From Rhexocercosporidium sp. MPI-PUGE-AT-0058 (lineage: Eukaryota > Ascomycota > Leotiomycetes > Helotiales), in NCBI GenBank assembly GCA_020746875.1, contig JAGTJL010000002.1:62001-126000 (forward strand): DNA of 64,000 nt. Reading direction: 5' to 3'. The notes under the pieces were generated by a model, which had not been told where the DNA came from, searched no databases, and worked only from the letters and a program-made list of their open reading frames with translations. The translations under genes and the position numbers were made by a program. Below, piece after piece: positions 1 through 64,000 of this stretch (position 1 is the first letter of the stretch; each line of letters begins with the position of its first letter).

Positions 1-999
1 AGGTTTTTACCTTATTCCTCTTAGCTTTTTTAGGTTAAAGATACGTTATAAACATTACTATTGTTAATATTAAGAAAATCTTCGTCATAAACACCTTTAG
101 TTAGTGATTCGCCGAAGGGGCTCTAGAAGTTTTCTTATTTTTAAGTAATAACCCCGGAATATAAAATATTAAAGGGTTTAATTAATCCTTTATAATACGT
201 AGGCGCTTTTTAACTTCTCTAGTAAAGCTTAAGGGACGAGTCGGCGAGACGCTAGCGGTAGGTCGTATAAAGACATTTGTTTTAAGAAAATTGTCGAGTA
301 CCGCAAGCTTAACTTACTTCCGGCGGTAGTTATTTATATTTATAAAGGCGTCCTTTTATTTCGTATTAAATTAATAAAATTTAACGATTAATTAATTAAA
401 ACGGTTTATATTAACGAAGACTTGCTAATTAAAGTACGGCTATATAGGCATGTTTAACGGCCATTTTAGCCGGTTGCGGTCTTTTATATATAATTATTTT
501 AAGTCATAATATTCGAAGAACTTCTAATTAATTAAGACGTTAGTGTTTCTTAAGTCAATTATTAAAAAAAAGAAGTTAATTCGTCGGCGGTCGATAATTA
601 AAGTAAATAAGACAGCCGTATTAATTAACTTGCCTTTCTTATTATTATAACTAATTAGGACGATTAATTAAAAGAATATTATAAAAGAAATATTAAATTA
701 CTTAACGAGTCAGTATACGAGGGAGGTTTTAATTATATTAAAAATATTTACTTTATTATTAATATATATAAGTGTTTTAATAAAAAATCTATTCCTTTTT
801 AATTTAATATTAATTAAGAATTATCGTCTTTTAATAAAAGCACGGAAATTAAATGCTAAGTCCTTTTATAAATTGTGGCTTACGCCGAGGTATAAATCTT
901 TATTACGGCTTAAGAGTTTTTTAATAGCTCGTTAGTCTTTAAGTCTTCGCCGACAATTAATTAAGAAATCGACTTATTAAAAGCCTAGTTTCTGCGGCG
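1..999 (-). pseudogene. GypC protease and start of pol, truncated by window
   Basis: Downstream of the Gag knuckle, the minus strand encodes a retropepsin-like domain (about 800 down to 450) with the flap and C-terminal pattern FLIIDLRNTNVLIN, where gypsy proteases read I-D-L-G-x-x-D-V-I-L-G. It is followed by an Arg/Pro-rich linker running to the window edge. The catalytic D-S/T-G was not identified with certainty, probably because RIP altered it. The reverse transcriptase lies outside the window. Non-functional because of many stops. Confidence 0.55.
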
Positions 1000-2290
1000 C
1001 TTAAGATAGTCGCTAGCCTAATGGCCAGTCTTATTATAATAAAGGCAGGTATTAAAGGAGACGTCTTTAAGTATTAAAAGAAATATAGGGGACTTAAGTC
1101 GGCGTAAGACAGGCGAAGGAGAGGGCGTACGCTAGCGGATATCCGACGACTATCTTAAGGTTAAAGGTTTTTATACGCTAATAACCGGTAAAAGAGAAGT
1201 TATACGCTAGTTTTCTTTTTTTAAAATATTACGTGAGTTGTTAGTATTTATATTATAAAAAGAGACTCGAAGGGGCTCGCGAGTAGCGGCAATAACACGT
1301 CTATAAGCTCGTCTAATAGTAATATTTTTTAACTTATAATTTAATATAATTAAGAACTCGTTAAAAGCCGTATAATTTCCGGCGAGTTTATACTTTTTAA
1401 TGCGGATATCGTATTTAAGTTTATTTAAGACTTTTTCGTATATATTATTGAATTAGCGGTTGAGTGAAATCTTTTCGGTAATTACTTATATTATAAACTT
1501 TATATAGAACTCGTTATATATTATATTACTTATATATAACTGACTATATTTAAGCTTAATTACTTATATTTAATTATAGTCGAAGAAGCGCTAGTCTAAA
1601 GCCTTTAATACGTCGGCGGTTTTATTAAAGTCTTCGGCGAAATCGGGGTCCATTCGCTAAAAAATAATAGTCTTAGCCTCTTTTATTATATATTTAAAAT
1701 AGGTATAGACCTGCGATTTGTTAATAAAGAAGTTGCCTAAGTACTTTTAAATAAAGAGTTTTATATTTATCTTTTAAATATCGTATTCGATTTCGCCCTT
1801 ATAATTATTAAAAGGAATATAAAAATATTTAACCTTATTAAGCTCGACGGCAGGAATAATAGGGTTTAACTTAAGGAGGTAATAGCCGGTGGTTAATTAA
1901 AAGTCCGTCGTAAGAACACGCATTAATTAATCGTAAAAAGAGGAAGGAGTACGAGTCTTTTAACGGGAGTTATTAATAATATATTAGTCGAGGGCTTACT
2001 TAATAGCGGCAGCGACAGTAAAGCTAACGGAGATCTCGATTAATTAATTTATCTTTACTTATTAAGCGAGGGTAAGGCCTTTTATAATAATAATAAGCTT
2101 TAGTAAGACGTCGAAGAAGTTTTAAGGTTTATTTTTTAAGTCGGAATCGAGTTCTTTAAAGTTATCGAATTCTTTTATAAAAGTCTCGACTAAAGGAATA
2201 AAAGTATTAGTAAAACTTAGCCGTAAGGAGGCGCTTCTTTTTCTAAAGTTTTATCGACGGGGGGAAGAAGTCGGAAGTAATAATAATATA
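1000..2290 (-). pseudogene. GypC gag remnant with CCHC zinc knuckle
   Basis: Gag forms the retroelement particle and binds its RNA. The minus-strand translation gives a capsid-like helical region (about 2250 down to 1300), a Ser/Pro-rich linker, and a zinc knuckle near 1021-1047 reading C-L-Y-Y-N-K-T-G-H. The second Tyr stands where Cys is expected and the final Cys has also become Tyr, both explained by TGY to TAY RIP changes. Several in-frame TAA/TAG codons sit at Gln or Trp positions. Capsid motifs of the type IRIKKYKLAGNYTAF resemble Gag of fungal gypsy elements. The start codon could not be placed. Non-functional. Confidence 0.65.
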
Positions 2291-2579
2291 AAATAAAAAA
2301 GTGTTTAAAATTATTAATTAATTTATTAATTAATTATAAGTCGAAGTCGAAGTTCGAAGTCGAATAGCGCGCGTTAAGTTATATAAAATAAGTTAACGGT
2401 AGAAGGGTTTTTAGCTTTTTTAAGACAATTTATTATTAAGGCAGAAAGGTATTTATTTATTAAATAAGTTAAAGTATTAAGATTTGTCGTTAACTTATTA
2501 TAAAGGTAAAGAGACGCGACGCGCAAGACTTAATAAAATATAACGCTTTATAGCGAAGGGGTTATAAGTCTTTTCTTAT

Positions 2580-2860
2580 TATAGTGGGGTTGACTTTAGA
2601 GGCCCATTTGTTACGTAATTGAGCTATATTTTATTATATTTAAAATAGCCTTTAAGGCAATATCTTTTAATAATAATAACGATTTTTATTACTATAACTT
2701 TTTCTTTTTATTTAAATTATACCTTTTTCTTCCTTTAATAAATTATACTTTTTAAATATATAATATTTTTAATATTTATTAAATAAGTATTTCTTACGTT
2801 TACTTTCTAGCACTTACTTTATTACCTTTTTATTATATACTTAATGTTTTCTTTTTTATA
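2580..2860 (+). repeat. GypA copy 1 5' LTR (281 bp)
   Basis: The LTR is homologous to 14814-15094 and 36313-36593, all exactly 281 bp. It begins TATAGTGGGG, where the less damaged copy reads TGTGGTGGGG, and ends TTTTATA, where the 3' copy reads CTCTACA. The TG to TA and CA to TA changes at the ends are RIP changes. Confidence 0.93.
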
Positions 2861-3869
2861 TATTTTAATAATTAACGTAAAAAGTAAATAAAAAAGCTAA
2901 AGTAAAGTACGTAGAAAAGCTTAAAGGCCCCTTATATTAATTATAAAGACTAAAACCAATAAGTACTTAAATTAATATAAACTTATTCACTTACAGATTT
3001 CTTAACCCTTAAAGCAAAACTAAATACGGCACCTCGACAGTCTCTTATAATTTAATAAAAAGCATAAGAAGTTTAAAGAAAACCACTTACTTTTAATATA
3101 AAAGTACTTAAACTATTAAAAAAGCCAGCTTTAACACGTGGAGCATTAATACTAGAAAAGTCGGACCGAAAATAGCCGGATTACGCTATTAAAAACGCCT
3201 TAATTAATATTAAAATATATTTAATACTTTAAAAAACGAGAAGTAAACTATTTAAAATAAATTCAGTAAATTTTAAACGCTAATCGCACTTTTAATAGGC
3301 GTATTTATTACTCTTTTTCTTTTCTTTTTCCGTTAGGGGCCTACTTTAGGCTAACGAGACAGAGTTTAATAAAAAAGTATATAAAGTTTTATTTTATGCC
3401 TTTTTAATTAATTTCGATCTTAAGTTATTTTACGTCGAAATTGACTTTAATAATAATAAAGCTTTAGTATTTAACGAGATTTATTTACTTTACTTAAGTT
3501 TATACGTTTGTTTATTATAAAGACAAAAGGCCTAGACTTCGGCGTCTTTTAAGCTTTATTACCCCGAGAGGAGCCTAAAGTTATAAACTCTTTAATTTAA
3601 TATTTTACTTATATATTTCCTTTGTTTTCTCGAGCTTATATGTTTTTCCTTTTTTAATATAATATATTATATTTTTTACTTTTTTATTAATAATATTAAG
3701 CGTATTTACTTTTTAATAAATTATTAATTTTATTAAGAAAAATTAATTATATTTAAAAACGATATTAAAAACAACGCTTTTAGCGGTAACTTAAAGGATA
3801 AAGAGCTTAAACGACTTATTAATAACTTCTCTATAACTTAAAAAAGCTTTACGACCTCGATTATAAATT

Positions 3870-5760
3870 ATTTTATTATTAAGACTGGCTTTACAGGCTT
3901 TACAAACTCTTTTACTTTTATGCCTATTAAACCTTTAATAAAGTTTAATATCGTTAAAATTACTAACTCTACTTTATTATAACTATTAAGAATACTTATA
4001 AATAATATTTTAATTATTAATAAGAAAAAAAAGAGAAATAAAGGCGGCGGTAATAACTTATAATAAGACATATTTAATTATAATTAAAGCAGTAGCTATT
4101 TAAAAAGCTTTAATATAAGAGCTTAGGCCGCCCCTTAAGCTTTACCGGCTTATATAATACTTACTTAGCCTATATACTCTTAATCCATATTATATTCGCC
4201 TTCGAAGCAAGGGGGACTTAACCCCGTTAATATAAGCTATATAGCACCGCTTTAGGCTTAAGTTACTTTTGCTTAAGCTTTTTAATTAATACGACTTGCG
4301 CTAGGATAATATAAACTTATTAAAACCTTTATATTATATAAAATAAACGAGGCTTTAAATAGTTATTATTATAAACTTACTTTTAATAATATAGCGTTTT
4401 AATAGCTTATGTCTTAGGCCGCACGACTTATTACGGACTTTATTAAAGGACTTCCTTATTTTGTAATAGTTTAAATTATATTAACCTTAAATACTTTTAG
4501 CTGTTTATATTTTGACAAGAATAATATTATTAAATTTTTTAAGATCTTAAAGTAGCTCTTTACGGCTCGAGGCATTATAAATAACGTTAAAAAGAAATAA
4601 TACGTCGTAAATTATTATACTATTAAAGTAAGCTAAAACATCGAGTAGCTCCCCGACTTCTTTAATAATATTTATTAAGAATTAATTAAAAAAGTTATAA
4701 AAAAATATTAAACGTTCGACCTTAAGTAATATTATTATACTTTTTAAAACCTAAAAAAGATATTTAATAACTTTAAATATATTATAAAAAATGCTTTTAA
4801 ATCTTAATTTTAATAATTTCTTTAAGCTTTTAAAAAAGTTAATCAAGCCTATATATAAAAGAAAATTATTATAAAATAATAAATAATTATAAAGTTTTTA
4901 ACGGCTTTACTTAAATACTTAAGGCAAAAGGCCGGAACTTTTATAAAAGATAATAATATTTTTAATATAGAAAATATACGATTTTTTAATAAAATATACG
5001 TTAAAATAAAAAGCTTACTTTAAGTTAAGCAGGAAATCGATATATTAATTAAAGAAAAAGTATTATTTATGTGAATTATTTAAGCCGACCGTCTTTAACT
5101 TAAGTTAAGTAATAATAAAACTCTCTTTTTAATAATATAATTCGAGGGGCTTAACTTTATAACTTGCCTTAAGCTTATAAAGTATAAGGACAATTCTTTA
5201 ACTTAAGAGATCGACGACGTCTTTAAAAAGGGTTTAATATTTCGTTTTAAATTAAATTAAAAAAGGCATATTCGAGAAGAAGTCATTTCTATTATTAAGA
5301 GGCTGACTCGTAATATTAATTAAATTATAAAACGAGATATTAATACGATTACGGAAGGACTAAATAACTTACGTATTTTATACGTTATTATAAAGAAAAA
5401 AAAGAATTTAAAGTTAATAGCCGAAGTCAAGGCTTTATTTACTTACGAATTAATTGTATACTTTAAAGAAGTTAAGATATTTTATTAAGATTTTAAAGTA
5501 AGCTTTAAATATAATGAACGTTTTAATATAAAGGACGATATAAGTATCGGATGCCTCTTTTGCTTTAATAAGCCGATTCTAAGTGTTAGACCTTAAGGAT
5601 TTCATAAGTATTAAAATTAATATTATAAGTTTAAAAAGTGGCTTAATTTAAGAATTATTTATAAAAATAAAAATAATTATATTTATATAAGTTTTTAAAA
5701 GGAAAAAATAAAAGCTTAAGTAATTTAATTTCCTCAGGACAAATTAAGAAAAGAAGTCCT
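3870..5760 (+). pseudogene. GypA copy 1 gag remnant
   Basis: The plus-strand translation shows a long capsid-type region (about 4080-5100), a basic helical stretch, and near 5549-5600 a short Cys motif reading C-L-F-C-F-N-K-P. This resembles the atypical C-x2-C nucleic-acid-binding motif at the end of Gag in large fungal gypsy elements. Dozens of TAA/TAG codons occupy probable Gln and Trp positions. The same frame appears in copy 2, split by CopE. The start codon was not determined. An open minus-strand frame at 3868-4071 is only an AT-rich shadow. Confidence 0.7.
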
Positions 5761-8700
5761 TATTTTATAAATAATTAATATAAAAAGAGACTTAAACTTA
5801 AGGCAAAAAGAAAAAATAGTTTAAAAAAAGCTTTAAGACGCTTAAAAAGCCCTTTTAATTTAATAAAATATTATATTAAAGTCAGCCTTAAAAGGACTAA
5901 TATTAAAAGTAAATTAAGAGTTCTAAGACTATTTAAACATCCTCGCTATTCGACTCTTTAATATAATAAGACTAGTTAACGTTTAAAACGTATTTATTAC
6001 TTTTAATTTAAAAGGAATAAATAATAGCTTCGAAATAATACTTATAAAAATAAAATAATAAAGTGCCGCTACTTTTAAAACAATAATAAAAATTAAATTA
6101 TATATAACTAAAACTTTACTTTAAAAACGTCTTAAGGCTTAAGCTAATTATAAAAAACTAAAAGTTTACGAAAAAGTTAAAAATGCCGTCAGATTTCAAA
6201 AGCTTATAAACGTAGATTCTTTAGCCGAAGTACTTAAAGTAAAACCTACTCAAATTATCGTAAAGGATAATATTAATAATATTATTTTTAAGAAATTAAA
6301 AGAAGTTATTCTAGCCGTAAGTCGAAAAAGACTAATTATTATTAAACCACCTTTTATAAGGACTATTTAAAAACGCGTTAAAAATAACTTACTTATTGCT
6401 GTTAAGGCGACTTTAAGCCGACCTCGCGTATATTAAGCGTTATAGCGGAATAATTACACATTAAATAATACGCTAAATAAGCTTCTTACTTAAAAAGAAC
6501 TCCTTAAAAACTTAACTTTAAGAGAAATCCTTATTTTAATCGACTTATTAAAAATAAGTCGACTAAAGACTATTAATTAAGAAATTTAAGACTAAATCAC
6601 TACTACTAGTATTAAGACTATAGAGTATATAGAAGCTCTTTAAGACTGCGATTAAAAAGGGAATAATATTATATTTTAACGCCTCTTATTACTTTAAGTT
6701 AATACTTCGAATTCCATATTAAGAGGACTACGAGCTTCGCGACAACTTAAACGCATTTTCCTTAAATAAGAATAACGAGTTATTACTTATCTTATTATAT
6801 CTTAAGTTAAACTTACGTATAAACTTTAAGTTTAATAAAAGAATAAAAATATTAAGTCTTTTTAATATAAAAAATGCTAATTAAATAATTAACTTTTTAA
6901 TTATTATTAAATTTAATTCCTTTCTTTAGCCTAATGCTTATAATTTTGACCGCTATTTTAATAGCGTTTTAAAAAGTAATAGTTTTAAAAGAGGAATTTA
7001 AAGTCGACTTATTATTAATTATTAAAGTTTATTTAATTAACACACCTTAAGGACCGAGTTATAAGTAATACTTTTTAACGCCGAAGTATATAATTATTAT
7101 ATTTAAGAGAACGAGACTTAATAATGTCCGAGTTACTTTTAATTCCGGCGTAAAAGTCAGTTATATATTTTATAATACTGTCGTTTAATTAAAAGTCCTT
7201 ATTATAAAAAGCGACTTTATGGCTTTAAAGAGTATTATAAGCGCAAAATCGCGATTTTTAAGATATATAAACAACGTCCCGGTTATAATAGGAAATTATA
7301 TTATTTTTATTAAGTTTTATATTATAAATATCCTAAGTATTAAAGTTATTCTTAAATTTTTATTCTTTTAAATTACGCGCGTTTTATTTAAATACTTATT
7401 TAATATAAAAGGCGGTTTAGTTTACGTTAACTTATAAAATAAAACTACGCGACTAGTTATTATTATTAAAGCAATTAAACTTATAAAGTACGCTAAAAGC
7501 ATTAAAGCTGCGAAGTCTAAGAGCCGAGCTAGTAAAATATTATTAAATCCGGAAATAAACTATTTAAAGTCCGAAACTAACTCGGGAAACGAATAATTAA
7601 TTATAATTAAAGCTTTATAGTTAATATCGTTAAATGCTTTTTAAAGAACACTTCCTTTAAGCTCGAGGACGAGCTTTTTTATAAAGAGAATAAAAAAACC
7701 TTTAATAATAAAAGCAATTCTTCTTTTAAAGACGTCTTATATATTTTTATTAAATATATAAAGCAAGAATTTATAATTTTAAAGACGGACTTTTATAATT
7801 ACCTCTTTTATAAAGACTTTATTAAAGCTCCTTTTAATAAAGAACGTGTATTTAATATTATATTAATTAAGAAAATCGAGCCTATCTTTTAATTTATTAT
7901 AAACTATAATACTTTATTAATAACGTCTTTATTTAAAAAACGTAAACAAGTCTCGTAAGTTTATATTATATATAAGTCAAAAAACAAAAAGATTAAACGT
8001 ATAAATTAAATAAATAAAATAAAAAATGCGCTTAAAGGCCGTAAAAACTAATACAAGGCCTTTAAAGAAAGGGACTTTTATTAAAAATAAGTTAAAAAGT
8101 ATTAAGACATCTTACTCCCTCGTTTTACCGGCTTTCCTCGCGGATTTAAGATTATAGAAAAACGACTTATTACTTTAAATATTAAAAATATATTATAATT
8201 AAAAGAAAAAGCCCTCTTTAACGAAATTATATTAAATCGAGAAGGTATTATTATATTTAATAAAATTAAGTGTGAGAAATTCCATAAGAATGTTTTATTA
8301 TTTATAATTATTAAAACGGTAAACCATAAAGCTTAATAAGCACTACACTTTTTATTCCTTAAAGCGTTAACTTTTAAAGTTAAGAAAATAATAAAAAACA
8401 AACTCAATCGTAGGGTTTTCGAACTCTTTAAGGAGTTATATTATAACGCTTAATTCTTAATTAAGAAAAAGGAATTAAGAAAGTATCGCTTAACTAACTC
8501 GGCAATTATACTTAACGTAATTACTTTAAGAGACGCTAACTTACCTCTTTTTATTAACGAATTTTTAAAAGAATTTATAAGGTGTTATATCGCGAGCTTA
8601 ATAGACTTATACTTAGGTTATAATTAATAAGTATTATATTAAAGCAGTCGAGATATAATAGCCTTCTTTATATTTAATATTAAATTAATCCGAAATATAA

Positions 8701-9961
8701 CGTTACCTTAAGGAGCTATAAACTTTATTACTTAATTTATAAAAACAATTAATAAAATATTAAAAGATATTATACTTTTTATTATAATGTCGTTTTTAGA
8801 TAACGTTGGCGTAAAAGGATTATATATAAACTATAATCAGAAGAAAGCACGGCTTAAAATTCGCTAGTTTGTCTTTAAGCACCTTTTTAACTTTAATAAG
8901 ACGCTAGAACGCCTTAAGCGCGCTAAAGCTATTATAGGCCTTAAATCGCAGTTCTATCGCAATAGTATGAATGTCGTTGACTATATATATAATTTATAAA
9001 AAAGAAAACCTTTAATTATATATTTAATTAAAATATAAAAATAAAAAGAATTAAAGAACGTTATAAAAGTTAAAGGATTTCTAAGTTTAATTATTTACTT
9101 CCGTATTTAAATTAAAGACTTTCGTTTATTAGTCGAGCCGTTATACGACTTTATTAAAAAAGGAATTAAATTTATATAAAACCCCGCAACTTATAATTAA
9201 ATAATAAAAACCCTTTAAGATATTTTATATTCTTTTTAATACTTTATAAGATTAACTACTTTAAGAGCGCTAACGAAATCGTCGTTTTTATAAACTTTAA
9301 TAAAGTTAAATAAAGTAGTTTTTTTAATTAACGTGATTTAAAAAACAATAAACTTAAACCAGCGAGGTATAAGAGCGGCTTTTAAACGAAAGCAAAACGA
9401 AATTACAACGCTATAAAAAAAGAATATAAAAGCATACTCTTAATCCTTAAAAAGCTTAAAATCTAGCTTATAAGAATTTATTTTATTATAAAGACTAACG
9501 TAAATACTTTTATTATTTAATTTAAAAGAGCTACTTACGACCACTTTAATGCGATACTTATTCGCTGGCTCGCCTAGATTAGGCTTTTCGACTTCGAAGT
9601 GCGCTATATTAAAGGTATTACGTATATAATAATAAATGCTCTCTTAAGGAGACCTAAATACCTTAAGGATATTAAAGAGAATACCGAAAATAATAATAAT
9701 AAGGATTAAATCTTAGCTAAGCTTAGTGCGGTTAGTACGGTTAGAATTTGCTTAGTAAAAGTAAAGAATATAAAAGACTTAATAAAAGAGCCAGAGACTT
9801 TCGATAACTTTAAGTTAACTTAAAGACGCGATATTTTTATTAATATAAAGCGAAAAGTTTAAGAATTACGAAATAAGTCGAACGATTAAGTAATACTTAG
9901 TGGCGACTTAAGTATAAATTAAGAGAGCGAAGTAGACTTATTAATATTTTTAAAATATTAT
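5761..9961 (+). pseudogene. GypA copy 1 pol remnant: protease, RT, RNase H
   Basis: Protease lies at about 7130-7480, beginning with N-S-G-V-K-V-S-Y where the catalytic D-S-G is expected. Reverse transcriptase runs about 8480-9010; its catalytic motif at about 8790-8815 reads F-L-D-N, where this family normally has F-L-D-D, so the second metal-binding Asp is lost. RNase H follows at about 9150-9640, ending in the preserved R-W-L-A-W-I-R-L-F-D-F-E-V-R segment. Integrase is absent because the element is broken at 9961. Stops at Trp and Gln positions make it inactive. The segment 9522-9711 is identical to copy 2. Confidence 0.85.
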
Positions 9962-10272
9962 TGTGAGAATAGGAGAGCCAATCAGAATGAGGAAGCGCAG
10001 TAGGTGAGGACACGTGATCAAAGAGAGAGAATTGCTTTGCTTGCTTACTTAAAGAGCTAGAAGAGCTCTTCGGTAGTTATATATAAAATAATAACTTTTC
10101 TAAAAGCTTTTACGACTACGTAACTAATTACGTAGCTTATACGAGCTACGTAATTAAATACAAGCGTAATTTCCCGGAATATAAAAGTAATTTCCAGGCC
10201 GCGTAAGCAGTAGAAACTCCTTCGGCTATTCTAGGGTAGAATCGGCACGAGTTACCGAAGTGAAATCTAACA
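9962..10272 (-). repeat. CopD-family solo LTR (311 bp), chimeric flanks
   Basis: This is a near-complete copy of the 312-bp LTR at 44409-44720 and 58212-58523, starting TGTGAGAATAGG and ending CTAACA. The first about 130 bp retain many TG/CA dinucleotides, so RIP has barely touched them, and they differ from the 44409 LTR at only about three positions. The flanks (attat left, gcacg right) do not match, so no target-site duplication is visible. The left flank is GypA and the right flank a truncated CopF LTR, which implies recombination or deletion rather than simple insertion. Confidence 0.9.
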
Positions 10273-10416
10273 GCACGGGCAGCTACTCCCTTAGTATTAC
10301 ACGTGACTTAATTAGGTTCTATTACTGTAAACCGCTTTCAGGAAAACAACTGGTTTCTCTTAATTAAGGAAGCTTTTAAAATAATAATTAATTACTTTAA
10401 TTTAATTATAATTACT
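10273..10416 (+). repeat. CopF-family LTR, left segment (inverted relative to 46398-54331)
   Basis: The reverse complement matches the CopF LTRs at 46398-46582 and 54147-54331. About 10 bp of the outer end are missing next to the CopD solo LTR. The copy is interrupted at 10416 by the chromovirus GypB copy 1 and resumes at 38713. The TTACT at 10412-10416 is one arm of the GypB target duplication. It contains an intact CACGTG at 10300-10305. Confidence 0.88.
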
Positions 10417-10899
10417 TATTACGAACGCCCCGCGTCCCGTGACACTAGACCCCGGGACAGCGTAATACTTAAGACTATAAGCTCAGGAAAGTAAGGGTTT
10501 TAGGAGAAGAATATTAAAAAAGTATTACTTTTAAAAGCATTTTTTTTAAAAGACTTTAATATTTAGGATTTTATAAGTTATATATTATATAAATATTATT
10601 ATTAGTAAACGACTAAAAGGTAAATAAGCCCTTAAATTACGCGATTCCCTCACGTAACGACCGCTAAGACTAATAAACCGCCAGAGGTTTAATAATCTTA
10701 GCGGTCTTAAAAGAAACGAAAATTTTATATAAGACTAAGCACGTCTATTATTAAATAAGAGCTTCGTGCTTAATTGAAAATAATATCTTAATTATATTAA
10801 TTATTATTTATTCTACTATATATAATATACTTACTTCTCGATTATTAAGATTAATATAACTTACTGTATTTACACCGAGTAAATACACGGACCGTAATA
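10417..10899 (+). repeat. GypB copy 1 5' LTR (483 bp)
   Basis: It is the same length as the 3' LTR at 38230-38712, with differences that are almost all transitions. The ends form the short inverted repeat typical of LTRs (TRTTACG...CGTAAYA). TTACT at 10412-10416 precedes it. Gag begins about 160 bp downstream. Confidence 0.93.
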
Positions 10900-11060
10900 C
10901 TTTAAGCACCTTTTCGTCAAAAGTACCGACTCACGTATATTATATTAACCCTTTTAATTAAAAGCCAAGTACTTAGCTTATAAGGCAGTGCTATCGGCAC
11001 TCTTTTATTATCCGCACCTATCCTTAAGAGGAAAAGTTATAAAAAGAGCGAGGATAAGAA

Positions 11061-12010
11061 AATGCCTAATATTTAAAATAACTTAACGCACGAACTTAAA
11101 GAAACCTTAAAAATTAAGCTCCTTAATACTTTTTAAAAGAACCGAAAGGACTTAAAGACTTTTATTCTTTAAATAAAACTTTATTAATATTTTAACGACG
11201 ATAAGTTCCTTACCGACAAGAGTTACGCCTTCTAAATAGTATTATACTTCAGAAGCGAAGCCATACAATGGATCGAGCCGTTCCTCAGGGACTACTTCGA
11301 ATACAAAGCTATTTATAAACCTATATTCGCTATATAAATTATATTTAAGACTTAAAAAAGATTTAAAAAAAAGATTCGACGAATATTTAGCGATATCGAC
11401 GAGGTTAAAACGGCAAAAACTTACTTATATAACTTAAAGTAAGTCAATAATATAATAGCTTACGCCACGGAATTCCAGAAGCACGTTAATAAGACTAGCT
11501 AAAACTCTTAATTACTTATTAATTATTATCGACAAAGGCTTAAAAATTATATTCAATTAAAACTCATTAAAATCAATCCCTAAGTAAAAGACATTCTTAC
11601 TTTTATTAAGTAAACCGTCTGAATTAATAAGCAACTGCACAAATTCAAATACGAATAATAAACGTACGTAAAAAAAAGCTAAAAGTAGTCTAGCCACTAA
11701 TAAAACGAAGGACGCCGACGATAAGATAACCTTAAAAATAATTAATAATTAGATATTATAAAGTGCGACGCCATTTATAAGAAAAAGAAAGGTAAAGTAC
11801 GGCAAAAAGGACTATCGAAGGAAGTCATAAATAAGCGGCGCGAAAAAAAGCTATATTACGAATATAGCCTTCCGGGGCATATAATAAGCTCGCACCGCAA
11901 AAAAAGTATTAAAAAAAACAATTTAACTTTATAAGACAAAGAGCGTACGACATTACCGGTATACCCTTTTCGCTCTCGCTAAAGGAAGTTTAAATTAGCG
12001 CTACCTATTA
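11061..12010 (+). pseudogene. GypB copy 1 gag remnant with CCHC-type knuckle
   Basis: Translation from the ATG at 11061 gives a Gag with the retrotransposon-gag signature R-S-E-A-I-Q-W-I-E-P near 11250-11290, a helical capsid segment, and a knuckle at 11851-11895 reading Y-Y-E-Y-S-L-P-G-H-I-I-S-S-H. Both Tyr residues at knuckle Cys positions fit TGY to TAY RIP. This is the first ORF after the 5' LTR, as expected. Several TAA/TAG codons interrupt it. The gag/pol boundary is uncertain. The minus-strand open frame at 11979-12212 is a shadow. Confidence 0.75.
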
Positions 12011-14813
12011 TTATATGATAATAAATAAGCTTAACGTTAATTATATCGACAATTAAATTAAAAATAATAGCAATAAAGAAAATAATAAATAAAATAAAAT
12101 AAACGACAATTATATCCGCTAGTATATAATAAGACCCGAGTCCAGCGACTGAACTTAATAAGACGAGTAATACGTTTAATAATAAGTATCCGAAATTATA
12201 CATAAGGCACAAAGCTCAGAAGATATAATTAAAGTCGAGAGAAGCGAAGACTTGTAATACTAAAGCAACGCTATGCCACTAAGACTAATACTATTCGGAC
12301 CTTAAGAACGTAAGGTCTAATAAGTTATATAATAAGAGGAATATCTCACTCGAGATGCTCTTAATATTAAGTATTAAATAAACGTCGATATAAGAATTAC
12401 TTATATTAAATTAGGAGTCGTTTTATGTAAAAAGCTATAATAAAGCGAGAAGCACGAAATAGTCTTTCGGAGCAACTTATATATTATTTAAAAAACAGTA
12501 AACGTCGAAAATAATATTTTTCAAACTTACGTTTAATAAATCTCAATCGACGAGATATTATTCCAATAAACAGCGACATAAATAAACGTAAAAGACGTAT
12601 AAAAAGTTATCGCGAAAATATTACGAAATCGAATATAAATTAATTTAAAAGATAACTTAAAAACTTATTATAAAAGACCTTTTAAACCTTTTATATTCTT
12701 AAGTATAAACTAATTATACCGCATTTTTTACAAAGATTTAAAGAATCGGCAATAAGAAAACATATTAATTAAAAAAGTCTACGTCGAAGGAATAAACTTA
12801 CGTATGTTTATAACTATAAGGAAAAGTAATTATTTAACCTTTAACGTCGATATTCGAGGAATAAAACTATAAGTTATAATAAATTCCGAAGCGTAAAAGA
12901 ACTTTATATCTTTTATTATTATAATTTAACATCTCTTACTCACCGAAGTTAAAGAAGACGAGTATTAATTAATACTCGCCGATAAAAGACTTACCGCGAA
13001 CAGTCTAATCGACGTGTAAATAAAAGTATTATATATAAGAATCGGCAAATATTTTAAATATATCCAGTTCGATATAATTAAGATTAAGAGATATAATATT
13101 ATTTTAAGATTATTATAAATATAACTGTATAACTTTAAGATTAATTAAAAAACGTAAAAGCTAAAGTTTAATAATTATAAAAGCTATTTTTAGAATAAGA
13201 AAATAATAAAAAGCTTAAAAAAATAAGCGTAACTTTTAAAGAAGAATCGAGGGATAAGGTAATAAGCCCCGTAACGGACGATATACCGTTAAAATATAAA
13301 CAATTTAAGGCATTATTTAAAAAAGAATTAAGTAATAGCGCTTTACTTAAATATTAAAATTACAATTATTAGATCGAGTCAACTAAAGGCACGAAGTTAA
13401 TATTTTAATTATTATAAGAATATTCGGCTACGGACTTAATAACGATTAAGAAATATATCGATGAAACCTAACGAAGGGATTTATTCAGGAATCCAAATCC
13501 TTTTAAAAAAAAATAACGTCCTCTTTATAATAAAAAAAGACGGCAGACGGAGAATATATATTGACTACCGTCGATTAAATAATATTATTAAAAAGAATCG
13601 TTACGTACTACCTTTAACTAAAGAGTTACGCGACAAGCTCAGCGGCGCTAAAATCTTCACTTAGCTCGACTTATAAAACGCGTATAACTTTATAAAAATA
13701 ATTAAAAAGAAAAAAGAGAAAACAGTATTTCGCATACGTTTTAATTATTATAAGTATATAATTATGCCCTTTAGATTAATTAACGCGCTTATTATATTTT
13801 AACGTTTAATTAATAATATTTTATAATAATATTTAAACGTAATATATATATATTACTTAAATAATATTTTATAATAATATTTAAACGTAATATATATATA
13901 TTACTTAAATAATATTTTAATTTACTTTAAGATAAAAGAATAACACGTGAAAAACGTTATAATAATATTTAAAAAGTTAAAAGCTTTTTTAATACTCTTA
14001 AAACTCGAGAAGTATTATTTTTATAAAGAAGAAGTTACTTTTTTAAAATATATAATTATTATTATAAGACTAATTATAAACCTCTAAAAGATTAAGATAA
14101 TTATTAAATAAACTAAACTTATAAATATTAAGGAAATATAATTTTTCATAAGATTTATTAACTTTTATTAACGATTTATTCGAAACTATTCGAAGATCGC
14201 TATATTACTTATAAAGTTAATATATAAAAATAAAAACTTCGACTAAAACAATAAAGTAAAAGCAGCCTTTCGAGACCTTAAAAAAGCTTTTATTAAAGAA
14301 CTAATCCTTATATTCTTTAACTTAAATATGGAAATCACAATAAAAACAAACGCTTTTAATTATATTATTAAAGCCGTATTAAGCCAACTAGGCGAAAACG
14401 GTGAATAATAATTAATCGTATATTATTCACGGAAATTCTTATTAATAAACCTTAATTATAATATTTATAATAAGGAATTATTAAGAGCTATAAACGCAAT
14501 ACGTGAATAAAAGGTTTACTTTAAGGGATTGCTTTATAAAATACGGATCTTAATAAATTATAAAAATCTCATTTACTTTATAATTATTAAAGAATTAAAC
14601 CGACGACAGGTTCGATAATATATATATACGGAATAAAGTAAACTATTATATACTGTATAAGCTTATAAAATCACTAACGATACCGCTACGCTTATAAAAG
14701 TCAATCGCTTTAAACTTTATAATCGAATTATTACTTTTAAAAGATTTAATTACCGGAATTATTTACGATTTTATTTACGTAATAACGGATAAAATAATAA
14801 AGTACGCGTATAT
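12011..14813 (+). pseudogene. GypB copy 1 pol, 5' part (protease, RT, RNase H)
   Basis: Protease-like sequence lies at about 12500-13000. Reverse transcriptase starts near 13330. At 13461-13664 an open stretch still shows K-K-D-G-R-R-R-I-Y-I-D-Y-R-R-L-N-N and K-N-R-Y-V-L-P-L, the classical gypsy RT block. The catalytic Y-L-D-D region (about 13850-13930) is altered by an in-frame 48-bp tandem duplication and by Asp to Asn changes. RNase H runs about 14200-14600. A 464-bp deletion at 14615-14620 joins RNase H directly to mid-integrase. The frame is then cut by GypA copy 2 at 14813 and continues at 36598. Confidence 0.85.
13812..13907 (+). repeat. 48-bp tandem duplication at the RT active site, 2 copies
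   Basis: Two adjacent identical 48-bp units (13812-13859 and 13860-13907) lie where the RT catalytic Y-x-D-D motif is encoded. Forty-eight bases keep the reading frame and add 16 residues. GypB copy 2 has a different expansion at the homologous place. Confidence 0.93.
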
Positions 14814-15094
14814 TGTGGTGGGGTTGACCTTAGAGGCCCATTTGTCACGTGATTGAGCTGTATTTTGCTGTATTTAAGATAGCCTCTAAGGTAATATCTT
14901 TTAATAATAATAATAATTCTTATTATTATAACTTTTCCTTTTTATTTAAATTATACTTTTCTCCTTCTTTAATAGATTATATTTCTTAAATATATAATAT
15001 TTTTAGTATTCGTTAAATAAGTATTTCTTATATTTACCTTCCGGCACTTATTTTATTACCTTTTTATTATATACTTAATTTTTTCCCTTTTATA
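14814..15094 (+). repeat. GypA copy 2 5' LTR (281 bp)
   Basis: It starts TGTGGTGGGGTTGACC and ends TTTTATA. It is the least RIPped of the three GypA LTRs near its start and keeps CACGTG at 14846-14851, which reads TACGTA in copy 1. ATAT before it matches ATAT after 36593. Confidence 0.94.
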
Positions 15095-16099
15095 TATTTT
15101 AATAACTAACGTAAGGAGTAAATAAAAAAGCTAAAGTAAGGTACGTAGAAAAGCCTAAAGGCCTTTTATATTAATTATAAGGACCGAAACTAATAAGTAC
15201 TTAAATTAATATAGACTTATTTATTTAAAAATTTCCTAGCTCTTAAAATAAAATTAAATACGGCACTTCGACAGTCTTTTATAGCTTAACGAGAAGCATA
15301 AAAAGTCTAAAAGGAAACCACTTACTTTTAATATAAAAGTACTTAAACTACTAGAAATGCTAGCTTTAGCACGTAAAGTATTAATATTAAAAAAGGTCGG
15401 ACTAAAAATAGCCGGATTACGCCGTTAAAAACGCCTTAATCGATATTAAAGTATATTTAATACTTTGAAAACGAAAAGTAAACTATTTAAAATAAATCCA
15501 GCAAATTTTAACGCTAACCGTACTTTTAGTAAACGTATTTATTATTCTTTTCCTTTTCTTTTTTCATTAAAGGCTTACTTTAGGCTAGCGCAATAAAACT
15601 TAATAAAAAGATATATAAGGTTTTATTTTATGCCTTTTTAATTAGTTTCGGTTTTAAGTCATTTTACGCCGAAATTAACTTTAATAATAATAAAGCTTTT
15701 ATATTTAGCGAGATTTATTTACTTCGCTTAAGTTTATACGTTCGTTTATTATAAAAACAAAAGGCTTAGACTTCGGCGTCTTTCGGGCTTTATTACTTCG
15801 AGAGGAGCCTAAAGCTATAAGCTCTTTAATTTAATATTTTATTTATATATTTTCTTTATTTTTTCGAGTTTATATATTTTTCTTTTTTTAATATAATATA
15901 TTATATTTTTACTCTTTTATTAATAATATTAAGCGCATTTACTTTTTAATAAATTATTAATTTTATTAAGAAAAATTAATTATATTCGAAAACAATACTA
16001 AAAACAACGCCTTTAACGGCAACTTAAAGGGCAAAAAGCCTAAACGACTTATTAATAACTTCTCTATAACCTAAAAAAGCTCTACGACCCCGACTATAA

Positions 16100-17338
16100 A
16101 CTACTTTACTACTAAGACTAGCTCTACAGGCTTTATAAGCTCTTTTACCTTTATGCCTATTAAACTTTTAATAAAGTTTAATATTACTGGAATTATTAAC
16201 TTTATTTTATTATAACTACCGAAAACACTTATAAATAATATTTTAATTATTAATAAGAGAAAAAAAAGAAATAAAGGCGGCGGTAATAACTTATAATAAA
16301 ATATATTTAACTATAACTAAGGCAGTAGCTATTTAAAAAGCTTTAATATAAGAGCTTAGGCCGCCCCTTAAGCTCTACTGGCTTATATAATACTTACTTA
16401 GCTTATATACCTTCAATTTATACTGTATTCGCCTCCGAAGCAAGGGGGACTTAACTTCGCTAATATAAGTTATGTAATACCGCTTCAGGCTTAAGCCACT
16501 TCTATTTAGGCTTTTTAATTAACATAACTTGCGCTAGGATAATATAAACTTATTAAAACCTTTATATTATACAAAATAAATAAGGCTTTAAATAGTTATT
16601 ATTATAAACTTACTTTTAATAATATAACGTCTTAATAGCTTATGTTTTAAGCCGTACGACTTACTACGGATTTTATTAAAGGACTTCTTTATTTCGTAAT
16701 AGCTTAAGCTATATTAACCTTAAGCACTTTTAACTACTTATACTTTAACGGGAATAATATTATTAAGTTTTTTAAGACCTTAAAGTAACTCTTTACGGCT
16801 TAAGGTATTATAAATAACGCCGAAAAGAAATAGTACGTCGTAAACTATTATATTCTCGAAGTAGGCCAAAACATTAAGTGGCTCTTCGACTTCCTTAATA
16901 GCACTTATTAAGAGTTAATTAAAGAAGTTATAAGAAAATATTAAACGTTTAATTTTAAGTAATATTATTATACTCTTTAAAACTTAAAGAAAATATTTAA
17001 TAATTTTAAATATATTATAAAAAATACTTTTAAATTTTAATTTTAATAATTTCTTTAAGCTTTTAAAGAAGTTAATTAAGCTTATATATAAAAGAAAATT
17101 ATTATAAAGCGGTAAATAATTATAAAGTTTTTAACGGCTTTACTTAAGCATTTAAGGCGAAAAGCCGGAACTTTTATAAAAAATAATAATACTTTTAATA
17201 CGAAAAATATATAATTTTTTAATAAAATATACGTTAAAATAAAAAGCTTAATTTAAGTCGAGCGGGAAATCGACACTTTAATTAAAAAAAAAGTATTATT
17301 TATACGAACTACTTAAGCCGACTGTCTTCGACTAAAGT
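16100..17338 (+). pseudogene. GypA copy 2 gag, 5' part
   Basis: This region aligns throughout with the copy 1 Gag (about 3870-5100). It encodes the capsid-type portion and is interrupted at 17338/17344 by CopE; the reading resumes after 24706. Numerous RIP stops are present. The preceding 15095-16100 leader is AT-rich and shows no recognisable feature beyond similarity to the copy 1 leader. Confidence 0.7.
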
Positions 17339-17343
17339 CAAGT

Positions 17344-17556
17344 TGTCGGTGTAACTGTACCGGGATATATAATAACAAAATCACCTGAATAAATATCGAT
17401 ATTATTAAGTGATTTTAAAAGTGTTATAAAGTATGTTCTTTTAAGATAAGAGTAAAGCTTTATATATATATATATTAGTCCGGAACCTCACCGAAACCCT
17501 ATCGTTTCGGCTATAAGTTAGAGTTCTATATTAGTAAGAATCCTTATGGATTAACA
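17344..17556 (-). repeat. CopE 3' LTR (213 bp, element orientation minus)
   Basis: It starts TGTCGGTGTAAC and ends TTAACA, with a (TA)n run in the middle. It pairs with 24489-24701 at identical length. Confidence 0.94.
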
Positions 17557-17879
17557 TAGGTAAAACTTCTTTTAGAAAAATGATAAGAGTTATAAACGTA
17601 AAAGAGAAAAGTATATGAAGAAGTAAGGAATAGAATATATATTAAGGAAAGAGGCCGTAGTAGTGGAATAGAAGAGCCGAACTCTATTAGCGAATAATAG
17701 GTGGTTAAGCGAGAAGCTCGACTAGCTACTAAAGTGCTTGCTATTATTAATTAATTATAAGTATAAGAAGAAATCTCCCTTAGGAATCGACTTAATCTCT
17801 TAAGCAATTATATTAATAGAGTTTGTACCCTTGAATTGTCGATTTGTGTGAGAATAAAGTATTAACAGATTTTATAGAC

Positions 17880-17880
<1 letters not shown>

Positions 17881-17913
<33 letters not shown>
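17881..17913 (+). repeat. (TAA)11 microsatellite
   Basis: Eleven perfect TAA units lie in the CopE segment between the 3' LTR and the antisense ORF. There is no coding role in any frame I could support. Confidence 0.95.
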
Positions 17914-17989
17914 GTAAGTTATTATTAATTTAAGATCGATTCGGTATCGATCCGGTAGTGATTCGGATATTAACGAGTGATGTAGTACT

Positions 17990-18660
17990 AATTCCCGTTC
18001 TTGCCGGTGCCTTCTGGGCTGCTTATTATATGTGCTGCCTCCGCTGCGCCCGCCTTATGGCGACGATTCCGTCGTATAATTGCCTCTTCCATAATAAAAA
18101 GGAGAAGAAATGCGCTTATTACGTAAAATAAAAGACTCTTTATATCCCCGTAAGTTATAGAATCTTAAAATTGACTCCGGAAACAATCCGTAAAAGCTCT
18201 ATATTTAATATATGACCTAGTTCCCTTAGTACGTGGGTAAGGAGTTCTTTACTCTTTCCGCTGCCGTAGTAATAAAAGATGAAGCTATTATAATCGCCGT
18301 CGCGACTGAAATCGATTCCGTTTGCTTAATTACCTCGGCGGAGGCGTTAAAGACCGAGAAGAAGGCGTTAATAGCATTACTAGAGAAGACTTATGCTTTC
18401 CGTGAAAAGGTATTTAACTTATTAAATAATATTAGTATAAGGACTTCCGATTTTAGCTTGATATTCGGTTGATATTAACGCTTAAAGGCCTTATTAGAGT
18501 TCTCCTGCCACGCGGCGATAAAGGCGGCGAAAAAGCGTCGTTAGGGAGATTCTGGTACAGGAGGAAATGAGAACGAGGTAGAGGAGGAAGATAATAAGCC
18601 TACGGCCGAGCAGGAAACTGCTTGCGTTAAGCGCCGTTGTTTTCGCCGTTTATTGTTTTA
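17990..18660 (+). pseudogene. CopE antisense ORF: Cys-rich (zinc-binding-like) protein
   Basis: This plus-strand frame runs opposite to gag-pol, between RNase H and the 3' LTR. The first part (18036-18143) reads C-L-R-C, eleven residues, C, nine residues, C-A-Y-Y, then V-K-stop-K-T-L-Y. With the two Tyr read as RIPped Cys the spacing is C-x2-C-x11-C-x9-C-x2-C-x6-C, a plausible zinc-binding unit. In another frame, 18233-18660 gives a helical region (A-L-K-T-E-K-K-A-L-I-A-L-L-E-K), an acidic stretch E-V-E-E-E-D and a basic end K-R-R-C-F-R-R. The two parts need a frameshift or intron. The first part is interrupted at 18129-18131 and 18210-18212. Function is unknown; nucleic-acid or protein binding is an inference. 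Confidence 0.6.
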
Positions 18661-19085
18661 AAGGCCTTGTTTCGGATTGGCTTCGTAGTTAGCTCTTCGT
18701 GGCGATGCTTTCTTTATACTCTTGTACGGGAGTAGCCCCTTATAATAAAACCGGCAGCTAGGTCCCTATTGGAGTATCGTTGCAAAACCGCTCGTTAGTG
18801 CTTTGAATCAGAAGGTAGATAGAGAATTTGATTACTATTCCTTATTTCGTAAACTAAAAGTAATATAAAATATAATATAAAAAGAGCGTAAATATACAAA
18901 AGAAATTAAGAGTTAAAAAAAAACTATTACTTTTTGGAACGACACCGGAATTAGTCCGAATCGCCTCCGGTTAGCCTTTAAATCTAATCCTTTATTCTAA
19001 TAATAAGAGAATTTAAATTAATTAACTCCTGAAGAGCCTTATTTAGATTTGCTTTAGTTATTATATTAATAGGATTGCGAGCTCC

Positions 19086-22000
19086 ATCGATTTATCTTAT
19101 TTCCGTCAATTCTTTACGTTTGTACGACTGTTGAATGGCTATTATATTAATTATTAAACGTTTTTCCTTTATTGTATCGAGTTTGACAATACATTTGTAT
19201 AGCGAAAGAGAGTCTATATAAACGACGGTAGGGAGGCGTAGAAGGCCGAGCTTATTAGTTATTATAGCGACGGTAGTCAATATAGAAACAAGTATATTAA
19301 CACTTATTATTATAGCGTAAAGCTCGGAAGTAAGAATAGCACGTATTACTTTTTTATACTTCGTTAAGTTAGCGTAAACGATATTATTACGAAATATGAA
19401 CTCTGAATTCCCTTCCGTTTTGGTATCGATTAGCACCAGAAACCCGATTTATAAGCTTAAGTTTTTGTTATTAGTAAAGGAGCCGTCAATAAAGGCGTAT
19501 ACTTTAGTAGATCGTAGATCGATGGGTATATACCGTAGGCCTTTCTTTTAGTTATTTATTTATTATTAAAGATGTAGATTTAAGGCCTTAGCCTCCTCCG
19601 TGAATGGATTTTGATATTATGTCGCGATAGAAAGATTAAACGTAGCCTTTAGTTAATATATTGTCGCGATGTATATTCTGCGAGCGCGTTGTTTTCGATA
19701 AGCTTCTTTATAATCTTCTTATTTAATGTTAACGATTTTTAGTTTTGTTTCCTGTCCCTTTTAAGATATATAAAGATCGTTTCCCTTTATAGTAATAGTA
19801 TAGCTATTAAACGTGATCGATTCGGAGGGGTTAAGGACTTATATTAGCTTAGTCAAGAAACCGGCTTTTATAATTTATTTTTATTTTATCTTTAAGAACT
19901 CGTTATCTCTTAAAATGAGAGTATCGTCCGTTTATATTTTAATTAGTTTAAAATAAAAGTTTTGCTACGTAAATATTAATAAACAGGAGTTAAACATGGA
20001 GGTTTTTATTTATAAGTTCTCCTAATAGTATTTGTGATACGTATTAAATTAATAGTTTCTTGATTTCGGAATGTTATATAATAGGAGTATTATTATAAAT
20101 ATCGTTTTATAAAGAAACTCGTCCGTAATTTCTACTAGTGGCTACGCAAAGATTTTCCGAAGGAGTTTAATATTAGTTTATATATATGCCTAAGTGATAT
20201 CACGGATCGCTAAAGTTGATTCGGTATCGTTTTTCGTCCGTTTTAGCATTTTAATAAAGGCCGCTAAGTAAATAAGAAGTCGTTAGTTAATTCGTTGAAT
20301 TATTAGTGATTATATTAAGATATTCTTCTTCTCTTTATTATTAAAGCATATGATTATTAGCCTTAACTTTTCTTATAGTATAAGAGTCTCTTTGTTTTTA
20401 ATCTCGTTTATTATATATGACTTAAATATTTAATAGCCTTTAAGTCGTGAGTCGCTTTAATTGATTAATATAAAGATACCTCTTTTTATAAGTGTTTTAT
20501 ATTCTGTCCTTCGGGATTATTAAAATAATAGACTTGGCGTCTTGATTTTGTCTTTAGCTTGTAGTTTAATGGCGAGCTCTCGGTTTCTGGTCTCTTTCTT
20601 TGTAAGAAACGTTTCTATATTGGAATTATCGTTGAATACTTGAATTCCTGGAATTAGTTATATAAAAGGTAATTTAATTGCGATTCGGTGGGTTTCCGGT
20701 ATTATCCTGGATAAGTTGTTAACTCGTGATCTCGGCTTATGGGACTCCTTTGGTAAATTTTCTTTTTAAGGTTTAACGTTCGGTATATTTATTTTAAATA
20801 AACGTATAGAGGTTGATTTAAAGGTTCTGATTTTATTGTCGTTTATTTTAATTTTATATATCTTTCTTTTTATTCTTAGGAAATTATACGGGCCTTTTTA
20901 TTCCTTCTTTTCCTTTCATATTATGACTTAATCTTTGATTCGGAGGTCATGTATATGAGTTGTTATGGGACCGTTGCGCGTCCTTAACGCGTTATTTATC
21001 TGCCGGCTAGCCTGAATCTTATGAATCTCTTTTATAGCTTTCCTAATAGTAGTAGCGCGTTGCTTAATAAACGGATTTAATAAGTCTATTTCGGTTAATT
21101 TGAAGTAAGCGCCGAAAACAAATAATATAAGGATAAGGCCTTAAGGACCCGCTGTATTATTAACTGCTTTTACAATTATTTATAATTTATCCTCGTCGCT
21201 TAATTCCGGATGCTCTTCCGTGACGATTTCGTACGCTCGGCGAAAAGAGCGGTGGAATCGTTTTACCTTTTTAATAAAGTAATATGCCTCCATAAGCACG
21301 AGTTTTGGCGTCGTCTTTATTAATCTTAAAGAGCTCCTAAACTCCTTTGAGTTGAAATTAGTCCCGTAGTCGTAAATTATGTAATCAAGAGGGCCGAGGT
21401 AAATATCTATTTATGCCGATCTGAGTGTGTTAAATATAGACCGAGCCGTAGTCGATCCGGTAGCTTTTTGGAATAGTTTTATTTAATTAAACCCCGTGCT
21501 CTCGTCGACTATATAAAGGACTTATTTAGCCTTTAACTAAATTATATTAACGTAAATTATATAATTGAAGTTAACGTCGTCTTTTAGCTTAAATCTGAAC
21601 TTTTATAAAACTTTTCTATATTTTTAATAGTACTTATATAGCTCTTTAATTTTTCTTATTACTTCGGAATCGGGATTATAGCTGGCTTAATTTAATAAGA
21701 GCTTTAAACGTGTTATTGTAAAGTGATTAAACCGCTTATAAAGTCGTTTAATTTCTGTCTTTATAAAGTAGTATATATTAATCGTCCCTGTTAAAGAGTT
21801 AAGAAGTTAATTATAGCGATTTAAAAAAAGCCACGTATGACCTTTCTTTCGAACGATTAAGTATTTCTTTTTGTTTTAGATTAATACGTTACGGAAATTA
21901 TTATATTATATATTGAGCTTATCCAGCTATTATAAACAAACTAAGAACGGTATATTCGTATCTACGATTATAAATTCCATCTTATTAATAAGAGTATTAA

Positions 22001-22260
22001 TTATTATAATTTTAAGAGAAGGTTTCGAACCGGCACCGAATATAATCCGACTCGTTCTTGCTTAATTTATATTAAATTTAATATTCTGGATCTGTTGTAA
22101 CGCCTACAGCTAATTGATGCCGCCGGTGTTCTTGTTAAACGCTCCCGTGTCGATTAGTAGACCTTAAAAGAATTTATTAATCTATTATATTATGTATGCC
22201 TTAAAAGTAATAGGTTTTATAATTATAGCTTTTAAAATATGAATTACCCTTTGCTCCTTA
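19086..22260 (-). pseudogene. CopE pol remnant: protease, integrase, RT, RNase H
   Basis: In coding order on the minus strand: protease near 22260-21880 (G-A-G-S-K-P-S-L, T-N-I-P-F-L-V-C-L); an integrase zinc-binding/core region about 21880-20700 with H-R-S-F-R-R-A-Y, F-N-Y-I-I-Y-V and N-N-T-A-G-P-x-G-L, typical of fungal copia integrases; RT about 20480-19520; and RNase H about 19500-19092 with Y-A-F-I-D-G-S-F, L-T-S-E-L-Y-A and E-K-R-L-I-I-N-I-I-A-I-Q-Q-S-Y. Stops are relatively few and lie at Trp/Gln/Arg positions. The RNase H motif S-E-L-Y-A is intact. It probably formed one polyprotein with gag. Confidence 0.88.
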
Positions 22261-22262
22261 AG

Positions 22263-23760
22263 TTATTGAAGCACTTCCCGTGCGTTATATTTCTTCTTAC
22301 TTATTGTGAATATAGTCGTATAGAGTACTAAGCCGTCGCTCTCTTTACTCACGTCTAAGTCGTTCGAATTAATAATGGAATCGACTTCCAACGACGATTT
22401 TAGCTTATAGTGGCTATTATAGTCTTTAAAAGAGGTCCGAATCTTATCCGAATCGGAACCGTTTCCTTTTATATATACTAAATATATTTTAAAAAAGGAA
22501 TCGTTAACTTTAAGGCCTTTTGCCTTTCGATTTACGAAGTATTTTGCCTTAGAGGTAACTCTTTCTTCGTTTATATAACGGCTATTATAGCAATCTAATT
22601 TCTTATAAATAATACAGCCGGAATAATTAAGTTTTGGCTTGAATTTGTCTTTACGTCTATTTCTGGACGAGTACTTAATCTTTTGGTCCGAGTAATACGC
22701 GTTACTCTTTACGACGTAGTTTTTATGTTGATTTAGGCCTGTTTCGGAGTGCTTATAACGTTGATTTGAGTTATGCGTTACTTCCACGCTAATCGCGTTC
22801 CGTAAGCTGTTTATAAGAGTAGGGAAAGTTGGAAACGCGTTGAAAAGTACTATTTTGAAAAAAGGATTACTTAATATTCTTTAAATCATTTTATTACGTA
22901 GCGTTTGATTATTCCGTATATACTTATTCTTGAGACCTAGCTGTATATATTGTAATTCCTTAGCGAAGTTTTTTAATTAAGTTAGTATTAACTTGCCGTA
23001 TTAATAATCGGTTTTCTAGAAATCCTTAAATTTAAGGTTAAACTATTAGTTGAAGAACCGCTAAGCTCGCTCTTCCGTCTCAAAGTGATTACGCGTAGCT
23101 TGTATTAGTTAATTAAACGTATACCTTTTGTTTTATAAGTAATAGTAGTAGTACGTGCTTGCTTCGTCTCGCATTATAAAAGGAAAAGCTCTCTTTTAAA
23201 TTGCTTTAGAAACTTTAGTATATTAGCAGAAGTTAATAAGAATATATAACTTCTTGTTTAAGTAGTCCTTCGTCCTACTATATTAAAGCTCTTTAGTATA
23301 TATCTTCGATAGCGTCGCTAAAGATTTGGTTTGGGATTTCGAGAGGGGTTTTATAATAAATTAGAAAAGGAAGTCCAAATCCTCACCGTTATTTATCAGT
23401 TCCGAGGTTATTTTAAATAATAATATTAACCCGTTTCTTAAAATAAGTAAAAGTGCTGGAATTGGGTTTAAAAGTGGAGTATTATTCAGTCTTTATTAAG
23501 ATAAACTTTTTATAAAGCTAGGGATAGGAGATAGCGATTCCTTCTTTACTTTTACAAGCGCCGGAGGAGTTACGTTATATAAATCCTCCTCCGTATTAGC
23601 TACTATAATATATTATGGAGTCGTAACATTTTAAATGCTTTATAGCGTATACGTCTCTTGGCCTAGAATTAATATTTTGACTTTTAGCGTTTGTAAAGTT
23701 GGTCGTATTAATTTAAAAATCTTGATTTGCCCGTCCTGTGGCCGTAGCTTGTCTTGTATA
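22263..23760 (-). pseudogene. CopE gag remnant with variant zinc finger
   Basis: The minus strand 22787-22263 is fully open. It contains the copia-type Gag finger G-C-I-I-Y-K-K-L-D-C-Y-N-S-R-Y, followed by I-N-E-E-R, matching the C-x2-C-x4-C-W-S-x-x-H type found in fungal copia Gag, with Cys and His positions turned to Tyr. Upstream, 23760-22790 gives a helical capsid-like region with scattered stops. The Asp/Ser-rich C-terminus leads into the protease at 22260. The start codon is not certain. Confidence 0.75.
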
Positions 23761-24488
23761 TACTCTAGTATAGATTTAGGGTGTAATCGAGCTTGGTCCC
23801 GAAGTTAGTTTTATAGCCACTTATTATATAATGCTTGGAGTATTACGTATAGCGCTTTAACGGTCTTTGTCCTCTTTAATCGTTCGACGTAGACTTTATA
23901 GAATCTAAGAGCGTTATAAAAATAGAATCTTTTTTATTTATTAATTATTTTAAGTTAATTGATTGTCTATTTATTAAAGAATTCGTAAAAGTCTTAGAAA
24001 AGGAATTCTCTTTTAACTCGTCTATTATAGAGGTCTTTACGGAAGTCTTTTAAGTATTTCGTTAAGTCCGTAGGGAATTCGTTTATTAGCTGAGTCTTTA
24101 AGGCTTAGAGTATAATATTTACTTTATTCTCTTTTTTATTATTTGCTGGAATTAATTCTTTTACTTCTAATATGATTTCCGTAATAGTGCTGTTCCGGTA
24201 TAGTTTCGGTAGGTCTGCGGAAATGAAGTCTTATATTAAGAAGGTTTATATTAACTTAATAGTTGTCGAAAAGTGATTGTCGTATTAAGGTTAATGTTTA
24301 ATAGTATCGTCGAGACGCTTGGCTCTTTATAACGTCTAAAAGCTAAGAAGATTCTCCCTTTTAGTTAATTTAAATATAAAGGCAAAGCTAAGGCGTTAAG
24401 ATCTTAACTTCCCGCGCTATTTACGATTTTAACTCTTCGGTGCTATAACTTTGTCGTTCTATAATACTTTAAGTAGATTACTGATTAG

Positions 24489-24701
24489 TATCGGTATAAC
24501 TGTATTAGGATATATAATAACAAAGTCACCTAAATAAATATCGATATTATTAAGTGATTTCAAAAGTATTATAAAGTATATTCTTTTAAGATAAGAGTAA
24601 AGCTCTATATATATATATATTAGTCCGGAACCCTATCGAAACCTTACCGTTTCGGCTATAAGCTAGAGTTCCATATCGGTAAGAATTCCTACGGACTAAT
24701 A
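24489..24701 (-). repeat. CopE 5' LTR (213 bp, element orientation minus)
   Basis: It starts TATCGGTATAAC, a RIPped form of TGTCGGTGTAAC, and ends CTAATA. It is exactly as long as the partner LTR. TAAGT follows as target duplication. Confidence 0.93.
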
Positions 24702-24706
24702 TAAGT

Positions 24707-25660
24707 AATAATAAAACTCCTTTTTTAATAATATAATTCGAAGGGCTTAACTTTATAACTCGCCTCGAGCTTATAAAGTATAAAGATAATTCTTTAACTT
24801 AAGAGATTAACGACGTCTTTAAAAAGAGTTTAATACTTTATTTTAAATTAAATTAAGAAAAGCATATTTAAAAAGAAGTTATTTTTATTATTAAAAGGCT
24901 AACTCGTAATATTAATTAAGTTATAAAACGAAATATTAATATAATTACAAAAGGACTAAATAACTTACGTATTTTATACGTTATTATAAAAAAAAGAAAG
25001 AATTTAAAGTTAATAATTAAAGTTAAGGCTTTATTTACTTATAAGTTAATTATATATCTTGAAGAAGCTAAGGTATTTTATTAAGATTTTAAAGTAAGCT
25101 TTAAATATAACCGACGTTTTAATATAAAAGACGACATAAATATTAAATGCCTTTTTTATTTTAATAAGCCGATTCTGGGTATTAGACTTTAAAGATTTTA
25201 TAAATATTAAAATTAATATTATAAATTTAAGAAGTAGCTTAATTTAGGAATTATTTATGAAAATAAAAATAACTATATTTATATAAGCCCTTAAAAAGAA
25301 AAAATAAAAGCTTAAGCGATTTAATTTCTTTAAAATAAATTAAAAAAAGAAGTCCTTATTTTATAAATAATTAATATAAAAAAAGACTTAAACTTAAAGC
25401 GAAAAGAAAAAGCAGTTTAAAAAAAGCTTTAAAACGCTTAAGAAATCCTTTTAACTTAATAAAATATTATATTAAAATCAGCCTTAAAAGAATTAATATT
25501 AAAAGTAAATTAAAAGCCCTAAAACTATTTAAATATTTTCGTTATTCGACTTTTTAATATAATAAGACTAATTAACGTTTAAAACGTATTTATTACTTTT
25601 AATTTAAAAAGAATAAATAATAACTTTAAAATAATACTTATAAAAACAAGACGACAAAAT
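24707..25660 (+). pseudogene. GypA copy 2 gag, 3' part
   Basis: This is a continuation of the Gag interrupted by CopE, homologous to 5111-5760. The atypical Cys motif near 25147-25190 reads C-L-F-Y-F-N-K-P, with Tyr where copy 1 keeps Cys. The site TAAGT at 24702-24706 is the second arm of the CopE target duplication. Non-functional. Confidence 0.7.
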
Positions 25661-28600
25661 GCCGCTACTTTTAAAGTAATAATAAGAATTAAATTATATA
25701 TAACCGGAACCTTACTTTAAAAACGCCTTAAGGCTTAAGTTAATTATAAAAGACTAAAAGTTCGCGAAGAAGTCAAGAATACCGTTAAATTTTAAGAGCT
25801 TATAAACGTAAACCCTTTAATTAAAGCACTTAAGGCAAAACTTATTTAAATTATCGTAAAAAATAATAATAATAATATTATTTTTAAGAAATTAAAAAAG
25901 TTATTTTAACCGTAAGTCGAAAAGAACTAACTATTATTAAATTATCTTTTATAAGAACTGTTTAAGAACGTATTAAAAGTAACTTACTTATTGTCATTAA
26001 GGCGACTTTAAGCCGACCTCGCGTATATTAAGCGTTGTTATAAAATAATTACACGTTAAATAATACACTAAATAAACTTTTTACTTAAAAAAAAGCTCTT
26101 TAAAAACTTAACTTTAAGAGAAATTTTTGTTTTAATTAACTTATTAAAAATAAGTCGACCGAAGACTATTAATTAAGAGATTTAAGACTAAATTACTATT
26201 ATTAATATTAAGACTATAGAATATATAAAGGCTTTTTAAGACTGTAATTAAAAAGGGAATAATATTATATTTTAACGCCTTTTATTATTTTAAATTAATA
26301 CTTCGGATTTTATATTAAGAAAACTATAAGTTTCATAATAGCCTAAACATATTTTCTTTAAATACAAAAAACGAATTATTATTTACTTTATTATATTTTA
26401 AGCTAAACTTATATATAAACTTTAAGTTTAATAAAGGAAATGAAAGTATTAAGTCTTTTTAATATAAGAAATATTAATTTAATAATTAACTTTTTAACTA
26501 TTATTAAATTTAATTCCTTTCTTTAACTTAATGCTTACAATTTTAACCGTTATCTTAATAGCGCTTTAAAAAGTAATAGTTTTAAAAAGAAAATTTAAAG
26601 TCGACTTATTATTAATTACTAAAGTTTACTTAATTGACACGCCTTAAAGACTAAGTCATAAGTAATACTTTTTAACGCTAAAGTATGTGATTACTATACT
26701 TAAGAAGACAAGACTTAATAATATTTAAGCGACTCTTAATTCCGGCGCAAAAGTTAATTATATATTTTATAATACTGCCATTTAATTAAAAGTCTTTATT
26801 ATAAAAAGCGACTTTATAACCTTAAAAAATATTATAAGCGTAAAATCGCGATTTCTAAAATATGCGGACAACGTCTCGGTTATAATAAGAAATTATATTA
26901 TCTTTATTAAGTTTTATATTATAAATATCTTAAGTATTAAAATTATTTTTAAATTTTTATTCTTTTAAATTACACGCGTTTTATTTAAATACTTATTTAA
27001 TATAAAAGGCAGTTTAGTTTACGCTAACTTATAGAATAAGACTACGCGACTAGTTATTATTATTAAAGCAGCTGAATTTATAGAGTACGCTAAAAGCATT
27101 AAAACTGTAAAGTTTAAGAATCGAGCTAGCAGAATATTATTAAATCCGGAATTAAATTATTTAAAGTCCGAAACTGACTTAAAAAACGAGTAATTAGCTA
27201 TAATTAAAGCTTTACAATTAATATCGTCGAATATTCTTTAAAAGACACTTCCTTTGAGCTTAAGAATAAGCTTTTCTACGGGGAAAATAAAGAAACCTTT
27301 AATAGTAAAAGCAATTCTTTTTTTAAAGACGTTTTATATGTTTTCATTAAATATATAAAGCGAGAATTTATAATTTTAAAGACGGACCTTTACAATTACC
27401 TCCTTTATAAAGACTTTATTAAAGCTCCTTTTAGTAAAGAACGCGTATTTAATACCGTATTAATTAAAAAAATCGAGCCTACCTTTTAATTTATTATAAA
27501 TTATAATACTTTATTAATAACGTCTTTATTTAAAAAATGTAAATAAGTTTCACGAGTTTATATTATATATAAAACAAAAGATAAAAAGATTATGCTTATA
27601 AATTAAATAAATAAAATAAAAAATACGCTTAAAAGCCGTAAAGATTAATACAAAGTCTTTAAAGAAAAGGACTTTTATTAAAAGTAAATTAAAAAATATT
27701 AAGACATTTTACTTCTTCGTTTTGCCGGCTTTCCTCGCAAATCTAAGATTATAAAAAAGCGACTTATTATTTTAAATATTAAAAATATATTATAATTAAA
27801 AGAAAAAGCCCTTTTCGACGAAATTATATTAAATCGAAAAAGTATTATTATATTTAATTAAATAAAATATAGGAAATTCTATAAGGATATTTCATTATTT
27901 ATAATTATTAAGACGATAGACCATAAAGCTTAATAAGCACTACACTTTTTACTCCTTAAAGCATTAGCTCCCGAAATTAAAAAGATAATAAAAAATAAAC
28001 TTAACCGTAAGGTTCTCGAACTCTTTAAATGGCTATATTATAACGCTTAATTCTTAATTAAAAAAAAGGAATTAAGAAAGTACTACTTAATTAACTTAGT
28101 AATTATATTTAACGCAATCACTTTAAAAGACGCTAACTTACTTTCTTTTATTAACGAATTTTTAAAGGAATTTATAAGGTGCTATATCGCGAGCTTAATA
28201 AACCTATATTTAGATTATAATTAATAAGTATTATATTAAAGCAGCCGAAATATAACGGCCTTTTTCGTGCTTAGTATTAAATTAGTCCAAAACACAACGT
28301 TACCTCAGGGAGCTATAAACTTTATTATTTAGTTTATAAAAACAATTAATAAAATATTAAAAGATATTATATTCTTTATTATAATATCGTTTTTAAATAA
28401 CGTTAGCGTAAAAAGACTATATATAAACTATAATCAAAAGAAAGCACGGCCTAGAATTCGCTAGTTCGTCCTTAAATACTTTCTTAACCTTAATAAGACG
28501 TTAAAACGCCTTAAGCGCGCTAAAGCTACTATAGGCCCTAAATCGCAATTCTATCGCAATAATATAAACGTCGTTAATTACGTATATAACTCATAAGAAA

Positions 28601-30960
28601 GAGAACCTTTAATTATATACTTAATTAAAATATAAAAATAAAAAAAACCTAAGAACGTTATAAAAATTAAAAGATTTCTAGGTTTAATTACTTATTTTCA
28701 CATTTAAATTAAAGACTTTCCTTTATTAGCCAAATCGTTATACAACCTTATTAAAAAAAGAGTTAAATTTATATAAAACCCCGCAACTTATAGCCAAGTA
28801 ATAAAAACCTTTTAAAATATTTTATACTTCTTTTTAATACTTTATAAAATCGACTACTTTAAGAGCGCTAGCGAAATCGTTGTTTTTATAGACTTTAGCG
28901 GAGTTGGGTAAAGTAGTTTCCTTAATTAACGTAACTCGAAAAATAATAAGCTTAAACCGACGAAATATAAGAGCGGCTTTTAAATAAAAGCAAAACGAGA
29001 TTACGACGTTATAAAAAGAAAATATAAAAGCATGCTTTTAATCCTTAAAAAGCTTAAAATTTAATTTATAAGAGTCTATTTTATTATAAAGACTAACATA
29101 AACACTCTTATTATTTAACTTAAAAGAGCTACTTACGACCACTTTAATGCGATACTTATTCGCTGGCTCGCCTAGATTAGGCTTTTCGACTTCGAAGTGC
29201 GCTATATTAAAGGTATTACGTATATAATAATAAATGCTCTCTTAAGGAGACCTAAATACCTTAAGGATATTAAAGAGAATACCGAAAATAATAATAATAA
29301 GGATTAAATTTTAATTAAACTTAATACGGTTAGAATTTACCCGGTAGAAGCGGAGAATACAAAAGACTTAATAAAAAAACTAAAGACCTTCGATAACCTT
29401 AAGCTAACTTAAAAACGCGATATACTTATTAATATAAAGCGAAAAGTCTAAGAATTACGAGATAAGTCGAACGATTAAGTAATACTTAATAACGACTCGA
29501 GTATAAACTAAAAGAGCGAAGCAGACTTATTAATATCTTTAAAATACTATAAGGAATATTATTAAAAGATAATTATTTATTTAATTATATTTAAGACTTT
29601 AAAAAGTATAAACTTAAAAGCTTTTTATATATTTAAAAAAGAAATATTATTATATAAAATTTATAATTAATATATTTAAAGACTTTTATTAAAAGGCGCA
29701 CTTATTAAACTCGTTATTAATATTAATAAAAACAAGGCATATATCTTACGAAGCTATTATAATAACTCCGGCTATAAAAAAAGGGAAAGTATATACTATC
29801 GCATTTCTTAGCGCTATTTTTGAAAGGGCTATTTTAAGGACTCCGCGGAATTCGTTAAAATATACAATAAGTATATATTACGTAATATTAATTAATAAAA
29901 AGAATTTATAATTTTAATTACTTTAAATAAACTTATGGAAAAATAAGCGCTAAATATTACTTTTATATTAATACGAAACGAAAAAAAGTATCTTATTGTC
30001 GCTTGAGACGACATAAGCGGTTAGGTCGAAGTTAAGGCGTTTACTTCGAAGGAAGCTAAAGGCATTACTGATTTTATTTAACAAGACATTATTTACCGAC
30101 ACAGGCTATTTTAAAAGTTAATAATTAATAAAAGCATAAAGAATATAAGCGAAGTCGTTAACTTATTAAATAAAGTGGAAATTCGACGAATTTAAATATT
30201 AGCTTATAACGCGAAAGCTAATAATATAATTAAGCGAGGACATAGCCTTATTAAAAATGCTCTTTTTAAAATAAGACGAGATTAAATAAATAGTTTATTA
30301 ACGGTTCTATTCGCTGACCGTATTATAGTCTATAAACTTATAGATTATACCCCTTTTTATATAATTTACGGCAAAGAATTAGTTTTTTTTATCGAAACAC
30401 GTTACTTTACTTAGAAAAGCCTCTTTTCGGAAGACATTAAGAGTATTAATAATTTAATTTATATTTAAACTCTTTAATATTAAATGTAGAATAATAATAT
30501 AAAAAAAGTTAGGCTTTAAAAGACACGCCGTAAATAAGAAGAAAAAGAAGCTTTTAACACAAAAAAAACATTCGAAATAGGCCACTATAAGTTAAAGACT
30601 TAATTCTTAAGCACGACTTTATTTAAGAAATTAATATATTAAAGAGTAAAAAGCTTAACTTTTAATAGTTAAGACTTTACGAAATTTATAAGGCTTTTTT
30701 TAAAAAGAGTTATTATAAGCTAAAAGAGCTAGGAGTCGACGGTGCACTCTTTCGCGATACTTTTGTAATTAATTACTTTAAGTTATTTTATAAACGAGAG
30801 CGCTTTATTTATTATAAAGACGACGAGCTTTTAGCGATAACTTAATATAATAATAATAAAGACTAGCCTAAACCCAGTCTCGAGGAGCGAAATTTACAGG
30901 GCCTTAAAAACCTTAAAAAGCTTATAAAATAAGCTATATAGAATAATAGAATTATTATTA
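25661..30960 (+). pseudogene. GypA copy 2 pol remnant: protease, RT, RNase H, integrase
   Basis: Protease lies at about 26745-27090, starting N-S-G-A-K-V-N-Y (catalytic D-S-G altered). RT runs about 28080-28620; its catalytic motif near 28390-28410 reads F-L-N-N, so both Asp are lost. RNase H runs about 28700-29300, then integrase about 29700-30960 with D-D-I-S-G, K-A-F-T-S-K-E-A-K-G-I, A-Y-N-A-K-A-N and Y-T-P-F-Y-I-I-Y-G, the standard core blocks of this fungal gypsy family. The C-terminus K-L-K-E-L-G-V-D-G-A-L-F-R-D-T-F ends near 30880-30960. Many RIP stops. 29120-29309 is identical to copy 1. Confidence 0.9.
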
Positions 30961-33351
30961 AAGTATTTAAAAGACTAACTTACGCAGAATAAAGTTAATA
31001 TTAAGTCGTTACTTACTTTTTTAATAAGTAATTTAATCGCCATAACTAATATTATTAATTACTTTTTATTATAATTCTTATAACTCGTCACTTAGCGTTG
31101 TCGAACGCTAAACTATAACGAGGACGTACCTTTTATACTTTATAAAAGAGACGAAGATTAAGGTATAATAATAAAAGTATATACTAAAACACTAGGAGCT
31201 CTTCCTTAAACGACGAAAAATCCCCTCAGCACTTCGAACACTATTTACGGCTATAAATACCCTCCGATCGCACTTATAAGTCGTTTTATAACGATAATAT
31301 TAACATCTTAGTCGAGCTAAACAGTGTGTTTATAATAGCTGCCCTTCGAATAATTTAACACTACTAACGCTGGACATATAAACTTAAAAGCTTATAAATA
31401 TAATAATTATTAGTACTATATAAAGCTAAAGAAGCCCCTAAGAAACTTAGAGAAAGTTTTAGCCCCGTGAGGTGGTTTAATTAAATTAAGTCGACTATAA
31501 CTTATATTATAAAAGAATAAAATCTAATCGAGCACCTACTTTTTATTAAATCTTAAAAAGAATTAAATAATAAGTTAAACGAGGTTTTTTTAACGAGTCG
31601 TTTTAAAGCGTTAATAGTCTTAATATATTAATAAGCTAAGCGTTAAAGACAATAACCCTCTGAAACACATTACTAAAGTAAGCTTATATAATAAGTCTCT
31701 AAAGGTAGTCGAAGACTAGAAATTCTTCTTTAATATTACTTAAACACTTTATAATAAAAAAGATTTACTTTAATTAAAATAGCTTTTAAGATTATAATAA
31801 ATAAGCTATTAATTTAAAAAGAAAATATATAATAACTAAAAGGTTATACGTAATTAAACGACTTAAGATTTAAAGAAGTTTATAAGGCTAAATAAATAAA
31901 ATTAATTTATATATTTAAATAAATAATAAAGCGCGCGACAGGCTATAAATTATTACGAAGGAAATAAATTACTATAACTACTTTATATCGATAATAAAAA
32001 TTGTCAGATTTATTATTAATAATATAAAAGGTTTATTTAAATATTAATAACTTTAATATAGCGTACTTAAAAACGGAGCTTAATACTCCGAGACTGTGGC
32101 AATTAAGTTAAAGATAAATAAAGTAAGTACGATTAATAAATTATAAATCTTTAGCTTTTTTATATCTCTTTTACGCCTTTAACTCTTTATATTATAAATG
32201 CTTTATTTTTAATTAAACCATTAGTCCTCAGAAATTAACGGTCGAGTTATTACGAGCCTAAAGTTTAACGTAAAGATTATTATTAAACTTTATAAGTTTT
32301 CTTAATCGACGGATATTAAGTCTAGGCCCCCACGCTGCTTAAGTATTAGTAATAATAACTTAATTAAGAGCAAAAGTATAGGACAGCGAATTAGGTATTA
32401 TAATAGGTCAAGCCTGCCTTAAGCTATTTTAGGCAACGTATTAAAATGCTAAAGTAATAACGACTTTATTTCCTCGGAGTTTTAGTTAATTAATTTTAAG
32501 ACGACAAAATAAGTAAAATCATTTTATATAAAGGAAGATTTTAATTAATTTAAACTATACGCCTCTTTTTTAGTCGTTTTGAAATCTCACTTATTAGAAT
32601 TTAAATATTATTATTATAGTTTCGTTGCGGTAATAACTTTATGGAGGACTTAAGCGGGTAAATGGTGCCCTATTGTGAGCACTTGAGCCATTTATAAGTA
32701 TTCCTTTAATTTTGTCCCTATAGAGCTGTCTCCCACTAAGTAAATTAACCAGACTTTAGGTTAGGAGCTTCTTTTAATTAAATATTAATCTTTAGACCCC
32801 TAAACCAAAAACATTAATCGACTAAAAGAGAATACTATTACTTCCGCCCTTAAGACATATTTACTTTTTTCTTAAACCTAGAATCCGGCTTAGCTTATAC
32901 TAATTTATAAAGGTATTTAAGGAATGTTTTTATTACCTTTAGAGTTATTATAAAATTATATTAATATAAAGTTTTTTAAAAAAGAACCTTACCTTTAAAT
33001 AAAAAGGAATTGCCTTAATAAAAAAAGACTTTCGAAAGGCTTAATACTATCGATTTAAAGGTTGCTTATAATATAATTAATAAAGGCTTAAAATAAGTAA
33101 TAAGGTTAAAAACACTTCTTATTTTAATAAAGCAATTAAAGTTACGCTTTTACTTTAAGTCTTTAAATTATATTAAAGAATTATTAAGATTTAAAAGTTA
33201 ACGATATCGAACGAGAGGGAATTTACTTTTAGCCTTTTACCCCTCCTAATTAATTAATAATAAGAAGTAAGTTAAAGGAAAGCGATAACGAAAGCGGTTT
33301 AAGATAGCTTATAACTTATTAAAGTTTTAAAAGTTATTCTCGAAAAGCTTT
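30961..33351 (+). other. GypA copy 2 post-pol region with unidentified ORF remnant, left part
   Basis: This follows the end of pol. From about 31950 to 32640 one plus-strand frame has stops only at probable Gln/Trp positions. It looks Gln-, Tyr- and Pro-rich with acidic patches, a composition like Gag linkers or low-complexity retroelement proteins. From about 33000 to 33351 another frame reads I-Y-F-Q-P-F-T-P-P after correction for one RIP stop. No conserved domain was recognised. It could be an extra ORF of GypA or the remains of an older insertion; no internal direct repeats were found to support the latter. It is interrupted by FotH at 33352. Confidence 0.4.
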
Positions 33352-33353
33352 TA

Positions 33354-33408
33354 ACGTCTCGCCCCCCCCTTTGGCCCACCCGGGCCTTTGGCCCACCTCG
33401 CTTAGTTC
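33354..33408 (+). repeat. FotH left terminal inverted repeat
   Basis: It is the reverse complement of 35132-35186. The element TTTGGCCCACC occurs twice inside, separated by CGGGCC, giving each end two copies of a possible transposase-binding unit after a run of eight C. Confidence 0.95.
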
Positions 33409-33500
33409 ACCGCCACTTATACTTACTAACTTAAATAATTAATTACTCTTTCATTCTTTAATCGATTCTCTTCAAATTTGGAATTCGCATTATTTTCATC

Positions 33501-35102
33501 ATGAAGCCTGAGTATACTGAGCATGACGTCATGTGCGCGCTTGAGGAGATCGCAAATGGCAAGTCTTTGCGAAAGGCATGCCTAGAATGAGGTATTCCAA
33601 GGTCTACACTTCGCCATCGCAACGAAACGACTCAACCACGTCAAGAGGCCGCTAATCACTTGCAAAGGCTACTTACGGTGATAGAGAATCGATTAACTGA
33701 TTGGATTTTGACTCAAGAGTCTCTTAGCTATAGAGTTACGCACACACAAATCAAGGTTTTTGGAGAGAGGCTTTTGGCACTTCAAAGAGACCATCTACTA
33801 CTAGGAAAACATTAAATAGCACGATTTTTAGCACGTAATCCTGTTCTAAAGACTAAGAGGCAAATATACGTCGATTCCGTGCGTGTTAATGCCGCTTGTT
33901 CCGAAGTTATTAGGCCGTGGTTCCAGAAATTGGAGATTCCGGCTATTAAGGCTATTCCAGCTTATTAACGATGGAATATGGACGAGACTGGTATTATAGA
34001 AGGCTACGGTCTTAATGGATATGTTGTAAGGAACGCTGAGAGCCGCAAGATTCAAGGAAAACAGCCAGGTTCACGTGCTTAGACAATAATCATTGAGTAT
34101 ATCTCTGCAACTGGAACTTCTACGCTACTAGCTGTAATTTACAAGGGAAAATCAGTCCAATAACAGTGGTTTCCGTCTCAATTAGACGTATTCGACTAAT
34201 GGCATTTCACAGCTACTGAAAATGGGTAGACAACTGATCAAATGGCCCTTAAATAGCTAAAGAAGGTCTTTATTCCTCAGACGAAACCACGTGATCATTC
34301 AGCAAGGCTCCTCATTCTAGACGGCCACGGGAGTCATGAGACTACGGAATTCCTTTGGAAGTGCCTTGAACATAATATATACCTTCTATTTTTACCTGCA
34401 TATACGTCACACGTCTTACAACCTTTAGATTTGACGGTTTTTTCTATTTTGAAGCGTGCTTACCGAAAAGAACTGCAAAAGTTGAGTTCTTTAATCGATT
34501 CTACTTCAATTGGCAAGCGCAACTTCCTTATCTGCTACCAAAAGGCACGTCAAGAGAGTATTACCCCGTCTAATATTAAGGCGGGGTAGAGAACTACAGG
34601 ATTATGGCCGGTATCTGTAGCCAAGCCATTAATAAGCCCTTTGCTATTAGAAAACAGTAATAAATCGACAAATCCATCTCTTCCAAAGCCTCAGGAGACG
34701 CTAATACTACTTCCGGAGGTAATTGAACCTTTAATTAACGTTCAGACTCCAAGGGCTAGGAAGGATTTGTACGTACAGATTCGTACTTTAGCTAGCGGAT
34801 CATATGACCAACTTCCAACGCAACGTTTGCTTTTTAGGAAAGTTATAAAGGGAATTGATGAAAAGGATTACGAATTAGGGAAAGCAAATATGAAGATTAA
34901 GGCGCTGGAAGAGAAATTAGAGCAGTTAAGGCCAAGGAAAAGGCGGAAAGTTCGGACTAGTCCAAATTCCAAGTTCGCCATAACACGTGCTATTAAGGAG
35001 GCTTAAATCGCAGCTGGAGAACGTCAAATTGAGTCTTTAGAATCAGAATTATAAGGAGAATTAGATTCTATAATATCTTATATAGAAGTTGAGGAAATAT
35101 AG
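33501..35102 (+). pseudogene. FotH transposase, lightly RIPped DDE (pogo/Fot1) pseudogene
   Basis: The transposase would cut the element ends and insert them at TA. From the ATG at 33501 a single frame runs about 533 codons. It contains an N-terminal psq/CENP-B-type helix-turn-helix (about residues 5-130), then a DDE domain with W-N-M-D-E-T-G (D161), L-D-G-H-G-S-H (D274) and S-H-V-L-Q-P-L-D (D310). The 35-residue gap between the last two is the DD35D of Fot1 types. A Lys/Arg-rich coiled-coil C-terminus lies about residues 450-490 (K-A-L-E-E-K-L-E-Q-L). Eleven in-frame stops interrupt it before the end, nearly all explained as RIP of Trp, Gln or Arg codons. All three catalytic Asp remain. Inactive as encoded. 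Confidence 0.93.
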
Positions 35103-35131
35103 AGTTATTAAGTCTTAAATAGGAAGTATTA

Positions 35132-35186
35132 GAATTAAGCGAGGTGGGCCAAAGGCCCGGGTGGGCCAAAGGGGGGGGCGAGACGT
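35132..35186 (-). repeat. FotH right terminal inverted repeat
   Basis: It mirrors 33354-33408 with perfect identity over the outer 51 bp, including the run of eight G. Confidence 0.95.
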
Positions 35187-35188
35187 TA

Positions 35189-36312
35189 CTCCGTAACTTA
35201 TTATTAAGAAAAAAAAAGAGACCGCGAGAAAGACTAAGTAGCTCGAAGTCAATATATAAAATATAATATTTCTTCTTTTTCTTTTTTTAAATATAATAAA
35301 TCTTAATCGCTTATAATAATCTATTTATTTATTAAAAAATAATAGGAAAATATAATAAAAAATTATTAAAACACTATTAACGCTTTTATTTCATATAATA
35401 ACCGTTAAAATAAAAGAAGAAGAAACTACTTAAAACCGACTTCGTCGTTATTTAATATTAACTTATTAAAAAAGTAAAAATAAAGAAAAAAAAATAAGAA
35501 TAAAAACAAAACTTAATTAAATTAGGAAAAGAAATGCTTCGATTGGCTTCTTTTCACTTCTTTATTATACTTTAAACCTCAAAAGTAAGAAAACCGTCCT
35601 CCGATTATTTTTTACTTTTAACCTTATATATTTATATATTCTTACTTTTTTAATATACTTTTAATATATTTCCTTTTATTTTTAATAATAATTAAAAGAT
35701 TAAAAAAGTTCGTAAAAAATTCATTAAAATAAGAATATAAAAAAAGAATAAGGTTATTAAAGACACGCCAGCTTAAAGTATAAAGGGATATTAAAAAATT
35801 CGACGCGTTATGAAAATTAATCTTTATTTTATAAGGAAAGTCAGTCTTTATATCGTAAAGGAAGGAGTTAAGAACTTATTTAAAATATTAATTATACGCC
35901 GATTTATTTTAAAAGAATTATTTTAACTTTATTAAAACTAAAGTTTACTTAAATGCAATATTTAAAAAAGCAAGTTTAGGCGACAAAAACAATGCGACAA
36001 GTGCTAAAAGGTATAAAAAGACTAATATAAGTATAAAGAGACGCGTAAAACCTCCTTAAAAATATTATAAAAAAAAGTAATAAAATTATTAAAAAAGAAA
36101 AGAAGGAAAAAGAATAATAAAGTAAAAGATAATATTTAAAAGTATTAAGCGAAACAATTATTTACTTTTAAAAGTAAAATATAAGTCACTTAATATTTAC
36201 TTATCCTTATTTAAATATATTTTCCTTTAAGTATTTAAAGTTTTAAAGCTATAATATTAATTTTTATTTTTTTACTTAAAGTCGAGTATAAGTTTTTTAA
36301 AGAAAGGACGTA
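35189..36312 (+). other. GypA copy 2 post-pol region, right part
   Basis: This AT-rich, heavily RIPped sequence lies between FotH and the 3' LTR. A short plus-strand stretch near 35970-36070 reads R-R-Q-K-Q-C-D-K-C with many Lys/Arg residues around it, a weak hint of a basic nucleic-acid-binding tail. No domain can be assigned. The purine-rich stretches in the last about 300 bp are consistent with, but do not prove, a polypurine tract before the LTR. Confidence 0.35.
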
Positions 36313-36593
36313 TATAGTGGGGTTAACCTTAAAGGCCTATTTATCACGTAATTAAGCTACATCTTATTATATTTAAAATAGCCTTTAAAGTAATATCTTT
36401 TAATAATAATAACGATTCTTATTATTATAACCTTTCCTTTTTATTTAAATTATACCTTTCTTTTCCTTTAATAAATTATATTCCTTAAATATATAATATC
36501 TTTAGTATTCGTTAAATAAGTATTTCTTACGTTTATCCTTTAGCACTTACTTTATTACCCTCTTATTATGTGCTTGGTATTTTCCCCTCTACA
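36313..36593 (+). repeat. GypA copy 2 3' LTR (281 bp)
   Basis: It starts TATAGTGGGGTTAACC and ends CCTCTACA; the ATAT target duplication follows. Same length as 14814-15094. Confidence 0.94.
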
Positions 36594-36597
36594 ATAT

Positions 36598-37560
36598 AAT
36601 ATTAATATTAAGTATATAAGACGCGCTAATAATAACGTAAGTATTCCTTTAAACGATTTTCGCGAATCACAAAATATTAAATAAAATTATCTTAAATAAA
36701 AACAAGTTCTTTATTTTAAAATTCTAAAAAATATTAATATTACTTTTAAGAATAAGACAGAAAATATTAACGGTATTTTAATTTTAGACTAACAATTAAA
36801 CAAAACGAATCAATTAAATAATAAAGACTTACCTTCGATGTTATATAAATTATAAATAAGACGATTAAATTTAATTACTCTTAACCGCTTAATTTATATA
36901 TAATAGCGCGGATTAAGAAATTATTAAAATATCGCCGTTTTATACGAACTATAAGTATAACCCAACGGTATATAATATATTAATTACGGGTTAAAGGACC
37001 GCGTATAAAGCTATACTATAGAAAAATAAGCTTAAATAATTATATAACGAATTATTAACGGATATTCTATTTATTACATAAAGATTAACTATTTATTATA
37101 ATAAAAAGCGTAATATAAAACTAATACTAAAAGAAAAAGATAAGATTTACTTACTTAAAAAGAACATCGTAATTTAAGTAATTAAACAGTAAATTAAATT
37201 ATAAAAAACTAAAACTATTTAAAATTACGAAAGTTAAAGAACTAATTAATTACTAATTAATACTTCTGAAAATTATAAATAACCACCCCGTATTCTATAT
37301 ATTTCTCCTCGAACTAGTACCGCTAAAAGCATCCTTAGCCTTTATTATAAAAGTATAACCGGTAAACCCAAACCCCGAATATAATATTAAAACTATTTTA
37401 AACTATTAATATTTCCGTAATATCGCTAAGTACTTAATTAAATAAAAAAGGTATTTATAATCTAAAAATACTTAAGAACTTAAGTTTAATTTCCATTACT
37501 TTAAGTAATTCTAAAGGTTTTATTTACAAAACCTAAATCTATTTAAAAAGCCGAATCCGC
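36598..37560 (+). pseudogene. GypB copy 1 pol, 3' part: integrase C-terminus and chromodomain
   Basis: This continues the pol cut at 14813. Integrase core and C-terminal blocks are readable about 36620-37330, including a Y-N-S-A-like stretch and the G-Y-N-P box. A chromodomain follows at about 37371-37500, with N-P-E-Y-N-I-K-T-I-L, K-Y-L-I-K-stop-K and S-K-N-T-stop-E, where the two stops occupy the conserved Trp positions of the aromatic cage and of W-E-P. Chromodomains direct chromoviruses to heterochromatin, which fits this silent block. It ends tail-to-tail with the antisense ORF at 37576. Confidence 0.85.
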
Positions 37561-37575
37561 GAAATTAAGCAAGAC

Positions 37576-38100
37576 TTACTCGACTAAAAAGAACTCGGCG
37601 GAGTCGACGGCGGACGGCAGAATAAGCGAGCGAGTAATAAAAGCCTTTTGCCTCTCCCTTTCCGTAGCTTTTTATGTTTTTACTTTTTTTAATTCGTTTA
37701 TATTCTTAAGACTACGACGAAGTATTTCTGCTTCTCGTTTCTTTAAAAACTTCCGTTAATAAGCTAAGCGATTAAAGCGATTTATAACTTCTTATAAAAT
37801 CGTAGTTATTTTTTCTTAAGCCCGTAAAAACTTATTACGCGCAGCCTTCTCGGCCTCGTACGCCAAACGCTCTTTTACTTTTAACTTGTCTTTTGCCTTT
37901 TCGAAAGCATTTTAATTCCTAATTAAAAGTATCTTAATATTATACCTCTTGCTAATTTTAATATACTCCGAGTAACGGCTCGACTCGGAGGATATTATAT
38001 ACGTCTTACTATTTCGGGTATAAAACGTATAAAGTATTATCTTAAAACTATTCTTTTCGATTCTACGAAATAAGGCGAACTATTCTTTCTTTTTTTTAAA
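37576..38100 (-). pseudogene. GypB antisense ORF: six-Cys motif plus coiled coil
   Basis: The minus strand, opposite to pol, shows one frame from about 38100 to a TAA at 37578-37576. Positions 38031-37942 have Tyr at spacing x2, 6, 8, x2, 6, with Y-T-F-Y and S-S-R-Y-S-E-Y; read as RIPped Cys this is C-x2-C-x6-C-x8-C-x2-C-x6-C. A charged helix follows (K-A-K-D-K-L-K-V-K-E-R-L-A-Y-E-A-E-K-A, then R-E-A-E-I-L-R-R), then a Ser/Asp/Phe-rich tail. The few in-frame stops fit Gln or Trp codons. I recall similar Cys-plus-coiled-coil hypothetical proteins in fungal proteomes but cannot name a family. Function unknown. Confidence 0.65.
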
Positions 38101-38229
38101 AAGTGCCGTATTTTTTTTTAATATATATTTATTTAATTATAATAAAAAAGAAAGATAATTATAAAATATATATAATATTTCTTTAAGTTATTTAAGCGTA
38201 AGGATTACGTTAAGTTAAAAAGGAAATAA

Positions 38230-38712
38230 TATTATAAACTCTCCGCGTCCCGTAATATTAAACCCCGGGATAGCGTAATACTTAAGACTATAAGCTTAAA
38301 AAAGTAAGGGTTTTAAAAAAAGAATATTAAAAGAATATCGCTTTTAAAAGCATTTTTTTTAAAAAACCTTAATACTTAAGATTTTATAAATTATATATTA
38401 TATAAATATTATTATTAATAAACAATTAAAGAGTAAATAAGCCTCTAGATTACGCGACCTCCTTACGTAACAACCGCCAGGACCAATAAACTGCCAGAGG
38501 TCTAGCGGTCTTAGCGGTCCTAAAGAGAACGAAGGTTTTATATAAGATTAAGTACGTTTACTATTAAATAAGAGCTTTATGCTTAATTAAAAATAATATC
38601 TTAATTATATTAATTATTATTTATTTTATCGTACGTAATACATTTACTTCTCGATTATTAAAATCAACATAACCCAGCGTATTTACACCGAGTAAATACA
38701 CGGACCGTAACA
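38230..38712 (+). repeat. GypB copy 1 3' LTR (483 bp)
   Basis: It starts TATTATAAAC, ends ACCGTAACA, and is followed by CTACT, the target duplication. It matches 10417-10899 at identical length. Confidence 0.93.
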
Positions 38713-38747
38713 CTACTCATAATGCTTTAATCCACTTCTACACCACA
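38713..38747 (+). repeat. CopF-family LTR, right segment
   Basis: These 35 bp complete the CopF LTR begun at 10273, ending CTACACCACA, the reverse complement of the LTR start TGTGGTGTAG. The first five bases, CTACT, duplicate TTACT at 10412-10416 apart from one C/T RIP change, marking the GypB insertion. Immediately to the right the sequence becomes GypB copy 2 internal DNA. Confidence 0.85.
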
Positions 38748-38899
38748 TTATATTAATAGCTAAATTAAAAATAACGGCGGCAAAGAAAATAATAAATAAA
38801 GTAAGACGAATAATAATTATATCCGTTAATATATAATAAGACTTAAGTCTAACGATTAGACTTAATAAAACGAACGATATATTTAATAACGAGTATTCG

Positions 38900-41800
38900 A
38901 AACCACGCGTAAGACGTAAAGCTTAGAAGATATGATTAATATTAAGAAAAGTAAAGACTCGTAGTATTAAGGTAACGCTATATTATTAAAACTAGCACTT
39001 TTTAAATCTTAAGAACGTAAGGTTTGGTGAGTTACTTAATAAAAGGAATACTTCACTCGCGAGGCCCTTAATATTAGGCATTAAATAAATATTAATATAA
39101 AAGTTACTTATATTAAACTAAAGGTTGTCTTACGCAGAAGGCTATAATAAAGCGAAGAATACGAGGTAGTTTTTTAAAGTAATTTACGTATCGCCTAAAG
39201 AACAGCAAACGTCGAGAATAGCGTTTTTCGAATATACGTTTAATTAATTTTAGCCGACGAAATACTATTCCGACAAACGGCAATATAAATAAATATAAAA
39301 GACGTATAAGAAGTTATTACGGAGATATTACGGAACTGAATATAAATTAACTCGCGAGATAATTTAAAAACTTATTACAAAAGATTATTTAAATTATTTA
39401 TATTTTTAAGAGCGTATTAATTATACCGTATCTTATACAAGGAACCGGAGAATCGATAATAGGAAAATATATTAACCGAAGAGGTTTACGTCGAGGGAAT
39501 AAACCTACGTACGCTCGTAGCTATAAGGGAAGGTAATTACTTAACCTTCGACGTCGATATTTAAAGAGTGAAATTATAAGCTATAATAAATTTAAAAGCG
39601 TAAGAGAATTTCATATCTCTTATTAATATAATCTAATACTTCTTACTTATTAAAATTAAAAAGAACGAATATTAACTAATATTCGACGATAAAAGACTTA
39701 CTGCGAACGGCTTAATTAATATATAAATAAAGCTATTATATATAAGAATTAGTAAATACTCCGAATATATTTAGTTCGATATAATCCGGATTAAAAGATA
39801 CGACATTATCTTAAGATTATTATAAATATAACTTTATAACTTTAAAATCGATTAAAAAACGCAAAAGCTAAAGTTTAGCAATTATAAGGGCAGTTTTTAA
39901 GACAAGAAAATAATAAAAGGCTTAAGAAGATTAAGCGTAATTTTTAAGGAAAAGCTAAAGGATAAAGTAATAACTCCCGTAGTAAATAATATACTATTAA
40001 AATATATACGATTTAAGGCATTATTTAAAAAAGAATTAGGCAGTAGCGCCTTACTTAAATACTAAGATTACGATTATCGGATCGAGTTAATTAAAGGCAT
40101 AAAGCTAATATTTTAGCTTTTACGGGAATATTTAGCTATAAACTTAATAATAATTAAGAAATATATTAATAAAAACTTAACGAAAGGATTCATTTAAGAG
40201 TCTAAATTCTTTTAAGAGAATAACGTCCTTTTCGCAGCGAAGAAGGACGGCGGATAAAGAATATATATTAATTACTATTAATTAAATAACGCTATTAAAA
40301 AGAATCGTTACGTATTACCTTTAGCTAAAGAGTTACGCGATAAGCTCAGCGGCGCTAAGATTTTCACTTAATTAAACTTACGAGGCGCGTATAATTTTAT
40401 AAAAATAGCTAAAGGAAAAAATAAAAAAAATAGTATTTCGTATACGTTTTAATTATTATAAGTATACGGTCATGCCTTTCGGACTGATTAACGCGCTTAT
40501 TATATTTTAGCGTTTAATTAATAATATTTTAAAGTAATACTTAAATATAATATATATATATTACTTAAATATAATATATATATATTACTTAAATATAATA
40601 TATATATATTACTTAAATATAATATATATATATTACTTAAATAATATTTTAATTTATTTTAAAATAAAAGAATAATACGTAAAAGATATTATAATAATAT
40701 TAAAAAAGTTAAAGGCTTTTTTAATACTTTTAAAATTAAAGAAGTATTATTTTTATAAAAAAGAAGTCATTTTCTTAAGCTACGTAATTATTACCATAAG
40801 ATTAGCTATAAATCCTTAAAAGGTTAAGATAGTCGTTAAGTAAATTAGGCTTATAAATATTAAAAAAGTACAATCCTTTTTAAGATTTATTAACTTCTAT
40901 TAATAATTTATTTAAAACTATTCGAAAATCGCCGCGCTACTTACGGAGTTAATATATAAAGATAAGAAATTTAATTAAAATAATAAAGTAAAGACGGCTT
41001 TCTTAAACCTTAAGAAGCTTTTATTAAAGAACTAGTCTTTATATCCTTTGACTTAAATAAGGAAATCATAATAAAGACAGACGCTTCCGATTATATTATT
41101 AGGGCCGTATTAAGCTAACCGAGTAAAGACGGCAAATAATAATTAATTATATATTATTTGCGGAAACTCTCGTTAATAAAACTTAATTATAATATTTACA
41201 ATAAGGAGCTATTAGGAGTTATAAACGTAATACGCGAATAAAAGGTCTACTTTAAGAGATCGCCTTACGAAATATAAATCTTAATAAATTATAAAAATCT
41301 TATTTACTTTACGATTATTAAGGAATTAAACCGATAATAAGTTTAATAATACGAAATACTTTTTATAATTAAACTTCGATTTTCATATATTAAAGGAACG
41401 AAAAACGCTAAGGCCGACGCCTTTAATAGGAAACCAGAATATTTCGTAAATAAAATATACGAGTTTTATACCGTACTTAAAAAGAATAATAACTTATTAA
41501 TAATTAATTATAAATAATTAATAATAATAAGCTAGGTCCTCGAGAAAATTTAAAAAGGTTATATTAACGACTTAATAATAGTCGAATAAAAGAAATAATT
41601 AGGCAAAAGGTTCTCTTTTATTACCGACGGAGCTCTTTTATATTAAAGACGCATTTATATTCTTACTCGAAATAAGGTGGATTTCGTTAAAAAATAGTAT
41701 AAGCTACCGGGTTATAAGTATTAAGGAATAGTTAAGATATTATTAAAACTCTTTAAGGAATATTATTTCCCGGAAATAAAAAAGATAATTAAAGACGTAA

Positions 41801-42557
41801 TTTCGTCTTATAATATATATATACGGAATAAAGTAAATTATTATGCGCCGTATAAGCTTATAAAGTTATTAATAATACCGCCACGCTTATAAAAGTCAAT
41901 AGCTTAGATTTCGTAATTAAACTATTACTTTTAAAAAATTTAATTACCGGGATTATTTATAATTCGATTTACGTAATAACGGATAAAATAATAAAGTACG
42001 CGTACATAATATTAATATTAAATATATAAAATATGCCAATAATAGCGTAAGTATTCCTTCGAACGATTTTCGCGAATTACAGAATATTAAACGAGATTAT
42101 CTTAAATAAAATAAGCTCTTTATTTTAAAGTTTTAGAAAATATTAATATCGCTTTTAAAAATAAAACAAAAAATATTAATAGCATTTTATTTTTAAATTA
42201 ACGGCTAAATAAAACGAATTAATTAAATAATAAAGACTTATTTTTAATATTATATGAATTATAAATAAGACGACTGAATTTAATTACTTTCAATCGCTTA
42301 GTTTATATATAATAGCGTAAATTAAGAGATTATTAAAGTATCGCCGTTTTATATGAATTACGAGTATAACCCGACGGCATATAATATACCGATTGCGAGT
42401 CAGGGGACCGCATATAAAGTTATATTATAAAAAGATGAGCTCAAACAATTATATAATAAACTATTAACGAATATTTTATTTATTATATAAAAATCAGCTA
42501 TTTATTATAATAAGAAGCGTAGTATAAGACTAACGCTAAAAGAAGGGGATAAGGTTT
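38900..42557 (+). pseudogene. GypB copy 2 pol remnant: protease, RT, RNase H, integrase
   Basis: Protease-like sequence lies at about 39150-39700. RT runs about 40000-40870, with A-A-K-K-D-G-G, Y-I-D-Y and K-N-R-Y-V-L-P-L-A-K-E-L-R-D-K-L-S. The catalytic region is disrupted by four in-frame 24-bp repeats at 40544-40639. RNase H runs about 40950-41430, ending Y-I-K-G-T-K-N-A-K-A-D-A-F. Integrase runs about 41450-42557 and is truncated before the chromodomain. The antisense ORF seen in copy 1 lies beyond the break and is absent. Many RIP stops. Confidence 0.85.
40544..40639 (+). repeat. 24-bp tandem repeat at the RT active site, 4 copies
   Basis: Four perfect 24-bp units, each 8 codons, lie at the position of the Y-x-D-D motif. 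Copy 1 has a distinct 48-bp duplication at the homologous site, so the two expansions arose independently or from a shared unstable sequence. Confidence 0.93.
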
Positions 42558-44408
42558 CATCTGCAAAAAATTTCGCGGACGCCCAGAAATCGGATCCGCC
42601 ATTTTCGCCATTTTCGCCATTTTCGCCAAAAGGCCGCCTTTAACGCCTAAAGCCGCCTTTTTAAATTTTAATCGGTCGCTGGTATTAAAAGCGCCAGTTT
42701 ATTTTAATAAACGCTAAGCCTAATTAAGTAATTTTTTTATAAATATAATTTAAACGCTAAAATATTGTAAAGGCTATAACAAACAAAGAACGTAGCACGG
42801 CGCAAGGCACTAGGCAAGGAGCCTAATAGCTTTAAGGGGTCAAGATTTAAGGTGGAAAAGTGTTTAATTCTTTTAATTTTATATAAGGGAAAGGTCTCTT
42901 ATATAAACCTTTAAAAGTTATATACCTAGTTCCTTAAATAATGCCTTAGACATTATTTCCTAATTAAAATCGCCACTTTACATTCGTCCTTAACTACATA
43001 TGTAGTCGCCCCGATTACTTCCGCCCGCCTATGACTCGGCTTATTAAAGAAAAAAAAAAAAAGAAAAAAAAAGAAAAGGATATTTTTTTAAAATAAAAAA
43101 ATAATATTAAACTTTTTTATTTTAATATCCTTTCCGGCTTATATTAAAATAAACAAAAGAAAGAGGTTTAACTAATTAATAATATATACCGACTTATAAT
43201 CCGGGCTTAGGGGTTCTTCCAGCCCTTCTTTATAACTTAAGTTAAAATTACTTCAATACTACGCTTGTTTTTCGCCTTAAGAATAAAAGACTTATCTCCG
43301 TTTAAGTCTTCTTTTAAAATAAGTAAAACGTAATTAACCTTTTTTAATTTACTTTTTTATAATTTACTGTTATTATCGTAAAAGACATCTTCCGGTAATT
43401 AAGGCTTAATAATAAAAATAAGTAGTCTTTAAGGGGGTATTATTAATCCTTTAGGTTTTAAATTGCCGACCGTAAGACTAAGCTTAATTTTTAACTTATT
43501 AAAAAGGCTTAAGGGTCCACCGGTTAATACTTCACGAGTCGCGGCAGCATCTTTTATTATTAATCGATTTATAAGCTTATTATTCTTTACTTTTCGAGCC
43601 TCTTTTCAAGCCTTATTTTCTAAGTCGATTTCGCTAAAGCTTATAACCCTTAAACTTAATCTTATAACTTCCTTTATTATAATTAGTTTTTTAAGAGTAG
43701 TATATTAAATCTCAAAGGCCGTAACTCTTAAGCCGGGATTAAGGGTTATAATTATAGTTTCTTATTTATTCTTATTTATAAAGTTAAGAATTCGCTTTAA
43801 ATCTATTTAAAGACTTACGTTAAACGTTAATATAAATACTCCTTTACTTACGGCGATTTATAATTTAAGATTAAAAATTAAATTAATTATAACTTTACCC
43901 TTTAAGTCTTAATTTAAAACATCTTCTGACTTCGACTATCTTAAGAATTCTTTTATTTTAATATTATAGCCTGCCTTACTTAGCTCTTTTAAGATTATAA
44001 AATCAATAATATTATCCGCCTTAATAGGTTTAGTCTTTTCGGTTTAAAGTGCCTAAGACTTTTTTTTATATAATTACTTTTCTCGCTCTTAAACTTAAAT
44101 TTAGGCTTTTTATATAATAATATATTAAAAAGACTTATACTCTTAAAAATATACGGATAATTCCTTTCTTTTAAAACTAAAAAAGTAACAGGCTTTCTTA
44201 ATAATAAAGAAGTTAGTCTAAAGTAGTCGTCTTATAAAGGCATTAAATAACGGGCCTAGCCCTATTATAAAAACTATAGCCGAAAATAATACGTAAGTCT
44301 TTAATTTTACTTCTCATTAAGGGACTAGGGAATGCTATAATCGAAGGACAAATAACATAAGCTTATTTATTAAAACCTTATTCTTTAAATTATATTTATC
44401 CATAATCG
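42558..44408 (-). pseudogene. Unidentified ORF remnant, right flank continues at 58524
   Basis: From 44404 leftward the minus strand reads M-D-K-Y-N-L-K-N-K-V and continues in one frame with scattered RIP-type stops to about 43790. Further on, 43700-43460 gives a charged helix E-I-D-L-E-N-K-A-W-K-E-A-R-K-V-K-N-N-K and R-E-V-L-T-G-G-P-L-S-L. The helix-rich basic C-terminus is reminiscent of fungal pogo-type transposases, but no DDE motif was found, so the identity stays open. CopD is inserted at its upstream end. 42628-43130 holds an A-rich tract (43046-43080) and an inverted AAAGGATATT repeat, with nothing else recognised. Confidence 0.35.
42598..42627 (+). repeat. Three 9-bp ATTTTCGCC repeats in a RIP-free segment
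   Basis: The unit GCCATTTTC repeats just inside the unidentified sequence that starts at 42558. The surrounding about 400 bp keep TG/CA and look unlike the RIPped neighbours. Short terminal repeats near a breakpoint suggest the end of a transposon, but no matching inverted end was found in the window. Confidence 0.7.
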
Positions 44409-44720
44409 TGTGAGAATAGGCGAGCCAATCAGGAATGAGGAAGCGCAGTAGGTAAGGACACGTGATCAAAGAGAGAGAATTGCTTTGCTTGCTTACTTAA
44501 AGAGCTAGAAGAGCTCTTCGGTAGTTATATATAAAATAATAGCTTCTTTAAAAGCTTTTACGACTACGTAATTAATTACGTGGCTTATACGAGCTACGTA
44601 ATTAAATACGAGCGTAATTTCCCGGAATATAAAGATAATTTCCGAGCCGCGTAAGTAGTGGAAACCCCTTTGGCTATTTTAGGATAGAATCGGCACGAGT
44701 TACCGAAGTGAAATCTAATA
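44409..44720 (-). repeat. CopD 3' LTR (312 bp)
   Basis: It starts TGTGAGAATAGGCG and ends TCTAATA. The first half is nearly free of RIP, with CACGTG at 44459-44464 and a TACGTAATTAATTACGT palindrome at 44565-44581. It is much closer to the solo LTR at 9962 than to its own partner. Confidence 0.94.
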
Positions 44721-44894
44721 CGCCCTCTTAATAAGTGACGTAATAGCTTTATAAGCTTATATATAAGCTAGCTTTAAAGCAGAGCTTGTATTTATAAGAA
44801 TAGGCTTAATACATAAAATAACCCTTTGCGGAGGGTAGGCCAGTTATAAAGAGAGAAAAATATAAATTATAATCTTATTTCCTCCGCTTTAGCC

Positions 44895-46397
44895 TTATTC
44901 GGCTAGTCTTAAAAGCCTTATGAATTCAGTGAATTTAGGCTTATCTAGTGGCTTTGTAAAGCCGTCGGCTTTTTATTTAGACCTTTTTATATAAATTAAG
45001 TCTATTTCGCCTTAATTTATGAGGTCGCAGACGTAATAGTATTTGACGGTAATATACTTAGTCCTCTCGTGGAATTAAGAGTTATTAGTTAATAAAAGAG
45101 CGCCGTTATTGTCCGTATAAACAAGGAATCGTTCCTACATGTAATAGCTTAATTCGGTTAGAAGCTGCTTTATATAAATAGCTTTTTTAAAAGCCGAATT
45201 AATAGTTATATATTCGGCCTTAGTCGTACTTTAAGTTATAATACTTTAGAGCTTGCTTTTTCAGCTAAATAAGTAACTCGTTAAATAAAAGCTCAAGCCG
45301 CTAGTCGATTTAGCCGTGTTAATATCTCCGGCGTAGTCGGCGTTATAATAACCGCTTATATATCGACTAGAGCTTTTTTTGTAAATTAACCCTAGCTTTT
45401 TTAATCTTTTTAAGTATTTAAGCACGTTTTTAAGGGCAATTATGTGATCGGTACTAGAGTTATTAGCGAATCGAGCGAGCTTTATAATTAAGTAGTAAAT
45501 ATCGAGTCTAGTTATTAGCGTAAAAAACAAGAAGCAGCTTATAATTTGCTGATATTAATTTATTTCCTCTTTATTAACTTTATTAAGATTAAGCTTTAAC
45601 TTAGCCTTCGAATCCATTAATATATCTTTAGGCTTATAGTCGGTTATATTAAACCGCGCTAGCACTTTCTCAATATAGCTTTCTTGGCTTAGCTTTATAT
45701 AACCTTTGTTTAGGTTATAGTCGATATTTATATTTAAGTAGTCCTTTATTAGCCTTAAATCCTTTAATTTAAAAAGCTTTTTAAGCTTTTTAATAAAGGA
45801 TTTGATATTATTAACGCTTAGGTTAATTATTACTAAGTCGTCTACGTAAATAGAGATTATAAGCTGTTACTACTTATTAATTAAGATGTAATTCTCGGTA
45901 ATTAAGGCTTGAAAACCGAGTTTTTAAACTAAGACTTCCTTTAACGTAATAAACCAGAGCCTAATTAACTGTTTTAGCCCGTATAAGGCTTTATTAAGCA
46001 GGAGTAGTTTACTAGCGTATTTTTAAGCGTTTATGCCTTCGGGAGACATTATATATAAAGTGTTTACGTTAATATTACTTTATATAAAAGCCGAAATTAT
46101 ATCGACTTTCTATATAACTCAATCGTAAAGGACCGCTAAGGCGAATATAAGTCGCTAAGCCATTTGTTTTATTACGCTAGCAAAAGTATTTACGTAATTA
46201 AGGCCGTAGAGTTGCTCGAACCCTTTAGCAATAAATCTAGCTTTAAATTCGAAGTAATTAAGTAATTCTTTGATTTTATACACTTATTTAGTCTTTAAAG
46301 GCTTATAAGCCTTGCTAGCGTCTTTTAGCATTATTTCCCAAGTCTCGTGACTTTCTAAGGAATTGGCTTCTTTTTCTATGGCTTTTAGCTAATAGTC
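44895..46397 (-). pseudogene. CopD RT and RNase H (3' part of polyprotein)
   Basis: Continuing on the minus strand after the CopF insertion: RT blocks S-H-E-T-W-E-I-M, A-R-F-I-A-K-G, A-L-Y-G-L-K-Q and an intact catalytic Y-V-D-D at 45848-45837. RNase H follows at 45530-44900, with R-L-D-I, N-N-S-S-T-D-H, Y-N-A-D-Y-A-G-D, K-S-T-S-G, S-T-T-K-A-E-Y and A-D-G-F-T-K-P-L. A TAA at 44897-44895 comes just after R-L-A-E and is probably the native end. Both catalytic Asp of RT survive, unlike in GypA or CopF. Confidence 0.92.
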
Positions 46398-46582
46398 TGT
46401 GGTGTAGAAGTGGATCAAAGCACTATGAGCAGTTGTAATTGAATTAAAGTGATTCCTTTTTTATTCTAAAAGCTCTAAGAATCAGGAGAAGACAGTTATT
46501 CTCCTGAAGGCGGTTTATAGTAGCAGAACCTAATTAGGTTACGTGTAATACTAAGAGAGCAGCTGCCCGTGCTTATACGATA
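46398..46582 (-). repeat. CopF 3' LTR (185 bp)
   Basis: It starts TGTGGTGTAGAAG and ends TACGATA. The first half is RIP-free, the second half slightly changed. TAGTC precedes it. Confidence 0.94.
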
Positions 46583-47044
46583 TATCCCTTAAGTAATTAA
46601 TAATAATAAACTACTACTATTATAATTAGCTATATTAAGCGAGAGCAAATAATAAGAAAGAATTAAGCAAATAAATTCACTTATATGCGGTAATCAGGCA
46701 AATAACCTGATTATATGAATTAACGATTTTCTTATTAAACCTGAACTTATAAACACTCGATAATATATAAATCGACTGCTCTCGATCTATTATTTAATTA
46801 ATTTATTAATTAATTAATTAATTAACTGCTCCTTTTGATATTATAAGTATCTTTAAGCGCTCCGCCAGAATCGTTATAGCAGAACGACGATCTGCTTACT
46901 AAAGTAAAGTAAGTGGCTCGTTTTTCAATCTATTAGTTTTAATTTATTAATCGGAGATCAACTGATTAAAGATTAATTAATTAAAGAATAACCGCTGACT
47001 TATAATAAGTTAAGGCTATTATTAATAGTAAAAAGAAAGTCGTC

Positions 47045-47832
47045 GCTAAAGCACGATTATCGGCTGCTCCCGTCCCCGCCTCCGCTCCTCGCCGTGCCGC
47101 TGCTACTCCCCGGGCTTTAAAGCAGCTAGCAGGTGCTCGTATAATAATTTATTTAAGTTATATTAATAGCGCCTTTTAAATAAAAAATAACGGTTAATAC
47201 TACGATACCGTTAGAAAAGGTATTCGCTGCTTCGCTTACTTATCCGGCTATAAGTGCGTAATTACTCCCGCTACTGCTCAGGCTCCTTTCCTTGTATATC
47301 GTAATACGTTGGAAAATAAAACTAGTAAGAAAGTAAGTCGATTCAGTTATTCTTTTCTCGCTTTTTGATTTATTATTAATTTTTCTAAGAGTTAAAGTAA
47401 TTGAGAATCCCGGTCCGTGCCGTTTTTAAGGGTAGTAATATTAATAGAGCTGCTACTACTGGCGCTGCTATTAATTTTAATAATAAAATTACTTTAGGAG
47501 CTACTAATAGATTTAGAAGTAATAATAGAAATAATAATAATAAGAAGAATAATAAGTTGCTTACTTTATTTCTAGAAAATCGAATTAATTTAATTAATCT
47601 TTTAAAAGAAGAAGAAGAGCTTTTAATTGCTTTTGCAGCTTATGCTTATATTGCTAGAGAGAAGATTACTGCCGCTGCGGGTGTTCTTTTCGTTGAGAAG
47701 AGTAATAAAAGAGCAGCTGATTATCTTGCTGCTGCTGCTATTGCTGAAGCTGCTCGCGCTGCTGCTGCTGCTGAGGCTGTTACCGGAGCTGCTCGCGCTT
47801 ATAATCCGGGCCTTAGTATTCTGGCCTTCTAA
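47045..47832 (+). pseudogene. CopF antisense ORF: Cys-rich motif plus Ala-rich helical region
   Basis: The plus-strand frame opposite to gag-pol begins with a Pro/Ala/Arg-rich segment at 47045-47120. At 47150-47257 it has Y-L-S-Y, thirteen residues, Y, eight residues, then C-F-A-Y-L-S-G-Y-K-C. Read with Tyr as RIPped Cys and His this is C-x2-C-x13-C-x8-C-x2-C-x5-C ending in an S-G-H-K-C-like block shared with CopG. A second open stretch in another frame, 47401-47832, carries Asn-rich and then E-E-E-E-L-L-I and (A)n helices. A GTAAGT at 47333 between the parts could be an intron donor, but a convincing acceptor was not found. Function unknown. Confidence 0.6.
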
Positions 47833-48329
47833 GTTATGTCTACTCGTGGAGTTATTCTTATTCCTGAGTAAGAAGCTTAAGCTGCTCGCGTTAAGGAGTT
47901 AGTTAATATAATAATTAATACTTTAAGCGAGCTAATTCGGGAGGTTTTAGGCTTTTTATTTTTTAATAAATAAGCTATTCTTTTGTTTTTTAAAGCTTAA
48001 GAATTTCTTATTCTTTAAGTATTCTTTTATATTTTAAAAATTAAAGCTTACGTTTGCTTTTAAATTAAAAAATCGTTAAAAGTAATTAATTCTTTAAAAT
48101 ATAGTAATTTATACCCCCGAGTTCAGTTGATTTTTAATAAGATAAAATTATAAATGGAAATTTATAAAAAAGAATTTTATAAAAGAATATATAATAATAT
48201 AAATAAAGTTCTTTAATTAAAAAGTAAGCTTATTATATAATTATTTTGAGAATAAATGAAAAGTAAAGAATATATATAAAAGATTACTTTAAAGCGAGTC
48301 TCTTATAAGAGTTATTCTAGTTAAGCACG

Positions 48330-51300
48330 AATATCTACTAAGTTAATAAAAGTAATAAATGCTTTAAATTTCTGCCGAGAAAGGTTTTTAATAAGTCCGT
48401 TAGCCGGCATATAACTTATAAGAAGATATTTTATTATAAAAGTGCTTTTCTGAAACTTTTAACGTAATTATATATTTTAAATATTAATATAGCGTAATTT
48501 AATAAAAATACGCTGATTTTCTCTAATAATCAACTGAATCGTTTATTAATTATTATAGAAAATTATTTAAGCTGCTCTTATATTAAAGCGTAATTCTTAA
48601 AAGAATCGCTGAAATATTATAAGTTCTTTACTGGTACGCTTAACTTTAAGAAGCTTTACTTATATTATAAACGTAATAATTATATTTTATAAAGTTGCTT
48701 TTTAAAGGATTAAATCTTTAAAAAGTATGAAAATATATTTATTAGAAGATCGCCTTATCTCGATATTATTTGTAAAAGAAGCATTTAATGCTATTATAAA
48801 GTAGGAGTCGCGCAGTTTATAGCTATAAGTGATCGCTAAGAAATAAGTGCCGAAAAGATAACGAATTATTTAGTTAATTGCAATTAAGTACTCTCGGGAA
48901 GGATTAATTAAAAAGTAAGAAAGTTTTAAAACAGTAAAAGCGACGTTTACGCGTAATATAATTGTAATATAAAGCACTAATCTAATTTTCTTTTAAAACT
49001 CCTTAATTTAAGCTAAAGTAATTTGTTTTTGATTCTTTAATAGCTCGACTTAAAGTAATAATATACTTAAGTAATTTCTATCTATTAATTTAAATCGAAG
49101 AACAACTTTTTAAATATAAGTGTCGTATATTAAAAAGATAGTCTTCGCTAATCGATCTCTAATAATACAAACGCCTAAGAACTATTTCGTTTGCTCTCCT
49201 CCGGTAAGCTCATATATTATATTCAAGCCGTCGATAATTAGTTTGGCGTCTTTGAAAGCCGAACTGTAATAAAGCACCTGAATATTATTAATATAGAATA
49301 TTATAAATACCGTACGTTATTCGTTTATAAATATATAAGGCTCTTTTTTATAAGCGATCAACCTTAAAGTTATTAAAGTATAAGTGAAGTCACCGTATTA
49401 TAGCGCCGGTAAGTCCCTGAGTCCGTAAAATACGCGATTAACCTTTATTATTATTCCGTCTTATTTAAAACCGTCTGGTAAATAGCAGCGTACGCGAGTA
49501 TTTGTCTTACTTCGTTTGGCGTTAATAAAAGCATTTACTATATTAAATTGAATTATTTCTAAATTAAATTAAGCTGCAATAGCTATAGCGGTTCTGAAGG
49601 AGCGAGCAGTTAAAATAATTATATAAGTTAATAAAATTAAAGTTTTAAGCTGTAAGTCTCTTCTTATAACGACTCGGGAGCGATAGCGGGTTAAATACCT
49701 TAACGAATCGACTTTAGCGTGAAATACTTATTTTAAAGGAATTAATTGCTCGATAGCAAAGGTATATTTAACGATTCTCTAGTAGTTGCGCGACTTAAAA
49801 TTAATTATCTTCTTAATAACGTCGGCTCGGAAGTGCTCTTTTAACGGGTGGTCTTTAAGGTCTTTCTACTTTAATAAGTCCTTAAGCATTTATGATTAAT
49901 GAATCCGTAAGAGCTTAATTAGTTATCGAATTTCGATATTTTTAAGTATAAACGCTGATATAATAACGTAAACTGCGTTCAGGTCCTTTCCGTCTTTTCG
50001 CATTAGTTTTTAATTAAGCCAGAAAGTCCTTAGAAAATCCTCCAAATGCTCGCGGTTACTTAACGGTTATAATAATTCTGTAATAAGCTCTTTAATAATA
50101 ATTATATAAATGCTTCGATTCGGTTTCGTTACTTTATTATTGATTCGAGTCTTTCGACTTTTATTAATTGCTCGGTTTTTTATTCTTTTCTTTTTAAAAA
50201 GTTTAAGTAAGCCGGAATTTAATTCAGTTAGAGCTAGAAGTAATAAGCGTAAACTTAATTCTTTATCTTTTTTTAATTCCGATAATTGCGGATGCTCTTT
50301 GTATTTAGTTGCTTAAGGCAGAGTTTCTAATTACTTAAAGCCGATACTTTCTTTAAATGCTCCTTAACGCTTAAGATCGCGCTCTCGGTTATATAGCTTT
50401 TTAAAGTAAATTATAACTTATAGTATCGATTTCCGCTTAAGGCTTATATTATTCTAGAAGTTTAATATATTACGTAAGACACTTCTCTTAATTGCGCTTT
50501 CAGACGTTAATTATCTTGAAATATCGGCTCGTTTTGAAACCTGATTAAGGTGCTCGTAAGTAAGAAGTCTAGTATTCTTTCTTAGCTGAATCATCCCCGA
50601 GTTTTTGCTAACGAGCGGCTGAATAGAATCGAGAGCTATTGAATCAGCTGGAAGTAACGTATTTACTTCTATTAATTTAGCTAAAGAAGGAGCAGATGGC
50701 TTCACCCCCGAGCTCACAGGCTCGTCGACTTCTATAGCGCTTATTGCTTCGCTTAGTTATTCTCTGTTCGGAGTGATAGACGGTGTTTTTGATTTTAATA
50801 TATTAAGTGCGCTCAGTCGGTTAATTATAATAAAACTAGCGTCTTAATCTTCTTTTTCTTCTTTTAGTATTTCCGTAAGATCTTTTAATATTAAGCGCGG
50901 CTGGCTGATCGCTTTTTTTATATTTAAAAAGCTTGAATAAAAGAAGGTTTTGTTAAAAGTAATATTCCGAGTTATTATTATATATTATAATTAAAGCATT
51001 TAAATCTTATAAATATTAAATAAGACGTATTTAATTAAATAATTAAGATGCGCTCGCGAGTTGATTTTAAAAGCTCTTTTTTGGCGGAGAGTTTCTCGGT
51101 CTTTAATTATAAGGTAGGCTTTATAATTATACGCATATAAGTTGCTTTAATCAGGCCGTAAATCGGTTATTAGCTTTAGCATAAGCTTGGGGTCGTAATA
51201 CCGAAAATATTACTTAAACTAAGCTTAGAATACTTCGTTAGGATTCTTGAAGCTTTTGCGAGCAAATAAACTTATATTATAAAGAATAATTGCCGTTATT

Positions 51301-54050
51301 ATTAATTCCGTTTAAAGCGCCTAAAATAAATTAACAAAAAGGCGCATCTTAATCGATTTATCGATTATTTCTTTGCCTGCGCGCTTAGCTCCTCTATTAA
51401 GTTAGTATATATATAAAAGGGTAGATTCAATATTAATATTATTCTCTTTATATTACTTTTTATATTTAGTTAATTTATTAATCCTTATAATTAAAGTATT
51501 ATTATCTTAGCGTATTTTGCAAACCGAGAGCCCGAATTAGCGTTTCGTTTATGCCTCAAATAATTTAAGAATATTTAAAACGACGATCAACTTTTTAGTT
51601 TTCAAAAGCTGCTCGTAGAATTTCCTATTATATTCGTTTTTAATTAATAAAAGCTAACTGTTTCTGTTAAATCTTATTAGAAAGTCGAATAAATCCTAAG
51701 AAATGCGGTAAAAAGGACGGGTAGCTGCTCTTTTTAATTAACAACGACTTATTACTTATTATGCAATAACTATCGTATAATACTCGTATTTTAACTAAGT
51801 TAAGCTTTAAATCTCGACGTTACGCGTATTTTTCATTAGGTTTTCTAAGGCTTTCTTTCTTAAGTAATCTGCGCGCAAATACTATAAGTAAGCTTTGTCG
51901 ACTCGTGGCTTTAAATATCGTCTGCTCGACTGAAAGCTTTGGCAGATACTCTTTTTTAATATTAAAAATATTAAAAAGTTATGATTTATGCGAGTTAAAA
52001 TGCGGCGAGCAATTAAAGAAACCGAAGAATAATTAAAAAGCTTATATTTAAAAAAAGCTAAGTTAAATTATCGCTATAATTGCTTCAAAACCAGATTATT
52101 TTCAGCTATTTTCGTACGTAAAATGCAATTTAAATTATTATATTAAACTCTTATTTACAAAAGATGAGCTTTTGAAATAATATTAATATTAAAGCTTTTA
52201 ATAATAGCGATGTTCGAGAGAGTTAAATCGCCTGTATTCGGTTTATTAAAGCCGTAGAGAGTACTTTTAAAAACTCGAGTACCGCGGCTTTTAATCATTA
52301 AGCTTAACGTTCCGGCCTTAATGCTATTATTCGCAATGGATTTGATAAAGCTTCTAAGGACGAGGAAAGCTTCTAAATTTACTAAATAAGTAGCAGCTCT
52401 GTTATCGAGTAAAGTGCTCTTTGCGAGCGGATAGCGATTTATATTTATAATAGCGTATATCCCCGTAATAGCGAGAGCTTCATCGAGAAATTCAGGGCTT
52501 ATAAGGCAAGCTTGAACGTTTCTAAGATATTTTACTTTTATTAAAGCAGCTAGCTTTAGAGCTACAAGAGCTACTAATGCCTGAGTAGAAAAGGAATTAC
52601 CGGAAGGCGGTCCGGAAGCCAGTTACGTTATTAATAATATATTCTTACTGAATTTAGTAATTTCTCGGCGGAAGTTAAGGAAGTCGCTCTTTAATCGAAG
52701 TCGAGTCTTTTTAATTTCCTTTATTAATAATAAGTTCCTGAGGTTACTCGCCGTCGAGCCGTCGTAATAATACCGAAGTCTGTAATAATTAATAGCTTTA
52801 TAATAATAAAAGCAATACTTGCACGGGCAGGTATTTGCTCGCGTATTTAGCGACTAGTTTCGTTAAACCGACAGGGTTACGAGAGCATCTAATCTTCTTT
52901 TAAAAGTAATATATAAGCTTACTATCTTTTATTATTTAAAAGCTATAAATGATTCCTTATTAAAAGTAAATAATTAATTAACATAATTAAATAAAAAGTA
53001 CTAGTTTACTATTCCGAGAGTATTATCTTTCAGTAATTCAGAGTGCCGTTCGCGCGCTTATTCCGGTGCGAGCTTCTCTTACACCGCTTTAATAAAGTCA
53101 AGTACTACTAGCGGTCTTTTGACGTCCGGTAAGTCGTATAAAAGAATATCTTGATAAGCCGCTTTTTATTTTTAAAGCTACTTTTTAAGATTAATTCGCT
53201 TTGCTTTAATAATAGCGAGCTTCTTTTTATAAATAAATTATACTAGCGTACAAGCACTTATTTCCGAAAAGGCGTAATCTCTCTTAAGGATCCGGAAGAG
53301 TAATTAAAGAATTCATAATTTTAATTAAGAGTCTTTGTTTATTATCTCGGTTAATTACTCTTTTTCCATACGAGCTTGCTTATTCTCGTATTCCTTAATT
53401 GCTTTTTAATAAATAAAAAGATTAACTATCTCCTGAATCCATTTATAAGCTGCCTTATAAGCTCGAGCCTTTTCCGTTTATTATACAAGCTTTCTTACGT
53501 GTTCTTTTATAAAAGTAATATATATTAAAGTTATATTCTTAATTATAGCTTTTGCCGGTAGTAATACGCTCGGCTTAAGGCTTTTCTTTATAAGATCGCG
53601 AGTATTTTCGTCTTACTTCGCCTGAGCCTAGAAGTTATATTTAATAGCTTTTTTATTTTATTATACTTTTAAATTATTTAATAATAAGAATTTCGGTTCG
53701 GCGTCGAGAAGGTTAAGAGCAATTAATAACGCAAGGTTTATTAAATTCTATATCTTATAAAAGATATAAAAGGATTTAAACGCCTAATACTAAAGAATTT
53801 AAGTGCGCTTATTATAATTAAGAGGAGTTCGATTATTTAAAGAAGAAGCTGAAGTTAAGTCTGTTATAGCGAAGGAGTTGCTCTTATGAGCTCCGAGTAT
53901 TCGATAAAGAAAGAAGGATTAGAGAGATATCGAGTCTAGTTGCTCGGCTTTTATACTCGTTTAAAGTAGAATAAAAGAATTAATAAAAAATAGCAGTATA
54001 AATTATATTTTGTAATAAGGTGGAAAACTCTATAACGTATAGCAGATGCT
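48330..54050 (-). pseudogene. CopF gag-pol remnant
   Basis: In coding order on the minus strand: Gag about 54050-52850, ending in a Cys/His-rich patch near 52825-52790 (C-P-C-K-Y-C-F-Y-Y-Y). The protease lies at about 52560-52180 with L-L-D-N-R-A-A-T-Y-L-V-N where copias read D-N/S-C-A-A-T-H. Integrase is about 52100-50750, and the Ser/Pro-rich linker 50717-50511 starts S-S-G-V-K-P. RT is about 50250-49100 with R-S-F-R-T-A-I-A-I-A-A and F-Y-I-N-N at about 49300 in place of Y-V-D-D. RNase H runs about 49090-48330 with N-A-S-F-T-N-N-I-E. Both RT Asp are changed to Asn. Open plus-strand frames at 47627-47902 and 50110-50316 are shadows. Confidence 0.85.
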
Positions 54051-54146
54051 TTTTACTTATAAACTTATTTTATAAGCTTTATTTAAATTAACAGCGTATA
54101 AAAGGAAGAATATTAATTTAATAGCTTCGTTAATAGGGCTTATAAT

Positions 54147-54331
54147 TATAATATAGAAGTGGATTAAAGCATTATAAGTAGTTATAATTAAATTAAAGTA
54201 ATTCTTTTTTTATTTTAAAAGCTCTAAGAATTAGGAAAAGACAATTATTCTCCTGAAGGCGGTCTATAGTAGCAGAACCTAATTAGGTCACGTGCAGTAC
54301 TAAGAGAGCAGCTGCCCGTGCTTATACGATA
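54147..54331 (-). repeat. CopF 5' LTR (185 bp)
   Basis: It starts TATAATATAGAAG, the RIPped equivalent of the partner start. The second half is undamaged and keeps CACGTG at 54289-54294. TAGTC follows. Confidence 0.94.
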
Positions 54332-54336
54332 TAGTC

Positions 54337-57300
54337 CTTATATAAAAAGGCTATAGCCTCTTTAAGGCTTTTAGGCTCGTAAATTTAAAGGCTTTTAATC
54401 CGTTTAATAACGACTTTATTATCCTTTAGCTCTTTAGGCAGCTTTATTAGCCTTTAATCGAAGTCTTTGTCGATTTTAAAGCTTATTAAAGCCATAGAAG
54501 CTAGTCTCTTAACGTCTTTATAAACAGAGAAAGCTTCTTTTTCCTCTTCGATTAACCAGTTATTTAATTAGTAAATAGCCGTCTTAAAGCTTAAGTGTAT
54601 TACCGGCTGATTTTCCGAAGAGTTAAAGTCTTTGGCGCTAGTACTAACGTTTCTAGTTACGACGTTAAGCTCCTAGCTCGAATAATCCTTTCTAGGCCTC
54701 TTAATAGGCGCTTTAAGCATTTCCGGGCTAGTTATATTAAGCCTTTTATTAGCCTTTAGCGTTTAAAGGAGCTCTTATATAAATAAGTCGAATTCGTCTT
54801 CAAAGTCCGTTTTCTCGCCCTTTAATTGGTCGATAGGCGACTTTTCGCTTATATTGCCTTTATTAGGCATTTCGTCGTTAATATTACTTATTGGCTTAAT
54901 AATATCGTCGCTAATGCCTTTAAACTCTTTAAGTGTTTCGATTATATAGTCGAATTCAGTCTCTTCCGTTATATTATCCTTAAGGATTAAATCCTCTTTA
55001 ATTAAGACGTTTTTAAAGCTTATAACGGCTCTTTTACTCGGTAAATAAACTAAGTAATTATTAAAAGACTCAAAACCGATAAGAATACCCCTGTCGGATT
55101 TATCGGCTAGCTTATGAGCTCTTTTATTCTCAAGTATAAGGTTAAAAAGCTTAATATGCGAATATAATCGATTGTCGGTAATTTACCGCATAAAGCTTCA
55201 AAAGGCGTCTTCTTTATGACGGAGTTATATAATTAATTCTTAATATAAGTTATTCCTTATAATAAGTAAGGCCATAAAAACAAGGGTATTCTCTTAGCCT
55301 TATAGACGCTAATTAGCCGCTTAATAAGGTATTTATTTAACTTTTCAGCTATTTCGTTTTAAAAAAGGGAATAAGGGCTAGTATATTCACATATATACCT
55401 TTATTATTTATAATAATGCGTTCATTTATTAAACTTAAATTCCTCGGCGTTATTAAGCTTAAAAGCTTTAATATTTACTATAAATTTAATTTCCTTTTAA
55501 TTAAACTACTTATTTATTATATTATAAAAGTCAATAAATACGTTATAAGCGTCGGCTTTGAGTTTTAAGGCGTATAGCTAAATAACTTTTAATCTTTTAT
55601 ATATAATAATGAGGAAATAGCGCTCTTCTTTAAGTCTTTTAACTTTAAAAGGCCCCGCGATATTAATATTAAATATAATCAAAAGTAACGCGTCTAACAT
55701 AGGCTTTTTATTACCAATTACGTGCATTTTGCCGCTATTATAAGCGTCACAGTCGGCTAACCTGTCTTTTTATTAAATTTTCTTTAATTTATGGCTTTTT
55801 TCAATCGTTTTAAGAATCGACTTTTTATTTATATATACTAGCCTTTTATAATAAAGGTTTAGCGGCGAATTTAAGTCTACTTAATATATTATAGGTTCGA
55901 GAGCGTCAATATCGACTTCCGCTTGAACGTAATAGGCGTTATAGTCTTATTTAGCCTATAATTAGCCTTTTTTATACTTTAATAAAGCACCGTTCTCGGT
56001 AAAATTAATTAACCAGCCTTTTTTAGTTATTTCCCTTAAGCTTAAAAGGGTCGTTTTTAACCTTAAAATATAATTTACCTATTAAATAACTACTTTTATA
56101 CCGTTATTACCTTTAATAAGAATATCTCTCGTGCCTAATATCGGTAATACGTCGCCGTTAGCAATTGTGACCGATTTGCGAAGGGTAAGCTTATAGTTAA
56201 GTAACCATCCCTTATTAGGCGTATAATACTCGCTAGAACCAGAGTCTAAAACTAGTCTATAATTATAAACGGTTCTAAAAGCTTAATTTGTAATATCTCC
56301 CTTTAATTAGTCAGAATCGGACTCGCTTAATTCCTTTATATAAGTATTTACAAAAGTACTTATAAATAGGAAAGGTTTAAGTTATACTTTAGGCTTCACA
56401 TTTAACCTACCTTTTAATAAAGGTAAGTGGTTTGTGTATGCCTTTATAGGCTTTCTAGCCGTCACGTGGTTATTTAGCGGCGTAATAATCTTAAATACGG
56501 CCATAATAGCCTTTATAAACTTTATTTTTGATTCGCCTTTTGATTTCTTAGCCTTTTTAAGCTTATTATTAGGCCTTTTATTCGGGTTTTCCGAATTATT
56601 AAGCCTCAGCTTAAGGTATAAGACCCAGCACGTAGACGTTATATGTCCCGTGACTTTACACTTATTGCAGTGCTTTTTATTACCGCCTTTACCGCCTTTA
56701 AACGCTTTATTAGCGTTAAGGTCGGCGTTAGCGCCTATGCGAGCTTCTTCCGAAATTAAGTCGTTAATTAAATCGTTAATATTAATATTCTTAAGATTAC
56801 CTAACATTTTCTCGTATTTATAAGACGAAAAGGCGTCAAAAGAGCTCGGTAAGCCTTTTAATATTAGGCTAGTAATTACGGGCTTAAGAATCTCGCAGTT
56901 TAGCTACTTTAAGTATATGGCGCTCGATTAGATTACGCTAATATATTCGTTTATGTTTTTATAAAAGTTATAATTAAAATCGACAATTTAATTTATATAA
57001 CGGCCGACTAACTTAAGCGTTAATTAACCGAAAGTAAATTAAATAGCGTTTTATAGCTTTTTAACCGTATTTTTATCTTTAAATCGCTCTTAATTCTCTA
57101 GCGATATAATCGACTTTAGCGCCCTTAGCGCTTTTTAATTTTACGTCTTAAAGTAGTCTAGCTTTTCGTAGTATTTTACGGCTAGTTCATAAGAATAAGG
57201 GGCTAATACGGCTTTACCTCCTTCGGTACTCTTAGCGTAATATAAGGATTAGTCCGGAGGTAAAGCTTTACCGGAAATATAAAGCATATAGCCGTTAATT

Positions 57301-57386
57301 TCCAGGAATAAACTAACGAAATTTATCCACTTAATATAATTAAACTTCTCTATTAGCTTCTCTCCTTTAAAGGCAATAGCGGCCAT
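54337..57386 (-). pseudogene. CopD gag-protease-integrase-RT (5' part of polyprotein)
   Basis: The minus-strand ATG at 57386 opens M-A-A-I-A-F-K-G-E-K and a Gag with K-W-I-N-F-V-S-L-F. A canonical CCHC knuckle within 56382-56807 reads C-N-K-C-K-V-T-G-H-I-T-S-T-C, all four ligands intact. The protease at about 56260 reads L-V-L-D-S-G-S-S-E-Y-Y-T, with the catalytic D-S-G intact. Integrase runs about 56000-55050, including the C-terminal block T-P-F-E-A-L-C-G-K-L-P and L-V-Y-L-P-S-K-R-A-V-I. RT begins about 54700. The frame is cut by CopF at 54332 and continues below 46397. Stops such as P-P-D-stop-S fit Trp RIP. This is the best-preserved retroelement protein in the window. Confidence 0.9.
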
Positions 57387-58211
57387 TTTTAAGCTTATCT
57401 TAAATGAGTTTAACTTTAATTCCTTTAAGCAATTATTACTTATAGTAATTTATTAAACTATTCTAGTCTTAGACTTTATTTAAGTCTTTATAACCTCACA
57501 ATAAGGCTACCCTCCTTAATTTAATATGCCTTAAATCGATATAAAATCGATATTTAAGATAAAAAGTCTTGCCAAGGACTTATATATTACCTTACCGAGG
57601 GTTTCGCTTAATTAATATTATAATAAGGTTCCCAGCGGTCTGCTTAGGCTCTTATTATAACGCTAGCGCCACTATTAGCTTGGTTTTTCTCATAGGAATT
57701 AATAAGCTTAACTAATTATAACCTTCTTTAAGGATGGCTTTTTATATAATTAAAAAAGCCTAAAAACTATTATAATTTATATTAAATTAATAACGATTTA
57801 GACAGCCACTCCTTAATATAAGCCACGCTAATACGCTACTTATAGCCACTACTAACGCCGTAAAAGGTATAAGCTCTTAAGAATAAGAAATTTATTATAA
57901 GACCTAAAACCGCAATTTAAATGATTATACACGCTTATAACGTTTAAAGACCGCTAAGTTATAATTTCCCTAAGGTTTAATCTTAGAGTCAAAGGCCTTA
58001 AGTCCGTAATACGTCCTAATCGAGTTAGTAAAGGCTTAAAGGGGTCTAGCTTACTTCAAGAAAAGCTAGTATAGCTTTATCGACAAGCGTTTAAACGAAA
58101 GCAGCCGAAGCGGTATTAGCCGAAAAAGCTTAACTTAGTCGTCTCGATCGGGAGGTGTGTGTCGGTAATTAATATTATTAATTGCCTTAGCGAATTGCCG
58201 AATTACTACTA

Positions 58212-58523
58212 TATAAGAATAAGCGAGTCAATCAAAAATAAAAAAACGCAGTAAATAAGGACACGTAATTAAAGAGAAAGAATTGCTTTATTTATTTACT
58301 TAAAGAGCTAAAAAAGCTCTTTAATAGTTATATATAAAATAATAGCTTTTTTAGAAGCTTTTACGATTACGTAATTAATTACGTGGCTTATATAAGCTAC
58401 GTAATTAAATATAAGCGTAATTTCCCGGAATACGAAAATAATTTCCGAGCTGCGTAAACAGTGGAAACCCCTTCGGCTATTCTAGGGTAGAATCGGCACG
58501 AGTTACCGAAGTGAAATCCAACA
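58212..58523 (-). repeat. CopD 5' LTR (312 bp)
   Basis: It starts TATAAGAATAAGCG, a RIPped form of the partner, and ends TCCAACA; AATCG follows. The first half carries many CA to TA and TG to TA changes, while the last about 80 bp are almost undamaged. Confidence 0.94.
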
Positions 58524-58690
58524 AATCGCAATATAATTATTAAAGAATACAACAAAGCTTATGACGTCCTTTTATTCCGTTTTAATAGTTAAGTGTCGTA
58601 CAGATATGGAGCAGGCTTTTAGTAGTTCAAGAGCTCTACGATTAACGTAAAGAGTAAAGGTTTAAAAAAATATATTAAAGTAAGCGTTAC
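58524..58690 (-). pseudogene. Upstream continuation of the ORF split by CopD
   Basis: Removing CopD and one AATCG joins this segment to 44403 without breaking the frame: the minus strand reads R-A-L-E-L-L-K-A-C-S-I-S-V-R-H, then V-V-F-F-N-N-Y-I-A-I leading into M-D-K-Y-N. One TAA interrupts it. The continuity is good evidence that CopD inserted in a gene or transposase, which I cannot name. Confidence 0.4.
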
Positions 58691-59460
58691 CTTTTATAAG
58701 AAAGGATTATAACTCGAGTATATATATACGTGAGTACTTACGAAAGCATATATATAACTAATAGACTGCACTAGGGCGCGATACACCCTTATAATAAGGC
58801 TCCGTCATATAAACAAGCCTTATTATTTAAAGGCGTATAAGTAGTCGAGAGATATAATATAAGCTCCTCGAGTATATATATTAATTCTTAATAAAAGTAT
58901 AGCGCCGAGTAATAAATTAATACTCTTAAGATATTATAATAAATAAAAATATTTATACACGCTTTAAAAATATAATATACAAGGACTTTATACATTGATA
59001 TAAACAGTCTACTAAGCAATTAATATTAATAATAAATAAGAATATAAATGCGTATTTAAATTATATATAATTAAATAAATAAAATCTAAAAATATAATTA
59101 AACTATAATAATTAAATAAATAAGATCTTGATTATTGTATTTAATATATGTAGATCGCAGGTTTTAAAAGTAAGGCTAAAATAAGGTTTAGTCTATAATT
59201 AAAATCTCGTGCCGTCTCGTTTAATCATTAAGTTATTAAGCTATAATTAATAAATTTAGTCCTTCTAAAGTAATTACTATATACAACAAGAAGCCGTAAC
59301 GGTATATGCCAGCCTCTTATTAACTTATATAATACGCCGCCTCCCGGGTTAATAAGTTTATTATTAATTTAAGCGTCCCGTACCGCAATAACGTAATTAT
59401 AATTACCTTTAAGAATATATATATATTGACCTTTATATTATTATAATTAACCTTTACTTA
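58691..59460. other. Non-coding stretch, nothing identified
   Basis: The DNA is AT-rich. The string CTCGAGTATATATA occurs twice (about 58693 and 58858), and a 9-bp inverted repeat CTTATTAAC/GTTAATAAG brackets a CCTCCCGGG core near 59317-59357. The 3' LTR of CopG should lie in or near this stretch, but without its partner LTR in the window its limits cannot be set. Confidence 0.4.
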
Positions 59461-59564
59461 ATATTAACGTATTTTATATTCGCGTGCCTACCTACCTACT
59501 TATTTTTTTCTTTTGTCTTCTAATCTTTTATCTCTTTTAATAAATTCTCCTCGATCACTAGCCA

Positions 59565-60446
59565 TGCCTCCTAAAACTTTTAAAGCAGCGACTGCGCGTA
59601 TTAATAATCAAATCGCAGCTCGTTAGGTAAGTTCTTCTTTAATTTTGAATGACTCTAGCACCGTTAAACTAATTATTAATAATTATATTATAAGATTTTA
59701 AAAATAAGTTCGATGACTATAAAGTATTTAGTAATAAGCTTACTAATAAGCTTTTTAATAATCCTCCTTCTACTCGTTTAGTCGTCAAAATAAATCTTAA
59801 AAATAATTAATAATATTTTTCTTTACGCAAAAATGAGAATACGTTTATTAATAACTTTAATAATAAGCTAATTCTCCTTTAATCTTCTCGTATTAAGCTA
59901 AACTCGTTATTTAAAAAGACTTTCACGCGTTCTTTTAATATTTTATTATTATTAATTATATTAAATAAAAGCGTTATTATATTAAATAAAAATAGCTTTT
60001 AATATACCTTTTTTATTTCGCGCGTTTCGCGTCTTAATTCGACTCCTTCTCTTACCCTTCTTCTTACTTTTAAGACTTATACTTATTCTTTATTAACTTT
60101 AAAGAAGCGTAAATCGTCTCGTACTTTATTTAAGCCTCGCTCTCTTATTAAACGCGCTCGAGGTATATATATATTATTTTAAAGCTTGCTTTTTATTAAT
60201 AATTTATTTTATTTATATTAATTAAGATTTAAAAAAAGAGTTTACAGATCCTTATTTATTATATATTCGCGTTATTATTCGTGGCCGTAATAATCGTAAA
60301 TATTACTTCGTTAATACTTTCGCTATTAGAAGTCGATATTATAACTATACTTCCGGTCATAAGTGCGATTCCGCTACAAGAGATGTGCTTAAATATAATA
60401 AAAGATTAATTGCAATTATAAACTCTAATAATAAAAAGATATAATA
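59565..60446 (+). pseudogene. CopG antisense ORF: Cys-rich motif
   Basis: The plus strand, opposite to pol, starts with an ATG at 59565 (M-P-P-K-T-F-K-A-A-T-A-R). A GTAAGT about 65 bp later may be an intron donor. After a damaged stretch, 60247-60446 is open in another frame and reads D-P-Y-L-L-Y, twelve residues, Y-Y, ten residues, Y-Y-N-Y-T-S-G-H-K-C (60253-60366). Taking Tyr as RIPped Cys the spacing is C-x2-C-x13-C-x10-C-x2-C-x5-C, matching CopF, where different Cys survive. No further domain was recognised. The orientation and place relative to pol match CopE, CopF and GypB. Confidence 0.6.
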
Positions 60447-60781
60447 ATCGTATTATAATTAATTAAGTATTTTATTAATTAATTTATAAAGTATTAAAAA
60501 GTATAAAATTACTTTAAAAGCCTTAATAAAAGATTTGGCAAATAATAAAGAGTTTAATAAAAATATAAAGTTAAATTTTCCGGTGCGCTCTTAAAAGCCA
60601 GGTTTAAAGCGTAATAAAAAAGATGATTTTAATAATAATATTAATATTAATGCGAGATCTTTAATAAAGTTTAGTAATCTTATATAAGATTTAGAGAAGT
60701 TCGCGAAGGTCTTAAAAATAATATCTATTCGCTAATTTAAGCTTAAGTGGATTCTTTTTGCGCTTTTAATAGATTATTTAT

Positions 60782-60898
60782 AAGCTTAAACTAAATTTAA
60801 ACGGACTTTACTTAAGCTCGGGCCGGATTTAAATAGTCTTTGCCTAAGCTTAAGCTAAATTTAAGTAGACTTTGCTTAGGCTTAAGCTAGATTTCGCG
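60782..60898 (+). repeat. 32-bp tandem repeat, about 3.6 copies
   Basis: Units 60782-60813, 60814-60845 and 60846-60877 plus a partial unit share the pattern AAGCTTAARCTAAATTTAAR. They lie in CopG between the antisense ORF and RNase H. Differences are mostly transitions. Confidence 0.9.
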
Positions 60899-60959
60899 TT
60901 TATTTTCGGCGTTTTTAAAGCGCAAATACTTAAAATATTAAATTAAAAAAGTTTTATAA

Positions 60960-63900
60960 ATAAAAAATCGCATAAAAATATTCTTAATATATTTTTAATA
61001 AATATATTTAAAGCTTTTTAACTTAAAATTAATAATTATTAAAGTTTAAGAATACTTTAAAAAACTCGAATTTCTGGCGAGATAAATTCTTCGTAAGCTT
61101 ATTAACAGGCATATTAATAATTGGAAAATATATTACTTTAAATAATTTACGAGTATACTCTTATTTAAGTTATATATTTTAAATATTCATATAATAAAGC
61201 TTAATAATAATCTTCTTAATATTATTTATAATTAATCTAATCGTTTATTAATTATTATAGAAAATCTCCTAAGTCTTATTAATATTAAAAGCTACGTTTA
61301 ATCTTGTAACGATCGCTGTATATAATACCGACTTAACTCTTTCTTAATAAGCTTTAATATGTTTCTTTAAAGCTTGTCCCTTATATTTAACAAAATCGAT
61401 TTAAGGGAGCGGTGTTATAGGATGTATTTTATTAACTTACTCAAATTTTTAAGTAATTTTCTTAATATATTAGCTATAAATTAAGGAAATAGTCTTACGC
61501 TTTTTATTACGTATTATCTTAATTCTTAAAAATTATTTAATATCTTTAAAATTATACATATTATATATTTAATTTAGTCGCTTAATAAAATCTTATTTAA
61601 GCTTTAAGTCGTTTCGATAGTAAAGCATTTAGATATTATTTACGTAAAAGAGAATAAGGATTTATAAATAAGGTCTATAAATATATACGGTTCCTTTAAG
61701 CATAGAATTAATCTTAAATCTATTAACGTTTTGCTAATATATTTATATTATAAGTACGGAGAGTCACGTATCCCGTAGAAAGCGTAATTAACTTATAATA
61801 TATATTTAAGCTTATTAAAATTTAAAGGGAATTTATAATATACGGTTTCGCCGTTTATATCCTGAAGAGCGTTAATAAACGCATTAATTACGTTAAAATA
61901 CTTGACTTTTAAGTTAAAATAGACTACGAGCGCTATAGCGATTCGGAAGGATTTAATTAAGAGCGTGTTAACGTATATAAAAACGATTATTAATTTATTT
62001 TAGAGATTACTTTATATAATAATTCGGGATTTGCATTTTGAAATGTATTCTTTTAAATTTAACTTATACTTAAAGACTTATATAAGCGGGATAAGTATTA
62101 ACGTAATACTTAAATTAAATATTTTTAAGGTTTAATAACTTTGTTTATTTATTGTCCTTATTTTTAAGCTTATATTTTCTTTAAATTATTTTTTTATTAA
62201 GTGATTCTCAAAATTACTTTATTATTTTAATTTAAGTAGAAGATTTTAGATTTTAATTTTTAAAAGTAAAATCTTTTTTTTTAATAATTAGCGGCTCGTT
62301 TATATTATTATTATAATTATATAATATATAATCTTCGTTAAATCTCGAAGATCATCTTACTCTTTTAATAACATATATTAATTAAGTATAAGCTTTAAAA
62401 CATCTAATTGATTTTAAATCGAAGATTATTATATTAATCGAGGATTTAATTACCCCCGAGATTAAGCTCACCCCCGAGATCAGGCTTACCCCCGAGCTTA
62501 GGATTGCCTTTATTAAAGCGTATTTATTTAAGGATAATTATAAATATTATAAATACTTTATCGCTTTAATTCTTTTATAATCTTCTTCTTTTCTTTTTAT
62601 TTTTAATTAACTTCTTTACTTTTACTAAGCTTTTAATAAATATACTTAATTTTAATTAAACTTCTTTTATTATAATTTAAAAACGTATTACTCTTGTTTA
62701 TCTTGCTTCTGTCGTCCGAGCACTTTATACTTTAGTTTAAGGATACGGTATTAAAATTATTACCGAAGACTTCTTTTATAATCGAGGTCTCGACGGTATT
62801 TAAATCTTAATACGTAATAATCGAGGCGGATCTCGCGCTTAATCTTATAATACATTCGAATCTCGATTAATAAATTATATATTCTTACGCGAGTCAAATG
62901 CCTTTAAGTCTTATTTTATACTTAAAGTAAATTCTTAATTTAACGCACTTTCTTTTAATTTCTTATTTTATTTAAGAAAGCCCTTTAAGGTAAAAGTATA
63001 TTTTAAAGTTAAAAGTCTATTTATTATACTCGGGCTATTAATATACTTTTTCACTTCCGAGTTCTGATTTTCGGAGCTTTTAATTAATCTTTAAATTCGT
63101 TTAATATATAATTAAAATAAGTCTTTGCTTAAGAGATTCGTATTATTTCCCCCGACAGTTATATTTTTAATAATATTTTTAATAATTCCAGTTTAATTTA
63201 TAATAGACTCATTTTCTTCGATAAAATTATAAATAAACCGGGCTTCTTAAATTGTAATCTTTACTTCTTTACTTAAGATAATGTAAAAGCTATTTTTGTT
63301 AAAGTATATATTACGCGTAATAATTATTTTATTAAGACGTAGTACTTAAATTTTATAAATATTAAAAGCGTAAAAACTTATAAGATATTTAATATGCGCA
63401 TGCTCAGTTATTTTGAACGCTTTTTTATTTTATCCTTTAGCTCTTTTTATTATTAGTAAGTACGCTTTATAATTATATATATAAATTCCATTTTAATTTA
63501 ATTTAAAATTTATAATAAGTCTTGTAATAAGCGCTAGGTTATATCACCGAAAATAATTCCGAAACTACTTATTATTAACTTTAATAAGTAATAGTTAGTT
63601 ATTTATTCGCCTTAAGCTTTTATTATATAAATAAATCCTTATGAGTGCAGATTTAATACTCAGATTTACGGAAAGATTAATTAATAGTCTCATTTTAATG
63701 CCTTTATTAATTACTTCTTAACCAGCTCTTTCGGCTCTGTTATTTAACTTATAAGTTATCGTTAGTAAGAGCTCGAAATTAATTCCGAGCTTATCAGCCT
63801 ATCTTTTATATTTTGTAAATCCTTAAATTATAATAACTGCTTTTTTTTAATTATACTTAAATTTATATATTAAAAGTCCAAATTACTTTTAAACTTAAGC

Positions 63901-64000
63901 TTTAAAGCTCTTAATGTATTAAAATATTTTATTATACTTTTTTATTTATAATATATAATTAATAAGTAAGCTATTATACTCGCATTTAAGCACAAGGAGC
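60960..64000 (-). pseudogene. CopG pol remnant: integrase, RT, RNase H
   Basis: The minus-strand integrase core is readable about 63900-63400 with L-N-N-R-A-E-R-A-G, and its C-terminal block about 63400-63200 reads H-A-H-I-K-Y-L-I-S, then N-V/I-Y-F-N-K-N-S-F-Y, the equivalent of the copia V-T-F-D-E block. A Ser-rich linker follows with the 18-bp repeat at 62453-62502. RT is about 62150-61600 (F-N-V-I-N-A-F-I-N-A, A-F-Y-G-I-R-D-S-P-Y-L), with the catalytic segment reading I-I-S in place of V-D-D. RNase H is about 61550-60960. Heavy RIP, non-functional. Confidence 0.8.
62453..62502 (-). repeat. 18-bp tandem repeat encoding a six-residue repeat in the CopG linker
   Basis: Units 62453-62470 and 62471-62488 plus a partial unit start CCCCCGAG. 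On the coding strand each gives S-L-I-S-G-V. CopF has a single corresponding unit at about 50704-50717, where its linker begins S-S-G-V. Confidence 0.88.

What the first reader, a model, noticed from the sequence alone, without database searches (positions are those of the whole stretch)
17990..60446. Antisense six-Cys ORF shared by four LTR-retrotransposon lineages
Seen: GypB (37576-38100, minus), CopE (17990-18660, plus), CopF (47045-47832, plus) and CopG (59565-60446, plus) each have, antisense to gag-pol and between pol and the 3' LTR, a frame with Cys (or RIP-derived Tyr) spaced C-x2-C-x(6-13)-C-x(8-10)-C-x2-C-x(5,6)-C, followed by helical or charged sequence in at least GypB, CopE and CopF. 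GypB is Ty3/gypsy and the others Ty1/copia, so the same accessory module occurs in two superfamilies. Antisense accessory ORFs after pol are known in some plant LTR elements (Tat/Retand type). I do not know of a named fungal counterpart. Inference: a zinc-binding protein possibly involved in nucleic-acid binding, regulation or silencing avoidance.
Basis: partly seen in the sequence, partly recalled or inferred. Interest (0 to 1): 0.88.

Follow-up and report, generated by a model that had tools for sequence, protein, structure and literature searches.

The report
Antisense zinc-cluster genes in fungal retrotransposons
Several families of mutated jumping genes in this apparently fungal genome carry, on the strand opposite to their replication genes, a small extra gene for a six-cysteine protein, which in the best-studied family looks like a fungal DNA-binding zinc cluster joined to a long helix.

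Summary

CopE, CopF and CopG show six Cys/Tyr columns across 20 RIP-mutated copies each, in the stated frames and no other of 24. Reverse transcriptase found at 1.19-1.66 kb is on the opposite strand (12 of 12). Transversions concentrate at third positions of the antisense frames (36 of 63). CopF and CopE have likely antisense-strand introns.

'One module in two superfamilies' is not shown: only CopF and CopG match by profile. A fungal counterpart is in print: antisense gene brtn of Boty. Best reading: self-encoded antisense zinc-cluster regulators; function unproven.

The parts
37507..38100 (-). Gyp (Ty3/gypsy) antisense accessory gene, RIP-degraded: basic N-end, six-Cys cluster, long helix, acidic tail
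   Evidence: Profile of 21 intact relatives matches 37507-38100 minus over positions 6-185 of 189, E 7e-23; 22 of 27 other copies net in frame, 25 of 27 over a 534-bp stretch
37942..38031 (-). six-Cys motif of the Gyp antisense gene (C or RIP-derived Y)
   Evidence: column counts in 28 rows; intact in 21 of 65 relatives
36596..37148 (+). resumed integrase end of the Gyp element, sense strand (inferred from the parallel copy 42006-42557, just past a below-cut-off H2C2 match at 41725-41889, E 0.0011)
10391..10901 (.). 5' LTR of the Gyp element (inferred)
   Evidence: 83.6% identical to 38204-38714; element later split by nested insertions
38204..38714 (.). 3' LTR of the Gyp element, next to the start of the antisense gene (inferred)
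17949..18149 (+). CopE antisense gene, Cys frame up to the likely donor site
   Evidence: frame free of fixed stops 17835-18210
18036..18143 (+). CopE six-Cys motif
   Evidence: C/Y counts 15/5, 17/3, 15/5, 14/6, 7/13, 6/14 in 20 copies
18150..18229 (+). CopE likely intron (GTAAGT donor at 18150; acceptor AG ending at 18220 or 18229)
   Evidence: GTAAGT in 6 of 20 copies, at least 90% fit its RIP forms; G at 18220 in 9 of 20, at 18229 in 4 of 20
18230..18656 (+). CopE antisense gene, second frame (helical, charged)
   Evidence: runs of 80 and 60 codons without fixed stops; translations of 20 copies
47045..47332 (+). CopF antisense gene, Cys-bearing exon (its first part is not shown to be coding)
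47150..47257 (+). CopF six-Cys motif
   Evidence: C/Y counts 7/13, 8/12, 2/17 (of 19), 15/5, 7/13, 14/6
47333..47388 (+). CopF likely 56-bp phase-0 intron (GTAAGT donor, CTGAT-like branch, TAG acceptor)
   Evidence: GTAAGT in 16 of 20 copies; acceptor G in 3 of 20, A in 17
47389..47947 (+). CopF antisense gene, second exon (Ala-rich, charged)
   Evidence: 187 codons without a fixed stop to the end of the alignment
60226..60439 (+). CopG antisense gene, Cys exon
   Evidence: 72-codon run without fixed stops
60253..60366 (+). CopG six-Cys motif
   Evidence: C/Y counts 1/19, 1/19, 5/15, 3/17, 2/18, 15/5 in 20 copies
59627..59632 (+). CopG conserved GTAAGT, possible donor of an upstream exon
   Evidence: 15 of 20 copies
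17346..17563 (.). CopE 3' LTR (partner 24491-24708)
46405..46591 (.). CopF 3' LTR (partner 54154-54340)

Best explanation
Each family carries an accessory gene past pol on the strand opposite to gag-pol, next to the 3' LTR. Shown: the Gyp gene is a real protein family; the frames are kept among copies and bear third-position transversion bias; position and orientation recur. Inferred: an antisense mRNA starts in or near the 3' LTR, is spliced in at least CopF and CopE, and makes a small nuclear protein. In the Gyp family this is a Zn2Cys6-like cluster that binds DNA, followed by a long helix that dimerises it, with an acidic tail that can recruit the transcription machinery. The protein most likely binds the element's own LTR and sets the level of sense transcription, as HBZ does for HTLV-1 provirus (recalled). 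The antisense strand lets the gene keep introns, because the sense genomic RNA is not spliced there. The three copia genes probably do the same with their own six-Cys domains, of separate or very old origin.
Confidence: 0.5

Rival explanations
1. The protein binds element RNA or DNA in another role: nucleocapsid-like chaperone, nuclear import of the integration complex, or protection from silencing (Dicer, RIP, heterochromatin).
For: Six Cys and a net charge of +3 to +4 in the cluster in 5 of 5 proteins examined suit any nucleic acid; plant antisense proteins, some nuclear, are of unknown role (passages).
Confidence: 0.3
2. The antisense transcript is the working part, as regulatory RNA or a small-RNA source, and the protein is secondary.
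For: B. cinerea BcGypsy1, the subfamily with brtn, makes small RNAs (passages); antisense RNA roles are discussed for plant elements (passages).
Against: Third-position bias, kept reading frames and 21 relatives with all six Cys point to selection on the protein.
Confidence: 0.12
3. No gene: an artefact of RIP, AT-richness or constraint on the sense strand.
For: All 27 other copies of the Gyp frame examined carry stops, 4 to 13 each; Tyr codons are common in AT-rich DNA.
Against: Intact database relatives. In the Gyp frame the transversion-rich position is second position of the longest open sense frame and the poorest is its third, opposite to sense-strand constraint (worked out). The pattern occurs in 0.019 frames per shuffle.
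Confidence: 0.03
4. All four genes are one ancient module passed between superfamilies.
For: Same place, strand and six-Cys layout.
Against: Profile comparisons fail except CopF with CopG; first spacer x6 vs x11-13.
Confidence: 0.2

Closest known systems
Boty / BcGypsy1 antisense gene brtn (Botrytis cinerea, Sclerotinia; Zhao et al. 2011, not held; seen through citing papers)
   Same: Additional antisense gene of a fungal LTR element, listed among antisense ORFs between pol and 3' LTR (PMC7264820, passages); in the gypsy subfamily BcGypsy1 (PMC8365987, passages); brtn-106 in a Boty-like element (PMC4227169, passages); a Monilinia transcript similar to BRTN (PMC5987419, passage)
   Different: BRTN's sequence could not be compared here; the passages read name no zinc cluster and no copia counterpart of brtn (PMC8365987 mentions other additional ORFs in B. 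cinerea elements without detail)
Plant Grande / RIRE2 / Retand antisense aORF-3R, incl. TRP28 (PF04195)
   Same: Antisense to gag-pol between pol and 3' LTR; nuclear (Grande) or DNA-binding (TRP28) role suspected
   Different: Other domains in the passages read; the word zinc occurs in neither paper's main text (PMC7264820, PMC11963269)
HTLV-1 HBZ (features recalled; named in PMC11963269, passage)
   Same: Antisense gene near the 3' LTR for a nuclear, coiled-coil DNA-binding regulator; spliced (recalled)
   Different: bZIP rather than zinc cluster; no sequence relation tested
Fungal Zn2Cys6 transcription factors (PPR1, LEU3, Pho7, PUT3; Gal4 recalled)
   Same: Six-Cys spacing (Gyp family), predicted cluster fold, following helix, acidic tail
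   Different: Pfam scores shown are below cut-off; Cys loops look less basic; small proteins of about 170-220 residues with no other Pfam domain above cut-off shown; encoded by a retroelement

Membership tests
Fungal Zn2Cys6 (Zn_clus, PF00172) proteins | six Cys spaced C-x2-C-x6-C-x5..12-C-x2-C-x6..8-C (pattern recalled) | tested here: met
   Gyp family, 21 of 65 relatives; the copia genes have x11-13 in the first spacer and CopF and CopG x5 in the last, so they do not meet it
Fungal Zn2Cys6 (Zn_clus, PF00172) proteins | Pfam profile above gathering score | tested here: not met
   P0001 18.2 bits against 21, P0002 15.7, P0004 13.1, P0028 13.8; 13 of 27 members match at E<=0.1, best E 5.6e-4, that member's bits not shown
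Fungal Zn2Cys6 (Zn_clus, PF00172) proteins | binuclear cluster fold | tested here: inconclusive
Fungal Zn2Cys6 (Zn_clus, PF00172) proteins | binding of two zinc ions and of DNA | not testable with these tools
   needs biochemistry
Antisense accessory ORFs (aORF-3R) of LTR elements | ORF between pol and 3' LTR, antisense to gag-pol | tested here: met
   LTR side seen in the window for Gyp, CopE and CopF, not for CopG
Antisense accessory ORFs (aORF-3R) of LTR elements | present in many copies of the family | tested here: met
   42, 43, 41 and 41 DNA matches, window copies and short pieces included, lower bounds
Boty brtn | sequence relation to BRTN | not testable with these tools
   paper not held; no BRTN sequence at hand

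The most novel reading that the evidence does not exclude
Fungal LTR retrotransposons of both superfamilies have repeatedly taken up host-type zinc-cluster genes in antisense orientation, kept with their introns because the genomic RNA is never spliced on that strand, and use them as self-encoded regulators of their own LTRs: a fungal answer to HBZ built from the fungal kind of zinc cluster.
Probability: 0.3. Interest if true: 0.82.

Novelty: new variant of a known kind. Interest (0 to 1): 0.62.

Why it matters
Antisense accessory genes of LTR elements are known in plants and in Boty-type fungal elements, and the review read here in passages calls their function unknown. If the fungal ones are zinc-cluster proteins, if copia as well as gypsy elements have them, and if some are spliced, the question becomes a set of simple bench tests (zinc content, LTR binding, reporter assays). 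The 65 database proteins found here, mostly 'hypothetical', would gain a source and a likely role.

Tried and rejected
Pfam on stop-free pieces of the pol regions of CopE (26), CopF (23), CopG (8) and of the other strand of CopE and CopF (54) gave nothing usable: RIP is too heavy. Orientation was therefore taken from RVT_2 and Integrase_H2C2 places elsewhere in the genome.

A scan of viral contigs with P0001 found no relative. A protein search with one CopE Cys stretch found none at E<=10, so no database relative of a copia gene is known here; CopF and CopG were not searched. No solved structure matched convincingly by sequence: best E 0.84 for P0001 and 0.14 for the profile. CGG/CCG triplets in LTRs: no clear excess. 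A CopG intron after the Cys exon was considered and not claimed: its donor reads GTATAA. Foldseek against the PDB: no match at E<=10. A second structure model was not finished when last asked. Papers on fungal LTR elements searched for antisense or zinc ORFs without result: PMC5445492 and PMC4522978, passages only.

Rows left out: one search used 75 of the 81 rows (six short or weak rows left out); one search used 26 of 43 CopE rows, 40 of 41 CopF rows and 40 of 41 CopG rows (mostly fragments left out). One search listed only part of its matches. RVT_2 places within 4 kb that do not fit the 1.2-1.7 kb pattern, 7 of 19, are taken to belong to other elements: 5 on the opposite strand, 2 on the same strand.
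Full report
Setting. The window is part of an unnamed 62.7-Mb assembly of 60 contigs. Its GC is mostly 0.2-0.33, and copies of each repeat differ almost only by transitions (ratio 27-115). This is the mark of RIP, so I take the organism to be an ascomycete (inference). The region is nested LTR elements. Self-comparison reads as one Gyp element with LTRs at 10391-10901 and 38204-38714, whose integrase is split by another element (ends near 14811 and 36607), which itself holds CopE (LTRs 17346-17563 and 24491-24708). CopF (46405-46591 and 54154-54340) sits in a larger element (44409-44718 and 58216-58523), taken as copia because a Pfam SH3_retrovirus match lies at 54778-55182 and an RVT_2 match at window 45621-46346, both minus.

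Check of the frames. I aligned 28 rows of the Gyp region and 20 each of CopE, CopF and CopG, window copy included. In the Gyp frame, 22 of 27 other copies keep the frame in net over 38100-37508 and 25 of 27 over a 534-bp stretch. Of 20 codon columns with a stop, 17 also hold sense codons in other copies, with Gln or Arg among them in 14, as RIP change would give; three are stops in all 28 rows. The six Cys columns read Tyr or Cys (one copy has a stop at one of them).

Is it protein coding? Yes for Gyp. A search with six X-masked copies found four proteins, the best at 1.5e-49; a second round found 65 at E<=0.01, nearly all metagenomic, one from Pseudogymnoascus. Twenty-one of 65 hold all six Cys; of the rest, those I looked at have Tyr or another residue at one or more sites or are fragments. 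A profile of those 21 matches the window at 37507-38100 minus with E 7e-23 over positions 6-185 of 189, and P0001 has 81 matches in this genome, all but two short ones with stops. Transversions, which RIP does not make, fall at codon positions 1/2/3 of the antisense frames as 19/8/36 (p 7.7e-5), and 10/4/17 in Gyp alone. In the Gyp region the richest position is second position of the longest open sense frame and the poorest is its third (worked out), so sense constraint does not explain it. The copia genes rest on the C/Y columns, the open frames and 32 of those 63 transversion columns (9/4/19), without intact relatives.

Orientation. All 10 Integrase_H2C2 places within 5 kb of a Gyp-type gene lie on the opposite strand, 1.07-1.34 kb away. 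RVT_2 places lie opposite at 1.19-1.27 kb for 8 CopG and 3 CopF copies and at 1.66 kb for 1 CopE copy; 7 further RVT_2 places within 4 kb do not fit this distance. Most copies have no detected neighbour, because the pol genes are degraded and one search was capped. One copia with an open RT frame shows no such gene in the 3 kb examined.

Splicing. CopF has a conserved GTAAGT at 47333 (16 of 20 copies exact), a CTGAT-like branch site and a TAG acceptor ending at 47388 (G kept in 3 of 20), a 56-bp phase-0 intron that would lead from the Cys frame into the 187-codon open frame starting at 47389. CopE has GTAAGT at 18150 (6 of 20 exact) with acceptors at 18220 or 18229, again leading into the next open frame. 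Further conserved GTAAGT sites at 17914, 46909 and 59627 lie on the same strand; none lies on the other strand in the four alignments. This is sequence evidence only.

One module or several? Profile comparison links CopF with CopG only; CopE and the Gyp family stand apart in the pairs run (CopG against Gyp was not run), and the first Cys spacer is x6 in Gyp but x11-13 in the copia genes. So the finding is a shared layout in at least three sequence groups, and homology across superfamilies is unproven.

What is known. Antisense ORFs past pol are known in plant Grande, RIRE2, Retand and PvRetro13 (PMC7264820 and PMC11963269, passages). A fungal case exists: brtn in Boty of Botrytis and Sclerotinia (PMC7264820, PMC8365987, PMC4227169, passages), with a BRTN-like Monilinia transcript (PMC5987419, passage). 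The original paper is not held. Nine paper searches (two returned nothing) listed no paper that I recognised as describing a zinc-cluster antisense gene in a fungal LTR element, judged from titles and abstract starts; the library covers only open-licence papers.

Mechanism. My choice is self-regulation: an antisense mRNA from the 3' LTR side makes a dimeric zinc-cluster protein that binds the element's LTR. Shown: gene, constraint, position; by prediction only: architecture. Inferred: transcription, splicing, zinc, DNA target, effect. LTRs show no clear excess of CGG/CCG triplets, so the target is open.

Noticed in passing
window 33350-35150: A GC-richer DNA transposon with a DDE_1 transposase (34257-34586 plus, E 2e-23); one plus frame has 17 stops against 36-47 in the other five.
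   Followed up: partly
window 18001-19000 and 47001-48000: The antisense gene regions of CopE and CopF are GC-richer (0.40, 0.36) than the rest of their elements (about 0.22-0.33); those of CopG and Gyp are not.
   Followed up: no
window 38204-42557: A second, truncated Gyp copy seems to start at the same LTR, as in a tandem sharing one LTR.
   Followed up: no
L089: A copia with an open RT frame in this genome has no antisense six-Cys gene in the 3 kb examined past pol.
   Followed up: partly
database proteins P0003, P0046, P0051: Members of this family carry source names (efflux pump subunit, DNA glycosylase, transposase) that look like misannotation.
   Followed up: no
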